Below are positions 1 to 64,000 of a stretch of 64,000 bases of DNA, piece after piece. A model generated the notes under the pieces. That model was given only the letters and a program-made list of their open reading frames with translations, searched no databases and was not told the DNA's origin. The position numbers and the translations under genes are program-made. Within the stretch, counting starts at the first letter, position 1; each line of letters begins with the position of its first letter. Location: positions 124,001-188,000 of the forward strand of contig NZ_OY760905.1 in the NCBI RefSeq assembly GCF_963664135.1, given 5' to 3'. This DNA is from an uncultured Acetobacterium sp. GTDB taxonomy: Bacteria > Bacillota > Clostridia > Eubacteriales > Eubacteriaceae.

Positions 1-757
1 TGGAAAGTACACAAAGTATGCAGAACCCGGTTTTCACTGGATCATAATCGGGGTGCAAAAAATTTATATTGTAAACGTCACGGAGCAAATGTTTAATGCT
101 GAGCCGCAGGTCATTATTACCAATGATAATCTTAATGCAACCGTTGATGCTCAGATTTATTTTAAGGTCAAGCCTGATGAGGAGAGTGTCAAGAACTCCG
201 TTTACAACGTCAATAATTATAAGGTGCAGATTGTCAACCTTGCCCGGACCACCTTACGTAATATCATCGGGACAATGACATTAAAATCGGCAAATAGTGA
301 ACGAAGTATTATTAATACTGACTTGCTTAAAACATTAAAAGAAGAAACGGACAAATGGGGCATCGATATTGTTCGGGCCGAGTTAAGAGAAATTGATCCG
401 CCTCAGGATGTTCAGGAAACCATGAACAAGGTCGTTAAAGCAGAAAATGAAAAAGTTGCGGCGATCGATTTTGCCACTGCAGCAGAAACGACTGCAGATG
501 GGGTAAAACGTGCGGAAATCAAAAAAGCAGAGGGGATCAAACAAGCCCGAATTCTTGAAGCAGAAGGCGAAGCATTTGCAATCAAATTAGTTAATGAAGC
601 GGCAGAAGAGTATTTTGTTGGGAATGCTCAATTATTAAAGCAATTGCAGACCACCGAAATCGCCTTAAAAAACAATGCTAAAATTGTTGTACCATCAAAT
701 GCCCAACTGATTAATGTAATCGGTGAAATGTCGGGAATTTTACCAATTGAAAAATAA
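1..757 (+). CDS. SPFH/band-7 (stomatin-like) protein, 5'-truncated by the window edge
   Basis: The reading frame is open from base 2 to the stop at 757. The GTG at 53 is internal: the codons before it read a band-7-like stretch (GKYTKYAEPGFHW), so the gene starts outside the window. The visible part has the band-7 beta region, then a long Ala/Glu/Lys-rich helix (about residues 140-185 of the visible protein) typical of SPFH coiled coils, then a short C-terminal tail. Family knowledge: SPFH proteins form oligomeric scaffolds on membranes, usually anchored by an N-terminal hydrophobic segment that would lie upstream of this window. The specific role cannot be told from sequence. A strong terminator follows 6 bp after the stop, so this is the last gene of its transcript. 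Confidence 0.85.
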   Translation, partial: GKYTKYAEPGFHWIIIGVQKIYIVNVTEQMFNAEPQVIITNDNLNATVDAQIYFKVKPDEESVKNSVYNVNNYKVQIVNLARTTLRNIIGTMTLKSANSERSIINTDLLKTLKEETDKWGIDIVRAELREIDPPQDVQETMNKVVKAENEKVAAIDFATAAETTADGVKRAEIKKAEGIKQARILEAEGEAFAIKLVNEAAEEYFVGNAQLLKQLQTTEIALKNNAKIVVPSNAQLINVIGEMSGILPIEK

Positions 758-762
758 TTAAT

Positions 763-810
763 AAACACAAGCACTGATCATAAGATTGGTGCTTGTGTTT
801 ATTGTTTTTT
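763..810 (+). terminator. Rho-independent terminator after the band-7 gene
   Basis: A perfect 12-bp inverted repeat (AAACACAAGCAC / GTGCTTGTGTTT) is followed by ATTGTTTTTT. It sits 6 bp after the stop codon. Confidence 0.85.
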
Positions 811-874
811 GATCATCGAAGAAAGTTTTAGTAGGATAAAATAAATTGCAAATGATTAGCAGGGAGGATTCAGG

Positions 875-911
875 GGTAGATAGTTTAATAATAAACTGAA
901 TTCAGTCTACC
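875..911. other. Dyad in the 5' region of the GGDEF/HD-GYP gene
   Basis: GGTAGA (875-880) and TCTACC (906-911) pair, with a nested AGTTTA/TAAACT stem. It lies between the upstream terminator and the start at 986. It has no T-run, so it is not a terminator; it could be a leader hairpin or operator. I saw no c-di-GMP riboswitch motif here. Confidence 0.35.
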
Positions 912-985
912 ATAAAGAAGTTGGCACAATATAAAATAGACTTAGACCAGTAGCAACTGAACAGAATTTGATTGGGGTGAATAAA

Positions 986-3259
986 ATGGATGTTCAGAAA
1001 AACGACCAGCGTTACAATAAAGAATCTTTTTTTGAAGAACTATTTAGACACAATCAGGAAATCATGCTTCTGATCAATCCGGATTCATTAAAAATCGAAG
1101 ATTGCAATCGCTCCGCCTGTTTGTTTTATGGTTTAACACATGATGAAATGGTCACAAAAAAAATTGGCGATTTTAATTGCTTAAATGAAGAAATGCTCAA
1201 GAAAGAAGTCGAAAGCGCCAAAGAAAGCAAAAGAAATAAGTTTTATTTTAAACATCGATTGTCAAATGGCGAAATCAGAGATGTTGAAGTACACGCAAGT
1301 CCCTTATCACTGGCAGGTGATGATTATTTGTTATCAACTGTGAGAGATATTACTGATGATCAAATGGATAGTCAGGCACTCAGAAAAGAAAATATCCTTT
1401 TGGAAAAACGGGTATCAGAACGAACCTATGAACTGGAAGAGCTCAATAAGCAGCTTGCTACCGCAAAAGCAGAATTGGAACGCGAGCTGGTTTTTGTCAG
1501 AGCTTTGTTTGAGAGCATTCCCGGATATCTTTATGTATATGATGAAAGCGGAAGACTGATTAAATGGAATAAAAAACACGCTGAAATGACGGGGTATTCA
1601 TCAGCCGAATTGGCCCAAATGACCATTGATAAATGGTTTGAAGGGGACGATTTAGTTCGTGTTTTGGCAGCGGTTGACCAGGTTTTTAAAACGGGATATG
1701 GCGAAGTAGAAGCTAATTTAATCAAAAAAAATGGCGAAAAGCTGCTTATTCGTTCAAACGGCGTCGTCATGACGCTTGATGGAAAGAAATATTTTACGGG
1801 TATTGGCCTTGATATTACCGAACAGCGCCAATTGGAAGCGCAACTGGCAAAAGATAGTAAGTTATTGGAAACAACATTAATCTCGGTTGGGGATGGTGTG
1901 ATTTCCTGCGATCAGGAGGGGCGGGTTTTATTTATTAATCGGGTGGCAGAGAATTTGACCGGCTGGACCAAAAAAGAGGCGTTAAATAAACCCATCGAAT
2001 TGGTTTTTAATGTGATTAATGATGGAACCCGTGAAAAGTCCGAGAATATTGTCAAGGATGTGATCAGAAAGAGAGAAATCCGAGAACTAACCAATCAGAC
2101 GCTTTTAATATCGAGGGATGGAATAGAACGCCCGATTGAAGAAAGCGCAGCACCAATTATGGAAGAAAATGGAGCAGTATTGGGTGTTGTGCTGGTGTTT
2201 CGTGATTTTACCGAGAAAAAACAGAAATTAGATCAAATTGCCTATTTAAGCTATCACGATCAGCTTACCGGTCTTTATAATCGTCGCTTTTATGAAGAAG
2301 AGTTAATGCGAATGGATACGCCCAGAAACCTGCCGCTTTCTCTGGTAATGGGAGATGTCAATGGACTAAAACTGGTTAATGACAGTTTTGGTCATGCAAT
2401 GGGGGATGAACTGCTAAAGAAATCGGCAGAAATTATCACTAAAGCCTGTCGTGCCGATGATATTATCGCAAGATTGGGAGGCGATGAATTTGTGATTCTC
2501 CTGCCTAAAACAGATTCGTTAGAAACTGAAGAAGTCATCAAACGGATCGAAACACTGGCCGAAAATGAAACGGTTGGAACCGTCGATGTCTCCATATCGT
2601 TTGGATTTGAGACAAAATACAAAGAAGATGAGGACATTCAGCAGGTATTCAAAAAAGCTGAAGACTATATGTATCGTCGCAAACTGACTGAAAGTCTGGG
2701 AATGCGCAATAAAACGGTCGGAATGGTTATTAATACACTATTTGAAAAAAATCACCGGGAAATGCGGCATTCTCAAAGAGTCAGCAAACTATCAGAAGAA
2801 GTTGCCAACAAACTTGGTTTAAATACGAAAGATACCCAGGATTTGAAAACAGCCGGACTGATGCATGATATTGGAAAGATCGGTATTTCGGATGGGATTC
2901 TCAATAAGCCGGAAATGCTGGATGAGCTGGAATGGAAAGAAATACGGCGACATCCAGAGGTAGGCTATCGGATTTTGAGTTCAGCTAATGAATTTGCTGA
3001 AATAGCGGATCACATTTTGGAACATCACGAGCATTGGGACGGAAGTGGTTACCCGAAAGGGCTAAAAGGTGAGGAAATCTCATTGGAAGCCCGGATCATA
3101 GCCATTGCAGATGCTTATGATGCCATGACAAAAATGAGATTACATATGGATGACCTTACTGTTGAAGAAGCCATCGAAGAGATCAACCGTTGTTCCGGCA
3201 CACAGTTTGATCCGGAAATAGCTCAGATCTTTGTTGACATGATCATCGAAGATGAATAA
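986..3259 (+). CDS. PAS-PAS-PAS-GGDEF-HD-GYP bifunctional c-di-GMP protein
   Basis: A 757-residue soluble signalling protein. Three PAS segments (about 15-135, 165-285, 290-420) are joined by a coiled coil. A GGDEF domain follows with an intact GGDEF at 498-502 and an RxxD inhibitory site five residues before it (RADD). The C-terminal HD-GYP domain has HD at 627-628 and GYP at 688-690. Both c-di-GMP synthesis and hydrolysis therefore look catalytically possible; which dominates is unknown. No membrane segment is visible, so the PAS domains probably sense a cytoplasmic signal. I chose the ATG at 986 because GGGGTGA precedes it at good distance; a TTG at 968 is in frame but has no ribosome site. 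The gene is monocistronic, ending at a bidirectional terminator. Confidence 0.9.
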   Translation: MDVQKNDQRYNKESFFEELFRHNQEIMLLINPDSLKIEDCNRSACLFYGLTHDEMVTKKIGDFNCLNEEMLKKEVESAKESKRNKFYFKHRLSNGEIRDVEVHASPLSLAGDDYLLSTVRDITDDQMDSQALRKENILLEKRVSERTYELEELNKQLATAKAELERELVFVRALFESIPGYLYVYDESGRLIKWNKKHAEMTGYSSAELAQMTIDKWFEGDDLVRVLAAVDQVFKTGYGEVEANLIKKNGEKLLIRSNGVVMTLDGKKYFTGIGLDITEQRQLEAQLAKDSKLLETTLISVGDGVISCDQEGRVLFINRVAENLTGWTKKEALNKPIELVFNVINDGTREKSENIVKDVIRKREIRELTNQTLLISRDGIERPIEESAAPIMEENGAVLGVVLVFRDFTEKKQKLDQIAYLSYHDQLTGLYNRRFYEEELMRMDTPRNLPLSLVMGDVNGLKLVNDSFGHAMGDELLKKSAEIITKACRADDIIARLGGDEFVILLPKTDSLETEEVIKRIETLAENETVGTVDVSISFGFETKYKEDEDIQQVFKKAEDYMYRRKLTESLGMRNKTVGMVINTLFEKNHREMRHSQRVSKLSEEVANKLGLNTKDTQDLKTAGLMHDIGKIGISDGILNKPEMLDELEWKEIRRHPEVGYRILSSANEFAEIADHILEHHEHWDGSGYPKGLKGEEISLEARIIAIADAYDAMTKMRLHMDDLTVEEAIEEINRCSGTQFDPEIAQIFVDMIIEDE

Positions 3260-3276
3260 TAAATCCGTAACAAAGC

Positions 3277-3320
3277 AAAACCAGCCAATCTATTTTGGGA
3301 TTGGCTGGTTTTTGTTAATT
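3277..3320. terminator. Bidirectional terminator between convergent genes
   Basis: Inverted repeat AAAACCAGCCAATC / GATTGGCTGGTTTT with T-rich tracts on both sides. It separates the GGDEF/HD-GYP gene from the oppositely oriented YczE-like gene. Confidence 0.85.
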
Positions 3321-3968
3321 TTTTTTAAGATTGCGCAGGTTTTGAATCATCACCCCAAAGGTTTCATGATTAACCTGGGTTGGATCAAACTTCAAAAGTC
3401 GAAAGGTAATCTGAACGCAAAAGCCAATTGCAAAAGCGGAGATAACCGTCCCTAAACCAACCATCCCACCCAGAAACCAGCCGATAATCACCACACTGAC
3501 TTCCAAAATCCCTCGGCAGAGGCCAACCGGTAGATTAGTCTTACGCGTGATGGCCACCATCAGACTGTCCCGTGGTCCAGCTCCAAAAGCAGAAGAAATA
3601 TAAAAATATGTTCCCAAAGAAATAATAAAGAGACCCAGAATAAGAACCAGCGTCCCAATCCAAAAGTTCTGGTAGATCGGGATAAAATCCAGATAAAGAA
3701 TTAAATCCATGAATAGACCAATCATAAACATATTAAAAATTGTGCCGATGCCAATTTTTTCACCAAATAGGCAAACGATGATGACAATGATGGCTCCAAC
3801 AGCGGTGTTAACAAGACCGATGCTAACCCCAAGCGTTTGACTGATTCCGCTATGAAGCACCTCCCAGGGAGCATAGCCCACATTTGCCCGCATGGTGACA
3901 ATAATTCCCAGACCGTAAAGAAAGAGTCCAAAATTCAGTTTGAGAAATCGTAAAATATATCCAGTCAT
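3315..3968 (-). CDS. YczE/YitT-type integral membrane protein (COG2364-like)
   Basis: 217 residues, almost entirely hydrophobic, with about five to six membrane segments. The pattern (short cytoplasmic start, GLGIIVTMRANVGYAPWEVL, FGAGPRDSLM loop) matches the YczE/YyaS/YitT membrane family. No molecular function is established for most members, and I do not infer one. A strong ribosome site (AAGGAGGG) lies 6 nt before the ATG. The gene is alone on its strand and converges on the GGDEF/HD-GYP gene through a shared terminator. Confidence 0.75.
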   Translation of the reverse strand: MTGYILRFLKLNFGLFLYGLGIIVTMRANVGYAPWEVLHSGISQTLGVSIGLVNTAVGAIIVIIVCLFGEKIGIGTIFNMFMIGLFMDLILYLDFIPIYQNFWIGTLVLILGLFIISLGTYFYISSAFGAGPRDSLMVAITRKTNLPVGLCRGILEVSVVIIGWFLGGMVGLGTVISAFAIGFCVQITFRLLKFDPTQVNHETFGVMIQNLRNLKKN

Positions 3969-4069
3969 AATGCCCTCCTTAATGAATAATGTTCCCAGTA
4001 TAACATAGAATTAAATTGGGATAAAGCGAGAATATTCATAATGATTACTTTATACAATTGATGATTTTA

Positions 4070-4098
4070 TGTTTCACTGCTTTAAAATGTGGTATACT
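4070..4098 (+). promoter_or_regulatory. Candidate sigma-A promoter for the flavoprotein gene
   Basis: TGTTTC, 17-bp spacer, TATACT, about 50 bp upstream of the ATG at 4148. The -10 is good and the -35 weak. Confidence 0.4.
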
Positions 4099-4147
4099 TA
4101 AAGCATTAAACGAGAACAAATGGAGCATCGCGCTCTGGGAGGTTAAG

Positions 4148-4783
4148 ATGAAAATATTAGGCATTAATGGCAGTCCCCATGGAGAAGGCAATACGTATAG
4201 TGCCCTGAGTATTGCTGGAGAGATTTTTGCCCAGGAAAGCATTGATTTTGAAATTTTCAATGTGGGGATGAAAGCAGTACAGGGGTGTACGGGTTGTAAC
4301 GCCTGCGGCAAAACTAAAAACGAGCAATGTATCTTTACCAAAGATGTGGTCAATGAAGGGATTCAAAAGATAAAGGAAGCGGATGGTGTCATTTTTGCAA
4401 GTCCCGTTCACTTTTCTGGAATCGGTGGAAATATGAAATCATTTCTGGATCGGGCATTTTATGTGGCCGGAGCCAATGGCGGATTATTTCGGCACAAAGT
4501 CGCTGCGGCGCTGGTTGCGGTTCGCCGTTCAGGTGGCGTTACCACCATTGATCAACTGAATCATTACATTACCTATTCAGAAATGGTAATGGCAACCGGT
4601 AATTATTGGAATGTTATCCATGGTCGCACCGCAGGTGAAGCCACCCAGGATACGGAAGGGGCTCAGACAATTGAGGTCACTGCCGCGAATATGGTTTGGC
4701 TTATGCGTCTCATTGAAAATGGTAAGGGAGTAGTGGCCGAACCGAATCCATTTAAGAAAGTCTATATGCATTTTGTGCGATAG
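4148..4783 (+). CDS. NADPH-dependent FMN reductase / iron-sulfur flavoprotein-like
   Basis: 211 residues with a flavodoxin-like FMN-binding start (GINGSPHGEGNT, residues 5-16) and the phosphate-binding SPVHFSGIGGNMKSFLDR region near 90-105. A compact cysteine cluster CX2CX2CX7C occurs at Cys47, Cys50, Cys53 and Cys61. That spacing fits the CX2CX2CX4-7C motif of archaeal/clostridial iron-sulfur flavoproteins (Isf), which bind a [4Fe-4S] cluster beside FMN. It is therefore probably a small electron-transfer or detoxifying reductase; the substrate is unknown. Start choice: GGGAGG lies 8 nt before this ATG, and the in-frame upstream ATG at 4058 precedes the promoter. The gene stands alone. Confidence 0.8.
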   Translation: MKILGINGSPHGEGNTYSALSIAGEIFAQESIDFEIFNVGMKAVQGCTGCNACGKTKNEQCIFTKDVVNEGIQKIKEADGVIFASPVHFSGIGGNMKSFLDRAFYVAGANGGLFRHKVAAALVAVRRSGGVTTIDQLNHYITYSEMVMATGNYWNVIHGRTAGEATQDTEGAQTIEVTAANMVWLMRLIENGKGVVAEPNPFKKVYMHFVR

Positions 4784-4802
4784 TTCTCAAGAATATCTAT
4801 TT

Positions 4803-4845
4803 TAAGCAATAAAAAAACACGTTTAACGTGTTTTTTTATTGCTTA
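4803..4845. terminator. Bidirectional terminator between convergent genes
   Basis: A near-perfect palindrome TAAGCAATAAAAAAACACG ... CGTGTTTTTTTATTGCTTA with a 5-base loop and T-runs on both strands. The TAA stop of the minus-strand DUF4097 gene lies inside its right arm. Confidence 0.85.
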
Positions 4846-5688
4846 TTTAAATGTCATATTAACAGGTCCGACACCGCCATCGATATCGATGCGGTTGGGT
4901 GCTGACTTAGAACCAGTCCCATTTTCTGGTATCCCCTGACCATTGACGGTAATCGAACCGACACCCTGGTCTGCGGTAATGAAATAATCATCAATGTTTC
5001 CGTTAATATCCAGACTGGTTTGACCAACACCGCACTTTATTTCCAGGTCACCGGTCATGATGCCCTTGATGTTGATGAGGCCAACCCCACCCTTGATCTC
5101 AAAATCATTTAATGAAACATCTGAAAAATCAACGGCACCGGCGCCACCTTTGAGTTGACCGGAATTCGCATTAAGTTGATAGGCTGATATTTCACCGGCT
5201 CCTTGTTTGATGATCAGTTCATCGGTACTGATTTGCGATAGTTCACCATGACCAGCGCCAAGTTCCAAGTCCAGTTTTTTGAGTTGGGTATTTTTAGGAA
5301 TGGTAACGACCAATGTTGGCACCTGATCCGGGCCAAAGAAATTTGATAGAAAGTTGTTGTTTTGTTTATCTTCGATAATAAGTTTGCCATTTTCAAGTTT
5401 AGCGGTAAGATTTGAAGAGATGTTTGAGCCTTCAACTTGAAAAACATCCCCGGATTGAAGGGTCACACTCCCGACATTAAAATTAATATAAACAGACTCC
5501 AAATCGCCTGAATACTTTTGACTAAAAGTATCGTTGCTCTGATTAACAATCCGAACTTCATTTTCAATGAGACCGAAACCTTTCATAATTGCCAGGCCGC
5601 CATTGACAATCGTTGAAATAATACCTAAAGCCAATACCAGACCAAAGGCGATAGCAATGTATTTAATCCAACTCTGATTCGCATTCAT
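4843..5688 (-). CDS. Membrane-anchored DUF4097-type beta-repeat protein
   Basis: 281 residues: a short cytoplasmic start, one membrane segment (about 11-33), then an extracytoplasmic right-handed beta-repeat domain. The regular 20-residue steps (LELGAGHGELSQ, IKQGAGEISAY, LKGGAGAVDFS, IKGGVGLINIK, IKCGVGQTSLD) are typical of DUF4097. Such proteins often accompany envelope-stress genes; their ligand is unknown. Its ATG overlaps the stop of the upstream LiaF-like gene by four bases (ATGA), so the two are translationally coupled. The stop codon lies within the terminator hairpin. Confidence 0.8.
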   Translation of the reverse strand: MNANQSWIKYIAIAFGLVLALGIISTIVNGGLAIMKGFGLIENEVRIVNQSNDTFSQKYSGDLESVYINFNVGSVTLQSGDVFQVEGSNISSNLTAKLENGKLIIEDKQNNNFLSNFFGPDQVPTLVVTIPKNTQLKKLDLELGAGHGELSQISTDELIIKQGAGEISAYQLNANSGQLKGGAGAVDFSDVSLNDFEIKGGVGLINIKGIMTGDLEIKCGVGQTSLDINGNIDDYFITADQGVGSITVNGQGIPENGTGSKSAPNRIDIDGGVGPVNMTFK

Positions 5689-6362
5689 TTAACTTCAGTG
5701 CCTCCAAAAATATTAGTGCTGTTGATGTAAATCGTTGGTGGATTTTCGCCAAGTGGTTTATTGGCCTTGTTCGATGCACCCCCAAAGATCGGCGTTGTGG
5801 TCATTTCTACCCGGACATTACTGGGAACCATCATATCAATGCCGCCAAACACAGCGGTAGCTGAAACATAGACATCTTCATCGATGATCGCCTGTCTTAA
5901 ATCCAATGAGACACTGCCAAAAACAGCGGTTAAGTTTGCGCCTTTGAACGCTTCACCCGGGAAACTCAAATCCTGTCCGCCAAACACTGCTGAATACTCC
6001 GGGAGACCATCTTTGCTGATGCCTTGAATCAGTTTGGCATTTTTACTGAGACGATCCTTAAACATAATACTTAAACCAATAGCAATGATGATGATGGGAA
6101 AAATTAAGTCGCCCAAAAGCTGGCCGTTAAAAATGCCTTGCGCTGAAACGAATAACAAAACCCCAATTCCCAAGCCGATGGTATTCCAAAGCTGCACGCC
6201 ATTCTGAACCATACTGATGGCGCAGGGAACAATGATAAACAAGGTCCACCAACCGGCAAAAAACAGTTCAAAATTCCACAGCCCGAAGACATTCCCAGCA
6301 AATCCAAGACCAATGGCTACTAATAAAAGACCCCATAACAGGTTACCAACTCGACTTCTCAT
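5685..6362 (-). CDS. LiaF-like membrane protein (cell-wall stress response type)
   Basis: 225 residues. Four membrane helices (about 10-100) are followed by a soluble C-terminal domain with repeated AVFGG / AVFGS / PIFGG / NIFGG turns. This matches the LiaF C-terminal (YvqF, former DUF2154) domain. In Bacillus, LiaF inhibits the LiaS kinase; no liaRS-like pair is adjacent here, so a partner must be elsewhere or the role differs. I chose the ATG at 6362: AAGGAG lies 8 nt upstream and falls inside the longer TTG-started reading (6380). First gene of a two-gene operon with the DUF4097 protein. Confidence 0.75.
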   Translation of the reverse strand: MRSRVGNLLWGLLLVAIGLGFAGNVFGLWNFELFFAGWWTLFIIVPCAISMVQNGVQLWNTIGLGIGVLLFVSAQGIFNGQLLGDLIFPIIIIAIGLSIMFKDRLSKNAKLIQGISKDGLPEYSAVFGGQDLSFPGEAFKGANLTAVFGSVSLDLRQAIIDEDVYVSATAVFGGIDMMVPSNVRVEMTTTPIFGGASNKANKPLGENPPTIYINSTNIFGGTEVK

Positions 6363-6486
6363 TTTTTTCTCCTTTTTCAAATCAATTTCTTAGTTTTTTT
6401 AATTATACCACGCTTGCGGAAAAAATTAAATTCTTCCAGAGATAATTCGCAAAATTAAAATTACTACCGCAAATCATTCATAATAA

Positions 6487-6515
6487 TTGACTAAATCCAA
6501 TAAGGTGGGTAAAAT
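6487..6515 (+). promoter_or_regulatory. Predicted sigma-A promoter
   Basis: TTGACT, 17-bp spacer, TAAAAT. It lies in the divergent gap between the LiaF-like gene and the hypothetical gene at 6641 and would give a leader of about 120 nt. Confidence 0.6.
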
Positions 6516-6640
6516 GATAGAAAGAATGACCTCAAAAGTAGAAATGATTAAGAATGATCGCTTTAAAGCAAAATGGATATGGTAAAATTTAGAGTATCCT
6601 TTCTGGAGAGGAATACTCAATTCATAAATGGAGGATTTAC

Positions 6641-7045
6641 ATGGGATTAGAAAGTGTTTTTTATAAATGTGAAAAGGGTGTGGATCTCAAACAACTACGT
6701 TTAAAACCCTGGGCAGTCGCTTCAGAAGTAATGGGGCGCTTAAAAAAAACAAATCAGGTTCACCGATGGTTTTTAGAGAATATCCAAAATGGGGTGGACG
6801 ATGGCCGCTTTTATATTGTGGAGGAATATCAGTTTAAAAAACTATACAAGTTGTGTACCACGGTAGACAATGCACCGGAACGTGCCGAAGAATTATTGCC
6901 AACACTTAAAGGATATGATATTGGCAGCGCAAAATATGATGAATCATATTTTGATAGCTTAAAAAAAGCACTCATTATTCTCGGGCATATCAACAATATC
7001 TTTGACTTTGAAAAAAATGAGTTGGTTTATAGTAGTTCCCATTGA
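6641..7045 (+). CDS. Phage-type hypothetical protein (KANQIHxWF family)
   Basis: 134 residues, soluble and unannotated by function. The core (KKTNQVHRWFLENIQNGVDD, then YIVEE, LYKLC, AEELLPT, YDESYFDSLKKAL) resembles a widespread hypothetical family found in phage genomes and scattered bacteria. Here it is not surrounded by other phage genes, so it may be a domesticated or stray copy. GGAGG lies 7 nt upstream of the ATG. It is monocistronic with its own predicted promoter. No catalytic motif is evident and I assign no function. Confidence 0.7.
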   Translation: MGLESVFYKCEKGVDLKQLRLKPWAVASEVMGRLKKTNQVHRWFLENIQNGVDDGRFYIVEEYQFKKLYKLCTTVDNAPERAEELLPTLKGYDIGSAKYDESYFDSLKKALIILGHINNIFDFEKNELVYSSSH

Positions 7046-7177
7046 TTATAAGTCGTTCACACAAAATGAGATGGCAAAAATTTCAAACAAAATTCTGAAA
7101 AATGTTCGAGCTAACTTGCTTATATAGTGGAATTTAATTGAATTTACGAAAAACTTCGATTATAATTTAAATATGAC

Positions 7178-7204
7178 TAAACTATAGTTTGTAAATGTCG
7201 ATAT
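7178..7204 (+). promoter_or_regulatory. Sigma-28 (SigD/FliA)-type promoter for the first chemoreceptor
   Basis: TAAA at 7178-7181, a 15-bp spacer, then GTCGATAT at 7197-7204. The known consensus is TAAA-N15-GCCGATAT, so one base differs. It lies 122 bp upstream of the chemoreceptor start, as expected for a motility-regulon gene. Confidence 0.65.
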
Positions 7205-7325
7205 AGATGAGAGCAAAGCACTGAAAATATAATTAATATGTAGGGGAAGTGATTGCGAAAGAAGCGACAGTTAATAGCTGATGTATTTTATGAATTATAT
7301 AATATAATTTTCGAGGAGGAATAGA

Positions 7326-9662
7326 ATGAAGAATGAAAAAAGCTTGTTATCAAAAATCCTGATTACGGTAATCTTACCGGTTGTCTTGATTTTTTTCGTA
7401 ACAGTTGGTATTTCGATGGTTGTTGTCGGTCAGAATTTTGACGGGTTTGGGGATATTCAAAGCAGCATGATAATGATTTATGTAATCGGTTTAGCTGTTA
7501 TGGTTGGTGCGATCATTTTAGCAATGAGGGACACATCGAATAAAATAACCGATTTAGCAAAAGCTGCAAATCGATTGGTCGATGGCGATGTTGAGACAGG
7601 ATTCAAAGCAGCCAAGCCGGAAGATCAACTGGGAGCAGTTGAATATGCATTGGCAAGCATTGGAGAAACCATTAGAGCCCATGCGGATGCTGCCAAAAAA
7701 ATGGCTGATGGAGACCTATCGGTAGAAATCTTACCATCATCAGAAAATGATCTGATTGGTAACAATTTGCTGGCGATTCAGAAATCAGTTGGGAAAATAC
7801 TTGACTACATGACTAAAACCTCTGATCTGATGGAAAAAGAAGATTATGTCGTAAAAAATCTGGTGAATGAACTGACCGGAGACTATAAAAAGGCGGCTGA
7901 ACAGGTCAACCAGGCTTTTGAGACGGTTGTCACTGACAGAGATTATTATTTAGCAATATTAGATGCAATACCTTATCGCATTACCACCTCGGATAATGAT
8001 ATGAAGATGGTCTTTGTCAACAAAGTGCTTGAAGATCTGATGAAATTAACTGGTACAGCCGAAAAACGTGAAGATATTCGTGGTGTGGATTGTCATTCGT
8101 GTAATTTGGAAATGTGCAATACTGCGAACTGTGGTGTCCGAATGTTAGAAGCTGGTGGAGACCAGGTGAATGAGTTTGGATATGCAGAATATCGTTTCGA
8201 ATTTATGGACCGCTATTACCGAATGGACACGATGAAGCTGATCAATAAAAAAGGTGAAACGATTGGCCATGTCGAGATATCTCATGATACAACCCCGATC
8301 ATGAGTGTGAATAATTATCGAAGTGAAGCAGTAGCGCGACTGGCTGTTAACTTGCATCAACTTTCGGCAGGTAATCTTGAGCTTGATTTACATGTCGATG
8401 AACCGAATCAGTATACAAACGAAGTTTATCAACAATTTAAAGCGATTGGAGATAATTTAGTCGAGGTAAAAGAGACGATCGGAAATCTTGTTGATGATGC
8501 AAGTATGTTGACAGATGCCGCGATTGCAGGCCAACTGGAAACCCGTGCAGATGAATCCAAATTTAGCGGATCATGGCAGGAAGTGATCAGCGGAATGAAT
8601 GGGATACTCGGCGAAATTGCCAAACCACTTGATGAAGCAGTTAACGTTATGAATGAAATGACTCAAGGTAATTTATCTTCACGAGTCGCTGGTTCATACA
8701 AAGGTCGTTTTGAAGAACTAAAAGATTCTGTTAACACGATGGGAAGTCGATTCAGCGCAGTCGTGACAGAAATTTCTGCGGTGACAACTGAAATCGGTAA
8801 TGGCAATCTCAATATCGAAGAAATTCGAGCTTATCGAGGCGATTTTAATGCGATCTCAAATTCACTCAATACGATCATTTCAACGCTAAACTCATTATTG
8901 GGAGATATCAATAATGCCGCCGAACAGGTTAATGCTGGTGCCAATCAGGTATCAGACAGCAGTCAGGGGCTGGCACAGGGTTCAACCGAACAGGCAAGTT
9001 CGATTCAGGAACTAACTGCATCAATTACAGAAATAGCAGACCAAACCAAAAACAATGCGGTTAATGCAAACAAAGCCCGAGAACTGGCGACTGATGTAAT
9101 GGGCAATGCTGAAAAAGGTAATGCTCAAATGACCGAAATGCAGCGTTCGATGGTAGAAATCAATAAATCATCTGAAGATATCTCTAAGATCATCAAAGTG
9201 ATTGATGATATTGCTTTCCAGACCAATATTTTGGCCCTTAACGCTGCGGTTGAAGCGGCTCGGGCCGGACAACACGGCAAAGGGTTTGCTGTCGTAGCTG
9301 AGGAAGTCAGAACCTTAGCAGCAAGAAGTGCTGATGCTGCCAAAGAGACAACGGGCCTTATCGAAGGATCCATTAGCAAGGTTCAAGAAGGTACCAAGAT
9401 TGCTGATGAAACAGCGGGAGCTTTGGATGAAATCGTCGGTGGCATCGCCAAGGTTAATGATTTAATCACGAATATTGCAACCGCTTCAAATGAACAGGCA
9501 ACCGGAATCGCGCAAATTAATATGGGCGTTGAGCAGGTGGCTCAAGTTGTTCAGCAAAACTCCGCAACAGCCGAACAAAGCGCAGCAGCAAGTGAAGAAT
9601 TATCAGGCCAGTCAGTCATGTTAAAACAGATGATTGACCAATTTCAACTTAAAAATGGTTAA
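7326..9662 (+). CDS. Methyl-accepting chemotaxis protein with cytoplasmic Cys-rich PAS domain (paralog 1)
   Basis: 778 residues. Two closely spaced membrane helices (about 8-35 and 43-66) leave almost no extracytoplasmic domain, so sensing is probably cytoplasmic. After HAMP-like segments (70-170) comes a PAS domain (about 205-335) holding four cysteines at 256, 259, 264 and 269. A second HAMP-like region (340-520) leads to the MCP signalling coiled coil (about 530-778) with the conserved hairpin tip ([20 protein letters not shown]). The cysteines could bind a metal or Fe-S centre or act as a redox switch; that is inference. AGGAGG precedes the ATG. A sigma-28-type promoter lies upstream, and the closest relative is the next gene. 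Confidence 0.92.
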
Positions 9663-9714
9663 TATTTGTTAGTAAAGTAGTTTAACAAATTTAAATTAAA
9701 AAATTGTTATTCAG

Positions 9715-9760
9715 ACTGTCGGCGAGATCATTATTTGAATGAGATCGGCGGCAGTTTTTT
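9715..9760 (+). terminator. Terminator after chemoreceptor 1
   Basis: Imperfect 18-bp stem ACTGTCGGCGAGATCATT / AATGAGATCGGCGGCAGT, then six T. It separates the two tandem chemoreceptor genes. Confidence 0.75.
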
Positions 9761-10043
9761 CATGGCCAGATTTAATATGATATAATATTCAATCTAAATT
9801 ATGTTTAATTGATTAAAACTAAATGAACTATTGAATTTACTAAATATTTCATATATAATAATTCAATAAACGATTGATTTAGGCAGAATGTCAGAGTTGT
9901 GAAGGATGAGAAAATATTGCTTATGTGCAGTTATTTACAAAATGTTTCATGCTTATGATCGAAGATGATTTGAGAAGAGGGTTAAAATCAATTCGAATGT
10001 TTTTAAATTTATTAAACAATCTCAAATATTTAGGAGGAAAAAA
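9761..10043. other. AT-rich intergenic region before chemoreceptor 2
   Basis: About 280 bp, very AT-rich. I looked for a sigma-28 box like the one before paralog 1 and did not find a match; no clear sigma-A promoter, riboswitch or ORF stands out. An AGGAGG ribosome site (10031-10036) serves the ATG at 10044. Confidence 0.4.
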
Positions 10044-12353
10044 ATGAAGCATGAAAAAAGTTTATTATCAAAGATTCTAATGACAATTGGTTTACCTGTC
10101 ATTCTTGTTTTTTTGGTAACCGCTGGCATTACTATGGTTGTAGTAAATCAGAGTTTTGACCAATTTTCGAATATTCAGAACAGCTTATTACTGATTTATG
10201 CAATTGGATTAATGATTACGATTGGAATAATTTATTTTGGGATGAAAGCAACATCCAACAGAATAACAAGACTTGCAGAAGAAGTTAATCGATTTGCTGA
10301 TGGTGATGTAGCGGGATTGTTTAAACATGATCAAGCTCAAGATCAACTGGGTGAAGTGAATATTGCCTTGGCTGGTATTGCGGAACGGATTAATGACCAT
10401 GCAATTGCCGCCCAAAAGTTGGCTGACGGTGATTTATCAGCAGAAGTTGTGCCATCTTCAGAAAATGATCAAATCGGGAATAGTTTAATGGCAATTCAGC
10501 AATCAGTCGGAAAAGTGCTTGATTATCTGGTAATGCTACCTGATCAGCTTGATACGGAAAATGATAGTGATGTTAATCTGAAAAAGGATTTAACCGGAGA
10601 TTTTAAAAAGACGGTTGAAAGTGTCAAGCTTAGTATAAAAACAGTAGCAGAAAAAAGAGATTTCTTTCAGACGATTCTTGATGCCATGCCATACCGAATT
10701 ACCGTAGTCGATACGGATCTAAAGTGGACTTTTATTAATAAAACCCTCCAAGATCTAAGAGCGGCAACAGGCCGAGAGGGCGACCGGGAAGCTATTTATG
10801 GACAGGATTGCTGCAATTCAAATCTGGATATGTGTAAAGACGAAAACTGTGGCGTCAGAGCTTTTAGAGAAACTGGCCGAATTGAGTATCCCTTTGAATA
10901 TCGTGGTGGATACTACCGCATGGATACAACGCCAATGATTAATAAAAAAGGCGAAACAGTCGGTTATGTTGAAACTTCATTTAATACCTCGGCAACCATG
11001 AGTGTTAGTAACTATTCAGAAAAAGAAATTAATCGACTGGCAGAAAATCTGGCGTGTTTGGCGGCAGGTAACCTGAATTTTGATATGAATATTCAGGAAC
11101 CGGGAGATTATACTGGGGAAGTTTATGAGCAGTTCAGTGCCATTGAAACAAATCTCCGGGAAGTTAAGGATTCCATTGACAGCCTGATCGGCGATGCAAT
11201 CATCCTTACCACTGCGGCAATGCAGGGAGATTTGGATGTCCGGGCAGATGAAGCTAAATTTAATGGATCATGGCAGGAACTGATCAGCGGCATGAATGGC
11301 ATTCTTGGTGTCATGGTAAGACCTATCGAAGAAGTTTCGGAAGTTATGGACGAGATTGCCAATGGTCATTTAAATGCAACAGTTACCGGTTACTATCAGG
11401 GAAAATTCGATCATTTGAAACAATCGGTCAATAATATGGGCAGTAATCTTGAGCGTATTGTGACACAGATATCAACGGTAACAGCAGAAATTGGAAACGG
11501 CAATCTTAATCTTGAAAATGTCAGTGAATTTGGCGGCGATTTTAATGCCATTTCCAATGCACTTAATACTATTATCTCGACATTAAACTCATTGCTGGGA
11601 GATATCAATAATGCTTCGGAACAGGTAAATGTCGGTGCCAATCAGGTCTCGCAAAGCAGCCAGACGTTGGCTCAGGGGTCGACTGAACAGGCCAGCTCCA
11701 TTCAGGAACTGACGGCGTCGATCACAGAAATAGCTGACCAGACTAAAAACAATGCCATCGACGCGAACAAAGCTCGGGAGCTGGCATCACTCGTAATGGG
11801 AAATGCAGAAAAAGGAAATGCTCAAATGACCGAAATGCAGCGTTCCATGGTGGATATCAATAAGTCCTCCGAAGATATTTCTAAAATCATCAAAGTGATT
11901 GATGATATTGCGTTCCAAACCAATATTCTGGCTCTTAACGCTGCGGTAGAAGCGGCCCGGGCCGGGCAGCATGGCAAAGGCTTTGCTGTTGTTGCTGAAG
12001 AAGTTAGAACATTGGCCGCCCGTAGCGCCGATGCCGCCAAGGAGACAACTGGTTTAATCGAGGGATCCATCAGTAAGGTGCAGGAAGGGACCAAGATCGC
12101 CGATGAAACAGCCGGCGCGCTGGATGAAATTGTTGGCGGTATTACCAAGGTGAATGATTTAATTGGTAATATCGCCACCGCATCGAATGAACAGGCTACC
12201 GGAATTGCCCAGATCAATATGGGCGTAGAACAGGTTGCCCAGGTTGTTCAGCAAAATTCGGCAACAGCCGAGGAAAGTGCTGCTGCCAGTGAAGAACTGT
12301 CGGGGCAATCAGTGCTGTTAAAAAATATGATTGATCAGTTTGAACTGCGATAA
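10044..12353 (+). CDS. Methyl-accepting chemotaxis protein with cytoplasmic Cys-rich PAS domain (paralog 2)
   Basis: 769 residues and the same architecture as the preceding gene: two N-terminal helices with a tiny loop, HAMP, PAS (about 205-330), HAMP-like linker and MCP signalling domain. The last 240 residues are nearly identical to paralog 1, but many third codon positions differ. This suggests an old tandem duplication under purifying selection rather than a recent copy. The PAS cysteine cluster is altered: Cys256, Cys264 and Cys269 are kept, Cys259 is Ser and a new Cys257 appears. The two receptors may therefore have different ligands or redox set points. A terminator isolates the gene from paralog 1, so it needs its own promoter. 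Confidence 0.92.
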   Translation: MKHEKSLLSKILMTIGLPVILVFLVTAGITMVVVNQSFDQFSNIQNSLLLIYAIGLMITIGIIYFGMKATSNRITRLAEEVNRFADGDVAGLFKHDQAQDQLGEVNIALAGIAERINDHAIAAQKLADGDLSAEVVPSSENDQIGNSLMAIQQSVGKVLDYLVMLPDQLDTENDSDVNLKKDLTGDFKKTVESVKLSIKTVAEKRDFFQTILDAMPYRITVVDTDLKWTFINKTLQDLRAATGREGDREAIYGQDCCNSNLDMCKDENCGVRAFRETGRIEYPFEYRGGYYRMDTTPMINKKGETVGYVETSFNTSATMSVSNYSEKEINRLAENLACLAAGNLNFDMNIQEPGDYTGEVYEQFSAIETNLREVKDSIDSLIGDAIILTTAAMQGDLDVRADEAKFNGSWQELISGMNGILGVMVRPIEEVSEVMDEIANGHLNATVTGYYQGKFDHLKQSVNNMGSNLERIVTQISTVTAEIGNGNLNLENVSEFGGDFNAISNALNTIISTLNSLLGDINNASEQVNVGANQVSQSSQTLAQGSTEQASSIQELTASITEIADQTKNNAIDANKARELASLVMGNAEKGNAQMTEMQRSMVDINKSSEDISKIIKVIDDIAFQTNILALNAAVEAARAGQHGKGFAVVAEEVRTLAARSADAAKETTGLIEGSISKVQEGTKIADETAGALDEIVGGITKVNDLIGNIATASNEQATGIAQINMGVEQVAQVVQQNSATAEESAAASEELSGQSVLLKNMIDQFELR

Positions 12354-12419
12354 TAAAATGATTTGTTATAACGACTGAGACGCTCAAAATCGATCAAAAT
12401 TTAGATTTTGGATTATGAT

Positions 12420-12452
12420 CAAAAACCACCTTGTAATGAGGTGGTTTTTTTC
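12420..12452 (+). terminator. Terminator after chemoreceptor 2
   Basis: AAAACCACCTT / GAGGTGGTTTTTTT hairpin with a short loop and a T-run, 67 bp after the stop. Confidence 0.85.
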
Positions 12453-12493
12453 AGAAAAGAAGCGATTAAGAAAATAATAATACTTAAGTCACA

Positions 12494-12523
12494 TTGACGC
12501 TGGTACAGATGCAATGATAAACT
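12494..12523 (+). promoter_or_regulatory. Predicted promoter upstream of repeat R1 and the AAA gene
   Basis: TTGACG, 18-bp spacer, TAAACT. Transcription from here would place the whole R1 repeat (12560-12726) in the 5' leader of the AAA ATPase gene. Confidence 0.5.
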
Positions 12524-12559
12524 AAAAATGACATCTATTCCAAACATTATTACAATTTA

Positions 12560-12726
12560 GGTAATTGCGAAAGTGCCGTGAGCTTTGAGCCCAGTTTCGC
12601 ACGAAACAATTTCTACACTGTACGTCGGACAGTTCGATGAACTGTTCGCCTACACGTTACGAAATCGTTTGTGGAAAATGCACCAAAAGCAACCGTTGTT
12701 CGATGTTTTTTAATTTCGCAAATACC
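12560..12726. repeat. Family-1 modular hairpin repeat, copy R1
   Basis: 167 bp with 13-bp terminal inverted repeats GGTAATTGCGAAA / TTTCGCAAATACC, flanked by TA on both sides. Inside is a quasi-palindromic module (CAATTTCTACACTG ... CGTTACGAAATCG) centred on CAG/CTG. It carries no ORF. Its right end is 28 bp before the ATG at 12755. Related copies are at 29980, 46195 (module only), 48289, 50409, 51559 and 60932. Confidence 0.85.
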
Positions 12727-12754
12727 TATTATTACAATTGCCAAGGAGACCATT

Positions 12755-14068
12755 ATGAATCGAATGATTGCAAAACTAATCCTCTATACCGACACAGATC
12801 CCAGAAATCTATTAACAAAGATGGGCCAGCTCTATGAACGCTTTTACAGAGGCGAAGATACGAAGGAAGAATTAATCGCAGAGAGTTATAAGCAGATCAA
12901 ATCACTGCTGGAAATTGCCACTGATTTTGGCTTCGATCGAAATCTGTGGCACCACTATCTGACCTTTTTACTGATCACCAATGAAAACCCGTTTAGCTTA
13001 ACCTGCGAAAAGGTGGGCAAAAAAGAAGGTAGCGTCAATTTTTTTGCTCAAAATGACAGCAGCGTCTTTAAAAATCTGTTTGATTTTGATTTTAATGACT
13101 TGGAAAAAGCCTTGGATATCGATTGTTTCAGCCGGATTTCCAACTATCGGGCCATCAAGAAGCCGGAATTCATGTATAATCAGAATGTCAGCGAAAAAGT
13201 AAAAAGTCTCAGTCTGAAGTTGGAAGCGGCAGAAAATGATCAGGAATTTTTTGATCGAATCACAGAATTCTATGGGGAATATGGCGTGGGTATGTTTGGA
13301 CTCAATAAAGCATTCCGCATTATTCCCAAAGCTGACGGCAATGGGGTGATCTTTAATCCGATCAATAATATGGATAAGGTTATGCTCAGTGATCTGGTGG
13401 GCTATGAAAGTCAGAAACAACGGCTGGTTGAAAATACCAAAGCCTTTGTGGAAGGCCGAAAAGCTAATAACGTACTGCTGTTTGGTGACAGCGGTACCGG
13501 GAAGTCAACCAGTATCAAAGCCATTGTCAACGAATTTTATGATCAGGGGTTGCGGATGATCGAAATCTATAAGCATCAGTTCAGGGATTTATCAAATGTC
13601 ATTGCACAGATAAAAAACCGCAACTATCGGTTTATTATTTATATGGATGATCTCTCATTTGAAGAATTTGAGATTGAATATAAATTTCTTAAAGCAGTCA
13701 TTGAAGGTGGCGTCGAAACAAAACCCGATAACATCTTAATCTACGCCACATCAAACCGACGTCATCTTATTCGGGAAACATGGAGTGATCGCAACGACAT
13801 GGAATCCAATAGTGACATCCATCGTTCCGATACCATGCAGGAAAAACTGTCACTGGTCAATCGCTTTGGCGTCAGTATTTTTTATGAGCGACCCAGTCAG
13901 AAACAATATTTTGGAATTGTGGCGGAACTGGCAAAACGGGAAGGTCTGTCCTTATCTGATGAAGAATTATGTCAGGAAGCCAATAAATGGGAGCTTCAAC
14001 ATGGTGGGATTTCGGGACGGACGGCGCAGCAATTCATCAATCACCTGCTCTCGATTAGCTTAGAATAA
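12755..14068 (+). CDS. DUF815-type AAA ATP-binding protein
   Basis: 437 residues. The N-terminal 200 residues are helical and of unknown role. A DUF815-like AAA core follows, with Walker A GDSGTGKST (about 250-260) and Walker B IIYMDDLSFEEFE (about 300). A sensor-like TSN and an arginine-containing C-terminal helical lid follow. Family knowledge: DUF815 ATPases are common in Firmicutes and lack a firmly assigned substrate. I chose the ATG at 12755 because AAGGAGA lies 5 nt upstream; longer readings start inside repeat R1. The gene is monocistronic between R1 and a terminator. The R1 hairpins probably lie in its mRNA leader. Confidence 0.85.
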   Translation: MNRMIAKLILYTDTDPRNLLTKMGQLYERFYRGEDTKEELIAESYKQIKSLLEIATDFGFDRNLWHHYLTFLLITNENPFSLTCEKVGKKEGSVNFFAQNDSSVFKNLFDFDFNDLEKALDIDCFSRISNYRAIKKPEFMYNQNVSEKVKSLSLKLEAAENDQEFFDRITEFYGEYGVGMFGLNKAFRIIPKADGNGVIFNPINNMDKVMLSDLVGYESQKQRLVENTKAFVEGRKANNVLLFGDSGTGKSTSIKAIVNEFYDQGLRMIEIYKHQFRDLSNVIAQIKNRNYRFIIYMDDLSFEEFEIEYKFLKAVIEGGVETKPDNILIYATSNRRHLIRETWSDRNDMESNSDIHRSDTMQEKLSLVNRFGVSIFYERPSQKQYFGIVAELAKREGLSLSDEELCQEANKWELQHGGISGRTAQQFINHLLSISLE

Positions 14069-14164
14069 ATTATCAAATAAAAAAACACTGTTAAATCGTT
14101 GACGTCCGTAAATCGCGTTGCAACAGCGCTTGATTTAAAAAATAGCTTGAACAATGAAAATAAG

Positions 14165-14216
14165 AATACACCAGAAAGCTGAATGATATGTTTGGCTTCT
14201 GGTGTATTTTTATTTG
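14165..14216 (+). terminator. Terminator after the DUF815 gene
   Basis: AATACACCAGAAAGC / GGCTTCTGGTGTATT hairpin with a 14-base loop and TTTTTATTT. The preceding 90 bp (14075-14164) hold no recognisable feature beyond short GC-rich inverted bits. Confidence 0.8.
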
Positions 14217-14337
14217 CAGATCTGCGTAAAATTCATAAAGTTGGATATTAATAAAGTAAACGGAATTAAATTTTAAATGTTAGAACAGCCAGATTGATTA
14301 AAAAATACAAAGTTAAAACAAAATAGGAGGCTATGAT

Positions 14338-16812
14338 ATGATGCCAGATGATTATTATCAGATACCATTGGAAAAATTAAAAAAAGTATGTGACGATGAA
14401 GATGTATTAAATTTCTCGATGACATCTCAGAATATCATCCCGCTAAGCTCCATCGCAGGTCAGGAGCGGGCAGTTAAATCCATGGAGTTTGGACTTGCCA
14501 TGGACGAAGATGGCTATCATATTTTTGTCGTAGGACCGTCGGGAACTGGCAAATATGATTATACTAAAGAAGTAGTCACCCAGGCAGCAGCTAACAGACA
14601 GGTGCCTTGTGACTGGTGTTATCTCTATAACTTTAGCAATAAAGATCAACCAATGGCAGTCGCATTTCCAGCAGGCCAGGGTCGGGAATTTCAGAAGGAT
14701 ATGGAAAAACTGGTCGATGAGCTCAAAAATATCATTCGAAATGCCTTTGAAAGTACCGACTATGAATTGAAAAGAGATCAAATTTTCAACACCTATCAAT
14801 TAAAAATGGAAGAGCTAGTCCAGATTATCAGGCAAAAAGCTTTTGAAGATGGATTTGGAGTAAAACCTGTAGGTGTTAAATTTGTCTTCATTCCGCTTAA
14901 AGATGGAAAACCCTATCAGCCCGAAGAATTTAGTAACCTCACAGATGATCAGCGTAGTCTCATCAATGAAAAACGATCGGGACTAATAAAAAAAATAGAT
15001 CATATTCTGACTGATGGACAATTTGCGGAAAGAAAGATGACTGCTCAGATTTTAGAATTGGCCAGAGAAACTACCTATGCAATTGCGGTACCATTAATTG
15101 ATGGCTTAAAAGCAAAATATGCGGAAATTCCCAAAATTGTTGAATATCTGGGGCATGTTTTAGACGATGTAGCAGAAAAAAACGGGCTTTTTATTCAGGC
15201 AGAAGCTTTTTCAGAGTCGCAGCCATCTTTCCAGAAGGAAAATGAAAATAATAGCGGCAATAAAGATGTTACGGCTGGAACAAGTATGAAGTATTTTAGC
15301 GGATCAGAAGAAAATAATCTATTTATCCAGTATCGCGTCAATTTGTTTATTAATAATGAAAAACAGCTGGGTGCACCAGTAATAATTGAGTCAAATCCGT
15401 ACTATTATAATGTTTTTGGCAAGGTTGAATACAAAAGTCAAATTCTGGTAATGAATACTGATTTTACCATGGTTAAGCCGGGATCTTTGCATCTGGCCAA
15501 TGGCGGTTACCTGATTCTTCAGGCAAAAGATCTTCTGTCTGATCCTTTTGTCTGGAACACATTAAAGAAAATGCTCAAAAACAGGCAGGCAATTGTGGAA
15601 AATATTGGTGAACAATATCGGACCGTACCAACAGTTACTTTAAAACCAGAATACATTCCTCTGAACATAAAAGTTATTCTCATCGGCAGTCCGCTTTATT
15701 ATATGATCCTTTCAAGTGACGAAGATTTTCGGGAGCTCTTTAAAGTGAAGGTGGATTTTGACTATGAAATGCCAAGAACCCCGGAAAATATTCATAAATA
15801 TGCATCCTTTGTGAGCTCAATCTGTAACGAAAAAGGTGCCATATCATTCGGTAAAACCGGATTAGCTGGCATGATTGAATATGGCTCACGACTGGCAGAA
15901 AATCAACACAAACTTTCGACCCGTTTTGGTGATGTGAAAGAAGTTGTTTTTGAGGCAATCACCTGGGCAAAAGCCGAAGGCTTAAAATATGTCGAATTGA
16001 CTCACGTGAAAAAAGCGATTAGTGAACGCAAATATCGGTTTAACAAATTGGAAGAAAAAATTCAGGATGGAATCTTTGAGAAAAAAATTATTATTGACAC
16101 CGAAGGGACTGCTGTCGGGCAAATAAATGGTCTTTTCATTATGCAAACAGGTGGTTATTCATTTGGGTTGCCCGCTCGCATAACGGCGGTTACGCATGTG
16201 GGCCATGGTGGAGTCATAAACATTGAACGGGAAACGGAAATGAGTGGCAATATCCACTCAAAGGGCGTACTGACTCTGGCCGGATATCTTGGTGGAAAAT
16301 TTGCTCAAGAAAAGCCATTGGGCTTTACAGCCCAGGTTACTTTCGAACAGCTTTATGATGGCGTGGAGGGGGACAGTGCTTCCAGCGCCGAACTTTATGC
16401 AATCATCTCCAGTCTGGCAGGAACTGGCATAAAGCAAAGCATTGCAGTAACCGGGTCCGTGGATCAACGCGGTGAAATTCAGCCGATCGGCGGTGTTAAT
16501 GAAAAAATTGAAGGATTTTTTGACATCTGTCGGGCTAAGGGATTAACAGGCGAACAAGGTGTTATGATACCAGCAAGCAATGTCGACAATCTTATGTTAA
16601 AAGATGAAGTTCTGGATGCAGTCAAAAATGGGCAGTTTCATATTTATGCAATCAGTCATATTGAAGAAGGTCTGGAGATTTTAACTGGTTTACCTGCGGG
16701 TAAAATAAACAAACAGGGCAGCTATGAGAAAAATAGCGTGTTTTATCGAGTCGAGCAAAAACTCAATGATTATCGCAAAGCACTTGAAAAGGAGCCGCCA
16801 AATATAAAATGA
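14338..16812 (+). CDS. Lon-like ATP-dependent protease (AAA_32/Lon_C type)
   Basis: 824 residues. An N-terminal AAA-like region with a large helical insertion (about 150-330) is followed by a second AAA part and a C-terminal Lon peptidase domain. The catalytic dyad is visible: Ser680 in GDSAS and Lys723 in GGVNEKIEG, 43 residues apart as in classical Lon. The family (YcbZ/LonB-like) degrades unfolded or specific proteins in the cytoplasm. Oddity: the N-terminal P-loop reads GPSGTGKYDYTK, with Tyr where Ser/Thr normally follows the lysine, so Mg-ATP binding there may be weak. AGGAGG lies 7 nt before the first of two adjacent ATGs. It stands alone between a terminator and the beta-CASP gene. 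Confidence 0.88.
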   Translation: MMPDDYYQIPLEKLKKVCDDEDVLNFSMTSQNIIPLSSIAGQERAVKSMEFGLAMDEDGYHIFVVGPSGTGKYDYTKEVVTQAAANRQVPCDWCYLYNFSNKDQPMAVAFPAGQGREFQKDMEKLVDELKNIIRNAFESTDYELKRDQIFNTYQLKMEELVQIIRQKAFEDGFGVKPVGVKFVFIPLKDGKPYQPEEFSNLTDDQRSLINEKRSGLIKKIDHILTDGQFAERKMTAQILELARETTYAIAVPLIDGLKAKYAEIPKIVEYLGHVLDDVAEKNGLFIQAEAFSESQPSFQKENENNSGNKDVTAGTSMKYFSGSEENNLFIQYRVNLFINNEKQLGAPVIIESNPYYYNVFGKVEYKSQILVMNTDFTMVKPGSLHLANGGYLILQAKDLLSDPFVWNTLKKMLKNRQAIVENIGEQYRTVPTVTLKPEYIPLNIKVILIGSPLYYMILSSDEDFRELFKVKVDFDYEMPRTPENIHKYASFVSSICNEKGAISFGKTGLAGMIEYGSRLAENQHKLSTRFGDVKEVVFEAITWAKAEGLKYVELTHVKKAISERKYRFNKLEEKIQDGIFEKKIIIDTEGTAVGQINGLFIMQTGGYSFGLPARITAVTHVGHGGVINIERETEMSGNIHSKGVLTLAGYLGGKFAQEKPLGFTAQVTFEQLYDGVEGDSASSAELYAIISSLAGTGIKQSIAVTGSVDQRGEIQPIGGVNEKIEGFFDICRAKGLTGEQGVMIPASNVDNLMLKDEVLDAVKNGQFHIYAISHIEEGLEILTGLPAGKINKQGSYEKNSVFYRVEQKLNDYRKALEKEPPNIK

Positions 16813-16910
16813 TATTTTAAAAAGAGCACTGCGGATGTTTAAGCTGCAAAGTATTCACTTGATATAAGTTTGAAATAAAATACAAAAATATTAAGAATGG
16901 GAGAAAGAAT

Positions 16911-18566
16911 ATGAAAATCAAATTTTTAGGAGCTGCGATGTCCGTTACCGGATCTTGTCATCTGATTACTACTGACCGATACAAGTTCCTCCTTGATTGC
17001 GGTTTATTTCAGGGCAGTGAAGCTTTGGAAGAGTTAAACTATCAGGAATTTGATTTCGACCCGGCGGAAATTGACTTTATGATCCTCAGTCATGCCCATA
17101 TCGATCATTGCGGTCGGATTCCCCTGCTGGTAAAACACGGGTTTAAAGGACAAATTTATTGCACCGGGGCAACCGCCGAAATATCTGATATCATGCTTCA
17201 GGACAGCGGCAATATTCATGAAATGGATGTCTCCTGGAAAAACAAGCGTACCAAAAGGTCCGGACAACCTCAGACTCAGCCCCTTTATACCCAGGCAGAT
17301 GCTGCCGCTTGCTTAAAATACTTTTTTCCGGTGGCTTATGGAAATTTATTTGAAATCAATCCGGATATAACCTTAAGACTGAATGAAGCCGGGCATATTC
17401 TGGGAGCAGCCATTATTGAACTTTGGATAAAAGAAGACAACAAGCAGTCAAAACTGGTTTACTCAGGTGACATAGGGATGGCCAATCAACGGATGCTCAA
17501 TGATCCAACGATCATATCCGAAGCAGATTATCTGATTATGGAAACCACCTATGGTGATCGTATCCATGAAACGCATTTGGAAAGCGGAAAACACTTCATT
17601 GATATCGTTTTGAAAACGATTAGTCGCGGGGGAACCGTTGTGGTTCCATCTTTTGCATTGGGGCGAACCCAGGATTTAATTCATGAGCTGGAACTGTTTT
17701 ATGAAAAACATGAAAACTTCCAGAATCAACTGGATAAGGTCAAGGTTTATATTGATAGCCCACTGGCTACCGACGCCACGGAAATTTTCAGGAGAAATGC
17801 CCACTATTTCAATGACAAGGTCAAGGAACGCATCAAAAGAGGCGATGAGTTGTTCTATTTCAGAAATTTAAATTTTACCAAAAGTATTGACCAATCCAAG
17901 GCCCTTAACGAAAATACTGCTCCGAAAGTCATTATTGCTTCAAGCGGGATGGCAGATGCCGGTCGAGTACAGCATCATCTCAAGCACTACTTATGGAAAT
18001 CGAAATCCAGTATTGTGTTTGTGGGCTATCAGGCGGAAGGAACCACGGGACGGGCAATCATTAGTGGTGAAAAATACGTGCGGATCTTGAGGGAGCGAAT
18101 TGCTGTCAATGCTGAAATCTATTTTTTAGAGGGTTTCTCCGCCCATGCCGATCGGAACTACTTGTTGGAATGGCTTTCCGGGTTTAAAGAGCAGCCGAAA
18201 AAAATCTTCCTTGTTCATGGTGAAGATGAACCCAAAAAGGCATTTGCCAATACCGTTAAGAATAGTTTAGGTTATGATTGTATTGTGGTAGAAGACGTAT
18301 CTGAATACAATTTGGAAGATGAAGAACAAATCATTTTGGATGATATAAAAAGTCAGGTAGAAGTCAAAAAGCAGTTGCTTCAAATTAAAGATAATTTGGA
18401 AGATATGCATGATGAATTGGACCTCCTTTTAACTGAACCAGGTCGGACAATCAAAGAAATGTTTCCACAGGAAAGGGTCGAAGAAATTTCGAGCCTCACC
18501 AGGGATCTTGAAAAAGCTTACACAAAAATCAAAACAATCATCAATGAAAAAGATCAACAGCAATAA
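16911..18566 (+). CDS. Metallo-beta-lactamase/beta-CASP ribonuclease-like protein
   Basis: 551 residues of the YSH1/CPSF-73 class (COG1236). The metal-binding signature HAHIDH is at about 63-68, preceded by the DCGLFQG strand (residues 29-35). Further ligands appear around EAGHILGA (about 160) and SGDIG (about 188). The beta-CASP motif and a C-terminal FSAHAD histidine follow. Known members cut or trim RNA, so a role in RNA processing is likely. Compared with the usual 450-460 residues it has a charged, probably coiled-coil C-terminal extension of about 80 residues (from about 470), perhaps for oligomerisation or partner binding. A ribosome site GGGAGA precedes the ATG. The stressosome operon follows 49 bp later with no visible terminator between. 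Confidence 0.87.
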   Translation: MKIKFLGAAMSVTGSCHLITTDRYKFLLDCGLFQGSEALEELNYQEFDFDPAEIDFMILSHAHIDHCGRIPLLVKHGFKGQIYCTGATAEISDIMLQDSGNIHEMDVSWKNKRTKRSGQPQTQPLYTQADAAACLKYFFPVAYGNLFEINPDITLRLNEAGHILGAAIIELWIKEDNKQSKLVYSGDIGMANQRMLNDPTIISEADYLIMETTYGDRIHETHLESGKHFIDIVLKTISRGGTVVVPSFALGRTQDLIHELELFYEKHENFQNQLDKVKVYIDSPLATDATEIFRRNAHYFNDKVKERIKRGDELFYFRNLNFTKSIDQSKALNENTAPKVIIASSGMADAGRVQHHLKHYLWKSKSSIVFVGYQAEGTTGRAIISGEKYVRILRERIAVNAEIYFLEGFSAHADRNYLLEWLSGFKEQPKKIFLVHGEDEPKKAFANTVKNSLGYDCIVVEDVSEYNLEDEEQIILDDIKSQVEVKKQLLQIKDNLEDMHDELDLLLTEPGRTIKEMFPQERVEEISSLTRDLEKAYTKIKTIINEKDQQQ

Positions 18567-18615
18567 ACCAGCCCTTAATTATTCGGATCAAACTTAAAAA
18601 TTTTAGGAGGATATG

Positions 18616-19416
18616 ATGAACAAAAATTTCCAGGAAGCAGATGACAAATTAAAAGCTCAGATTCTTGACCAAATTCCAGCACCCGTGATGGCCGTCAATA
18701 AAGAATTGATCGTGACCTATATAAATGAGGCGGGGAAAAAGATGCTTAGAAAATCAGGAGATGAGATTCTTGGCACTCCCTGTAAAGATTTAATCTGTAC
18801 TGATCAGTGCGGAACCGATGATTGTGCCATGTTAAAAGCGATGAGAGCCGGAAAAACCCATTCATCCCGAACGGTGGCAAGCATCGGTGAACAAACACTG
18901 CCCTTGGAATTTTCAGCGGTTCCTCTGCTTGATGAAGCCGGAGAAATAATCGGTGGCCTTGAATTTGTTCTGGATATTACCGAACGTGTTTTATATGAAA
19001 ACCGGTTAAAAGAACAAAGTCATACGATCAGAGAAATGTCAACGCCAACGATTAAACTATGGGAAGGGGTCATGGTTTTGCCAATTGTGGGTGTGGTTGA
19101 TTCAATGAGAGCGCAACACATGATGGAAAGTATGCTGACCAAAATTGCTGAAACCTATGCGAAAGTCATCATTTTGGATATTCATGGTGTGGCGGCTGTG
19201 GATACGGCGGTTGCCAACCACTTGATTAAAATAACAAAAGCGACTAAACTGATGGGTTGCGATTGCATCCTGTCAGGAATTTCGCCGGCGGTGGCTCAAA
19301 CGATCATCCAGTTAGGCATCGATATGGAAGCGATCAATACCCGGGCAACACTCAGCGACGCATTAACCGAAGCGTTTCGGATGTTAAACCTGGAAGTGAA
19401 GACGAAAAAATCGTGA
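18616..19416 (+). CDS. RsbR-like stressosome sensor, PAS-STAS
   Basis: 266 residues. An N-terminal PAS domain (about 15-128) with four cysteines (56, 61, 65, 70) is joined by a helix to a C-terminal STAS domain (about 148-255). The STAS part matches RsbR paralogs: TPTIKLWEGVMVLPIVGVVD opens it, and HGVAAVDTAVANHLIK contains the Thr that RsbT-type kinases phosphorylate. In Bacillus, RsbR and RsbS build the stressosome shell and trap RsbT. Here PAS replaces the usual globin-like sensor turret, so the input is probably a redox or small-molecule signal (inference). AGGAGG lies 5 nt before this ATG; an adjacent ATG at 18613 is too close. First gene of a six-gene operon. Confidence 0.9.
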   Translation: MNKNFQEADDKLKAQILDQIPAPVMAVNKELIVTYINEAGKKMLRKSGDEILGTPCKDLICTDQCGTDDCAMLKAMRAGKTHSSRTVASIGEQTLPLEFSAVPLLDEAGEIIGGLEFVLDITERVLYENRLKEQSHTIREMSTPTIKLWEGVMVLPIVGVVDSMRAQHMMESMLTKIAETYAKVIILDIHGVAAVDTAVANHLIKITKATKLMGCDCILSGISPAVAQTIIQLGIDMEAINTRATLSDALTEAFRMLNLEVKTKKS

Positions 19417-19450
19417 TGTTATCATTAGCAGGATAGGAATAGGTTGAGAT

Positions 19451-19828
19451 ATGGAAGCAGATTATCGTACTGCCATAACCGTTATCGAGAACAGTTTTAT
19501 CGTGGCACTTCCGGCGGAAATGACCAATGAAAGTATTGTAAATATCGAAAAAATGATTACTGAGAAAGCCTATCAGACCAACATCAACGGTGCAATCCTT
19601 AATTTTTCCATGGTTATGGTGATTGATACCTACACCTATCAGGCTTTTGAGCGGATCACAAATGTTTTTACCCTGATGGGAATTCAGACAATTTGGGTTG
19701 GGTTGCGACCGGGCGTCGTTTTTGGCCTAATTGATTTAGACGTGGCGATTAATCCAAAAATAAAGATGGCAATAAATTTAGAGAATGGTTTGGCCTTGCT
19801 CCACAAAGCAAATGGTAAACGCTGGTAA
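19451..19828 (+). CDS. RsbS-like stressosome core protein (single STAS domain)
   Basis: 125 residues, a stand-alone STAS fold. Its central LNFSMVMVIDTYTYQAFERI holds the position where RsbS is phosphorylated by RsbT (a Ser in Bacillus RsbS; here Ser or a nearby Thr). RsbS caps the stressosome and binds RsbT until phosphorylated. It follows the RsbR-like gene by 34 bp and is followed by the RsbT-like gene, the conserved rsbR-rsbS-rsbT order. The ribosome site is weak (GGTTGAG). Confidence 0.88.
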   Translation: MEADYRTAITVIENSFIVALPAEMTNESIVNIEKMITEKAYQTNINGAILNFSMVMVIDTYTYQAFERITNVFTLMGIQTIWVGLRPGVVFGLIDLDVAINPKIKMAINLENGLALLHKANGKRW

Positions 19829-19835
19829 AGTAACA

Positions 19836-20309
19836 ATGAAAATTTGTCGAAATCAATTGAGCTTTGAAATCAATAAAAATAACACGATCCTGGAATCAAA
19901 AAAAATAGACCTTGTTTTAAGTCACGACAATGAAAATGTCATCTATTCGGTTCGGAGTATTGCTAAAAAAGCGGGCTTCAATTTAACGGATGAGGTATTA
20001 ATAGCCGTGGCAGCGTCAGAATTATCAACAAACATTCTGCGCTATGCGGGGGAAGGTCAGATCGAAATAAGTATTATTCTGGATGAAGCGCATCCGTCTT
20101 ATGGTATTGAGCTGCTCGCAAGTGACCATGGACCGGGGATCAATGACGTTGAACAGGCACTTAAAGAAAATTTCAGTTCGATGGCGAATAGTCTTGGGCA
20201 AGGTCTTCCCAGTGTCCAGCGGATCATGGATGAGTTTTATATCGAATCCGTTTGTGAAAAAGGTACCCGTGTTCTGGCACGTAAATGGGTGGATGATGGA
20301 GAGCATTGA
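19836..20309 (+). CDS. RsbT-like switch kinase (HATPase_c anti-sigma-type)
   Basis: 157 residues with the GHKL ATPase motifs of RsbT/SpoIIAB. The N-box is ASELSTNILRYA (about 67-78), the G1 box DHGPGI (about 105), and the G2 region SLGQGLPSVQRIMDEF (about 125-140) ends in GTRV. RsbT phosphorylates RsbR/RsbS STAS domains and, once released, activates a downstream partner. In Bacillus that is RsbU; none is present here, and the hybrid kinase two genes on is the natural candidate. The start is uncertain: ATG 19836 (chosen, 7 bp after rsbS) or ATG 19812, which overlaps rsbS. Confidence 0.87.
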   Translation: MKICRNQLSFEINKNNTILESKKIDLVLSHDNENVIYSVRSIAKKAGFNLTDEVLIAVAASELSTNILRYAGEGQIEISIILDEAHPSYGIELLASDHGPGINDVEQALKENFSSMANSLGQGLPSVQRIMDEFYIESVCEKGTRVLARKWVDDGEH

Positions 20310-20883
20310 CTATGCCATTAAAATGAGTGCTTTGCTGGGCGATTTATCAGAATGTGGCGATTTGGGTTATGTCAAAGAATATGGCCAAAAATGCTTTATC
20401 TGTCTGATCGATATCCTCGGGCATGGCCGGAAAGCAAGAAGCCTGGCGATTAAAGCGGAAGAATACCTCGAAGCGCATTATCAAAACCATCTGGTCGATG
20501 TCATGCAGGGTCTTCACCAGTATTTACATGGCAGCAGAGGTGGCGTTGTCCTGATGTGCCGTCTGGATATCCCATCTGGAAAACTGATCTATACCGGCAT
20601 TGGAAATATCACGGGTAGAATTATTGGCATCAATCAAAACAGAATGCTCTCAAAGGATGGTATCCTGGGGTTTGGAAACATCAATCCAGTGATTAGTGAA
20701 TGTCAGTTAACACAGCGTGATTTGCTGCTGCTTCATTCGGATGGGATTGCAGAGCATTTTAATACCTTTGACTATTTGCAGTTATTTGCGGGCGATGCAG
20801 AATCGATCGCTAAAGGGGTTCTTTATGAATTAGGAAAAAAAACCGATGATGCGTCCTGCATCGCACTGAAGTATCTAAAATAA
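20293..20883 (+). CDS. RsbX-like PP2C-family phosphatase
   Basis: About 196 residues with the PPM/SpoIIE phosphatase pattern: GDLSECGDLGYVKEYG near 15-30, LIDILGHG (metal-binding Asp and Gly) near 43-50, GGVVLMCRLDI, LLLLHSDGIAEHF (Asp) near 145 and a terminal TDDASCIALK (Asp). In Bacillus, RsbX dephosphorylates RsbR/RsbS and resets the stressosome. It overlaps the 3' end of the RsbT-like gene by 17 bp, so translation is coupled. Two adjacent ATGs (20293, 20296) are possible. Upstream in-frame codons lie wholly inside the RsbT gene and were rejected. Confidence 0.85.
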   Translation: MMESIDYAIKMSALLGDLSECGDLGYVKEYGQKCFICLIDILGHGRKARSLAIKAEEYLEAHYQNHLVDVMQGLHQYLHGSRGGVVLMCRLDIPSGKLIYTGIGNITGRIIGINQNRMLSKDGILGFGNINPVISECQLTQRDLLLLHSDGIAEHFNTFDYLQLFAGDAESIAKGVLYELGKKTDDASCIALKYLK

Positions 20884-20904
20884 AGTCGGAATCGAGGTAA
20901 AGTA

Positions 20905-23900
20905 ATGATCGAATTGGGTCATATTAAAGTTGATGGCAATAGTTCATTAATCGAGGCACGCAAAAAAGCCCGCCAGATTGCGCTCAAATTGGGCTGTACT
21001 GAGGTCAGAGCAACACGAATTGAAGCCGCTTTGTCTGAAACCATCCGACAGTTACTTGATGATAACAATAAAGTTAATATTATTATCGCAGTTACGGAAA
21101 TCCATGATAAAAAGTGTCTTTCGATAGCTTTTGATAATCTTGATGTGCCGGTAAAAATGGAATTTGCAGAACGATACTTTAATGATTTGACAATACTAAA
21201 AAAATCAGACGGTAAATTTGTGGCCACTGTTTTTTTGCCATTTATATCTGTTGATCCGGAATTTTGTGACGCACTGATTAACGAATTACGTGCTGAAATT
21301 GAGTCGCCATCCAAGGAAGAATTAATTCAGGAAATTGAACAAAAGAATCGGGAATTGATCAACAGTCGGGAGTTTATGGAGTCTGTCCTCGAAAACTTGC
21401 AGGCGGCCGTCTATGTAAAAGATCTAAAAGGCAGATATACTTATATTAACAAACAATGGGAAGATGTGACCGGTTTTAAACGGGAGGCCTGCATCGGTAA
21501 AACCGCTAAGTCGGTATTTAAATCGAGTCAGGGTGAAGCATATGATCAAAATGATCTCAATGTGATTCGATTAAAAGAAATTCAGATAACCGAAGAGCAT
21601 TCCATCAAAAATAAGATTAATAAAACCTATTTGTCCACTAAAGTACCCATGAAACAAAATGGTGAAATTATCGGACTTTGTAGTATTTCTACGGATATCA
21701 CCCAACGAAAGCACATGGAAGAGGAACTTTTTGAAGCAAAAAAAGTAGCTGAAGAAGCTGCTAAATCGAAATCAGATTTTTTGGCCAATATGAGTCATGA
21801 GATACGAACACCCATGAATGCGATCCTCGGCATGAGTTATCTAATCCAAAAAACGGATCTGTCAGAAAAGCAGAAAGACTATGTTGATAAAATTCAGCAA
21901 TCTGGTCAACATTTACTGGGTGTTATTAATGATATTTTGGATTTTTCGAAAATTGAAGCAGGAAAACTGGATATTGAATGCATTGATTTTAAATTGTATG
22001 AAGTGCTCGATAATTTATCCAATTGTATCAGCGAAAAATGCCTGTCAAAAGGGTTAGAGCTTGTCTTTGACATTCATCCGGATGTCCCCAACGAATTATG
22101 CGGCGATCCGCTGCGAATTGGACAAATACTGATTAACTATGTTAACAATGCAATTAAATTTACCGAACTGGGTGAGATTATTGTTAGAATCAGGAAAGAA
22201 AAGGAATCGACCACTGGGTTCTTGCTGCGATTTGAAGTTCAGGATACCGGAATCGGCTTAACTGCCAATCAGAAATCAAAATTATTTCAATCCTTCCAGC
22301 AGGCTGATACATCGACTACTCGAAAATATGGTGGTACCGGGTTGGGGCTGGCAATTTCCAAAGATTTGGCCAGCTTAATGGGTGGTGAAGTCGGAGTGGC
22401 ATCCGAATATGGAAAAGGCAGTATCTTTTGGTTTACGACTCATTTTCGCATTTCGCCAAAAACAGAAAAATCGATTATTTCACATGAGTTGTTAAAAGGC
22501 GTTCATGCTCTCGTTGTCGATGACAATAATCAGGCCCGTTTAATCCTGTCGGCAATGTTAAAATCCATGGCTGTGCGAGTTGATGAAGCCGGTTCTGGCG
22601 CAAGTGCCATCGCGATGATTCAAGCAGCCGATCAGCGAAATGAACCCTATGAGATTGCTTTTATTGACATGCAAATGCCTGATTTAAATGGTATTCAAAC
22701 CGTCACGCGGTTAAATCAAATCGAATTGAAGCGTCCACCCAAATATGTGATGGTAACCGGATTTGGAAGAGAAGAAGTTTTCTTTGAAGCCAAACGGGTG
22801 GGCTTTGAACTGGTAATGGTCAAGCCGGTTAATCTTTGGGTATTGTATGAAACCATCCAGAGAATTGTTGGCAAAAATGCGATTAATGAATCTGAAGAAA
22901 ACAAACAACGATTAATTAGTATTCAGAGAAAGAACCTGCAGGCAATTGCCGGGGCTAAAATTTTACTGGTTGAGGATAATGAGCTGAATCAGATTGTTGC
23001 CATTGAACTCCTTAAAGAAGGTGGCTTTATGATTGATGTAGCTAACAATGGACAGATAGCAGTAGAAATGGTCAATCAAAATGCTTATGATTTGGTCTTG
23101 ATGGATATGCAGATGCCAGTTTTAGACGGGCTTGAAGCGACCAAAAAAATTCGCTCAGAGCGGCGGTTTGCTGAGCTTCGCATTGTCGCCATGACAGCGA
23201 ATGCTATGGCCGGAGATCGGGACCGCTGTATTGCCGCCGGGATGAATGATCATTTGCCTAAGCCCATCGAGCCGAGTGATCTTTTTGAGATGCTAACCCG
23301 GTGGATATCACCATTGAATCATGGCGCGGATTCGGTTGATCGCAGTGAGATGAACGGCGATCAACTGCCGGACGATGGTTTAGATATCAGAATCAGCGGT
23401 CTGGATGTGGAACTGGGACTGAAACGGGTTCTGGGCAAGAAAAAATCCTATCTGAATCTGCTGCGAAAATTTGTTTCAGGGCAAAAGAACACGGTTGCAG
23501 ACCTGGAACAGGCAATCAGCAATGACGATTATAATGGAGCGGAAAGACTTGTTCATACATTAAAGGGAGTATCAGGAAATGTTGGGGCAATGGATATAAA
23601 ACACGCTGCAACCATCCTCGAAACGGCAATACACGAACAGCCAAGCAAGGATTCGTTAAAACCGCTCGTCATAAATCTGAGTATCCTATTAAAATCGATG
23701 CTAAAATCACTCGAAGCGCATTTGCCAGACGAAAACAATCGCGTTGAAATAAACAATTCGATTGCTTCGAAAGATGAACTGGTCCATTTTTTAGAAGAAT
23801 TGCTACCAGGTATTCAAACTCGAAAGCCCAAAAAATGTACAGCGGTACTCGAATTATATCATCAGCTTTTGTGGCCGAATGAAATCAAAGCTGAAGCGAC

Positions 23901-23988
23901 AAAACTGATACAGCTTGTTTCCAAATATAAGTTTAAGGAAGCTGAAGAACAAGCGGATTCCTTATTAATCAAATTAAGTGAGGTTTGA
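20905..23988 (+). CDS. Hybrid histidine kinase with decayed RsbT-like N-terminus (GHKL-PAS-HisKA-HATPase-REC-REC-HPt)
   Basis: 1027 residues. Order: a decayed RsbT-like GHKL domain (about 1-120), coiled coil, PAS (about 150-275), HisKA with His298 in MSHEIRTPMN, HATPase_c (DTGIGL, GGTGLGLAI), REC1 (Asp588 in FIDMQMPD), REC2 (DMQMPVLDG, MTANAM, LPKP) and HPt with His884 in HTLKGVSGN. The chain allows a full phosphorelay. The N-terminal domain aligns well by eye with the operon's RsbT protein, but the N-box Asn is Gln (SETIRQ) and the DxGxG box is lost (DNLDVP). It probably no longer binds ATP and may act as a docking surface for stressosome STAS proteins (inference). It starts 21 bp after the phosphatase gene. 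Confidence 0.9.
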   Translation: MIELGHIKVDGNSSLIEARKKARQIALKLGCTEVRATRIEAALSETIRQLLDDNNKVNIIIAVTEIHDKKCLSIAFDNLDVPVKMEFAERYFNDLTILKKSDGKFVATVFLPFISVDPEFCDALINELRAEIESPSKEELIQEIEQKNRELINSREFMESVLENLQAAVYVKDLKGRYTYINKQWEDVTGFKREACIGKTAKSVFKSSQGEAYDQNDLNVIRLKEIQITEEHSIKNKINKTYLSTKVPMKQNGEIIGLCSISTDITQRKHMEEELFEAKKVAEEAAKSKSDFLANMSHEIRTPMNAILGMSYLIQKTDLSEKQKDYVDKIQQSGQHLLGVINDILDFSKIEAGKLDIECIDFKLYEVLDNLSNCISEKCLSKGLELVFDIHPDVPNELCGDPLRIGQILINYVNNAIKFTELGEIIVRIRKEKESTTGFLLRFEVQDTGIGLTANQKSKLFQSFQQADTSTTRKYGGTGLGLAISKDLASLMGGEVGVASEYGKGSIFWFTTHFRISPKTEKSIISHELLKGVHALVVDDNNQARLILSAMLKSMAVRVDEAGSGASAIAMIQAADQRNEPYEIAFIDMQMPDLNGIQTVTRLNQIELKRPPKYVMVTGFGREEVFFEAKRVGFELVMVKPVNLWVLYETIQRIVGKNAINESEENKQRLISIQRKNLQAIAGAKILLVEDNELNQIVAIELLKEGGFMIDVANNGQIAVEMVNQNAYDLVLMDMQMPVLDGLEATKKIRSERRFAELRIVAMTANAMAGDRDRCIAAGMNDHLPKPIEPSDLFEMLTRWISPLNHGADSVDRSEMNGDQLPDDGLDIRISGLDVELGLKRVLGKKKSYLNLLRKFVSGQKNTVADLEQAISNDDYNGAERLVHTLKGVSGNVGAMDIKHAATILETAIHEQPSKDSLKPLVINLSILLKSMLKSLEAHLPDENNRVEINNSIASKDELVHFLEELLPGIQTRKPKKCTAVLELYHQLLWPNEIKAEATKLIQLVSKYKFKEAEEQADSLLIKLSEV

Positions 23989-23990
23989 TT

Positions 23991-25106
23991 ATGAAAAAAT
24001 TATCAGAATGCAGCATTTTAATCGTCGATGATACCGAAATGAATATTGATCTTCTGGTGGAAGCACTGGGAGATGACTATGATCTCTCCGTGGCAATGGA
24101 TGGTGAAGCGGCCCTGGAAATTATCGATATGGATCTGCCGGATTTAATTTTATTGGATATCATGATGCCGGGAATGAGTGGCTATGAGGTATGTGAAAAA
24201 TTAAAAAAGGACCCCCAAACAGCCGACATTCCGATTGTTTTTTTGACAGCCATGACGGATATTGGCAGTAAAACAAAAGGATTTGAAGCCGGAGCGGTCG
24301 ATTATATTACCAAACCATTTGAAATTCTGGAAGTCAAGGCTCGGGTCCAAACGCACCTCTTTATTACGATTGCCAAAAAAGAATTGGCCAGCCAAAATGA
24401 AAAACTCGAGCAACGGGTGGAAGAACGAACTCGGGAATTATGTCTGACCCAGGAAATTACCATTGAAGCACTGGCGTCTCTGGCCGAATATCGGGATCCA
24501 GACACTGGCGGACACATTGACCGCACTAAGAATTACGTCAAAATTCTGGCTGAAAAACTCAGCACCACCGAAAAATATCAGAAGATTTTAAACGAAGAAA
24601 TCATAAAAATATTTTATAAGTCAGCACCACTTCACGATATTGGAAAAATCGGCATTCGCGATGAAATTCTGCTAAAGCCTGGCAAATTGACTTTTGAAGA
24701 ATTTGAGGAAATGAAAAAACATACCACGATAGGCTATGAGGCCCTACGGATTGCCTCATTAAAGCTTGGTGAAAATTCTTTTTTGAAACATGCCATGGAG
24801 TTTTCAAAATGTCATCAGGAGAAGTGGAATGGAACCGGCTATCCGGATGGTCTGTCCGGTGATGAGATCCCTATTGCGGGAAGAATTATGGCCATTGCTG
24901 ATGTCTATGATGCCTTGATCAGTAAGCGTGTCTACAAACCGCCGTTTACCCATCGAAGCGCCGTAGCAATCATAAAAGAAGGTCGCGGAGTTCATTTTGA
25001 CCCGATGATGGTTGATGCTTTCGAAGCAGTAACTGAAGAATTCCGCCAAATCGCCATTAAATTTGCAGACTGTGAAGAGGAATTAGTAACGTTAAATGAG
25101 GTGTAG
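23991..25106 (+). CDS. Response regulator with HD-GYP c-di-GMP phosphodiesterase domain (RpfG-like)
   Basis: 371 residues: receiver domain (about 8-125, phospho-acceptor Asp56 in LLDIMMPG), coiled-coil linker (about 130-165), then HD-GYP with HD at 215-216 and GYP at 283-285. Catalytic motifs look intact, so phosphorylation probably controls c-di-GMP hydrolysis. The ATG is 2 bp after the hybrid kinase stop, making it the obvious target of that kinase's HPt domain and the end point of the stressosome operon. I chose ATG 23991 with GAGG 8 nt upstream over the TTG two codons earlier. Confidence 0.92.
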   Translation: MKKLSECSILIVDDTEMNIDLLVEALGDDYDLSVAMDGEAALEIIDMDLPDLILLDIMMPGMSGYEVCEKLKKDPQTADIPIVFLTAMTDIGSKTKGFEAGAVDYITKPFEILEVKARVQTHLFITIAKKELASQNEKLEQRVEERTRELCLTQEITIEALASLAEYRDPDTGGHIDRTKNYVKILAEKLSTTEKYQKILNEEIIKIFYKSAPLHDIGKIGIRDEILLKPGKLTFEEFEEMKKHTTIGYEALRIASLKLGENSFLKHAMEFSKCHQEKWNGTGYPDGLSGDEIPIAGRIMAIADVYDALISKRVYKPPFTHRSAVAIIKEGRGVHFDPMMVDAFEAVTEEFRQIAIKFADCEEELVTLNEV

Positions 25107-25114
25107 ATACAATA

Positions 25115-25149
25115 AAAAGACGTGCGAACTTGACTTGGGCAGGTTTTTT
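25115..25149 (+). terminator. Possible weak terminator ending the stressosome operon
   Basis: An imperfect stem (AAAGACGTGC ... GGGCAGGTTTTTT) followed by a T-run. It has several mismatches, so confidence is low. Confidence 0.35.
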
Positions 25150-25182
25150 CTATTAGAATGAGATAAAAAAGAGGTGACATGC

Positions 25183-26568
25183 ATGCCCGTTAATTCATTT
25201 GAAGATTACCCGATGTCCTGGAAACCGACCTTGAATCATTCGATCAAACCTCTGTATCTCGCCCTGGCCCAGCAACTGGAGCAGGATATTAAAAAGGGGA
25301 ACCTGCTGCCGGGAACAAAGCTGCCGCCGCAGCGGGAGCTGGCCGATTTTCTGGATATCAATGTCAGCACCGTTTCAAAAGCCTGTAAGGTCTGCGAATT
25401 AAAAGGCCTGCTCAGTGCGACCGTCGGTAGTGGCACCTTTGTGTCCTTTGATGCGCTGGCTAATGCCTATTTACTGCCCGATGACAAACCGAGAAACCTG
25501 ATTGAGATGGGCGCTGTCTTTCCGGATACCGCCTCGTTTGGACCCTTGATTGACCATTTAAAAGAAATGCTGAATGAATCAGATGCGGAGAAATTATTTA
25601 ATTACAGCCGACCCAACGCCAATCTCTGGCTGAAAGATGCCGCGGTGAAACTGATGGAAAAGGGCGGATTCAGTCCAAATCCCGATAGTATTCTTTTCGC
25701 CAACGGCGGTCAGAACGCCATTACCGCCATTCTTGCCGGTCTTTGCCGACATGGCGATAAAATTGGTGCCGATCCCCATACCTATTCCGGTTTAAAAACA
25801 ACGGCCTCGATGCTGGGGATTCAGTTAACACCGATCCGGCATTTGGATGGAGAAATGGATGCGGAAGCGCTGATTGATGCCTGTAAAAATGAAAACATCA
25901 AGGGCATTTATTTAATCCCCGATAATCACAATCCCACCACCCATACCATGTCGGTGGAGCGTCGCCAAATAATTGGCGAGATTGCCAGGGAATACGGGAT
26001 CTTTATCATTGAGGATGGGGCTTATCATATTCTCAGCCGGGAAACCCGGCCGGCGGTGGCGTCATTTGCTCCAGAGCAGACCATCTATATTGCCAGCATG
26101 TCAAAAACCCTGGCCCCGGGATTACGGATGGCCTATGTATCGGTACCGGAATCCTACCGAAAAGCGGTGTCCAAAGCGCTATACAACTTAAACATTTCAG
26201 TTTCGCCGCTGATGGCGGTTCTGGGAGCCCGGGTGATCGTTTCCGGACAGCTTGATGACTTTATCAAAAATCATCAGAATAATGCAGCCAGGCGCAACGC
26301 TTTGGTTAATGCTTATTTATGTGATTATCAATGCCGCGGCGACGAAACCGGGATATTCCGCTGGTTGTTATTGCCGGGGTCCATCAACGGGTCCGATTTT
26401 GAGGCGCTGGCGTTAAAAAATGGCGTTCGGTTGTATGCCGCCGAGCGGTTTACGGTGGGGAAGAGTTTACCAAGCCGAGCCGTGCGGATGTCCATCGGTG
26501 CGCCGGAAACCCTGGAAGAGTTGGAACAAGGCCTACGAATTTTAAAAAAGCTGTTAGATCAGATTTAG
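25183..26568 (+). CDS. MocR-type regulator (GntR HTH fused to aminotransferase fold)
   Basis: 461 residues. An N-terminal winged helix of the GntR family (about 20-85: LYLALAQQLEQDI, GTKLPPQRELADFLDINVSTVSKA) is followed by a class-I aminotransferase-like domain. The latter has the PLP-binding lysine context SMSKTLAPGLRMAY (about 310) and the NPTTHTMS loop. MocR/PdxR/GabR proteins use PLP or an aldimine to control vitamin B6, GABA or amino-acid genes; the effector here is unknown. The next gene pair (AzlCD, amino-acid export) is a plausible target although a terminator lies between. GAGGTGA lies 5 nt before the chosen ATG; an in-frame GTG at 25174 overlaps it. Confidence 0.88.
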   Translation: MPVNSFEDYPMSWKPTLNHSIKPLYLALAQQLEQDIKKGNLLPGTKLPPQRELADFLDINVSTVSKACKVCELKGLLSATVGSGTFVSFDALANAYLLPDDKPRNLIEMGAVFPDTASFGPLIDHLKEMLNESDAEKLFNYSRPNANLWLKDAAVKLMEKGGFSPNPDSILFANGGQNAITAILAGLCRHGDKIGADPHTYSGLKTTASMLGIQLTPIRHLDGEMDAEALIDACKNENIKGIYLIPDNHNPTTHTMSVERRQIIGEIAREYGIFIIEDGAYHILSRETRPAVASFAPEQTIYIASMSKTLAPGLRMAYVSVPESYRKAVSKALYNLNISVSPLMAVLGARVIVSGQLDDFIKNHQNNAARRNALVNAYLCDYQCRGDETGIFRWLLLPGSINGSDFEALALKNGVRLYAAERFTVGKSLPSRAVRMSIGAPETLEELEQGLRILKKLLDQI

Positions 26569-26582
26569 ATCCACAAATTTGT

Positions 26583-26618
26583 ACGCCATACATTTATTTT
26601 ATTGTATGGTGTATTTTT
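26583..26618 (+). terminator. Terminator after the MocR-type gene
   Basis: ACGCCATACA / TGTATGGTGT hairpin followed by TATTTTT, 15 bp after the stop. Confidence 0.8.
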
Positions 26619-26669
26619 GCGTGTTAAAATGAGGCTCAAATCAAATTTAAGACGTGAAGGGAGTATCTC

Positions 26670-27398
26670 ATGAAGAAAAATCTGGTTTTTGCCCTGCAGC
26701 AAGTGGTGCCTGTTATCTTTCCATATTTGTTTATCGGTATTGCCTTTGGTGTCCTGATGGATGAGGCCGGCTATTCAGTGGGCTGGTCTTTTTTATCCGG
26801 CGTCTTCATTTATGCCGGTTCGATGCAGATTGTCATGGTATCACTGCTGACTGCCGGAGCGTCGCTGGGAACCATTGCGATGATGACTTTTTTTGTCAAT
26901 GCCCGTCACATTTTTTATGGTATTGCCTTTATTGACACGTTCAGAAAGATGGGTTGGAAATATCCTTACATGGTGGTCACATTAACTGATGAGGTTTATT
27001 CAATTCTTTGTGCAATTAAATATCCCAATGATTTGGCGATTAAAAAAGTCAATTTTCAGATTACTCTGATTCTTCATCTGGTCTGGATTTTCAGCTGTGT
27101 TGCCGGAGCCCTCTTTGGTCAACTGATTCCCTTTGATCTGGCTGGCATCGAATTTTCAGCCACGGCTTTCTTTGTCACCGTCTGTATGAATCAATGGCAG
27201 CAGATGGATAGTCATCTGCCGGCAATCACCGGTTTGATCAGTGCCCTGGTATTCTATTTTATCCTTGGACCCAATCAGTTCATCCTACCGGCGCTTTCAG
27301 TTAGTGTGCTGGCGTTGGTGTTGATGAAAACAAAAATCCATCCGACTAAGACCTTGGCTATTGATCCCGGCAGGGAAGAGGTCAATTATGAATATTGA
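26670..27398 (+). CDS. azlC: AzlC-family branched-chain amino acid exporter, large subunit
   Basis: 242 residues, about eight hydrophobic segments. The pattern of family AzlC is clear: IPYLFIGIAFG-like start, YAGSMQIVM near 48-57, FFVNARHIFYG near 75-85 and LTDEVYSI near 105. In Bacillus, AzlC with AzlD exports branched-chain amino acids and analogues such as 4-azaleucine. A GGGAG ribosome site precedes the ATG. Its 3' end overlaps azlD by 11 bp. It lies downstream of a MocR-type regulator that may control it (inference from position). Confidence 0.88.
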   Translation: MKKNLVFALQQVVPVIFPYLFIGIAFGVLMDEAGYSVGWSFLSGVFIYAGSMQIVMVSLLTAGASLGTIAMMTFFVNARHIFYGIAFIDTFRKMGWKYPYMVVTLTDEVYSILCAIKYPNDLAIKKVNFQITLILHLVWIFSCVAGALFGQLIPFDLAGIEFSATAFFVTVCMNQWQQMDSHLPAITGLISALVFYFILGPNQFILPALSVSVLALVLMKTKIHPTKTLAIDPGREEVNYEY

Positions 27399-27732
27399 TT
27401 GGAAATATGCGTTGGCGGCCATCGTGGTCGTGGTTCTGGTTACCGTGTTTACACGGGCGCTGCCATTTATTTTCTTTGGCCGTAAAAAAGAACTGCCAGC
27501 AACGGTCACTTATCTGGGAATGGTTCTACCGGCAGCGATTATGATTATTCTGGTGATCTTTTGTTTGCGAAACATCGGGTTCACGGTCTTTCCCTATGGT
27601 TTGCCGGAACTCCTAGCGGTCGGCATCGTGGTGATCGTGCAGTTCTTTAAAAAAAATGTTTTTCTGAGTATCATCACCGGAACCGGACTGTATATGATTT
27701 TAATTCGGATGCCTTTTTTTATGGGCGCATAA
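27388..27732 (+). CDS. azlD: AzlD-family small subunit of branched-chain amino acid exporter
   Basis: 114 residues, about four membrane helices, with the family core TRALPFIFFGRKKELPATVTYLG near 20-45 split by a short loop. It acts with AzlC. The start ATG at 27388 lies inside the end of azlC with GAAGAGG 8 nt upstream; this gives the usual family length, so I preferred it over an earlier ATG at 27361. Confidence 0.87.
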   Translation: MNIDWKYALAAIVVVVLVTVFTRALPFIFFGRKKELPATVTYLGMVLPAAIMIILVIFCLRNIGFTVFPYGLPELLAVGIVVIVQFFKKNVFLSIITGTGLYMILIRMPFFMGA

Positions 27733-27760
27733 TCGAATTGAACCGAACAAAACATAACCA

Positions 27761-27812
27761 AGGCCAGACTGCCGATAATTAATTTTATCTTCAGAGTCAG
27801 GTCTTTTTCTTT
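27761..27812 (+). terminator. Probable terminator after azlCD
   Basis: Stem AGGCCAGACT / AGTCAGGTCT with one mismatch and one wobble, loop of about 24 bases, then TTTTTCTTTT. Confidence 0.5.
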
Positions 27813-27862
27813 TATTAGATAAATGCAATAACAAAGGCAAGAAAAAATTTCGAGAATCATTC

Positions 27863-27891
27863 TTGACAAAAAATTCAATTTGTTGTAGAGT
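27863..27891 (+). promoter_or_regulatory. Sigma-A promoter of the TrmB-lysA operon
   Basis: TTGACA, 17-bp spacer, TAGAGT. It gives a leader of about 115 nt that contains a GATCTG/CAGATC hairpin (around 27949-27978) enclosed by an AT-rich inverted repeat. It does not resemble a lysine riboswitch. Confidence 0.65.
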
Positions 27892-28013
27892 AGTACTAAG
27901 CAGGAACACTAATTAAAAATTACAACGAAATTTAGAAAATCCCAATCGATCTGCGAAAGAACAGCCTGTACAGATCCGTTTATTAATTTTAATCAAGTAA
28001 GGACTCAGAAGTT

Positions 28014-28718
28014 ATGGATATCGTTGAACGACTTACACAATTTGGCCTGACCCGGCACGAGGGTGCCATATATTTGACCCTGCTTTCGGATGGTGATCTA
28101 AATGGTTATGAGGTTGCCAAAGCAACCGGGATTTCACGGTCCAATACGTATACCTCCCTTGCTTCGCTGGTAGAAAAAGGCGGTGCCTTTGTAATTGAAG
28201 AAGCGACCATCCGCTATACGCCGGTTCCGATTGAAGAATTTTGTGAGAATAAGATCAGAAAACTTCAGGAATCAAAAGCAGATCTGATCCGAACCATTCC
28301 CAGCAAAAGAACAGTGGTGGAAGGTTATATCACCATCAAAGGGGAAGTGAACATTCTCAATAAATTGCGAAATATGATTTTGGAAGCAAAAGAGCGGGTA
28401 TACATTTCCGTACCCAATCCAATACTGGATTTAATCGTTTCGGATATTGAGCAGGCTATTCTTAGAGGCATCAAGATGGTGATCATCACCAACGGAACCT
28501 TTAGCTTGGATGGCAGCATCGTCTATATTACCGATCAGCCCCTTCAACAGATCCGGCTGATTGCTGATTCGACCAATGTTCTTACTGGCGACATCAACAA
28601 CGGCGAGCATTCCACGTGTCTCTATTCTCAAAAGCAAAACCTGGTTGATTTATTTAAAGATTCGATGAAAAATGAAATTAAACTGATTGAAATCATGAAA
28701 GGAAATAAAAATCGATGA
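28014..28718 (+). CDS. TrmB-family transcriptional regulator
   Basis: 234 residues. An N-terminal winged helix (about 5-75: LTRHEGAIYLTLLSDGDLNG, ATGISRSNTYTSLASLVEKG) is followed by a C-terminal phospholipase-D-like fold (about 100-230), as in bacterial TrmB relatives. Archaeal TrmB proteins sense sugars; here the gene overlaps lysA by four bases (ATGA), so lysine or a diaminopimelate intermediate is a more likely effector (inference). The promoter at 27863 would transcribe both. Autoregulation through the palindromic leader is possible but not shown. Confidence 0.82.
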   Translation: MDIVERLTQFGLTRHEGAIYLTLLSDGDLNGYEVAKATGISRSNTYTSLASLVEKGGAFVIEEATIRYTPVPIEEFCENKIRKLQESKADLIRTIPSKRTVVEGYITIKGEVNILNKLRNMILEAKERVYISVPNPILDLIVSDIEQAILRGIKMVIITNGTFSLDGSIVYITDQPLQQIRLIADSTNVLTGDINNGEHSTCLYSQKQNLVDLFKDSMKNEIKLIEIMKGNKNR

Positions 28719-29968
28719 AAAAAACCTTTGTTACCCAAGAAAAATTAAAAGAAATTGTCAAAGAGTTTCCCACGCCCTTCCATCTTTATGATGAAAAAGG
28801 TATCCGCGAAAATGTCCGAAATCTCCAGGAGGCGTTCTCCTGGAATGCGGGATATAAAGAATATTTTGCTGTCAAAGCGACGCCCAACCCAACCATTCTG
28901 CAGATTCTAAAAGAAGAAGGCTGTGGCGTCGATTGTTCATCCTACACCGAATTAATGATGTCCGATACCGTGGGCTTTAAAGGCGGTGACATTATGTTTA
29001 CCTCCAATGTCACGCCAGCAGAAGATTTTGTGCTGGCCCGAAAACTCGACGCCATCATCACACTGGATGACATCACTCATATCGATTTTCTTGATGAAGT
29101 CGCGGGAATCCCCGAAACAATCAGCTGTCGCTTTAATCCGGGCGGAGATTTTGTCATTGACAATGCCATCATGGATACCCCTCAGACCGCCAAATATGGC
29201 TTCACCCGGGAGCAGATGACCGAAGGGTTTACCAAGCTGATTGGCAAAGGGGTTAAGCATTTTGGAATCCATGCTTTTCTGGCCAGTAATACCATTGCCA
29301 ACGAATACTATCCGGCACTGGCTCGCATTCTATTTAAAACAGCAGTAGAACTCAATAAGGAAACCGGCGCCCATATAGCCTTTATCAATCTTTCCGGCGG
29401 GGTCGGGATTCCTTATCTGCCAGACCAACAGGCCACCGATATTTACGAAGTCGGCCGGGGCGTTCAAAAAGCTTTTGAAGAAATTTTAGTACCCGCAGGA
29501 ATGGGTGATATTGCTATTTATACGGAGCTGGGTCGGTTTGTCCTGGGACCATTTGGCCATCTGGTCACAACTGCTCTCCACGAAAAGCATACGCATAAAG
29601 AATACATCGGACTGGATGCCTGTGCCGCCAACCTGATGCGACCAGCCATGTACGGTGCTTACCATCACATCACCGTGATGGGCAAAGAAAACGAACCACT
29701 TGATCATGTCTATGATGTTACCGGTGGTTTGTGTGAAAATAACGACAAATTTGCCGTCGATCGGAAACTTCCCAAAATCGATATCGGTGATCTGGTCGTC
29801 TTACACGATACCGGTGCGCATGGTTTTGCAATGGGCTATAATTACAACGGCAAGCTTCGTTCCGCTGAAGTATTGTTAAAAGAAGATGGCAGCACCGAAC
29901 TGATCCGCCGGGCTGAAACCCCAGACGACTACTTTGCAACTCTTGATTTTTCAAAATGGACGAAATAA
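28715..29968 (+). CDS. lysA: Diaminopimelate decarboxylase-like PLP enzyme
   Basis: 417 residues, fold type III (alanine-racemase-like barrel) decarboxylase. The PLP lysine is in YFAVKATPNP (about residue 53). GVDCSSYTELMM, the HFGIHAF strand, a glycine loop SGGVGIPY and the C-terminal CENNDKF cysteine/acid motif fit diaminopimelate decarboxylase, the last step of lysine synthesis. Related carboxynorspermidine or ornithine decarboxylases cannot be fully excluded, but dapL immediately downstream supports lysine. It overlaps the TrmB gene by ATGA. No terminator follows; repeat R2 lies between it and dapL. Confidence 0.83.
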   Translation: MKKTFVTQEKLKEIVKEFPTPFHLYDEKGIRENVRNLQEAFSWNAGYKEYFAVKATPNPTILQILKEEGCGVDCSSYTELMMSDTVGFKGGDIMFTSNVTPAEDFVLARKLDAIITLDDITHIDFLDEVAGIPETISCRFNPGGDFVIDNAIMDTPQTAKYGFTREQMTEGFTKLIGKGVKHFGIHAFLASNTIANEYYPALARILFKTAVELNKETGAHIAFINLSGGVGIPYLPDQQATDIYEVGRGVQKAFEEILVPAGMGDIAIYTELGRFVLGPFGHLVTTALHEKHTHKEYIGLDACAANLMRPAMYGAYHHITVMGKENEPLDHVYDVTGGLCENNDKFAVDRKLPKIDIGDLVVLHDTGAHGFAMGYNYNGKLRSAEVLLKEDGSTELIRRAETPDDYFATLDFSKWTK

Positions 29969-29979
29969 AGAAGGGTTGA

Positions 29980-30232
29980 GTATTTGCTAAAGTGCCGTGA
30001 GCTTTGCGATCAGTTTCGCACGAAACAATTTTTACACTGTACGTCGTACAGTTCTACGAACTGTTCGCCTACACGTTACAAAATTGTTTTCGTGAAGGCA
30101 ATGAGCCAATCACAAGCTTGCTTGTAGTTGGCGACTGTCCGCGAACAAGAAGAAATTCGCATTGCGATTTCTTCTTGTTGTGGAAACTGAACGCAAAGCA
30201 ATAACAATTCGAATTTTAATTTTTGAAATACC
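29980..30232. repeat. Family-1 modular hairpin repeat, copy R2
   Basis: 253 bp between lysA and dapL. It starts GTATTTGCTAAAGTGCCGTGAG and ends TTTTTGAAATACC. It carries the same CAG/CTG-centred quasi-palindrome as R1 (about 30029-30089). To its right is an extra block of about 90 bp containing two further hairpins: GCCAATCACAAGC/GCTTGTAGTTGGC and AAGAAGAAAT/ATTTCTTCTT. The right end is 35 bp before the dapL ATG. Confidence 0.85.
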
Positions 30233-30267
30233 TTTACAAAAATCAGTTACCGAAAGGAAAAAATAAA

Positions 30268-31503
30268 ATGGCATTAATTAATGAAAACTATCTGAAATTA
30301 CCAGGCAGTTACCTGTTTTCTGAAATCGCAAGGCGTGTGGAGGCTTATAAGACCGCCAATCCAGATGCTGATATTATCCGACTGGGAATCGGCGATGTGA
30401 CCAAACCGCTACCCGAAGCAATTATCAATAGCTTGCACCAAGCGGTTGATGAGATGGCTGATGAGAAGACCTTTAAAGGATATGGTCCGGAACAGGGATA
30501 TGACTTCCTGATCGAGAAAATCATTGCGTTTGATTTTAAGAGCCGGGGCGTTGATCTCGCCGTTGACGAGATTTTTGTCAGTGATGGGTCTAAAAGTGAT
30601 ACCGCCAACTTCCAGGAGATTTTTGGCCAGGACACTAAAATCGCCATCACTGATCCGGTTTATCCCGTTTATGTCGACAGTAACGTCATGGCTGGCCGCA
30701 GTGGCACATTAGGCGCTGACGGCAAATGGTCGGACATGGTTTATATTCCCTGTACCGCCGAAAATAGCTTTGTTCCACAGTTGCCAACTGAAAAGGTGGA
30801 TCTGATTTATTTATGTTTCCCCAATAATCCCACTGGTACAACGATCAATAAAACTGAACTTAAAAAATGGGTGGACTATGCCAAAGCCAATCAGGCCATT
30901 ATTTTATATGATGCCGCCTATGAAGCCTATATTCAGGAAGAAGATGTCCCTCACAGCATTTACGAAATTGAAGGGGCTAAAGAGGTCGCCGTCGAATTCC
31001 GCAGCTTTTCCAAAAATGCCGGTTTTACCGGAACCCGATGCTCCTATGTGGTGGTTCCCAAAGAAGTGATGGGCTATACGGAAGCCGGAGAACCGGTTGA
31101 AATCAATAAACTGTGGAACCGCCGACACTGTACTAAGTTTAATGGCGTTCCTTATATTATTCAAAAGGGAGCAGAAGCTGTTTATACCGAAGCTGGTCAG
31201 CAGCAGATCAAGGCGCTGGTTGAATACTATATGAACAATGCTAAAATGATCCGTGAAGGCGTCGCCAGCACCGGGATTGAAGTTTTCGGTGGGGTCAATG
31301 CCCCTTATATCTGGCTGAAAACGCCAGCCGGAATGGATTCATGGACTTTCTTCGATCGACTGCTTAATGAAGTCAACATCGTTGGAACACCTGGGGTCGG
31401 TTTTGGCCCCAGTGGAGAAGGCTATTTCCGTCTCACCGCCTTTGGCAGCAAAGAAAATACCGAAGAAGCCATCAGACGTTTTACCACTCAATTTAAACGA
31501 TAA
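30268..31503 (+). CDS. dapL: LL-diaminopimelate aminotransferase
   Basis: 411 residues, a class I/II aminotransferase with the DapL hallmarks. [13 protein letters not shown] opens the protein, followed by [29 protein letters not shown] and the PLP lysine in [14 protein letters not shown] (about 270). It converts tetrahydrodipicolinate plus glutamate directly to LL-diaminopimelate, the short route of lysine and peptidoglycan precursor synthesis. I chose the ATG at 30268 with AAAGGA upstream; the earlier ATG at 30223 is inside repeat R2. Together with lysA upstream it forms a split lysine locus. Confidence 0.93.
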
Positions 31504-31523
31504 GTAAACTACAATCTAATATA

Positions 31524-31566
31524 AAAAAAGTTCCGGGAAGTTTTAATCACTCCCGGAACTTTTTTA
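31524..31566. terminator. Bidirectional terminator after dapL
   Basis: AAAAAGTTCCGGGA / TCCCGGAACTTTTTT, perfect stem with a 12-base loop and A/T tracts on both sides. It also serves the minus-strand gene ending at 31593. Confidence 0.9.
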
Positions 31567-31592
31567 GGTAAAAATGTGTCTTAGGCTAACGT

Positions 31593-32849
31593 TTATTCAT
31601 AAACAATAAAGGATTCCGAATAGCGCTTGAGCAGTTCGCCGGCATCAGGGCATTTAATGAGCTCGAAGAGATTGAGGGCGATGACATCGCTAACCTGGTT
31701 ATGAAACAGTTCAGTTTCCTTGTTCATATTTTCAAACAAGGTATTCACTTCTTCAGCGACTTCACCGGTACCACCTGGTTTATAGGTTCCCGCTTCGACA
31801 CCTTCCAGAATTTTTTCAGCGGCCTGATTACTATAATCAGCCGACCGTTTTAAGGTTTCGTGGGCTTCGTAAAGCGGACTGTCACTGGGGAGATTCAGAC
31901 TTTTAACCAGATTACCGGCGAGAACAATCTCATGAGTTTTTTCTTTAACGGCTTCAATTACTGCTTTATCATATTCGATTTTTTCTTGAGCTTTTTCTTC
32001 GGTTTTTTCAGGTTCTTCAGTGGTCGTGCTTTTTTCTTCGGTGGCAGGAGCCGCCTCTTCCCCATGGGTGTTTTTTTCTTCGGCAGCAGGAGTAGCCTCT
32101 TCTCCATGGGTGCTTTTTTCTTCAACAGCAGGAGCAGCCTCTTCTGAAGTATTAGAAGCGACGAGTTCTTTAGAGGTATTCGGGGCCGTTTTTTTTGTCG
32201 GCTGAGTTGACTCTGTGGTGGTTGACGATGGCTCCTTCGACTCCGATTTCGTTTCCGATGCTGGCGCTTCAGTAGTTTTGGTGGCATTTTCAAGTTCGGT
32301 GGTAATCTCAGTATGGTTTTTATAACTGAGAATGTAGTTGTTAATCACATCACTGCCAACATATTCAGTAATTTTTGTTCCATTATCTGGATACATGCTG
32401 TTTAAGTCGATTTTCGTCAGCATTTCAACACTGTCTTCATATTCGCCTAAAAAAGAAAATAGCGCACTGGCATCATAGTAGTGCCCTTCCGAATAAAAGG
32501 TATCAGCTTGAATATAGATAGCCGCTTTGTCCACTGAATTATCTTCTTCATTAGCCGCATGAGCGCCAAAAAAAATCCCGCTTTTAAGAACAAAGAATGC
32601 GCCACCGCCGATGAGGAGAATGACGAGAACGGCTGGAATGATGATTTTTAGGGGTAGTTTTTTTCCGCTTTTTTTAGATTTTTTATTATTGGACTCTTCG
32701 TTTTCTTCCTGAATCATTTTAACGACTTCCGGGTTATCTGCAAGTTTTTCGGTGACTTTCTTTAATTTCTCATTTTTTTCAATACTTTTACTGCTCTTTT
32801 TTTTCTCTTTCTTTTCTTTTTTCTCTTTGGGTTGAAATAGTTTCGGCAA
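31593..32849 (-). CDS. Membrane-anchored protein with Lys/Glu-rich ends and 14-residue repeats
   Basis: 418 residues, no recognised family. A strongly basic cytoplasmic N-terminus (KEKKEKKEKKK, about 8-20) precedes one membrane helix (about 68-88). A TPR-like stretch (TFYSEGHYYDASALFSFLGEYEDS) follows, then a low-complexity Thr/Ser/Glu linker. In the linker a 14-residue unit (EEAAPAVEEKSTHG and two variants) is repeated three times. A helical C-terminal domain (about 300-418) ends the protein. Topology is probably N-in/C-out. Start is TTG 32849; AGGAGG lies 11 nt upstream and no ATG is in frame. The DNA repeats make length variation between strains likely. Confidence 0.75.
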   Translation of the reverse strand: MPKLFQPKEKKEKKEKKKSSKSIEKNEKLKKVTEKLADNPEVVKMIQEENEESNNKKSKKSGKKLPLKIIIPAVLVILLIGGGAFFVLKSGIFFGAHAANEEDNSVDKAAIYIQADTFYSEGHYYDASALFSFLGEYEDSVEMLTKIDLNSMYPDNGTKITEYVGSDVINNYILSYKNHTEITTELENATKTTEAPASETKSESKEPSSTTTESTQPTKKTAPNTSKELVASNTSEEAAPAVEEKSTHGEEATPAAEEKNTHGEEAAPATEEKSTTTEEPEKTEEKAQEKIEYDKAVIEAVKEKTHEIVLAGNLVKSLNLPSDSPLYEAHETLKRSADYSNQAAEKILEGVEAGTYKPGGTGEVAEEVNTLFENMNKETELFHNQVSDVIALNLFELIKCPDAGELLKRYSESFIVYE

Positions 32850-32874
32850 CTTTGGCTTTTCCTCCTGAATAGTT

Positions 32875-32910
32875 TTTACATTAATGAGCGCATACGTTCA
32901 TTGATGTAAA
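32875..32910. promoter_or_regulatory. 36-bp dyad between two minus-strand genes
   Basis: TTTACATTAATGAGCG and CGTTCATTGATGTAAA form a near-perfect inverted repeat with two wobble-type differences. It has no T-run, so an operator or leader hairpin for the gene at 32849 is more likely than a terminator. Confidence 0.45.
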
Positions 32911-32961
32911 TGTAGTGGTGTGAAATAAAATGGGTAAAAGTGAGTTTTTCAGATAAATGGT

Positions 32962-33297
32962 TTAATTGGATTTTTTGGTGAGATGTGTACCATTAACAAT
33001 AATGAATTGATTCGATAATTTTTCAACAAAGTCATCATGTTTTTCACAAACAGAACAGATACAACTTGAAAGGTGGATTGCATTAACATCTTTTTTTAGC
33101 AGATGATCTGTTTTTTTGAGAACTCGGGACACAGCAGTTTCGTCGCAATGCCGACAGCGGATAAATCCGATTAATTTGACATCCGTTAATGGATAATTTG
33201 AAAAAGCGTCCTGTCTTTCTTTGAATGCTTGCTTACATCCCTTTCCAGAGCAATTATCCATAATTTTTCCGCAACTGATAATGACGACTCTTTTCAT
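32962..33297 (-). CDS. CGGC-domain protein (putative metal-binding, cysteine-rich)
   Basis: 111 residues. The start KRVVIISCGKIMDNCSGKGC and later IGFIRCRHC and LSSCICSVCEKHD fit the CGGC domain family of small cysteine-rich anaerobe proteins, thought from sequence to bind metal. No function is established. I chose ATG 33297 with AAAGGTG upstream; a longer in-frame reading from 33390 lacks family similarity and a ribosome site. It lies divergent from htpG. Confidence 0.75.
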   Translation of the reverse strand: MKRVVIISCGKIMDNCSGKGCKQAFKERQDAFSNYPLTDVKLIGFIRCRHCDETAVSRVLKKTDHLLKKDVNAIHLSSCICSVCEKHDDFVEKLSNQFIIVNGTHLTKKSN

Positions 33298-33597
33298 TGG
33301 AAACACCTTTTTAGTTAATATACTATCATAATTTGGGAATAGTTCAATTAAATTAAATGTATTCAAATTTTCTTTGAGTGCTAAACACAATATAAAGCAT
33401 ATTATACTATAGAAATCATTATAATTACTTAGGCAATTATCGACAAAAGATAGAAATATTTGGTCATTGATGGGTGTCGAATGACTGAACGAAAAGCAAT
33501 CGTTGCAGAATAAGTCGGGTTGTTCTCAAAAATATGTGAGTAATAACCGATAGCGCGTTATTTGAATGGTTTTATACTTAAAAAAATATTAAAAGTG
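33298..33597. other. Divergent intergenic region upstream of htpG
   Basis: About 300 bp of AT-rich DNA between the CGGC gene and the htpG promoter. I see no additional gene or clear hairpin. Confidence 0.4.
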
Positions 33598-33626
33598 TTG
33601 ACACATTTAATAATTATCCTTACAAT
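33598..33626 (+). promoter_or_regulatory. Sigma-A promoter of htpG
   Basis: TTGACA (33598-33603), exactly 17 bp, TACAAT (33621-33626). Near-consensus. The CIRCE operator begins 5 bp after the -10 box and covers the expected transcription start. Confidence 0.85.
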
Positions 33627-33630
33627 ATTG

Positions 33631-33657
33631 TTAGCACTCGCAGCAAAAGAGTGCTAA
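33631..33657 (+). promoter_or_regulatory. CIRCE operator (HrcA-binding site)
   Basis: TTAGCACTC, 9-bp spacer, GAGTGCTAA: a perfect match to the CIRCE consensus. It places htpG under HrcA repression, relieved by heat shock. Confidence 0.95.
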
Positions 33658-33687
33658 TGCTATAAAAGTTTAAAGAAGAGGTATGTT

Positions 33688-35583
33688 ATGGAAAAGAAGC
33701 AGTTTAAATCAGAATCCAAACGTCTGATGGATTTGATGATCAATTCGATTTATACCAACAAAGAAATATTTCTCCGGGAATTGATTTCAAATGCATCCGA
33801 TGCGATTGACAAGGTTTACTACAAAACATTAACAGACAAAGATAAAAGTTTTAATAAGGATGATTACTATATCCGGATTCACCCTGACAAGGATAACCGC
33901 ACCCTGACCATTGAAGATACCGGCATCGGGATGACTGCAGCTGAGTTGGAAGACAATCTTGGTACCATTGCCAAAAGTGGTTCCAGCGATTTCAAGAACG
34001 AACAGGAAATGGAAGAAGATTTTGACATCATCGGCCAATTTGGTGTCGGTTTCTACTCGGCTTTTATGGTAGCTGACAGGGTTTCCGTGGAAACGAAATC
34101 CGTTGATGATGAGCAGTCTTATTTATGGGTCTCTGAAGGGGCAGATGGTTACACCATCGAGCCGGGTGAACGAAAAACCCACGGGTCTAAAATCACCTTG
34201 CATCTCAAAGAAAATTCCGAAGATAATAATTTTGACGACTATCTGGAACCCCACCGGATCCGTCATTTAGTCGAACATTACTCCAATTTTATCCGCTATC
34301 CAATCAAAATGGTCGTTGAAAACAGCCGGGTTAAGGAAGAAACCAAAGACAGCGACAAACCCGAATATGAAACCTATTTATCCGATGATGTGCTAAACTC
34401 GATGATCCCGATCTGGCGAAAAAACAAAAATGAGCTCACCGATGAAGATTACAACAATTTCTATCACGACAAACGACTCGGTTTTGATGCACCACTGGCT
34501 CATATCCACCTCAGCATTGAAGGTGCGATGAGCTACAAAGCGATTCTGTATATCCCTGGTCAGGCCCCTTTTGATTACTACACCCGGGATTATGAAAAGG
34601 GACTGGAACTTTATTCCAACGGCGTCCTGATCATGGAAAAATGTAGCGAACTGCTACCGGATTATTTCAGCTTTGTCAAAGGGGTGGTGGATTCGGAAGA
34701 TATCTCCTTGAATATTTCTCGGGAAATGCTCCAGCAGGATCGTCAGCTGCGTCTGATCAGCCGTAAAATCGATACCCGAATTTCTGAAGAACTCAAGAAA
34801 ATGCAGGAAAACGATCGGGAAACCTACGAAACCTTCTTTAAGGCCTTTGGTAATCAGATCAAGGTGGGTACCTATGATAAATGGGGACAGGACAAAGAAA
34901 AACTTCAGGACTTCCTGCTGTTCTATTCATCTAAAGAAGGCAAACTGGTTACCCTTAAAGAGTATGTTGAGCGAATGCCGGAAGATCAAAAATATATCTA
35001 CTATGCATCGGGATCATCAGTGGGACAAATTGAAAAATTGCCCCAGGTATCGATCATTAAAAACAAAAACTATGAGATTCTTTATCTAACCGAAACCATC
35101 GATGAATTTGTCACCCAAACCCTCAGACAATACGAGGAAAAAGAATTCCGTTCAGTATCCAGCCAGAATCTGGGCCTGGAAGCACCGGAAGAAGATGAAA
35201 AAGACGATCCCGGTGAAACGTCAGAAGTCGATGAAAAATTGCTGGAAAAGATGAAGGAACTCATTGGGGATGAGGTCGTTAAGGTTAAAACCACTGCCCA
35301 TTTAAAAGAGGACGTTGCCTATCTATCCACTGAAGGGGATCTGTCCATCGAAATGGAAATGACCTTAAACACCATGCCCCAGGGCGGCGATGTGAAAGCC
35401 AAAAAAGTATTGGAAATCAATAAAAACCATCCGGTTTATGAAAAACTCCGAACTTACTATGAATCCGATGATGAGCAATTTGCGCTCTACACTGAAGTGA
35501 TTTATAATCAGGCCAGACTGATTGCCGGCTTACCGCTTGACGATGTGGTTGCTTTCACCAAAAATATCAGCAAACTGATGTAA
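33688..35583 (+). CDS. htpG: Molecular chaperone HtpG (Hsp90)
   Basis: 631 residues, full length. N-terminal GHKL ATPase with LISNASDAIDK (about 30), DTGIGM (about 80) and GQFGVGFYSAF (about 115), then the middle domain (QDRQLRLISRKI region) and the C-terminal dimerisation domain. It folds and stabilises client proteins in the cytoplasm using ATP. An AGAGG ribosome site precedes the ATG. Regulation by CIRCE/HrcA is visible upstream; in Bacillus subtilis htpG is not in the CIRCE class. A family-2 palindrome and then a terminator follow the stop. Confidence 0.95.
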   Translation: MEKKQFKSESKRLMDLMINSIYTNKEIFLRELISNASDAIDKVYYKTLTDKDKSFNKDDYYIRIHPDKDNRTLTIEDTGIGMTAAELEDNLGTIAKSGSSDFKNEQEMEEDFDIIGQFGVGFYSAFMVADRVSVETKSVDDEQSYLWVSEGADGYTIEPGERKTHGSKITLHLKENSEDNNFDDYLEPHRIRHLVEHYSNFIRYPIKMVVENSRVKEETKDSDKPEYETYLSDDVLNSMIPIWRKNKNELTDEDYNNFYHDKRLGFDAPLAHIHLSIEGAMSYKAILYIPGQAPFDYYTRDYEKGLELYSNGVLIMEKCSELLPDYFSFVKGVVDSEDISLNISREMLQQDRQLRLISRKIDTRISEELKKMQENDRETYETFFKAFGNQIKVGTYDKWGQDKEKLQDFLLFYSSKEGKLVTLKEYVERMPEDQKYIYYASGSSVGQIEKLPQVSIIKNKNYEILYLTETIDEFVTQTLRQYEEKEFRSVSSQNLGLEAPEEDEKDDPGETSEVDEKLLEKMKELIGDEVVKVKTTAHLKEDVAYLSTEGDLSIEMEMTLNTMPQGGDVKAKKVLEINKNHPVYEKLRTYYESDDEQFALYTEVIYNQARLIAGLPLDDVVAFTKNISKLM

Positions 35584-35605
35584 TTAGGCGTTTGTTTCAG
35601 ATACC

Positions 35606-35704
35606 GTACCGACCAATTGTTAATCTGTTGTTTGCTGCAGAATCGGACAGGCTATCGCCGTGTCCGCTCTGATGCAAACAACATGATGTAACAATTGTCG
35701 GTAC
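35606..35704. repeat. Family-2 palindromic repeat, copy P1
   Basis: 99-bp imperfect palindrome. Outer arms GTACCGACCAATTGTTA / TAACAATTGTCGGTAC, middle arms GTTGTTTGC / GCAAACAAC, then CAGA/TCTG and CGGACA/TGTCCG around the tip. It lies 22 bp after htpG. A second copy at 62570 shares the architecture but carries paired substitutions in the arms. Confidence 0.88.
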
Positions 35705-35736
35705 TGCGTTATTGCTTTTTATTGCAACAACTACTG

Positions 35737-35780
35737 AAAACCCCAATGCCATCCTTAACGGATCGGTGCTGGGGTTTTAA
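35737..35780 (+). terminator. Terminator after htpG and repeat P1
   Basis: AAAACCCCA / TGGGGTTTT stem with additional inner pairing, then a short T/A tail. Confidence 0.7.
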
Positions 35781-35786
35781 TGTTGA

Positions 35787-35815
35787 TTGACAAGATCAAT
35801 TCCTTTTGATAAACT
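35787..35815 (+). promoter_or_regulatory. Sigma-A promoter of the ABC-F leader
   Basis: TTGACA, 17-bp spacer, TAAACT. The predicted start (about 35822) falls immediately before a GGAAGG ribosome site and the leader ORF at 35838. Confidence 0.65.
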
Positions 35816-35837
35816 ATCTAGCGGAAGGTATAACAGG

Positions 35838-35915
35838 ATGATTTTAACAATTGAAGTAGCTCGAACAATGAGATTATCGATGAGACATTGTTTTGAGCCT
35901 AAAGATAAAGTGTAA
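35838..35915 (+). CDS. Putative leader peptide (25 codons) upstream of the ABC-F gene
   Basis: A 25-residue ORF starts ATG 35838 with GGAAGG 10 nt upstream and ends TAA 35915. Its residues 11-16 read MRLSMR. Arg/Leu/Met-rich motifs of this kind (MRLR) are known in leader peptides of several ribosome-targeting resistance genes. Its stop codon abuts the left arm of a large inverted repeat (35914 on), and a terminator hairpin follows before the ABC-F gene. This is the layout of ribosome-mediated transcription attenuation. Translation of the ORF is not proven. Confidence 0.5.
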   Translation: MILTIEVARTMRLSMRHCFEPKDKV

Positions 35916-36009
35916 AACTTTTATTCTCATCGGTCTAAGCGCTAGTTTGGTATAGCATTGCTATACTTTATTTTGGTGCGCTTAAACCGATAACCATATG
36001 AAAAGTTTT
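35914..36009 (+). promoter_or_regulatory. Large leader inverted repeat of the ABC-F gene
   Basis: Arm AAAACTTTT ... ATCGGTCTAAGCGC pairs with GCGCTTAAACCGAT ... AAAAGTTTT. The tip is GTATAGCATTGCTATAC, an 8-bp stem followed by TTTATTTT. In the mRNA this would be a long hairpin between the leader ORF and the attenuator. Confidence 0.6.
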
Positions 36010-36047
36010 AAGGCCATGACGCAATGTTCGTTATGGCCTTTTATAAT
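36010..36047 (+). terminator. Candidate attenuator terminator before the ABC-F gene
   Basis: AAGGCCATGAC / GTTATGGCCTT, 11-bp stem with one wobble, 9-base loop, then TTATAAT. It ends about 80 bp before the ABC-F start codon and downstream of the leader promoter, so readthrough is required for ABC-F expression. Confidence 0.6.
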
Positions 36048-36127
36048 GACAGGGAGTCAATATAAAGGTGACTCTCTGTTTTTATTTTGTGAATTTATTT
36101 AGTAGAATTTATATAGGAGAAATATTA

Positions 36128-37660
36128 ATGGGATTATTGGACGTAGTAAATATAACACATTCGTTTGGCGATAAAATATTATACCAGGAGGCTTCCTTTG
36201 AACTGTTCAAAGGGGAGCACATGGGGATTGTCGGGCGAAATGGGACTGGGAAGACCACCCTGCTAAATACCTTGATTGGCGAAATTATTCCCGACGGCGG
36301 GGATATTCGCTGGCAAAAAGGCATTAAGGTTGGTTATCTGGATCAGCATGCCAAAATTGATCAGGACATAACGGTTTTTGACTATCTGAAAACTTCTTTT
36401 CATGAACTTTATGAAACAGAAGCCCAGCTGACAAAAATTTATGAAAATATGGGCAGCGACTGCAGCGAAAAAGCCATGAACCGAGCCGCAGATCTCCAGA
36501 GTTTACTGGAAAACTCTGGCTTTTATGAACTGGAAAGCCGCATTTTAAAAATTGCCGACGGTTTGGGGATTACCGCGCTGGGGATGGACAGCATTCTGGA
36601 AAAACTGAGCGGGGGACAGCGGGCCAAGGTCATCCTGGCTAAGCTACTGCTGGAAGAACCCAATGTGCTGCTTTTGGATGAGCCCACCAACTTTCTGGAT
36701 AAGGAACATGTGGAATGGCTGACCGATTATTTAAAAGCGTATGAGGGAACCTTTCTGGTGATTTCCCATGATTTTGATTTTCTGGACAAGATTACCACCT
36801 GTGTTTGCGATATTGAGTTCTGCACCATCAAAAAATACAGCGGCAACATTTCCAAGTTCATTGAGTTAAAAGGCCTGAGACGGGAAGGCTACATCCGAGA
36901 ATTTGAAGCGCAGAAAAAAGAAATTAAGAAATTCGAAGATTATATTTCCAAAAACAAGGCTCGAGCTTCTACCGCCAGTATGGCCAAAAGTCGGCAGAAA
37001 CAATTGGATAAAATTGATCGGATTCCACCACCGGAACTGGTGCCAAAACCTAATTTCCGATTTACCTCGCTGCATATTTCAGCTCAGCGATCCTTGAGTG
37101 CCAAAGATCTGGAAATCGGCTATGATTATCCGCTGTTAGGAAAACTTAATTTTAAAATTGAATCAGGTCAGAAAATCGTCATCACCGGGTTTAACGGGAT
37201 CGGCAAATCGACCTTGCTTAAAACCTTGGTTAAACAAATTCCGGCGATTTCCGGGAAATTTAAATTTGCCGATAACATCAAGGTTGGCTATTTCGAACAA
37301 GACCTCAATTGGGAATATCCGCAACAGAACCCCATCCAGGTGGTATCGGACGTTTATCCCAAGCTGTCTCAGAGCCAGTTGCGACGGTATCTGGCGCAGT
37401 GCGGTTTAAAGGCAAAGAGTATGCTCCAAGGGGTATCCACCTTGAGTGGTGGGGAACAGGCCAAGGTTAAAATCTGTATTCTGATGCTGACCCAGGCAAA
37501 CTTTTTAATTCTCGATGAACCGACAAACCATCTCGATGCCGATGCCAAAGAGGTATTAAAAAAAGAACTGATCAAATGGGAAGGCAGCCTGATTCTGGTA
37601 TCCCATGAGGCGTTGTTTTATGAAGATTGGGCCGATGCGATTATTAATATTGAGGGTTAA
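36128..37660 (+). CDS. ABC-F family ATPase (YfmM-like), translation factor or antibiotic-protection type
   Basis: 510 residues with two ABC cassettes and no membrane segments. Cassette 1 has Walker A GRNGTGKTT (about 38), signature LSGGQ (about 163) and Walker B LLLLDEPTNFLD (about 184). A Lys/Arg-rich linker (about 255-310) follows. Cassette 2 has GFNGIGKST (about 355), LSGGEQ (about 440) and LILDEPTNHLD (about 462). ABC-F proteins bind the ribosome E site; some protect it from antibiotics. The leader ORF and attenuator upstream suggest induction by ribosome inhibition. I chose ATG 36128 with AGGAGA 7 nt upstream; an in-frame ATG at 36068 adds a tail foreign to the family. Confidence 0.88.
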   Translation: MGLLDVVNITHSFGDKILYQEASFELFKGEHMGIVGRNGTGKTTLLNTLIGEIIPDGGDIRWQKGIKVGYLDQHAKIDQDITVFDYLKTSFHELYETEAQLTKIYENMGSDCSEKAMNRAADLQSLLENSGFYELESRILKIADGLGITALGMDSILEKLSGGQRAKVILAKLLLEEPNVLLLDEPTNFLDKEHVEWLTDYLKAYEGTFLVISHDFDFLDKITTCVCDIEFCTIKKYSGNISKFIELKGLRREGYIREFEAQKKEIKKFEDYISKNKARASTASMAKSRQKQLDKIDRIPPPELVPKPNFRFTSLHISAQRSLSAKDLEIGYDYPLLGKLNFKIESGQKIVITGFNGIGKSTLLKTLVKQIPAISGKFKFADNIKVGYFEQDLNWEYPQQNPIQVVSDVYPKLSQSQLRRYLAQCGLKAKSMLQGVSTLSGGEQAKVKICILMLTQANFLILDEPTNHLDADAKEVLKKELIKWEGSLILVSHEALFYEDWADAIINIEG

Positions 37661-37687
37661 CAGAGTTGTAATATAAAATCAAGCCAG

Positions 37688-37722
37688 AGGCGGTCCATTT
37701 TGTTTAAAATGGGCCGCTTTCA
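37688..37722 (+). terminator. Terminator after the ABC-F gene
   Basis: GCGGTCCATTTT / AAAATGGGCCGC stem with a GTTT loop, then TTTCACGTTT. Confidence 0.7.
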
Positions 37723-37814
37723 CGTTTCAGAATTTTTAAAGGATCAGCAATAAATAGTGCAATCATAATCGATTATACAATCATAATAAATAAGAAGATG
37801 TCTTTAAAAAAAAC

Positions 37815-37843
37815 TTAACATATGTAAAAAACCCGGCTATAAT
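37815..37843 (+). promoter_or_regulatory. Sigma-A promoter of the LuxR-type regulator
   Basis: TTAACA, 17-bp spacer, TATAAT, 67 bp before the GTG start at 37911. Confidence 0.75.
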
Positions 37844-37910
37844 AGAGTCATACAGTTTTATTTTTTAATTTAATTTAAATATTGAAATCAAATAATGAAA
37901 TGAGACATAC

Positions 37911-40394
37911 GTGAAAATACAATTTTTAAATAGAGAACGTATTAATGACATATTAGCCAATCGATACGATTATCCGCTGACCATCGTTGAAGCGCCCATG
38001 GGATATGGAAAAACAACCGCCGTCCGGAATTTTCTAGAAATAGCAGCGATTAAGCCCATTTGGATAACATTTCAACATGAGCGTGGTTTTATCGATTACT
38101 ACTGGAATAAGTTTTCGGACGAAGTCAGCAAGTATAATCATGTTAGTGGCGAGACATTAAAGCATCTTGGTTTTCCGGTGGATGTCCCCCAGATGGATCA
38201 GGTGGTATCGGTTTTAAGTGATATGGTTAACGATGATAAAATAGTGCTGGTGTTGGATGATTACCACCTGACCAATAGCGAACCGCTGAATCGCCTGGTG
38301 GAGTTAATTGTCTCTGAACGAATCGAAAATTTTCATCTTATCCTGATCACCAGAAATACGATTCATTTAAACAGTGCCGAATTGGTGGCAAAGGGGTTTT
38401 GCCAATTGATCACCCAGGATTTGCTGAAATTCACAGAAGCTGAAGTCCGGGATTATTGCCTGCTGATGATCGAAACAATATCCGATAAAGATCTGAAGAA
38501 AATTAGTGACTATGCCGGGGGATGGATCACCCTGACGTATATGCTGCTGCTCGGTCTCGAAAAAGGGATTCCGGTGGGGATGAATATGACCATTGACGAG
38601 CTGATCAACCAGACGCTTTTTAGTGTTTATGATGATGCGATTCAGAATTTTCTGATTGAACTGTCGATTATGGACACATTTACGGAAGATCAGGCGCAAT
38701 TTATTACCGGAGAAGAAAAGGCAAGCCTGATTCTAAGTCAGATCAAAAAGGAAAACTCCTTTATCTATTTTGATGAACTCAATAAAACCTATCAAATTCA
38801 TTATGTGCTGCTTGATTTTTTAAGAACAAAACAGCGCTTTTCGCTGGCAGAGCGACGCATCTTGTACAGTCGCTTGGGGGAATGGTATCTTGCTAAGATG
38901 GCGTTTCCCAAAGCTTATGCATATTTTAAACAGGCCAGAGACAATGAGCGCGTACTGCAACATCTTAACAATCCTGAAAATATCCGCAATGAACTCGCCG
39001 AATTTGATGGCTCTGCCGAGCTGTTTGCCAAAACACCGGTGGACGTATTGCACCAATATCCGCTCGCCTATTTGCAGCACATTCTTATTTCGCTGCTCCG
39101 GGGAAACGATGAAACAATGATCAGCTGCTGTCGACAGTTAGAAGAACTCGAACAATTTTTCCTGAATCAGGATGAGCGGGTCCGGACAGATAAAAACCGG
39201 ATGCTGGCGGAGATTAATATTGTCAGAAAGTTCACCTTCTTTAATCATCTTGAAGAGTCCACCGACAGAAATGATTTGATTATCGCGTTGCTAAATGGAG
39301 AGCAATCTTATATTATGCAGCGCGAAAACGAGTTTACTTTTGGCTCGCCGCACCTGTTATACAATTATTTCAGAGATCGGGGCGAATTTGAAACAACCAC
39401 AAAATTAATTATTAAAAAATTTCCGGTTTACCCCAGATACGCCAACGGCAATGGGACCGGATCGGAATACCTGGCCAGGGCGGAATTCGCGTTAGAAACC
39501 GGCAAATGGGCGGAAGCTGAATTAAACAGTGAAAAGGCGATTTATAAGGCCCGGACCAAAGATCAGCATAGCATTATCATTTGCGCCACCTTTAATTTAA
39601 TCCGGCTGATGATTTTACAGGGACATATCAACGATGCGCTCAACCGATTCCGGGAACTGGAAAAAGAAATCACCGAAGTCAGTAATCCTGTTTACAATAC
39701 GACGATTGATATTTGTAAGGGCTATCTCTATGCAAATCTGGATCAGGTTGAAAAAATCCCATTTTGGCTGCAAGTTGGTGATATGACGACGGCTGATCTT
39801 TTTTATCAGGGCGTCGCCTTTAATTACCTGGTTTATGGTAAGGCGGTGACTGCCTCACGGAATTTTGTGAAACTCGAAGTTCTGGCTGAAAGTTTTGTCG
39901 AGTATTTTTCACTCTATCATAACCAATTGGGGTTTATCCATAATGGGATCTTTGATGCCATTGCAAAATACCACCTCTATGGCATGGCAGCCGGGGTGAA
40001 CGCACTTGAGATGGCATTAGCGGAAGCCAGACCGGACGGTATTGTAATGCCTTTTGTGGAAAACGCAGTACATCTCATTGCGATGCTCAAGAATATTCTC
40101 GCTCGTCAACCGGAGGATGTTTTTGTCCAAAAACTGTTGTCATTTAGTAAAATTTATGTGCAGAGCCTGGAAAATGGTGAATTATTCAGGGTTAGTTTGA
40201 CTCAACGGGAACATGAAGTGTTATTACTGACCTCCAAGGGGTTAAAACGGGAAGAAATTGCCAACCGGTTGTATATTGCGCCCGGCACGGTCAAAACCCA
40301 TCTCCAGAATGTTTATCGAAAATTGGAAGTCAATGGTAAAAGTGCCGCGATCAAAACAGCTGTCAAAAATGGATTGTTAATATCAGAAAGGTAA
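37911..40394 (+). CDS. Large ATP-dependent LuxR-family regulator (MalT-like STAND protein)
   Basis: 827 residues. An N-terminal STAND NTPase has Walker A APMGYGKTT (about 28-36) and Walker B VLVLDDYHL (about 114). A long helical-repeat (TPR-like) sensor region (about 330-740) follows. The C-terminal LuxR HTH (about 763-825) reads LTQREHEVLLL and GTVKTHLQNVYRKLEV. MalT-type proteins bind an inducer and ATP, oligomerise and activate transcription. The inducer is unknown; the APC permease 5 bp downstream is a natural partner or target. The start is GTG with only a weak ribosome site. Confidence 0.85.
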   Translation: MKIQFLNRERINDILANRYDYPLTIVEAPMGYGKTTAVRNFLEIAAIKPIWITFQHERGFIDYYWNKFSDEVSKYNHVSGETLKHLGFPVDVPQMDQVVSVLSDMVNDDKIVLVLDDYHLTNSEPLNRLVELIVSERIENFHLILITRNTIHLNSAELVAKGFCQLITQDLLKFTEAEVRDYCLLMIETISDKDLKKISDYAGGWITLTYMLLLGLEKGIPVGMNMTIDELINQTLFSVYDDAIQNFLIELSIMDTFTEDQAQFITGEEKASLILSQIKKENSFIYFDELNKTYQIHYVLLDFLRTKQRFSLAERRILYSRLGEWYLAKMAFPKAYAYFKQARDNERVLQHLNNPENIRNELAEFDGSAELFAKTPVDVLHQYPLAYLQHILISLLRGNDETMISCCRQLEELEQFFLNQDERVRTDKNRMLAEINIVRKFTFFNHLEESTDRNDLIIALLNGEQSYIMQRENEFTFGSPHLLYNYFRDRGEFETTTKLIIKKFPVYPRYANGNGTGSEYLARAEFALETGKWAEAELNSEKAIYKARTKDQHSIIICATFNLIRLMILQGHINDALNRFRELEKEITEVSNPVYNTTIDICKGYLYANLDQVEKIPFWLQVGDMTTADLFYQGVAFNYLVYGKAVTASRNFVKLEVLAESFVEYFSLYHNQLGFIHNGIFDAIAKYHLYGMAAGVNALEMALAEARPDGIVMPFVENAVHLIAMLKNILARQPEDVFVQKLLSFSKIYVQSLENGELFRVSLTQREHEVLLLTSKGLKREEIANRLYIAPGTVKTHLQNVYRKLEVNGKSAAIKTAVKNGLLISER

Positions 40395-40399
40395 AATCG

Positions 40400-41788
40400 A
40401 TGTCTGGAGATCAGCTAAAAAAAGACAGCTTGAATGTTTTTCAAACAATTGCATTATCGGTGGCCATTATGGGTCCGTCGGCCTCCATTGCAATCACGGC
40501 GGGGATGATCGGATCCCAGGCAGGATCGTCGGTTCCGCTTGTTTTTTTGGTATCCCTGTTGATTGTCGGTTGTGTGGCGGTTTCGATTGTAAAGTTGAAC
40601 CAGACCTTTCCTTCAGCTGGCTCAGTTTACTATTTTGTTGAAAAAACATTGGGGCGTCGGGCCGGTTTTATTTCAGGATGGCTGATTGTGTTGGCCTATT
40701 TAGTCCTCAGTGTCAGCTGTATGATGGTATCCTGTGCCTATCTGCAGATCCTGCTGAGTATTTTTGGGGTAGGTATTCACTGGCTGTTCATCGGGCTGTT
40801 TTTAATGGGATTGATCTTTGCCCTGGCCCATAAGGATGCCGAAACAAGTACCTGGGTAATGCTGCTGATTGAAATAGTATCCATGGGGCTGATCTTATTA
40901 GTTGCCGGGATTATTCTGGTCAATTCTCAAAAGACCGCTGGCTTGAGCATGGTACCCTTTACCCTGGGGGACAACAATCTGTCATCATTGGGTTATGCAT
41001 CAGTTTTCGGATTTCTGGCCTTTGCCGGGTTTGAGGGCGCATCGGCGCTTGGCGACGAAAGCAAAAATCCGAAGGCGACCATTCCGCTGGCAATTACCAG
41101 CGGAATTATCATCACTGGAATTTTTTATGTGCTAGTTTCCTATGCTCAGGTGATTGGATTTGGCTTGACGTCCGAGGGAATGGCCGCTTTTACAAGCAGT
41201 AATTCACCACTGAGCGACCTGATTGCCAGATATCTGGGCACTGAGTTTTCAATTGTGATGTTGTTGTGTATGGCAGTATCTTTTTTCACCAGTACCCTGG
41301 GTTGTGTCAATGCCGGGGCCAGAGTACTGTTTACGATGAGTCGGGATGGGATGTTATGCCCGTCACTGGGTAGGGTTAATGAAAAAAACAATACTCCCTA
41401 TGTGGGATTGAACGTTTTTGTGGCTGCCATCACCATCATGATTGTGGTCAGTTTTCGTTTGGAGGCCATTCAATTGGCTGGTTATGCGGCCTTAACCGGC
41501 ACTCTGGCACTGCTGCTTTCTTATATCTTTACCTCAATTGGCGCGATGGTGTACTTCTATAAAAATCGCAGCTGGCGGGGCGGCCGCCTGATTCTGCCGG
41601 CAGTGGCGATTGTTGCCTTGACCGGGATCATTTTTGCCAATATTTACCCGGTTCCAGTGTTTCCGCAAAACCTGTTTAGCTACGGAGTGGTTATCTGGTT
41701 GGGAATCGGAATTATTTTAAGTCGGAATCAGGCAGACGCAATTGCCGCAGCCCCATCGATATCGGAGAACGAAAGTAATTTGAGCTGA
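40400..41788 (+). CDS. APC-superfamily amino acid/amine permease
   Basis: 462 residues, about twelve membrane helices. The first helix has the APC motif GPSASIAITAG, and helix 6 has FLAFAGFEGASALGDESKNPKATIP, a substrate-binding signature. It probably imports or exchanges an amino acid or polyamine; specificity cannot be read. It is co-transcribed with the MalT-like regulator, whose last codons contain its AAAGG ribosome site. A strong terminator follows. Confidence 0.85.
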   Translation: MSGDQLKKDSLNVFQTIALSVAIMGPSASIAITAGMIGSQAGSSVPLVFLVSLLIVGCVAVSIVKLNQTFPSAGSVYYFVEKTLGRRAGFISGWLIVLAYLVLSVSCMMVSCAYLQILLSIFGVGIHWLFIGLFLMGLIFALAHKDAETSTWVMLLIEIVSMGLILLVAGIILVNSQKTAGLSMVPFTLGDNNLSSLGYASVFGFLAFAGFEGASALGDESKNPKATIPLAITSGIIITGIFYVLVSYAQVIGFGLTSEGMAAFTSSNSPLSDLIARYLGTEFSIVMLLCMAVSFFTSTLGCVNAGARVLFTMSRDGMLCPSLGRVNEKNNTPYVGLNVFVAAITIMIVVSFRLEAIQLAGYAALTGTLALLLSYIFTSIGAMVYFYKNRSWRGGRLILPAVAIVALTGIIFANIYPVPVFPQNLFSYGVVIWLGIGIILSRNQADAIAAAPSISENESNLS

Positions 41789-41814
41789 TCAATCGCATTA
41801 AGTGAAGTGAACCC

Positions 41815-41860
41815 AAGACTTCTATATTACAGCTACCGGCTGTAATACAGAAGTCTTTTT
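41815..41860 (+). terminator. Terminator after the APC permease
   Basis: AAGACTTCT-TATTACAGC / GCTGTAATA-AGAAGTCTT stem with a short loop, then five T. Confidence 0.88.
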
Positions 41861-41970
41861 GTGTGGTAATACGGTATGAGAGAAAAGATTATTAACAGCA
41901 ATTTAGGGTATATCGTTTAATAGACATTGAATGGGGACGTTAAGTTGATGTTGATATGAAAGGAACGATC

Positions 41971-43158
41971 ATGAAAAAATTAATTAAAAACAATGTGAGC
42001 TGGGTTGGCAAAGTGGATTGGGAGCTACAGCAGTTTCATGGCAATGAATTTTCAACCAAGCATGGCTCGACCTACAATTCTTATTTAATTCAGGAAGAAA
42101 AGACGGTTTTAATCGACACGGTCTGGATGCCCTATGCTAAAGAATTTGTAGAAAATTTAGCCCAGGTAATCGACCTGAATGAGATCGACTATATTGTCGC
42201 CAATCATGGCGAAGTCGATCACAGCGGCGCCCTGCTGGAATTGATGGAACGAATTCCGGATGTGCCGATTTACTGTACTGAGAATGCTGTTAAGTCTTTA
42301 ACGGGTCAATATCATCAGGACTGGAACTTCAATGTGGTTAAAACCGGTGATAAGCTGGATGTGGGCAATGGCAAAGAACTGATCTTTGTGGAAATGCGGA
42401 TGCTCCACTGGCCGGACAGTATGGCCAGCTATCTGACCGGGGACAATATTTTATTTAGCAATGACGCTTTCGGTCAGCATTATGCCACCGAAAAACTGTT
42501 TAATAATCTGGTCGATCAATGCGATTTATTTAAAGAAGCGATGAAATACTATGCCAATATTCTGACCCCTTTTAGTGCCATCTTGCGAAAGAAACTGGAC
42601 GAAATTATTGCCTTTAATCTGACCATTGATATCATTGCCACCAGCCACGGTGTCATCTGGAATGACAATCCGATGCAAATCGTCGAAAAATATGCTCAGT
42701 GGGCCGGGGATTATCAGGAAAATCAGATTACCATTATCTATGACACGATGTGGAACGGCACAAAAAACCTGGCTGAAAAAATTGCTGACGGGATTGGTCT
42801 GACCGACCCGGATGTGGTCGTCAAAGTCTTCAATCTGTCAAAAAGCGATGCGAATGATCTGATTACCGAGGTCTTTAAATCAAAGACCGTGCTGATTGGT
42901 TCGCCGACCATTGGCGGCAGCATTCTCCACTCCATTGCCGGCTTTGTTCATCTGATGAAAGAGCTGAAGTTTAAAAACAAAAAAGCCGCCGCCTTTGGCT
43001 GCTACGGCTGGAGCGGCGAGTCCACTAAGGTGTTAAATGAATGGCTGACCGGTGCCGGCTTTGAAATCATCAATGAGGGTCTGCGGAATCAGTGGAACCC
43101 CGATGACGCCCAACAGGTAGCCGCCATCGACTTTGGCAAAGAAATCGCCAAAGCCTAG
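41971..43158 (+). CDS. FprA-type flavo-diiron protein (A-type flavoprotein)
   Basis: 395 residues. The N-terminal metallo-beta-lactamase-like diiron domain has HGEVDH near 79-84 and later ligands in MLHWPDSM and SNDAFGQH; the C-terminal flavodoxin domain begins TIIYDTMWNGTKNLAEKI (about 250). Family members reduce O2 to water or NO to N2O in anaerobes. AAAGGA lies 5 nt before the chosen ATG; an ATG five codons earlier is in frame but lacks a ribosome site. It lies next to asrABC and hcp, forming a detoxification neighbourhood. It has its own terminator. Confidence 0.92.
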   Translation: MKKLIKNNVSWVGKVDWELQQFHGNEFSTKHGSTYNSYLIQEEKTVLIDTVWMPYAKEFVENLAQVIDLNEIDYIVANHGEVDHSGALLELMERIPDVPIYCTENAVKSLTGQYHQDWNFNVVKTGDKLDVGNGKELIFVEMRMLHWPDSMASYLTGDNILFSNDAFGQHYATEKLFNNLVDQCDLFKEAMKYYANILTPFSAILRKKLDEIIAFNLTIDIIATSHGVIWNDNPMQIVEKYAQWAGDYQENQITIIYDTMWNGTKNLAEKIADGIGLTDPDVVVKVFNLSKSDANDLITEVFKSKTVLIGSPTIGGSILHSIAGFVHLMKELKFKNKKAAAFGCYGWSGESTKVLNEWLTGAGFEIINEGLRNQWNPDDAQQVAAIDFGKEIAKA

Positions 43159-43185
43159 AACCTGATTTGTAAATAATAAGCACAA

Positions 43186-43224
43186 AAAAATGACTTAATC
43201 TCGAAAGATTAGGTCGTTTTTGTT
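43186..43224. terminator. Bidirectional terminator between fprA-type gene and asrC
   Basis: AAAAATGACTTAATCT / AGATTAGGTCGTTTTT hairpin with a CGAA tetraloop, between convergent genes. Confidence 0.8.
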
Positions 43225-43239
43225 GGACTATTATAAAAA

Positions 43240-44208
43240 TCAATCGTAGTGAATGCCGCCCCAGTAGACTGGGCCATTGACGATGGTGCGGGGATCAAAC
43301 TCGACGCCTTCCAGGGCCCACTTTTTATATTCTGCAAAGCCGGTACGGTCAATGATGTAACCGATGTGTTCTTTGCCGCCGGGAGCCGTTCGGTCGATAT
43401 AGTGATTGACAAAACCATAGGTGTTTTTGACAATTTTAACAATTGCGTCTTCGGTAGCCCAAACCAGGAAGTCTTCGGCCAGCCGCGGATTTCGCTTGCC
43501 GGTACGGCCCATGATCACCAGTCGATAGTAGGTTTCCGGGCTGCGGGTCCAGGCCCGGGTGGGGCAGTTGATGACACATTCGCCACAACCGACACATTTT
43601 TCGGTGTTGCGGATAATCCGGTAATTTTCCACCGACAAGGCATCCACCGATTTTTTCTTGCAGGCTTTGACACAGGCCTGACAGCCCATACAACGATCTT
43701 TATCGTACTGTGGCTCAGTCATGCCGATGATCCCAAAATCATGCATCCGGGTTTTGATGCAGTCATTGGCACAGCCGGTGAAGGCTACCTTAAAATGAAG
43801 GTCATTGGGGAAGATTTCCTGCTCCATTTTCTTGGCAAAATTGGTGGTATTATAAGTGGCAAAAGGACAGGTATTGCTGCCGATACAGGCCGAAACATTC
43901 CGGGTGCCGGCGGAAGTATAGCCTTTGCCGGGAATTTCCTGATTGATCTCAAGTTTTTCAATAATTGGCTGGAGTAGGGCATTGACAGCGTCCATATCGC
44001 TATATTTGATGCCTGGGATTTCAAAGCCCTGACGGGTGGTTAAATGGATCCGGCCGTTGCCATAGGTTTCGGCAATGTTCTGGATCAATGGTAGCAGCTC
44101 GGCGGTTAATAAGCCCCCGGGAACCCGGACTCTGGAGGCGGTTTCCCCACGAACCTTGGTGACGCGATAAGCATTTTTCTTTATCTTCTTTGTATTCAGA
44201 TCTAACAT
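43240..44208 (-). CDS. asrC: Anaerobic sulfite reductase subunit C (siroheme/Fe-S)
   Basis: 322 residues. The sulfite/nitrite reductase fold contains the siroheme-[4Fe-4S] ligands in ACIGSNTCPF (about 108) and FTGCANDC (about 145). Two ferredoxin [4Fe-4S] motifs are inserted after it: CMGCQACVKAC (about 175) and CVGCGECVINC (about 205). AsrC reduces sulfite to sulfide using electrons from AsrB/AsrA. It is the last gene of asrABC, 10 bp after asrB. Confidence 0.95.
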   Translation of the reverse strand: MLDLNTKKIKKNAYRVTKVRGETASRVRVPGGLLTAELLPLIQNIAETYGNGRIHLTTRQGFEIPGIKYSDMDAVNALLQPIIEKLEINQEIPGKGYTSAGTRNVSACIGSNTCPFATYNTTNFAKKMEQEIFPNDLHFKVAFTGCANDCIKTRMHDFGIIGMTEPQYDKDRCMGCQACVKACKKKSVDALSVENYRIIRNTEKCVGCGECVINCPTRAWTRSPETYYRLVIMGRTGKRNPRLAEDFLVWATEDAIVKIVKNTYGFVNHYIDRTAPGGKEHIGYIIDRTGFAEYKKWALEGVEFDPRTIVNGPVYWGGIHYD

Positions 44209-44218
44209 GGCGCTCCTC

Positions 44219-45016
44219 CTAATCCTTTAAAAATTTTCCCTTGGTGTAATTAAAAACCGGGCCGTCCAGACAAATATAGGTATCATCAATTTTGCAGTGT
44301 CCACATTTACCGATCCCACAGCACATTTTTCGTTCCTGGGAGATCCAGATGTTTTCTTGCTTGAAGCCCACATTGAAAAGTTCGGTGATGGTGCATTTCA
44401 TCATCATCGGCGGGCCGACCACAATGCCGACGGCTTCATCCGAATGATTAATCGGGATATCGGGAATATACTGGGTAACCAGTCCGCATTTGCCGCAGTA
44501 GCCGTCTTCCGGAGTATCCACAGTCATGATGACGTTGATGTTCTTTTCCCATTCTTCGAAATCCTTTTTAAAGAGGACATCTTTAGGGGATTTAAAGCCA
44601 ACCAACAGGGTAAAGCCCTTGCAGTCTTCGGGATGAGCCGAAAAATAATCGACAATTCCTTTGACCGGTGAAAGACCGGTGCCGCCGGCGACCAGCAGAA
44701 TTTCTTTGCCCTTGTAGTTGGCAATGTCAAAGCCGTTGCCGTAGGGTCCCCGCAAGAACAGGCTATCGCCGACATAGTTTTCAAAGATCTCATCGGTAAC
44801 CTTGCCGACTTTACGGATCGTCAGATCCACCGTGCCATCGCCGATACCGCTGACCGAAATGGGGGCTTCCCCAAACTTGGGCAGCGATACCTCAAAAAAC
44901 TGTCCCGGTTTGACATCGCCGCTGTAGGTCATTCGGAAGGTAAACTCGATTTCGGTATGCTTGATCACATCGACGATTTCAGAAAGAAACGGAATATATG
45001 GATTAAGTTCAGTCAT
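44219..45016 (-). CDS. asrB: Anaerobic sulfite reductase subunit B (FAD/NAD, 2Fe-2S)
   Basis: 265 residues of the ferredoxin-NADP reductase/dihydroorotate dehydrogenase electron-transfer family. It has an FAD-binding barrel (about 20-100), an NAD-binding domain (VAGGTGLSPVKGI, about 110-122) and a C-terminal [2Fe-2S] cluster motif MCCGIGKCGHC (about 231). It passes NADH electrons to AsrC. Its ATG directly follows the asrA stop codon (TAAATG), with AAGGAGG inside the end of asrA. Confidence 0.95.
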   Translation of the reverse strand: MTELNPYIPFLSEIVDVIKHTEIEFTFRMTYSGDVKPGQFFEVSLPKFGEAPISVSGIGDGTVDLTIRKVGKVTDEIFENYVGDSLFLRGPYGNGFDIANYKGKEILLVAGGTGLSPVKGIVDYFSAHPEDCKGFTLLVGFKSPKDVLFKKDFEEWEKNINVIMTVDTPEDGYCGKCGLVTQYIPDIPINHSDEAVGIVVGPPMMMKCTITELFNVGFKQENIWISQERKMCCGIGKCGHCKIDDTYICLDGPVFNYTKGKFLKD

Positions 45017-46030
45017 TTAGTTTTCCTCCTTTGCAGCGTCATTGACCAAGGTATCCAGTTTATTGATGCAATTGGCAAAAGAAATATATTCGGGGCAGAC
45101 ATCGTCACAGCGGCCGCAACCGATACACATGTGGGTGCCAAAGCGACGTTTATAATCGTTAACCTTGTGCATGACCTTAAAGCGCATTCGCTGACCCTTG
45201 TCGTTTCGAAACGCATGTCCGCCAGCCATGTCGGTGTAGCCATCCACATGACAGGAAGCCCAAACCCGCCGTCGTTCGCCGGCTTTGCCGTTGTCAGTGT
45301 AGAAGATATCCTGCATCGTGAAACAGGTACAGGTGGGACAGACAAAGTTGCAGCGTCCACAGGCGATGCAGCGGTTGCCGTATTCTTCCCAGAATGGGGC
45401 GTCAAACAGGGTCTGCGGAACCGTTTCCGGGATCGTCACGACGGTATCATTGGCCGTAACCGAATCCGCAATCACCGGCGTTTGAGTTGCACCAGCCAGG
45501 GCGGTGTTCAGGACATCCCAATGGCTATCAACCAGCACGGTGTCGCCGTCAACCTTTAAATAAGCGTCGTAATCGTCACTTTTCTGAGTGCCCATGGAAA
45601 CACAGAAGCAGTTTTCAAAGGCGTTTTCGCAGCCCATCAGAATAAATTTGGTATTGTCCCGCAGCCGTTTATAATAAGTATCGATCGCACCGTTTTCCAG
45701 ATAAATGGTATCCATTCGTTTCAGGCCGTGCAGATCACAGTTGCGCAAAAACACAATCGCTCCCTTTTTAGGAGCATCTGCTTCTTTCATTTCATTTTCA
45801 GTAAAATAAAACAGTGTTTCAGAGATAGGAAGTAAGACCTCTTTAAAAGAGTAGTCCGATTTTTCAGCAAATTCGATTTCAGATAGCTCGGTGATTTCAC
45901 CATAACGGATCGTGTCAATGGCGGTAAAGGTGCCATCGCCGACAAACCGTTTGGGTGCATAGATAAGGTAGTCTTTTGATAAGTCAGAAAAAATAGCATT
46001 CATTTTTTCCGTTGTCGTTTGGTAACCCAT
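45017..46030 (-). CDS. asrA: Anaerobic sulfite reductase subunit A (two [4Fe-4S])
   Basis: 337 residues. The C-terminal half carries two ferredoxin-like cysteine groups: CIACGRCNFVCPTCTC (about 220) and CIGCGRCDDVCPEY (about 300). The N-terminal half is the AsrA-specific domain. It works with AsrB and AsrC in dissimilatory or detoxifying sulfite reduction. I chose ATG 46030 because AAGGAGG lies 8 nt upstream; a longer TTG-started reading covers that ribosome site. First gene of asrABC; its leader holds a strong hairpin (46079-46122). Confidence 0.94.
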   Translation of the reverse strand: MGYQTTTEKMNAIFSDLSKDYLIYAPKRFVGDGTFTAIDTIRYGEITELSEIEFAEKSDYSFKEVLLPISETLFYFTENEMKEADAPKKGAIVFLRNCDLHGLKRMDTIYLENGAIDTYYKRLRDNTKFILMGCENAFENCFCVSMGTQKSDDYDAYLKVDGDTVLVDSHWDVLNTALAGATQTPVIADSVTANDTVVTIPETVPQTLFDAPFWEEYGNRCIACGRCNFVCPTCTCFTMQDIFYTDNGKAGERRRVWASCHVDGYTDMAGGHAFRNDKGQRMRFKVMHKVNDYKRRFGTHMCIGCGRCDDVCPEYISFANCINKLDTLVNDAAKEEN

Positions 46031-46078
46031 AAACAAGTCCTCCTTCAAGTTTTTTGGTAATTGCTGCTAATAAAGATT

Positions 46079-46122
46079 GAAGTCTGTCAAAAGTCCTTTT
46101 CAGGGGATCTTTGACAGACTTT
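46079..46122. promoter_or_regulatory. Leader hairpin upstream of asrA
   Basis: GAAGTCTGTCAAA ... TTTGACAGACTTTC inverted repeat, 14-bp outer stem plus inner pairing. It lies between the candidate asrA promoter and its ribosome site. On the minus strand the following bases (CAATCTTTATT) make only a weak T-tract, so it may be an attenuator, an hcp terminator or an mRNA stabiliser. Confidence 0.5.
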
Positions 46123-46148
46123 CATTTTGTGTAGATGATGTTTAAATA

Positions 46149-46177
46149 TATCTAGTAATTTAAAATTTTAAGAACAA
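46149..46177 (-). promoter_or_regulatory. Candidate asrABC promoter
   Basis: On the minus strand TTGTTC, 17-bp spacer, TAGATA. It is a weak match and the only candidate I see between repeat R4 and asrA. Confidence 0.35.
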
Positions 46178-46194
46178 ACCTTTATTGCTTTGAT

Positions 46195-46285
46195 GCCTGT
46201 TATCACAATCAATTTTGTAACGTGCAGGCGAACAGTCGGTAGACTGTACGACGTGCAGTGTAAAAATTGTTTGGTGATAACAGGC
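46195..46285. repeat. Family-1 internal module in its own palindrome, copy R4
   Basis: 91 bp between hcp and asrA. Outer arms GCCTGTTATCAC / GTGATAACAGGC are perfect and unlike the R1-R3 ends. They enclose the CAG/CTG-centred module (AATTTTGTAACGTGCAGGCG ... CAGTGTAAAAATTG) in the orientation opposite to R1-R3. Found 36 bp downstream of the hcp stop. Confidence 0.8.
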
Positions 46286-46320
46286 GGCGAAGCTCGATAC
46301 AGTTAATTCTAAAAAATAGA

Positions 46321-47877
46321 TTAGCCCAGTAATTTTGCCATGTCAGCTTCTGGAGTAGAGATCGGAGCGATGTTGTAGTTTTCAACCAGAACGTTTAATA
46401 CGTTTGGTGAAATAAAGGCTGGCAATGATGGTCCCAATAAGATGTTTTTGATGCCAAGTGATAATAATGTCAGTAAGATACAAACCGCTTTTTGTTCGTA
46501 CCAGGACAATACCATGCTCAGTGGTAATTCATTCACGTCACATTCAAAGGCGCCAGCTAGGGCAATCGCAACCTGAATGGCTGAGTAGGCATCATTACAT
46601 TGGCCCATATCCATCAGTCGTGGCAAGCCGCCGATGGTGCCCAGATCAAGATCGTTGAATCGGTACTTACCACAGGCAAGCGTTAAGACAATCGTATCAG
46701 CTGGTGTTTTTTCAACAAATTCAGTGTAATAGTTACGTCCGGTTTTAGCGCCGTCACAGCCGCCAACCAGGAAGAAGTGTTTGATATCGCCGGCTTTAAC
46801 AGCGGCGATGACCTTGTCAGCGACGCCTAAAACAGTGCCATGACCAAATCCGGTTAACAGCGTTTTGCCGCCGTTGATGCCGGTCATTTCCTTATCTTCA
46901 GGGTATCCGCCCAGTTCCAGTGCTTTGGCAATCACTGGCGCAAAGTCTTTTTCTTTGCCAACATGAATCATACCCGGGTATTGAACCATATCAGTGGTGA
47001 AAATACGGTCAGAATAGCTTTCTTTTACTGGCATAATACAGTTGGTGGTGAACAGAACCGGAGCTGGTACAGCTGCAAATTCTTTTTGTTGATTCTGCCA
47101 TGCGGTGCCGAAGTTTCCTTTTAAGTGAGAATATTTTTTAAGTTCTGGATAAGCATGAGCTGGCAGCATCTCGCCATGGGTGTAAATATTAACGCCCTTG
47201 CCTTCAGTTTGTTCCAGCAATAATTTTAAATCATGTAAATCATGACCGGTGATGATGATGAATGGCCCCTTTTCGATGGTTAAGGGAACTTCAGTTGGGA
47301 CTGGGGTGCCATAGGTTTCGGTGTTGGCTTTGTCAAGGAGCGCCATACATTTTAAATTGATATCACCCGTTTTAAGAACCAGTGGAAGCAACGCATCCAT
47401 GCCCAAATCGGATCCAACTGCTACTAATGCTTCGTAGAAGAAGGCATCAACTTCAGAATCTTTGTAGCCTAAAATTGCGGCATGGTGAGCATAGGCTGCA
47501 ACCCCTTTAACGCCTAAAAGGATTAGTGTTTTTAAAGAACGGATATCTTCATTGTCGTCCCATAATTTTGCCATATCATAATCTTCTGCAGTAGGATCCA
47601 GATCCGCTTTCATTTTATCGACACAAGCGACCATCACTTTGATACTTTCATCGTCAAAGTTGACATTGGTAACAGTAGTGAACAAAGCTTTTTTAATACA
47701 GGCGTCAGTGGCTTCGGTAGCAGCCGTTTTTTGAACGGCTTTGGCTAAACCAATACAGGCACCGATTAATTTATCCTGATCTCCGGCAACAACAGGTGTT
47801 TTACCACAGACTCCGCTGACCTCACATCCGGTTCCTTTGGCAGTTTGTTCACATTGAAAACAAAACATATCTTTCAT
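46321..47877 (-). CDS. hcp: Hybrid cluster protein / hydroxylamine reductase
   Basis: 518 residues. The N-terminal [4Fe-4S] ligands are in MFCFQCEQTAKGTGCEVSGVC (Cys6, 9, 18, 24), and the hybrid Fe-S-O cluster motifs appear in the C-terminal half (ACGKYRFND, GQCNDAYSA and the acidic/Cys residues around them). Hcp proteins reduce hydroxylamine in vitro and act in NO/nitrosative stress. AGAGAGG precedes the ATG. The promoter region contains a perfect palindrome. Together with the flavo-diiron protein and AsrABC it suggests protection from oxidised nitrogen and sulfur species. Confidence 0.95.
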   Translation of the reverse strand: MKDMFCFQCEQTAKGTGCEVSGVCGKTPVVAGDQDKLIGACIGLAKAVQKTAATEATDACIKKALFTTVTNVNFDDESIKVMVACVDKMKADLDPTAEDYDMAKLWDDNEDIRSLKTLILLGVKGVAAYAHHAAILGYKDSEVDAFFYEALVAVGSDLGMDALLPLVLKTGDINLKCMALLDKANTETYGTPVPTEVPLTIEKGPFIIITGHDLHDLKLLLEQTEGKGVNIYTHGEMLPAHAYPELKKYSHLKGNFGTAWQNQQKEFAAVPAPVLFTTNCIMPVKESYSDRIFTTDMVQYPGMIHVGKEKDFAPVIAKALELGGYPEDKEMTGINGGKTLLTGFGHGTVLGVADKVIAAVKAGDIKHFFLVGGCDGAKTGRNYYTEFVEKTPADTIVLTLACGKYRFNDLDLGTIGGLPRLMDMGQCNDAYSAIQVAIALAGAFECDVNELPLSMVLSWYEQKAVCILLTLLSLGIKNILLGPSLPAFISPNVLNVLVENYNIAPISTPEADMAKLLG

Positions 47878-47923
47878 CTTTTTACCTCTCTCGTAAAATA
47901 TTTTTTAATAGATTTATATATAA

Positions 47924-47938
47924 CCTGTCTTAGACAGG
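47924..47938 (-). promoter_or_regulatory. Palindromic operator candidate in the hcp promoter
   Basis: CCTGTCTTAGACAGG, perfect 7-bp half-sites. On the minus strand it is followed at once by TTATATATAAAT, a likely -10 region, and preceded by TTATTC, a possible -35. It would then fill the promoter spacer. A second dyad, ACCCATTAAAATTGGGT, is at 47977-47993. Confidence 0.5.
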
Positions 47939-47993
47939 GAATAATCAGTGTAAAAAAACATAACTACTATTGAATTACCCATTAAAATTGGGT

Positions 47994-48245
47994 TAAACCA
48001 TTTTACTTCTATTTTCTGAATCCAAGCGACTCGTGTTAATCGTATTCAATTGATGTATTTATTTGAAAAAAATCTCTTTTATCGGGAATGATTGTTTGCT
48101 GCGACGTTCTGTATTTCTAATCTGACGATGACGTAATCATACTACACTATTTTCATGCTGACGGTTGCAAATGCAACAGAAAATAAAAAAATACCAAATA
48201 TTTGAAAAAAATTGTCGATTAAGTTGCCATAAGTGTTTCTAATTC
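47994..48245. other. Divergent AT-rich region between hcp and the lipase-like gene
   Basis: About 250 bp with no ORF, hairpin or repeat that I can support. It must hold upstream elements of both divergent promoters. Confidence 0.4.
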
Positions 48246-48273
48246 TTTGATTTTACAACCAATTATGATATGA
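48246..48273 (+). promoter_or_regulatory. Candidate promoter of the DUF2974/GAF/ABC gene
   Basis: TTGATT, 16-bp spacer, TATGAT. The predicted start is about 48280, just before repeat R5, so R5 would open the 5' leader. Confidence 0.5.
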
Positions 48274-48288
48274 TTTCTTTAGATAGAT

Positions 48289-48336
48289 AGGCATTGGCGA
48301 AACGGATCAGAACGCTAACGGCACGTTCACAATTGC
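48289..48336. repeat. Family-1 minimal repeat, copy R5
   Basis: 48 bp from GGCATTGGCGAAACG to CGTTCACAATTGCC, the terminal inverted repeats of family 1 joined by the short GTGCCGT-AGC segment, in reverse orientation to R1. It ends 34 bp before the ATG at 48371. Confidence 0.75.
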
Positions 48337-48370
48337 CTCAATATTGTATTGAAAGAAAAGGGGACAATCG

Positions 48371-50362
48371 ATGAGTCTGAAAATGAGCAATCTGCTGGAC
48401 GTAGAAAAATACTTGCTGCTTGAAATGGTCTATTTTCATCTGCCATCTGAATATAAAAACCAGATTACGAGAACGACACCGATGAAACTGGATGAGTTCA
48501 TTGATCTTATGGATGTCTGTGGTTATGCAATTCTTCCAGGTTTTGTCAGTCGGTCTCAAAGTGGCCGAAAGTATGCTAGACAAAGACAGGCTCATTTCCG
48601 GCGGATTTATGCCGCCAGCGAAAATTTGGCAGATGTCGTGATTACTGGCTATGCAAATGACAATTTTGGTCAATTTGGTAACACATCGGATAAAAACAAA
48701 ACCAGTTTTGTCGGACTGGCCTTTGAAGATGGCGAAAACAATGCGGCGGTGACTTTCAGTGGCTGCGAGCAGATGTATCTATCCAGTGTCGTTCTGGATT
48801 GGGCGGGCTGTCTGATTGCGTCATTGGGGGTTGTCACTACCCATCATCACAAGGCGATGGCCTTTTATGACCGTCATATGGCAGGGATCTTAGGCGAACG
48901 CAATATTCTGGGGCATTCCAAAGGCGGGAATTTGGCCACCTATGTGTACATCAACCGTCTGGAAGAAAACACCAATGCCTATTGTGTTAACGCTCAACCC
49001 TATTGCTGGTATACCATGACTGAAACCCAGAAAGAAGCGCTTAAAACGGATCGGTTTGAGTATATTGTCCATGCCAATGACCCGACCCGAAAGGCCAGCT
49101 ATGTTTCCTATATCAGCCGGACTGCGCCGCTTAACCGCTATGCCGCCCAGCGATTTATCAATGTCCATGGTTTAGAAGAGGTGAATTTTGACGAATTTGG
49201 CAATCTGGAAGGTACCCGGGTGATCCGGGAAACCACCAGTCAGCTCCGGTCGCGGATTTTCAAAGACTATACCGCCGAAAAACGGCTTACCCATGATGAA
49301 TGCATGGCAAATTTTCAGGAAAAACTGAAAGAAATTACCTCACTGCCCCGGCTTTTCAGCACCACCTTGGATGAGATATTGATGGTGACCGAAGCTCAGG
49401 CGGCGATTATCTGGCTAAAAGATAAGGATGATAAAGGTGAATATATCTATCCGCTGATTATCAAAAGCCCCGGAGCGGAGGATTTGTACCAATTAAAACT
49501 CAGAGCCGGATACGGTATTGCGGCCCAGTGTGTTTTTGATGGTTTGCCCCTTTTTATCAGGGATTCCAAACAATATAAACTTCATTTTAACGGCATTGAT
49601 CGGGCAATGGGCATCACCATCACTTCAGAAATAGCGGTTCCCCTAGGCATTGATGAAACAGAAGTGTTTGGAGCGTTAGAACTGGTCAATAAAAAAAATG
49701 GACTGTTCACGCTGGAAGATTTTGCCCTGGTCAACGAGATGACGCTGGCAATGCTTACCGTCTTTAAAAAATCTGGCGAATCCCTGGACAGCTACCGGGA
49801 TTTCTCGCTGTTACAAATCAGAAAGAGCGGCAAGCGAAGCTTTGCCATTGAAAAGAACGGATATAAAGAAAAGTCTTTTAGCTCTCAAAATGAAAAAAAT
49901 ACATTTCTAAAAAAAATCACCGGCTTGAATTTGGAGCCCAATGAACGGTTGATCTTTAACCGAAAAACCTTTACCAGCAGTAAACAGGAACAGTTAAAAC
50001 GCCTGCGCAAACAAGAATACGCCATTATTTTTGAGAAACCGCACCTGCGTTATTCTAAAACCCGGGTAAACACGGTTCTAATCGCCTTGCTGCTCCATTT
50101 CCGAGAGAACCGGGTTAACCTCAATGAGGTGGCTAAAATGATGGGGTTACAGGATAAACTTAAAACCCGGATCACAGACCTCACCGATGCTGAGTACATT
50201 CGGCTGGAATATGGCATGGCCCGAATCCGTCAACCCAAACTGATTATTGTCAACACCCCACCTAAGGGACTCAGTCCGGCCGCTTGTAGGGTTTTGTGTA
50301 ACCGGCTGAAAAAGGATTGCCGAAAAAAAACGGCTACGGTGATTGTTCTAGAATCGGACTAA
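48371..50362 (+). CDS. Three-part fusion: DUF2974 lipase-like, GAF, degenerate FtsE-like ABC domain
   Basis: 663 residues, soluble. Residues 1-300 are a DUF2974 (Mbeg1-like) alpha/beta-hydrolase domain with the nucleophile motif GHSKGGNLA (about 181). Residues 325-470 look like a GAF sensor (ALELVNKKNGLFTLED). Residues 480-663 follow an ABC ATPase from end to end (KKITGLNLEPNERLIFN, then IIFEKPHL at the Q-loop, MMGLQDKLKTRITDLTDAE at the signature, QPKLIIVNTPPKGLSP at Walker B). All catalytic positions are lost: NEKNT for GxGKT, LTDAE for LSGGE, NTPP for DEPT. A ligand-controlled hydrolase with a regulatory pseudo-ABC part is one reading (inference). AAAGGGG precedes the ATG. Confidence 0.78.
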   Translation: MSLKMSNLLDVEKYLLLEMVYFHLPSEYKNQITRTTPMKLDEFIDLMDVCGYAILPGFVSRSQSGRKYARQRQAHFRRIYAASENLADVVITGYANDNFGQFGNTSDKNKTSFVGLAFEDGENNAAVTFSGCEQMYLSSVVLDWAGCLIASLGVVTTHHHKAMAFYDRHMAGILGERNILGHSKGGNLATYVYINRLEENTNAYCVNAQPYCWYTMTETQKEALKTDRFEYIVHANDPTRKASYVSYISRTAPLNRYAAQRFINVHGLEEVNFDEFGNLEGTRVIRETTSQLRSRIFKDYTAEKRLTHDECMANFQEKLKEITSLPRLFSTTLDEILMVTEAQAAIIWLKDKDDKGEYIYPLIIKSPGAEDLYQLKLRAGYGIAAQCVFDGLPLFIRDSKQYKLHFNGIDRAMGITITSEIAVPLGIDETEVFGALELVNKKNGLFTLEDFALVNEMTLAMLTVFKKSGESLDSYRDFSLLQIRKSGKRSFAIEKNGYKEKSFSSQNEKNTFLKKITGLNLEPNERLIFNRKTFTSSKQEQLKRLRKQEYAIIFEKPHLRYSKTRVNTVLIALLLHFRENRVNLNEVAKMMGLQDKLKTRITDLTDAEYIRLEYGMARIRQPKLIIVNTPPKGLSPAACRVLCNRLKKDCRKKTATVIVLESD

Positions 50363-50409
50363 AAAGAGATCTGAAAAGAAATCTGAAAAGAAATTTGAAT
50401 TGAAGTTTG
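50362..50409 (+). repeat. Four tandem 12-bp repeats
   Basis: AAAAGAGATCTG, AAAAGAAATCTG, AAAAGAAATTTG and a decayed AATTGAAGTTTG follow one another, beginning at the last base of the preceding stop codon. They run directly into repeat R7. Confidence 0.8.
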
Positions 50410-50426
50410 GTAATTGCAAAAGTACC
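50409..50426. repeat. Family-1 remnant, copy R7
   Basis: GGTAATTGCAAAAGTACC: the left end of family 1 joined to the terminal ACC of the right end, followed by TATT as in R1 and R6. It looks like an internally deleted copy. It ends 48 bp before the GTG at 50475. Confidence 0.55.
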
Positions 50427-50474
50427 TATTTAGAAATAATAATAAAAAAAGAAAGAATAAAAAGTGAGGTAACT

Positions 50475-50948
50475 GTGATAAATCTGGAAATTCCCGGCCA
50501 CGAGCCCATCGTCGTGGAGCATGTGACCTTTGATTACAATGGCACCCTGGCGGTGGACGGCTATCTGGTCGATGGACTGAGAGAAAGACTGGTGGCGTTA
50601 GCAAAGCGGGGGGTGGCTGTGCATATTCTCACTGCCGATACCTTTGGTCTGGTACGAGAGCAATGCGGAGAGCTGCCGTTAACCATCGAAATTTTTTCAA
50701 AAGATAATATTTCCCAAAAGAAAAGGGCTTTTGTTGAAAAGATCGGCGGAGCGACAAATCTGGCTATTGGCAACGGCAATAATGACCGGGAAATGTTTGC
50801 CGAAAGTCGCTTATCGATTGTGGTGATGGGCAAAGAGGGCTGCTGCGTGAAGTCTTTGCTGGCAGCGGATATTGTGGTAAACAGCCCGTTGGATGCTTTG
50901 GATCTGTTGCTGAATACCGATCGGATCGTGGCGACGTTGCGAACCTGA
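50475..50948 (+). CDS. HAD-family hydrolase (soluble P-type ATPase-like, COG4087)
   Basis: 157 residues. Motif I is FDYNGTLA (about 20-27), with the nucleophile Asp but Asn in place of the second Asp of DxD. The motif-III Lys is in ISQKKRAFVEKIGG, and motif IV is GNGNNDREM (about 97). The length and motif match the small cytoplasmic proteins resembling the P-domain of P-type ATPases; their substrate is unknown. Start is GTG 50475 with GAGG 6 nt upstream; upstream in-frame codons from 50400 lie within repeats. Confidence 0.8.
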   Translation: MINLEIPGHEPIVVEHVTFDYNGTLAVDGYLVDGLRERLVALAKRGVAVHILTADTFGLVREQCGELPLTIEIFSKDNISQKKRAFVEKIGGATNLAIGNGNNDREMFAESRLSIVVMGKEGCCVKSLLAADIVVNSPLDALDLLLNTDRIVATLRT

Positions 50949-51072
50949 AACAGCGTGGACGATCAGCTGGCAATTCTGGAAAAACAGAACCAAGACCTGA
51001 GAAGTGCGCAATGGCATTCCCAGATCTGCTAAAATTAAAACTTTTTGATTAAAGCTTTTTACGGTTTGGAAT

Positions 51073-51378
51073 TTACTGGCTGACTTTCTGCCCACAGTTT
51101 AAGCAGAATTTTGAATCAGCGGCCAAGGTTGAACCGCAATTGGTGCAGTGCAGGGCATCTGTCTGTTTGAACCCACATTCCGGGCAGAACTTGGAATGGG
51201 CGGGAATCACCGTTTTGCAATGACTGCAAACCATGGTGTCCGGTTGTATGGCAGCCTGGGGCTGATTTTTGCTCATTTTCAGGGCATCTTCGTCTTCTAC
51301 AAAATCCAATATGCTGCCAACCAGACCATGATGATGATCGTGGCGGCGAGAATCGTTATCGTCGTATGAACGGCTCAT
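51073..51378 (-). CDS. Double zinc-ribbon protein
   Basis: 101 residues. A His/Asp-rich N-terminus (RRHDHHHG) is followed by two zinc ribbons: CSHCKTVIPAHSKFCPECG (about 51-69) and CTNCGSTLAADSKFCLNCG (about 78-96). Such modules bind zinc and mediate protein or nucleic-acid contacts; there is no catalytic part. The His-rich stretch might bind metal. AGAGGTG precedes the ATG. It converges on the HAD gene. Confidence 0.82.
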   Translation of the reverse strand: MSRSYDDNDSRRHDHHHGLVGSILDFVEDEDALKMSKNQPQAAIQPDTMVCSHCKTVIPAHSKFCPECGFKQTDALHCTNCGSTLAADSKFCLNCGQKVSQ

Positions 51379-51558
51379 AATTTACACCTCTTAATTAATT
51401 ATAAAATGATCGTTTGAATTAAACATTAATGATAATCTATAACTTTTTTAGGATCTTGTAAAGGCGTAGAATGAAAATGGTTAAAAATACGCCATTTAGT
51501 AGCTGAATTTTATTATCACTTTTGTTAATTTAATATAAAATGGGGTAATGTGAAGTCT
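51379..51558. other. Divergent intergenic DNA with a hairpin
   Basis: AT-rich. GGCGTA at 51463-51468 and TACGCC at 51488-51493 can pair. No ORF or clear promoter was found; R3 follows. Confidence 0.35.
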
Positions 51559-51808
51559 AATACGAAAGTGCCGTGAGCTTTCCGTTCAGTTTCGCACGAA
51601 ACAACCAGAAGAAATCGCTACGCGAATTTCTTCTTTGTCGCGGGCAGTCGCCAACTACAAGCAAGCTTGTGATTGGCTCGTTGCCTTCGCGAATTTTTAC
51701 ACTGTACGTCGTACAGGCTACCGCCTGTTCGCCTACGTGTTACAAAATTGTTTGTGGAAACGAACGAAAAGCAAATAATGTTCAATTTTTATTAGGCTTT
51801 AAATAACC
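51559..51808. repeat. Family-1 modular hairpin repeat, copy R3
   Basis: 250 bp. The left part GAAAGTGCCGTGAGCTTT ... TTTCGCACGAAACAA matches R1/R2. The extra block seen in R2 is present, but inverted and placed left of the CAG/CTG module (about 51606-51695). The module itself keeps the R1/R2 orientation. The outermost ends have decayed. The right end (AAATAACC) is 30 bp before the ATG at 51839. Confidence 0.82.
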
Positions 51809-51838
51809 TTCAATTTAGAGAAATAAGGAGAATTCAAT

Positions 51839-52696
51839 ATGAGAGAAGATTATATTAACTATCAGGGCAAGAAAATCTGGTATTCGGTTTATGGAGAAGC
51901 GTCGCAGCAAACACCCCTGCTGGTGGTTCACGGCGGACCTGGTTTTTTGAGCATCCCGGATACCATTGCCGACTTCAGCGACGGGCGACCGGTTTATTTT
52001 TATGATCAACTGGGTAGCGGAAAATCTGAAAAAGCGAATGATCATGACGATTATTCCCTGGCATACTTTGTTTCCGAGCTGGATGCCGTCATTCAGGGTT
52101 TACAGCTTAGCGAAGTGATTTTGCTGGGACTTTCCTGGGGCTGTGGTCTGATTGCTGCCTATATGTTGGACAAGCGGCCGCAGTTTGTCAAAGCGTTGAT
52201 CCTTTCGGCTCCCTATTTGAGCACCCCGCTGTGGGAAGAATGTGCCATGGAAAACATCTCGAATCTGCCGGAAGTCATTCAAAAGATCATCGTTGAAGCT
52301 GAAAAAAATCAGGAATTTGGTGAAGCCTATGAGAAGGCTGCCGAGGTCTATTATGGAAATTACCTCTGTCGTCTGGATCCCTGGCCGGATAGCGTGATGG
52401 ATTCTTTCGGTAAATTGAATATGGATGTCTATTTAACCATGTGGGGACCCAGCGAATTCAGCGTCAACGGCAAACTAAAGCGTTTTGACCTGATGCCCCG
52501 ACTCCATGAAATCCCCGTGCCGGTGCTGCTGACCTGTGGGGACAATGATGAAGCCGGCGTTAAAATGGTGAAAGATTTTCAAATGGAATTTCCCCAGGGA
52601 TCAATGGCGGTGATTCCCAGCTCTGCACATTTGCATCATATTGAACAGCCCGTTATTTATAAAACCATTGTCGGTGAGTTTTTAAACGATAAGTAG
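51839..52696 (+). CDS. Alpha/beta hydrolase, proline iminopeptidase family
   Basis: 285 residues. Oxyanion-hole motif HGGPG (about 30-34), nucleophile elbow GLSWGCG with Ser at about 98, acid in CGDNDEAG (about 238) and a C-terminal SAHLHHIEQP His (about 263). Family members release N-terminal proline or other residues from peptides in the cytoplasm. AAGGAG lies 8 nt before the ATG. It is monocistronic, between repeat R3 and a strong terminator. Confidence 0.85.
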   Translation: MREDYINYQGKKIWYSVYGEASQQTPLLVVHGGPGFLSIPDTIADFSDGRPVYFYDQLGSGKSEKANDHDDYSLAYFVSELDAVIQGLQLSEVILLGLSWGCGLIAAYMLDKRPQFVKALILSAPYLSTPLWEECAMENISNLPEVIQKIIVEAEKNQEFGEAYEKAAEVYYGNYLCRLDPWPDSVMDSFGKLNMDVYLTMWGPSEFSVNGKLKRFDLMPRLHEIPVPVLLTCGDNDEAGVKMVKDFQMEFPQGSMAVIPSSAHLHHIEQPVIYKTIVGEFLNDK

Positions 52697-52768
52697 GGCC
52701 GAAACCCAATAAAACGTATTTTTATAGTTAGCGGAAAAAAACTTTCAAAAGCAATCAATTTAACCTCG

Positions 52769-52802
52769 GCAGCCTATGACCAAGCATAGGCTGTTTTTTT
52801 GC
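52769..52802 (+). terminator. Terminator after the hydrolase gene
   Basis: CAGCCTATG / CATAGGCTG stem with a 6-base loop and seven T. Confidence 0.9.
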
Positions 52803-52861
52803 GATGAATCGAAACAGTTGTTTAAAAAATGACCAGCGCCATCATAATCGATACTTTTTTT

Positions 52862-52896
52862 TGTCAATTGACAGTAATTTGGCCGAATGTTATAAT
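52862..52896 (+). promoter_or_regulatory. Consensus promoter with palindrome over the -35 box
   Basis: TTGACA (52868-52873), 17 bp, TATAAT (52891-52896): a perfect sigma-A promoter. TGTCAATTGACA (52862-52873) is a perfect 12-bp palindrome covering the -35, a likely repressor site. It drives the GlpA-like operon. Confidence 0.85.
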
Positions 52897-52957
52897 CATG
52901 TCCATAATTAGATAAAAACAATAAAACATAATAATAATAGGATAAAGGAATAGATGG

Positions 52958-54394
52958 ATGATGAAAGAATACGATGTAATTATCATCGGCGCTGGGGTGA
53001 TCGGTAGTTTTGTCGCCCGGCATCTCATGGAGAAAAAACTGGCGCTGGCGGTGTTGGAAAAGGAAGATGACGTCTGCTGTGGGGTCAGCAAAGCTCATTC
53101 AGCCATTGTGCATTGTGGTTACAGCGGTAAACCAGGAGCTTTAAAGTCAAAAATGACCGTCGTTGCCAACGAGAATTTTCATAATGTTTGCGACGAGCTG
53201 GATGTGCCCTTTCGTCGCTGTGGCTCCATAATCGCTGCTCGGAGTGCGGCAGGGGTTGAAAAGCTTCGAGAAAAGCTTCGATGTGGGTATGAAAACGGCG
53301 TGAAAGAAATGTACTTGTTGAACCGGGAAGAAACCATGGCCCGGGAACCCAATGTAAAAGACGATATTATTGCCTCGGTGTACACACCGGCTACCGGAAC
53401 GGCAAACCCCTGGGAGTACTGTAGTGCCGCGATGGAAAACGCCATGGATAATGGGGCTGAACTTTTTTTAAATCACACCGTACTGTCCATTGTAGAGCAG
53501 GATGGTGTTTTTATTATTAAGACGAATAATGGTAATTTTCGCTGTCAGCAGCTGATCAATTGCGCAGGTTTGTATGCCGACGAAATCAACAACATGATCG
53601 AGGAACCATTTTTTCGGATCAGTCCCCGTAAGGGCGAGTATATTGTCTTAGACAAGAAACTGGATGGTTTTGTCAATGGTTTTATTTTTCAGGCTCGGGG
53701 TGAAGATGAACCAAAGGGGGTATTTGTTTCGCCTACCATTCATGGCAATATTATGGTGGGCCCATCGGCGGAAGATGTGGATGATAAAGAGGATCGTGCC
53801 AACACCATCCAGGGTCTGTCGTTTATTCAGGAGGTCTCTCAAAACTCGGTGAGACCGCTTCCCTTTGATAAAATGATCACCTGTTTTGCCGGTTTAAGAC
53901 CCCGTCCGAGTTGGCTACGTAAAAATGCACAGGGCGAAATTGAGGCTTATGAGGATAAAACCAAAGATTTCATTATCCGGCCTGGGAAAAGGCACCCGCA
54001 TTTTCTCAATGTGGCTGGCATCAAATCCCCAGGTTTTACCTGTGCCGATGAAATCGGAAAATATGTGGCTGGTCTTGTTTTTGGCGCCGGGGATTTTAAT
54101 GTCAATGAAGACTACAACCCCCGGCGGCGAAGACGTCTTCGGTTTACCGATTTGAATCATCAGCAGCGCAACCAAGAAATTCAGAAGGATCCGGCTTTGG
54201 GGAAAATTGTTTGTAAATGCAACCTGGTGACCGAAAGTGAAATCCGAGATGTAATTTTGCGAAATGCTGGGGCTCGAACTGTGGATGGGGTCAAAAGAAG
54301 AACCGCTGCGTCCATGGGTAAATGCCATGGCAGCCATTGTCGGGATCGAATTCAGGACATATTAAATGAGGTACTCCAACATGAAGCATTATAA
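52958..54394 (+). CDS. GlpA-like FAD-dependent oxidoreductase with C-terminal [2Fe-2S] domain
   Basis: 478 residues. An N-terminal Rossmann FAD site (IIGAGVIGSFVARHL, about 8-22) begins a DAO-type dehydrogenase domain resembling glycerol-3-phosphate dehydrogenase. The C-terminal BFD-like domain has CKC (about 425) and CHGSHC (about 460), four cysteines expected to bind [2Fe-2S]. It probably oxidises glycerol-3-phosphate or a similar hydroxy-acid and passes electrons to the next flavoprotein. It overlaps that gene by 14 bp. A consensus promoter with an operator-like palindrome lies upstream. Two adjacent ATGs are possible (52958, 52961). Confidence 0.87.
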   Translation: MMKEYDVIIIGAGVIGSFVARHLMEKKLALAVLEKEDDVCCGVSKAHSAIVHCGYSGKPGALKSKMTVVANENFHNVCDELDVPFRRCGSIIAARSAAGVEKLREKLRCGYENGVKEMYLLNREETMAREPNVKDDIIASVYTPATGTANPWEYCSAAMENAMDNGAELFLNHTVLSIVEQDGVFIIKTNNGNFRCQQLINCAGLYADEINNMIEEPFFRISPRKGEYIVLDKKLDGFVNGFIFQARGEDEPKGVFVSPTIHGNIMVGPSAEDVDDKEDRANTIQGLSFIQEVSQNSVRPLPFDKMITCFAGLRPRPSWLRKNAQGEIEAYEDKTKDFIIRPGKRHPHFLNVAGIKSPGFTCADEIGKYVAGLVFGAGDFNVNEDYNPRRRRRLRFTDLNHQQRNQEIQKDPALGKIVCKCNLVTESEIRDVILRNAGARTVDGVKRRTAASMGKCHGSHCRDRIQDILNEVLQHEAL

Positions 54395-55478
54395 GGCTGT
54401 CATCATCGGTGGCGGTATCGCGGGGATCTGCGCTGCCCTAGAACTGGTTCAAAACAGCGTAACACCGGTTCTGTTAATCGAGCGTGAAACCAATTTAGGA
54501 GGGATTTTGAACCAGTGTATCCATACCGGGTTCGGACTCAAATATCTGGGGGAAAATCGCACCGGTCCTGAATATCTAAAATATTTCACCGAAAAAATCG
54601 GGTCCGCTATTGATGTCATGGTGGACACCGAGGTGATTGAGATCTCCTCGGATAAGGTGGCCATCCTGGTCAACCGCCAAGGCCTCCATCAGGTTGGTGC
54701 CGATGCAGTTATTTTCGCCACCGGCTGCATTGAGCGGCATCTGGGCCAGGTGCTGGTCAACGGCAATCGGGTGGCCGGTATTTATACGGCTGGAACCGCC
54801 CAGCGGATCATTAATTTAAAAGGCGGGTCGGTGGGCAAACGAATTGTAATTCTCGGTTCAGGCAATGTCGGTCTGATCATGGCCCGGCGCTTTACCCTGA
54901 CTGGGGTCACTGTGGTGGCAGTGGTGGAAAAAGAGTCCCGGGTTGCTGGACTGGAATGCAATCAGATCGACTGCATCGATGCCTATCAGATTCCGCTGTT
55001 ATTAAACCATACCGTGACCACGGTCTTTGGAAACAAGACGGTTACTGCCGTCGGCATCTGTCCGGTTCGGGCGGGACAGGTTATCTATGCCGAGGAAACG
55101 ATCTACGAATGTGATTCCCTGGTAACCTCGATGGGACTGATTCCCGACGTATCCCTGGCCCAAGGGCAGGGGCTGCCGGACGGGGCGGGCTTTTTTTATC
55201 TGGGTAATTGCCATTATGTTCATGATCTGGCTGACAATATCAGCATTGAGGCCGAACGACTGGCGCAGTGCGTTAGCCACTATCTGGTCACTGGTGAGCA
55301 CCGGAGCTTTGCAACGGAACAGTCAACATCCGAAAAGAAACCCGAAAGGGAACGGGGCAATGAAATGATCTGCACGGTCTGCCCCGAAGGCTGCCATATC
55401 CGGATTGAAAATGGCGAGCCGGTTGGCAACCGTTGTGATCAAGCTTTACTGAATAAATGCTGGGAAACGGTTATTTAG
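54381..55478 (+). CDS. NAD(P)/FAD oxidoreductase fused to a partial DUF1667 domain
   Basis: 365 residues. The FAD-binding GGGIAGICAALEL start (about 8-20) and a second nucleotide site ILGSGNVGLIMARR (about 155-168) make it a two-dinucleotide-domain flavoprotein of the GlpA-partner type. The last 40 residues (ICTVCPEGCHIRI, GNRCDQ) match only the N-terminal cysteine part of DUF1667. That domain is usually a separate protein of about 120 residues encoded downstream in such operons. It may supply an Fe-S centre. Overlap with the GlpA-like gene indicates coupled translation. The start ATG 54381 was chosen over 54366. Confidence 0.83.
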   Translation: MKHYKAVIIGGGIAGICAALELVQNSVTPVLLIERETNLGGILNQCIHTGFGLKYLGENRTGPEYLKYFTEKIGSAIDVMVDTEVIEISSDKVAILVNRQGLHQVGADAVIFATGCIERHLGQVLVNGNRVAGIYTAGTAQRIINLKGGSVGKRIVILGSGNVGLIMARRFTLTGVTVVAVVEKESRVAGLECNQIDCIDAYQIPLLLNHTVTTVFGNKTVTAVGICPVRAGQVIYAEETIYECDSLVTSMGLIPDVSLAQGQGLPDGAGFFYLGNCHYVHDLADNISIEAERLAQCVSHYLVTGEHRSFATEQSTSEKKPERERGNEMICTVCPEGCHIRIENGEPVGNRCDQALLNKCWETVI

Positions 55479-55531
55479 TTTATTATTATGCTGATTGGCT
55501 TAGCCGATCGGGTTTGCGGAGGAAATTTTAA

Positions 55532-56161
55532 ATGAAAGAAAAAGTATTTGGAATAATTGGAGTGGCATTAATGATATTGGTCGGGGTCGCCTTTCCGGGC
55601 AATGCCCTGGCAGTCGCAGAAGAAGGTTCGGGCGGAGGCGCAGATCAACCGCTGACGATCGTCGCTGCCACCATTGCGGATGGCCAGAAGGGCGTGCCCC
55701 AAAATCAAGAAATTACCTTTGAATTCAGTAAAAATGTGGTTAATCTGACGGTTCAGGAAAACAATCAAAAATGTTTTGCAGTTACCGATCAGAGTGGACA
55801 ACCGGTGCGTTTTACGGTGGTGATGGCGGATGACCAGATCGAACGGGAGAAACGCAACTTTATTGGGATAACGATCAATGATGGCTTGCAGGCTGGCGAA
55901 ACCTATACCATTGCCATTAGTAAGAATCTGATGGCGAAAAATGGACAAAGTCTGGATCAGGACTATACCTATGGCTTTTCCGTGGCGGGAGCAGTGAAAG
56001 CAGAAACGACTACGACAGATACAGCGTCTCAAACCACCAGTTCCGGTATGAATTCGGGAATGGTCGTGCTGCTGGCAGCGCTGGGGATTCTGGTGGTGCT
56101 GGCGGTTATATTCGTCTTCTGGAAAAAAAAGAATGGCGGCAACAGTGACAGCGACCGTTAA
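55532..56161 (+). CDS. Secreted, membrane-anchored Ig-like (Big_5) domain protein
   Basis: 209 residues. A signal peptide (about 1-28, cleavage near ALA-VAEE) leads to one SbsA/Big_5-type Ig-like domain (about 40-150: PQNQEITFEFSKNV, INDGLQAGETYTI). A Thr/Ser linker and a C-terminal membrane helix (about 175-197) with a KKK tail follow. It should be exposed outside the membrane. Its 3' end overlaps the FecCD-type permease gene by 29 bp, so it may be a surface receptor feeding that importer (inference). GGAGGA precedes the ATG. Confidence 0.82.
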   Translation: MKEKVFGIIGVALMILVGVAFPGNALAVAEEGSGGGADQPLTIVAATIADGQKGVPQNQEITFEFSKNVVNLTVQENNQKCFAVTDQSGQPVRFTVVMADDQIEREKRNFIGITINDGLQAGETYTIAISKNLMAKNGQSLDQDYTYGFSVAGAVKAETTTTDTASQTTSSGMNSGMVVLLAALGILVVLAVIFVFWKKKNGGNSDSDR

Positions 56162-57200
56162 ACAGAATAGGCCGAATCAGCCCGCTAAACAACGTGATCA
56201 GCGAAAAAAAGTGCTGATCTATACAGCGTGTATCCTGGCTCCGTTTTTGATATTTTTGATTTCTCTTTTTATTGGAAAATATGATCTAACGCTGGGACAG
56301 GTTTTAGCTATCCTGAAGGCTGGTTATGGCAATGCGGCTGATGCAAAAGCCACGGTTATCTGGGAGGTTCGGATGCCCAGAGCACTTGTTGCGATTTTGG
56401 TTGGCGGCGCCCTGGCGGTTAGCGGCGGCGCTTTGCAAGGGGTTTTTCGCAACCCGCTGGTTGATTCGGGGATTCTGGGAGTCAGTGCCGGGGCGGGATT
56501 CGGAGCCTGTCTGGCCATTATTCTATTTCAAAATACCGGTGCCATTTACCTTTTGGCCTTTGCTTTCGGCCTGCTGGCGGTTTTCTTGAGTACTTTTACC
56601 GGACGGATTTATCAGAATTCCACAAATATCTCGATCGTCCTTGGCGGGGTGATTATCTCATCCATTTTTACCGCGTTGATTGCTTTTACCAAGTATCTGG
56701 CCGATCCCTACCGGGAACTTCCGGCGATCACGTTCTGGCTGATGGGGAGTCTGGCGACGGTGGATTATCAGGATCTGTTTTTTTGTCTGGGACCGATTGC
56801 GGTGGGGGTGATCGGAATCATGCTGATGCGCTGGAAAATCAATGTGATTTCAATCGGCGATAAGGAGGCCCAGTCGCTGGGGGTCAATGTTGATGGCTAC
56901 CGTTTTCTGGTGATTATTTTTACTGCGCTGGCAACGGCGGGGGCGGTCTGTGTCAGTGGAACGATCGGCTGGATTGGGTTGATCATCCCTCATATTGCCA
57001 GGATGCTGATGGGGAACGATAACCGAAAAATCCTGCCGATCTGTTTTTCATTGGGAGCCTGCTTTCTGCTGATTGTGGATGATCTGGCCCGGCTGCTTAC
57101 CGGCGGAGAAATGCCGATCGGTATCTTGACTTCCCTGATTGGGGGGCCCTTTTACATTTATCTGCTTAAAAAAACGAATGGAGGCAACTGGACGAAATGA
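56133..57200 (+). CDS. FecCD-family ABC importer permease
   Basis: 355 residues, about nine to ten membrane helices, with the family signature RMPRALVAILVGGALAVSGG (about 79-98), GVFRNPLVDSGILGVSAGAG and GTIGWIGLIIPHIARML (about 275). It imports iron-siderophore, haem, cobalamin or a related chelate; the cargo is not readable. It overlaps the Ig-like gene upstream and the ATPase gene downstream (ATGA), so the cluster is tightly coupled. Confidence 0.92.
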   Translation: MAATVTATVKQNRPNQPAKQRDQRKKVLIYTACILAPFLIFLISLFIGKYDLTLGQVLAILKAGYGNAADAKATVIWEVRMPRALVAILVGGALAVSGGALQGVFRNPLVDSGILGVSAGAGFGACLAIILFQNTGAIYLLAFAFGLLAVFLSTFTGRIYQNSTNISIVLGGVIISSIFTALIAFTKYLADPYRELPAITFWLMGSLATVDYQDLFFCLGPIAVGVIGIMLMRWKINVISIGDKEAQSLGVNVDGYRFLVIIFTALATAGAVCVSGTIGWIGLIIPHIARMLMGNDNRKILPICFSLGACFLLIVDDLARLLTGGEMPIGILTSLIGGPFYIYLLKKTNGGNWTK

Positions 57201-58015
57201 AACTGCTGGAAGTTTGCGATCTGCATTTTGCCTATCCCGAAAAGAAGATTTTGAATGGCATTGAACTCGAGGTGAGGGCTGGGGAAATCATCTGTCTCTT
57301 TGGCCCTAATGGCTGCGGCAAAACCACCCTGCTGGAATGTCTGCTGGGGCTGATCCCTCCCCAAAGCGGGCGTATCAGCCTAAAAAATCAGGATATCCGC
57401 ACCATGAAGGCCCGGGAGATTTCCCGTCACATTGCCTTTGTACCCCAGTTCCAGGAAAGCTCCTTTGGCTATACGGTGCTGGAGATGATCTTGATGGGTC
57501 GGACCCCACGGACATCGATTTTCGGAGAGCCAGATAAACTCGATCTGGAAGTAGCGGAAGCAGCTTTGGCGGATGTGGGGTTGTCCACCCTCCGGGACCG
57601 GAATTACAATAGTCTTTCCGGCGGCGAAGCCCAGCTGGTCAAACTGGCCCGAGCCATTGCTCAGGATACCAGCATCCTGGTATTGGACGAACCCACTGCC
57701 CACCTGGATTTTCGCAATGAGCTGAAGGTCTTAAAACAGATCAGCTGTCTGGCCAATCAGAAGGATCGCTGCATTATCATGGCTACTCATTTCCCCAACC
57801 ACGCCTATCTGCTGGAAAACGAAGGTAACGCCGTTCAGGTGGCGATGATGCGCCAGGGAAAGATCGCAGCCTTTGGTTCGACCAATGTGGTACTGGACGC
57901 TCCCCATATGCAGAATATCTTCGGGATTGAAAGCTTAGTTTCTGAAAATGTGCTGCCCAACGGTAACACGGTAAAATATATGATGCCGATTAATCTGCTG
58001 GAAGGGAGCTGGTGA
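57197..58015 (+). CDS. FecCD-associated ABC ATPase (FepC/BtuD-like)
   Basis: 272 residues, one cassette: Walker A GPNGCGKTT (about 36), Q-loop VPQFQ (about 82), signature LSGGEAQLVKLARA (about 138), Walker B ILVLDEPTAHLD (about 160) and H-loop ATHFPNHA (about 195). It powers the permease encoded just upstream (4-bp overlap). The substrate-binding lipoprotein follows 1 bp later. Confidence 0.93.
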   Translation: MKLLEVCDLHFAYPEKKILNGIELEVRAGEIICLFGPNGCGKTTLLECLLGLIPPQSGRISLKNQDIRTMKAREISRHIAFVPQFQESSFGYTVLEMILMGRTPRTSIFGEPDKLDLEVAEAALADVGLSTLRDRNYNSLSGGEAQLVKLARAIAQDTSILVLDEPTAHLDFRNELKVLKQISCLANQKDRCIIMATHFPNHAYLLENEGNAVQVAMMRQGKIAAFGSTNVVLDAPHMQNIFGIESLVSENVLPNGNTVKYMMPINLLEGSW

Positions 58016-58016
58016 C

Positions 58017-59138
58017 TTGGTGGAGAAAAAACGACAAAAGCTGATCCCAATCGGCTGGCTATTACTGGCGGTAATGCTGTTATTAAGTGCCTGCAGCGCG
58101 GCCGGAAACCAATCAGCCCCAGCGGTTCAGGCCGATCAAAACCAGCGGCTTGTCACCGATTCTCTGGGCCGAACTGTGGCAGTACCCAAGGAGATTGACC
58201 AAGTGGCCGCAGTTTTTTCTCCGGCTGTCCACATTATCTGTATGCTGGGGGATAGTGATAAAATTCAGTCAGTTTCGGAAGGTAATATGCGGGATCGCCT
58301 GCTGTTAAATCTCTATCCCACCATGGTAGATGCCCGTACCCCCAAGGGTGGCGGTGCTTTTAATATCGAAGAACTCTATCAGGAGCCATTGCCGGACATT
58401 ATTTTCTGTGACCCAGCTACCGTGAATGACGGAAAAACTATGAAGCAACTGGAAAAGTTTAATGTGCCGGTGGTGGCTATTGACTTTCAAACCATTGAAG
58501 ACCAGAAAACAGCGATTACGCTGATCGGGACGATCATGGGTCGGGAAGAAAAAGCGGCTCAATACTGTGCTTATCTGGATGAAACCCAAAAACTGATCAC
58601 CGATCGGATTGAGGCGGCCGGAAAAAGCGACTCGATCACGTTGTATCACGCCGTTAATGAGTTGCTTCGGGGCGATACTGAAGCATCGCTGAGCGCCGAT
58701 ATCATCAAGCGGATGGGGATCACTCAGTTGGGGGTAAAGGCAATGCCGGGACTCAATGATGCTAAAAACTATATCAGTCTGGAAACTTTGTTTGCCGATG
58801 ATCCCCAGTATATCATTGTCAACGGCGCTGATGTTTATGACTATATTATGAAAAATGAACGGTTGCATGTGCTTAAAGCATATCAGAATAACCATGTCTA
58901 TAATCTACCGGTGGGAATTTCCCGCTGGGGACAGCCCTATTCGCTGGAGACGCCCTTGTTTATGCTTTGGCTGGGAAAAACCATATATCCCGAGCTGTTT
59001 GGCGATCTTGAATTGAAGCAGGAAATGAAAAGCTATTATCAGACCTTTTTTGATGCTGATTTAAGCGATGATGTCTTAAATCAGATTCTGGAAGGCCGTG
59101 ATCTGCGGGAACTGGAGCCTGTTAACACAACCGAGTAA
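58017..59138 (+). CDS. ABC importer substrate-binding lipoprotein
   Basis: 373 residues. Signal peptide with lipobox LLLSAC (about 21-26). The class-III periplasmic-binding fold follows, beginning VTDSLGRTVAVPKEIDQVAAV, as in iron/cobalamin/haem chelate binders. The start is TTG 58017 directly after the ATPase stop (GGGAG 8 nt upstream); a GTG one codon later is an alternative. It completes an importer whose cargo is unknown. Confidence 0.87.
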   Translation: MVEKKRQKLIPIGWLLLAVMLLLSACSAAGNQSAPAVQADQNQRLVTDSLGRTVAVPKEIDQVAAVFSPAVHIICMLGDSDKIQSVSEGNMRDRLLLNLYPTMVDARTPKGGGAFNIEELYQEPLPDIIFCDPATVNDGKTMKQLEKFNVPVVAIDFQTIEDQKTAITLIGTIMGREEKAAQYCAYLDETQKLITDRIEAAGKSDSITLYHAVNELLRGDTEASLSADIIKRMGITQLGVKAMPGLNDAKNYISLETLFADDPQYIIVNGADVYDYIMKNERLHVLKAYQNNHVYNLPVGISRWGQPYSLETPLFMLWLGKTIYPELFGDLELKQEMKSYYQTFFDADLSDDVLNQILEGRDLRELEPVNTTE

Positions 59139-59203
59139 AGAAAAACGGAATATAGCAAAATCGAATTAAGTATTTTGGAATTGGCGCGTTATAAGAAAGG
59201 AAC

Positions 59204-60106
59204 ATGGTTTTGAACTATATTATTTGTATTGATGATACGGACAATCTGGAATCAAAAGGGACGGGCAGTATTGCCGAGGAACTCAAGAAGATATTGGAAG
59301 ACGAGTTTGGTGCAAAAACATCATTCGTTTCACGGCATCAACTGCTGTTGCATCAAAATATTGCCTACACCTCACACAACAGTTCTATGGCATTTCAATG
59401 TGAATTTGACGAGCGTAAAGAATTGGCTGCCAAAGATCGTCTATGCAGTTATCTACAACAGGAGGCAGCGGTGGGATCCGATCCGGGAATTGCAATCCTT
59501 AATACTTCTCGGTCTGCCTGTTTTGATCAGTTGATAGCCTACGGGAAAGATGCCAAGACCCGAGTTCTGACTAAAGCTGAAACTGAGCAAACGGCGGCAG
59601 CGTGTCAGGTATTTCTGAAGGCCCTGGGAGGCACCGGAGATGGGATCATCGGCGCACTTGCCGGGGTGGGATTGCGCTTTAGCGGTAATGACGGGGAAAT
59701 GAAAGGGGCGGTTGAGGGGTTTGAAAAAGGTGAAATCTATCAGGTGAAAACCCTCTTTAGTCATCCGGATATTGATGGTGTCAAGGAATACTCAGGTATT
59801 GATTTACAGGATACTGATGCGGTTTTAATCAGCTGGCGAGTGAAGTTGAGTCTGGAAAATGACCGACGGACACTGATTGTAAGAAGCAATCATGGACAGT
59901 ATGAAACCATGCACAAAGAAGACCTGAGACGTTATGACACGGCCAAAAACAATGTGACCTATTGTGATCGCTATCAGTCGGATGTTGAGGAAGAGTTGTG
60001 TGAAGGCAATCAAACCAGTTGTCTGAATTGTCGATTTCGAATCTGGGAAGAATTGAATTTCAGATGTGCCAAAGAATCAAAAACCGAAACGCTCGGATAT
60101 AAATAA
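59204..60106 (+). CDS. TiaS-like protein (tRNA-Ile2 agmatinylcytidine synthetase relative)
   Basis: 300 residues. The start NYIICIDDTDNLESKGTG has the IDDTD motif (about 7-11) of the archaeal TiaS family (COG1571), which modifies the tRNA-Ile anticodon with agmatine. FVSRHQLLLHQNIAYTSHNSS and GGTGDGIIGALAGVGLR also recall that family. The C-terminus carries cysteines (CDRYQSDVEEELCEG, CLNCRF, RC) that may bind zinc. Archaeal TiaS is longer, with OB-fold and zinc-ribbon parts that I do not see in full. Bacteria use TilS for this tRNA, so a different substrate is likely. The gene follows the importer by 65 bp. Confidence 0.6.
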   Translation: MVLNYIICIDDTDNLESKGTGSIAEELKKILEDEFGAKTSFVSRHQLLLHQNIAYTSHNSSMAFQCEFDERKELAAKDRLCSYLQQEAAVGSDPGIAILNTSRSACFDQLIAYGKDAKTRVLTKAETEQTAAACQVFLKALGGTGDGIIGALAGVGLRFSGNDGEMKGAVEGFEKGEIYQVKTLFSHPDIDGVKEYSGIDLQDTDAVLISWRVKLSLENDRRTLIVRSNHGQYETMHKEDLRRYDTAKNNVTYCDRYQSDVEEELCEGNQTSCLNCRFRIWEELNFRCAKESKTETLGYK

Positions 60107-60111
60107 AAATG

Positions 60112-60141
60112 TTGACGATTTCATTTCCATTATGCTATGAT
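60112..60141 (+). promoter_or_regulatory. Sigma-A promoter of glpP
   Basis: TTGACG, 18-bp spacer, TATGAT, 20 bp before the ATG at 60162. GAGGAG is the ribosome site. Confidence 0.75.
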
Positions 60142-60161
60142 CTAGTCAATGAGGAGATAAA

Positions 60162-60716
60162 ATGAGTTGGACTGATTTTTCAGAATTTCAAATTATTCCT
60201 TCCATCCGCAGGCTGGGTGACCTGGAAATCGCCCTTAACAGCGAGGCTCAGGTGATTTTGCTTACCGAAGCCCACATTGCCAATCTGCAGGATCTGGTCA
60301 AGCTGGTTCATGCCAAAGATAAAAAGGCACTGATTAATATGGAGTTGCTGGGTGGTTTTGGAAAAGACCACGTGGGAATGAAACTGCTAAAAAATTATTA
60401 CCATGTGGATGGGGTGATGTCAACTGACAGCGGCAAGCTGGGGATGGCAAAACAATGCGGTCTGGTAACCTTTCAGCGATTTTTTCTGCATGATTCGCGA
60501 TCATTTGAGACGGCATTGAAAATTATTGAGTGTTCCCGGGTTGACGGTGTCGAGCTGTTACCGGCAATTATGGCCTTGGATTGTTATCAAAAACTGACGG
60601 CGGTGGCAAAAATCCCGTTATTGGCGGGTGGCTTTATCCGGGACCGTGAAATGATGGAAAAAGTCAAGGCCTGCGGTTTTAAAGGCTTGACGGTTAGCGA
60701 CAAGTCGCTGTGGTAG
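60162..60716 (+). CDS. glpP: Glycerol-3-phosphate-responsive antiterminator
   Basis: 184 residues, the GlpP fold throughout: IPSIRRLGDLEIAL, LTEAHIANLQDLV, HVDGVMSTDSGKLGMAKQCG, VDGVELLPAIM, PLLAGGFIRDREMMEKVKACGFKGLTVSDKSLW (given here in pieces of the family pattern). In Bacillus, GlpP with glycerol-3-phosphate binds leader mRNA of glp genes and prevents termination. A terminator sits 65 bp downstream and upstream of the kinase gene, and could be its RNA target (inference). It has its own near-consensus promoter. Confidence 0.9.
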   Translation: MSWTDFSEFQIIPSIRRLGDLEIALNSEAQVILLTEAHIANLQDLVKLVHAKDKKALINMELLGGFGKDHVGMKLLKNYYHVDGVMSTDSGKLGMAKQCGLVTFQRFFLHDSRSFETALKIIECSRVDGVELLPAIMALDCYQKLTAVAKIPLLAGGFIRDREMMEKVKACGFKGLTVSDKSLW

Positions 60717-60780
60717 CGTGATTTTGGATTTCTTGATTTATAATAAAACAAAATAAAATGTGCCGGATGGTAATTGTGTG

Positions 60781-60838
60781 AGTCCTGCTTAGTAAATGTG
60801 ATGAATTGTGTCGCATTTATTAGGCAGGACTTTTTTTA
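60781..60838 (+). terminator. Strong terminator between glpP and the FGGY kinase
   Basis: AGTCCTGCTTAGTAAATG / CATTTATTAGGCAGGACT stem with a 20-base loop and seven T. Besides ending glpP, it might be a GlpP-controlled leader terminator for the kinase if transcription starts in 60717-60780 (TTGATT-N15-TAAAAT is visible). Confidence 0.85.
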
Positions 60839-60854
60839 GTGAACAAAGCGGGTT

Positions 60855-60884
60855 TGTGGGCTAGGTAGTACCCGCCCTACGAAC
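60855..60884. repeat. Short 30-bp repeat, degenerate copy (with 63551)
   Basis: GTAGTACCCGCCCTACGAAC matches the copy at 63551-63580 (GTAATACCCGCC-CTACGAAC), where the GGCGGG/CCCGCC palindrome is intact. No function is evident. Confidence 0.5.
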
Positions 60885-60931
60885 TGATGTGTGACGGTGC
60901 GGTGTATCAAAGTTTAAAATTAAAAAAAATA

Positions 60932-60979
60932 GGCATTAGCGAAACTGGGCCCAAAGCTCACGACACTTTCGCAATTACC
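60932..60979. repeat. Family-1 minimal repeat, copy R6
   Basis: 48 bp from GGCATTAGCGAAACTGGG to ACACTTTCGCAATTACC with AATA/TATT flanks, i.e. TA on both sides. Same length and reverse orientation as R5. The right end is 30 bp before the kinase ATG at 61010. Confidence 0.85.
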
Positions 60980-61009
60980 TATTCAAAAAAATAAAGTGGA
61001 GGTTACAAA

Positions 61010-62509
61010 ATGGGAAAATATTTACTGGGTCTGGACAATGGCGGCACCATGATTAAGGCGGCGTTGTATGATTTGAAGGGAAATGAGATCGCCATTTCCA
61101 GTTCCAAAACAGCCATGTATCAGCCGGCCCCCGGGTTTACCGAGCGCAATATCGAAGAAATGTGGCAGGCCAATGTCAAAGCCATCAAAGGGGTCATCGA
61201 AAAAGCGGGTATCCAGGGAAGTGAGATCATCGGGCTGTCAGCCACTGGTCATGGTAATGGGATGTATCTGGTCAAAGCCGATGGCAGTCAAACCTACAAT
61301 GGGATGATCTCAACCGATGTACGCGGGAAAGAATATGTGATCAAGTGGCTGAGTGATGGGACGTTTGAAAAAATCCTGCCGAAAACCATGCAAAGTGTCT
61401 GGGCGGGACAGCCGACCACGCTGCTGAAATGGTTTATGGAATATCGGCCGGACGTATTAGCAGAAACCCGGTGGATTTTTATGTGCAAGGATTATATCCG
61501 CTTTCGCTTAACTGGCGAAGCTTATGGGGAAATCGCCGATATGTCCGGCTCCAGCCTGATGAATGTCCGAGATGTGAAATACGACCGGGAGTTGCTCGCA
61601 GACATGGGCTTGGAAAGCATCTATGATAAATTGCCGCCGCTGCGTTATTCCGGAGAAGTCTGTGGCACCATCACCAAAGAAGTGGCAGCACTCACCGGTT
61701 TGGCCGAGGGGACCCCGGTGGCCGGTGGTTGTATGGATATTCACGCCTCGGCGATGGCAGTGGGGATTACCGATGAGGATAAAATGTGTGTTGTGGCCGG
61801 TACCTGGAGCATCAACGAATACATCAGCAAGAAACCAGTGGTTGATAAGGATCTGTTTATGACCTCCATTTATACCATCCCCGGTTATTGGATGATCCTG
61901 GAAGGCAGCCCGACCTCCGCCAGTAATCTGGAATGGTTTCTAACCGAAATTCTTCGGGATATTGACCTGAAAGATCAGGATGTTTATGAATATTCCAACA
62001 ATTGTGTCAACTGTGTGGCTGACGAAGACTGCGGCGTGGTGTTCTTGCCGTTTCTTTATGCCAGCAATGTCAACATCAATGCCAAGGCCTGTTTTGTGGG
62101 ACTATCGAGCTACCACAACCGCGACAATATGCTGCGAGCCGTTTATGAAGGAATTGTTTTCAGTCACAAGTATCATATTGAAAAGCTGCTGAAATATCGG
62201 GAAGCGCCCAAGAGTATCCGAATTGCCGGTGGCGTGGCTAAGTCTCGGGTCTGGGTGCAGATGTTTGCAGACATTCTCCAGGTACCCATTGAGGTGACCG
62301 AATGTACCGAGCTGGGGGCTCTGGGTGCCGCCATCTGTGCCGGGGTTGCTACGGGTGCCTACGAAAGCTTCAAAGCGGCCTCGGACGTGATGGTCGAAAT
62401 CGCCTTCACTGCGATTCCCAATCCGGAAAAGAAAGACCTGTACGAAAAGAAGTACAACCGCTATCTGAAAGTCATCAATGCCTTGGATGGGATCTGGGAT
62501 GCGTATTAG
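61010..62509 (+). CDS. FGGY-family carbohydrate kinase
   Basis: 499 residues, two actin-like ATPase domains. LLGLDNGGTMIKAALYD (about 4-20) is the phosphate-1 loop. GCMDIHASAM (about 240) holds a likely catalytic Asp, and GGVAKSRVWVQMFADIL (about 404) is the family's C-terminal signature. It phosphorylates a sugar or polyol (xylulose, erythritol, glycerol-like); the substrate is not decidable by eye. The neighbouring SDR dehydrogenase, GlpA-like flavoprotein and GlpP suggest a polyol pathway ending in triose or glycerol phosphate. GGAGG precedes the ATG. A family-2 palindrome follows. Confidence 0.87.
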   Translation: MGKYLLGLDNGGTMIKAALYDLKGNEIAISSSKTAMYQPAPGFTERNIEEMWQANVKAIKGVIEKAGIQGSEIIGLSATGHGNGMYLVKADGSQTYNGMISTDVRGKEYVIKWLSDGTFEKILPKTMQSVWAGQPTTLLKWFMEYRPDVLAETRWIFMCKDYIRFRLTGEAYGEIADMSGSSLMNVRDVKYDRELLADMGLESIYDKLPPLRYSGEVCGTITKEVAALTGLAEGTPVAGGCMDIHASAMAVGITDEDKMCVVAGTWSINEYISKKPVVDKDLFMTSIYTIPGYWMILEGSPTSASNLEWFLTEILRDIDLKDQDVYEYSNNCVNCVADEDCGVVFLPFLYASNVNINAKACFVGLSSYHNRDNMLRAVYEGIVFSHKYHIEKLLKYREAPKSIRIAGGVAKSRVWVQMFADILQVPIEVTECTELGALGAAICAGVATGAYESFKAASDVMVEIAFTAIPNPEKKDLYEKKYNRYLKVINALDGIWDAY

Positions 62510-62569
62510 GATTAATTCATGGGCGCTTTGATGTGAGTGCATGACTTAAATTAATAGCGATGAAAGTGG

Positions 62570-62667
62570 GTACCGATCAATTGTTAATCTGTTGGATGCT
62601 GCAGGGTCGGACAGGCTACGCCGTGTTCGCCCTGATGCATCCAACATGATGTAACAATTGTCGGTAC
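62570..62667. repeat. Family-2 palindromic repeat, copy P2
   Basis: 98-bp palindrome with the same outer arms as P1 (GTACCGATCAATTGTTA / TAACAATTGTCGGTAC). Middle arms are GTTGGATGC / GCATCCAAC instead of GTTGTTTGC / GCAAACAAC, and CAGGG/CCCTG replaces CAGA/TCTG: both sides changed together. It lies 60 bp after the kinase gene. Confidence 0.88.
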
Positions 62668-62754
62668 AGTTGAGTGCTTTATTTTAAGAATTATTCAAAT
62701 AAACATCAAAGTAAGTTGCCAATTAGGGTGTCAAAGTGAAGATAGGAGATTAAA

Positions 62755-63513
62755 ATGGATTTGAAACTAACCGGAAAAAACGCCATTATCACCGGGGGTT
62801 CCCGGGGGGTAGGGCGGGCGATTGCTCTGGGGTTGGCGGCGGAAGGGGTCAATGTGGTCGTCACCGCCCGAAGCCAGTCGGCCGAGCTGAAGGCAGTGGT
62901 TGAGGAAGCCCGGGCGCTGGGGGTCAAAGCGTTTCCCCTGAATGCCAATATGGAAAACGCCGATGATGTGCTGGTAATGATGAAAGAAGCCGAAGCCCTG
63001 TTGGGGGATCTGGATATTCTGATCAACAACGCCGGGATCTGGCTGACTGGCTGGATTGAGGACATCCCGCTGGAGGATTGGGAACAGACCATGGATGTGA
63101 ATCTGACCGGGCCATTTTTGACATCCCAGTATTTTGCAAAAATCAATCTGGCCAAGAAGCGACCGGGACGGATTATCAATGTGAATTCCCAGGCGGCCTT
63201 TAACGGCTCTACCACTGGCCATGCCCATTATGCCGCCAGCAAAGCCGGGATGGTGGCACTGACGATTTCCATGGCCCGGGAGCTGTCGTCCAAAGGGATT
63301 ACCGTCAACGGCATCGCCCTGGGGGTGGTCAATACCGACATGATCCGGGACAATATTGAAGCCAATCCCGGTTATTACGAAAGCCGGATTCCCATTGGCC
63401 GGGTAGCTCAGCCGGAGGATGTGGCCAACATCGTGGTGTTTATGGCTTCGGAACCGGCATCTTACCTGACCGGTACCACCATCGATGCCACCGGTGGGAT
63501 GCTGATGCGGTAG
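62755..63513 (+). CDS. Short-chain dehydrogenase/reductase (SDR)
   Basis: 252 residues, classical SDR: cofactor motif TGGSRGVGRA (about 13-22), NNAG (about 90), catalytic Ser in VNSQ (about 143) and YAASK (Tyr about 161, Lys 165), C-terminal DATGGMLMR. The TAR at about 38-40 (VTARSQ) has an Arg that favours NADPH over NADH. It oxidises or reduces a hydroxyl group; together with the FGGY kinase it probably acts on a sugar or polyol. The ribosome site is GGAG before the ATG. Confidence 0.9.
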   Translation: MDLKLTGKNAIITGGSRGVGRAIALGLAAEGVNVVVTARSQSAELKAVVEEARALGVKAFPLNANMENADDVLVMMKEAEALLGDLDILINNAGIWLTGWIEDIPLEDWEQTMDVNLTGPFLTSQYFAKINLAKKRPGRIINVNSQAAFNGSTTGHAHYAASKAGMVALTISMARELSSKGITVNGIALGVVNTDMIRDNIEANPGYYESRIPIGRVAQPEDVANIVVFMASEPASYLTGTTIDATGGMLMR

Positions 63514-63550
63514 AGGATTCAGCCGGAACGAGAGTTAAAAGACAGACATC

Positions 63551-63580
63551 TGCGGGCGGGTAATACCCGCCTCTACGAAC
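63551..63580. repeat. Short 30-bp repeat with GGCGGG/CCCGCC palindrome
   Basis: GGCGGGTAATACCCGCC is a perfect 6-bp dyad with a 5-bp centre, followed by CTACGAAC as in the copy at 60855. It lies 51 bp before the GlpA-like start. Confidence 0.55.
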
Positions 63581-63630
63581 CAAAATTACGGGCAGCGTAA
63601 AACACACACCATTAACGAGAGGAAAAGAAA

Positions 63631-64000
63631 ATGAATCATTATGACATCATCATCATTGGGGGTGGTATTACCGGTACGGCCATTGCCCATGAATGTTCAA
63701 AATATCAACTGACGGCGGCCCTGCTGGAACGGGGTACCGATATCGGGATCGGGGCGACCAAAGGAAATGGCGGCGTAGTTCACCCGGGTTACGATCCCAC
63801 CCCCGGCAGCTTGAAAGCCAAGATCAATGTCCAGGGGGCTAACAGCTACCCAAGACTTGCCAAAGAACTGAACTTCAGCATCATTAATCCGGGAATCTTT
63901 GTGATCGGGTTTAGCGCTGCCGATGAAGCCGTGTTAAAACACAAGCTGGAATTTGGCATCAAGAACGGCGTCCGGGAGCTGGCGATGATCACTGCCGAGC
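63631..64000 (+). CDS. GlpA-like FAD-dependent oxidoreductase, 3'-truncated by the window edge
   Basis: The ATG at 63631, preceded by GAGAGG, opens a frame with no stop to the window end (123 complete codons). It reads a DAO-type FAD site (HYDIIIIGGGITGTAIAHE, residues 3-21), then GATKGNGGVVHPGYDPTPGSLKA. This is the N-terminal part of a GlpA-like glycerol-3-phosphate dehydrogenase, homologous to the gene at 52958. It is probably co-functional with the FGGY kinase and SDR upstream. Its C-terminal [2Fe-2S] domain, if present, is outside the window. Confidence 0.87.
   Translation, partial: MNHYDIIIIGGGITGTAIAHECSKYQLTAALLERGTDIGIGATKGNGGVVHPGYDPTPGSLKAKINVQGANSYPRLAKELNFSIINPGIFVIGFSAADEAVLKHKLEFGIKNGVRELAMITAE

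Follow-up and report, generated by a model that had tools for sequence, protein, structure and literature searches.

A putative miniature inverted-repeat element of Acetobacterium lies at a near-constant offset from Shine–Dalgarno-like motifs

Introduction

The Correia/NEMIS elements of Neisseria end in a Neisseria-type terminal inverted repeat (TIR), different from the one described below, and duplicate a TA target. More generally, bacterial miniature inverted-repeat transposable elements (MITEs), as portrayed in the accessible portion of PMC10969869, are short, non-coding, high-copy sequences with TIRs, a target-site duplication (TSD) and a palindromic centre but no transposase of their own, features that they share with family-1, the repeat family analyzed here. 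Correia/NEMIS elements are likewise hairpin MITEs found mostly immediately upstream of genes, and resemble family-1 in both respects (PMC2649163 and PMC10969869, each in part). Similar to family-1, RUP, ERIC and YPAL are small mobile intergenic repeats; according to the accessible part of PMC2229807, ERIC is co-transcribed with its neighbours and YPAL has both empty and filled sites.

The window studied here is a stretch of 64,000 nucleotides (G000:C1:124001-188000) from a 4.08-Mb, single-contig Acetobacterium genome. A preliminary description of the window reported that copies of family-1 lie at a near-constant distance before start codons, and suggested that a conserved leader RNA structure, RNase site or translational control element might be responsible. 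Here we confirm that the spacing observed in the window is real and extends beyond it. We argue that the spacing is very probably best explained by target choice at a purine-rich, Shine–Dalgarno (SD)-like DNA motif, intragenic insertions being for the most part either lost or avoided.

Results

Judged by its sequence, family-1 is a small, non-coding, non-autonomous DNA transposon (MITE) of Acetobacterium. Its copies start with TAGGTAATTGCGAAA and end with the inverted repeat of TAGGTAATTGCGAAA; AGGTAATTGCGAAA-type TIRs were found at both ends, with T and A outside them in 97% and 96%, respectively, of 120 sites. A full copy measures 169 bp when counted from AGG to CCT and 171 bp with the terminal TA. 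Elements found by a terminus pair plus a duplication ranged from 50 to 266 bp, 91 of 133 being 168–169 bp long, and other lengths included 257–259, 132, ~104, 86, 68, 58 and 50 bp. The 50-bp form (52 bp with TA) retains the termini and a short centre. In some copies a palindromic module of ~88 bp is added, at either of two positions that mirror each other. Exact duplications of 10–12 bp, with a mode of 11, flanked 50 of 65 copies. The longest ORF lying fully within one 169-bp copy had 29 codons; ORFs of 54 and 56 codons extended beyond the ends of the same copy.

Allowing up to two mismatches, we counted 70, 111, 99 and 93 cores in the window's own genome (G000), G010, G005 and G016, respectively, against 0–1 for a reversed control pattern. 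Family-1 matched 18 of 61 genomes searched, namely the own genome and 17 other Acetobacterium genomes (G014 at no better than E 7e-4); the 43 searched genomes outside Acetobacterium gave no match. All 55 named stretches containing the exact core pattern were labelled as Acetobacterium, a set from which records of the own or very near genomes may be absent. A pattern scan of IMG/VR and a plasmid BLAST returned no match to family-1.

Seven copies (R1–R7) were located in the window. R1 is a full-length copy of 171 bp with the terminal TA (12558..12728, plus strand), bounded by TIRs and by an 11-bp TSD whose distal copy (12547..12557) is identical to the gene-proximal one (12729..12739). An SD-like AAGGAG, assigned by its sequence and offset class, follows at 12743..12748 (plus strand), ahead of the ATG at 12755. 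The orthologous locus L227 of G005, whose protein is 99% identical, lacks the element and has the 11 bp only once, and its SD and start are intact. R2 (~29978..30233, plus strand) and R3 (~51554..51807, plus strand), both delimited by profile matches and by their inverted repeat to each other, carry the ~88-bp module at mirror-image positions; no clear TSD was found at either. The module at 30089-30181 in R2 is inverted relative to that at 51601-51693 in R3, as if the element interior had flipped. R4 (46155..46317, minus strand) is a degenerate full-length copy that is off the spacing: the start that it faces on one side is 124 bp away, and a stop lies 3 bp from its other end. R5 (48288..48339) and R6 (60930..60981), both on the minus strand and thus opposite to R1–R3, are 52-bp miniatures of the form retaining the termini and a short centre. 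The element at R6 is also carried by the same-species genome G061; of 12 loci compared over the 120 bp upstream of this gene, 9 lack it, and G008 has an apparent degenerate copy there. R7 (50408..50428, plus strand) is a 21-bp remnant; in locus L107 of an A. woodii MAG, a full element occupies the corresponding position ahead of this gene.

Several other repeats were noted in the window. A second palindromic family of ~99 bp, unlike family-1 in its spacing, occurs at 35606-35704, 423 bp before the next start, and at 62570-62667, 87 bp before it. A long imperfect palindrome, recognized by eye, lies at ~35906-36020 between an Hsp90-like gene and the next gene, and three 35-bp repeats spaced at 42 bp lie within a minus-strand ORF at 32026-32144. 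The neighbouring large ORFs 7326-9662 and 10044-12353 share a 300-bp stretch of 77% identity (8763-9062 and 11460-11759).

A search for an autonomous partner, defined as a terminus pair with a duplication and a length above 266 bp, found none in the fetched loci at lengths of up to 4.5 kb; these covered 100 of 262 TIR matches in G010, where an autonomous copy may have been missed. PF01609 was absent from the own genome and present in 15 of 19 genomes of the genus, and no terminus pair flanked 30 PF01609 loci among the matches listed (1.5-kb flanks), although single terminus-like sites at 2–3 mismatches were seen. Similarly, 20 PF00872 loci had no terminus pair and one single site at 2 mismatches. 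PF03400 was found in 0 of 19 Acetobacterium genomes, and PF06782 in 0 of 8 genomes, a search in which the controls were likewise without a match.

For R1, R2, R3, R5 and R6, the preliminary description gave distances of 28, 35, 30, 34 and 30 bp to the start codon, and our measurements from the CCT/AGG end to the ATGs at 12755, 30268, 51839, 48371 and 61010 agreed closely (27, 34, 31, 32 and 29 bp). R7 lies ~47 bp before the GTG at 50475, close to the 48 bp reported. Under uniform insertion, the probability of a distance of 22–36 bp for each of six window copies is 0.02–0.5. A larger sample combined 85 elements of the own genome, 73 of named loci and 48 of G010. These 206 elements became 196 after removal of 10 orthologous duplicates, and 179 after a further 17 without a called gene on both sides were dropped; 5 half-elements lacking the right terminus were left out. 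The named loci had been picked by the exact core pattern, which favours well-kept copies, and gene and SD calls came from our own simple caller.

The distance histogram proposed earlier, drawn over the fetched copies rather than every copy per genome, peaked at 26–31 bp. In total, 142 of the 179 copies lay 22–36 bp from a start, compared with 34.6 expected from uniform intergenic insertion, and none of 20,000 simulations of such insertion reached 142, bearing out the view that random insertion would not give this spacing. The excess was present in each set (own genome, 64/81 against 14.8 expected; named loci, 43/56 against 11.7; G010, 35/42 against 8.0), and 134 of 158 own and named elements had a start within 60 bp. 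In same-strand gaps that would be shorter than 50 bp when empty, 59 of 65 copies were at 22–36 bp (19.8 expected), as were 43 of 55 in empty gaps of at least 150 bp (4.2 expected). Convergent gaps contained 7 of the 179 copies. The end facing the gene was the right one in 79 cases and the left one in 70.

We then defined insertion sites by terminus pair and duplication only, with no reference to genes. After 5 redundant or edge sites were dropped from 133, 128 non-redundant sites remained, 80 of them from G010. An SD-like motif (GGAG/GAGG/AAGGA-type, score at least 4) was found at an offset of 14–22 on one side only in 112 of the 128 and on both sides in none; four control offset ranges gave 5, 3, 7 and 1 motif sites among the same 128. 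The far side of the insertion displayed A+T richness and no other motif. In a slightly wider motif search, 106 sites preceded an ORF of at least 45 codons, 14 had the motif without such an ORF, and 8 had no motif. Three of the 14 had ORFs of 20–44 codons and 11 had shorter ones or none; several of these gene-less motifs, e.g. at L047 and L193, are in terminator stems.

Among the 106 sites with a good ORF, the mean distance from element end to SD was 17.4 bp (sd 1.81), and the standard deviations of the SD-to-start and end-to-start distances were 2.03 and 2.65. The end-to-SD and SD-to-start distances were nearly uncorrelated (−0.055), and their two spreads sum to the end-to-start spread. Since a start-codon landmark would make this correlation negative, the near-zero value indicates that the spacing is anchored on the motif and not on the start codon. 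For the best-kept copies, the correlation was −0.28 (73 of 90), and −0.115 in 68 after outlier trimming.

The motif classes provided a further comparison. The base marking the anti-SD register was at 16.8 bp from the element end for GGAGG (n = 38), 17.2 for GGAG (n = 51), 17.1 for GAGG-only (n = 9) and 19.4 for other sites (n = 5), and at 19.7 bp for AAGGA-only sites lacking GGAG or GAGG (n = 17), a displacement of 2.7 bp (P 5e-8). From this base to the start, the spacing did not change (11.0, 11.3 and 10.8 bp for AAGGA-only, GGAGG and GGAG, respectively), and the element-to-start distance of ~28 bp accordingly lengthened to 30.6 bp at AAGGA-only sites. Reading of a purine-rich G run in DNA, ~20 bp away from the end, would predict such a shift; placement by the ribosome or by the start codon would not.

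The family has a conserved fold, which bears on the possibility that selection keeps a 5' leader structure, acting as an RNase III site or in translational control, at a functional distance from the ribosome-binding site. On either strand, a full copy forms a single long hairpin, and one copy folded far below its shuffles on both (z −11.1 and −9.7). Using a structure derived from one of 67 aligned copies (67 of the 88 non-redundant full copies), we found 93% of inner-stem cells paired, compared with 89.5% in shuffles. Changes on both sides occurred at 16 pairs, compared with 8.2 in shuffles and 4–9 in slid controls. Stem conservation and compensatory changes thus speak for this idea. Applied to the alignment, RNAalifold recovered no more than 23 pairs, and its covariation term was weak. 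As for which strand would act as RNA, G-T outnumbered A-C overall (260 and 184 cells), the most variable inner pair had 13 A-C and no G-T, and neither strand carried a clear RNA signature in G-U versus A-C pairs. No Rfam family matched the element: the window gave 0 matches at gathering scores, and three loci searched at E ≤ 1 yielded only tRNA and plastid-ycf2 matches, outside the element. In locus L037, Rfam placed five tRNA genes around an element copy, at 423-727, 1924-1995 and 3211-3283.

Other data run against a leader RNA that sets the spacing, and this part of the preliminary description was not supported. Both orientations are used (79 versus 70), the distance is anchored on the motif and follows its register shift, some copies sit beside gene-less motifs with that offset retained, and the 50/52-bp copies, without most of the hairpin, still keep the spacing. 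We consider this explanation improbable; judging from these features, a leader-RNA function would not be needed to account for the spacing, though a secondary regulatory effect might exist in individual genes. With the stem conserved and no clear RNA signature on either strand, the structure may owe its maintenance to transposition, to palindrome-correcting replication or to a function as RNA. The placement in 5' leaders downstream of promoters, predicted earlier for R1 and R5, gained support at R1: a promoter-like pair recognized by eye, TTGACG-17-ATAAAC, ends 35 bp ahead of the element and is also present upstream of the same gene in L227 and L233, relatives without R1. An R1-type copy is thus probably located in a 5' leader.

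Insertion might instead be positioned by translation, through the 30S subunit or anti-SD pairing. In favour of this, the motif belongs to the SD word family and genes beside copies have stronger SDs, which also speaks for target choice at the motif; weak SDs were found at 2.1% of 188 gene-facing ends and ~20% of 436 control genes, a comparison unconditioned on SD presence in which the caller relied on SD strength when placing the starts of copy-flanking and control genes alike. Against it, the anti-SD register varies, with AAGGA-only sites displaced by 2.7 bp, and insertions also occur at SD-like motifs that lack an ORF, some of them in terminator stems. Moreover, gene and gene-less motifs are used at 106:14, a ratio no higher than that of the motifs on offer in the non-coding DNA of the window (26:7; Fisher P 0.16, small sample). 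Translation-coupled insertion is therefore very unlikely.

Still less likely is insertion drawn to promoters or transcription starts, with an open complex or DNA in early transcription as the attractant. By eye, a −10-like box precedes several copies, and the targets are A+T-rich, but the 65 copies in same-strand gaps of less than 50 bp had little promoter room, 59 of them being at 22–36 bp, the pair at R1 ends 35 bp short of the element, and the far side of 120 sites showed no −10-like motif at a constant position. Transcription start sites, first considered because of the −10-like boxes, were dropped as targets on account of the short operon gaps and the far-side logo.

Random insertion followed by purifying selection that spared only copies between promoter and SD is hardly credible: few if any copies interrupt genes (2/128 candidates), as it would have it, yet gaps of at least 150 bp offer other harmless places and still have 43 of 55 copies at 22–36 bp against 4.2 expected, the same peak is seen in young copies with near-perfect termini and duplications, and in the second repeat family the two window copies are 87 and 423 bp upstream of the next start.

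Discussion

We propose the following route to target choice at the SD-like motif. A transposase acting in trans would move family-1 and leave an 11-bp duplication of an A+T-rich target, with the first G of a purine-rich, SD-type motif (GGAG, GAGG or AAGG) usually 4–6 bp past the duplication. Insertion would occur ~17 bases ahead of a GGAG-type motif, in either element orientation, and would leave SD and start codon intact. The transposase or a partner presumably reads the motif as DNA. Copies would come to lie ~28 bp before starts because, in this genome's non-coding DNA, the motif is mostly a ribosome-binding site. The termini, the duplications, one clean empty site, the motif offset and the orientation neutrality are the parts of this scheme that can be read from the DNA itself. 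Weighing against it are the negative search for an autonomous partner in the fetched loci, the 8 of 128 sites without a motif, the off-spacing position of R4 and the correlation of −0.28 among the best-kept copies.

Target choice does not by itself account for the sparing of genes. Of the A+T-flanked motifs in the window, 52 of 85 fall inside genes. Reconstruction of empty sites placed a called ORF across the junction in 2 of 128 (L115 and L129), and in L129, where an SD and a start are likewise found next to the element, the ORF may be two neighbouring genes read as one. No called gene spanned an element among the 196, nor among 239 after the addition of 43 further G010 elements without a redundancy filter against the rest, a criterion blind to genes interrupted by the element itself. 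As intragenic motifs are common and at most 2 of 128 copies interrupt a gene, selection or another cue must also act; insertions at many intragenic motifs were presumably lost by selection.

If the motif is read as DNA, the element would multiply in a compact genome with little gene damage by aiming just upstream of the word for ribosome binding. As a caution, a constant repeat-to-start spacing can arise from target choice alone. Family-1 additionally offers a compact 52-bp pair of ends and a directly testable target rule. More speculatively, and on balance doubtful, a bacterial transposition system may have evolved to exploit the SD word in DNA as a safe landing pad, spreading roughly a hundred structured hairpins, the shortest of 52 bp, among the mRNA leaders of one genus, with the covarying hairpin kept as it leaves the host gene expressible either way.

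How does family-1 compare with known elements? Assignment to Correia/NEMIS was considered and rejected, since the duplication is 11 bp and not TA and the terminus differs from the Neisseria-type TIR; we also know of no SD-anchored spacing for Correia/NEMIS. Unlike family-1, Correia/NEMIS elements can supply promoters and RNase III sites (PMC2649163 and PMC10969869, accessible portions). The ends of RUP, ERIC and YPAL differ from those of family-1 in being mostly of TA type, and YPAL has duplications of 3–26 bp beside dyads; the available part of PMC2229807 gives no SD landmark for any of the three. The terms Shine-Dalgarno, ribosome and start codon do not occur in the main text of PMC10969869. 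A search of PMC full text, which mostly excludes subscription papers, together with the accessible parts of PMC10969869 and PMC2229807, found no description of SD-targeted insertion or of family-1. What sets family-1 apart from the MITEs covered in the accessible part of PMC10969869 is its 11-bp duplication at a fixed offset from a GGAG-type motif.
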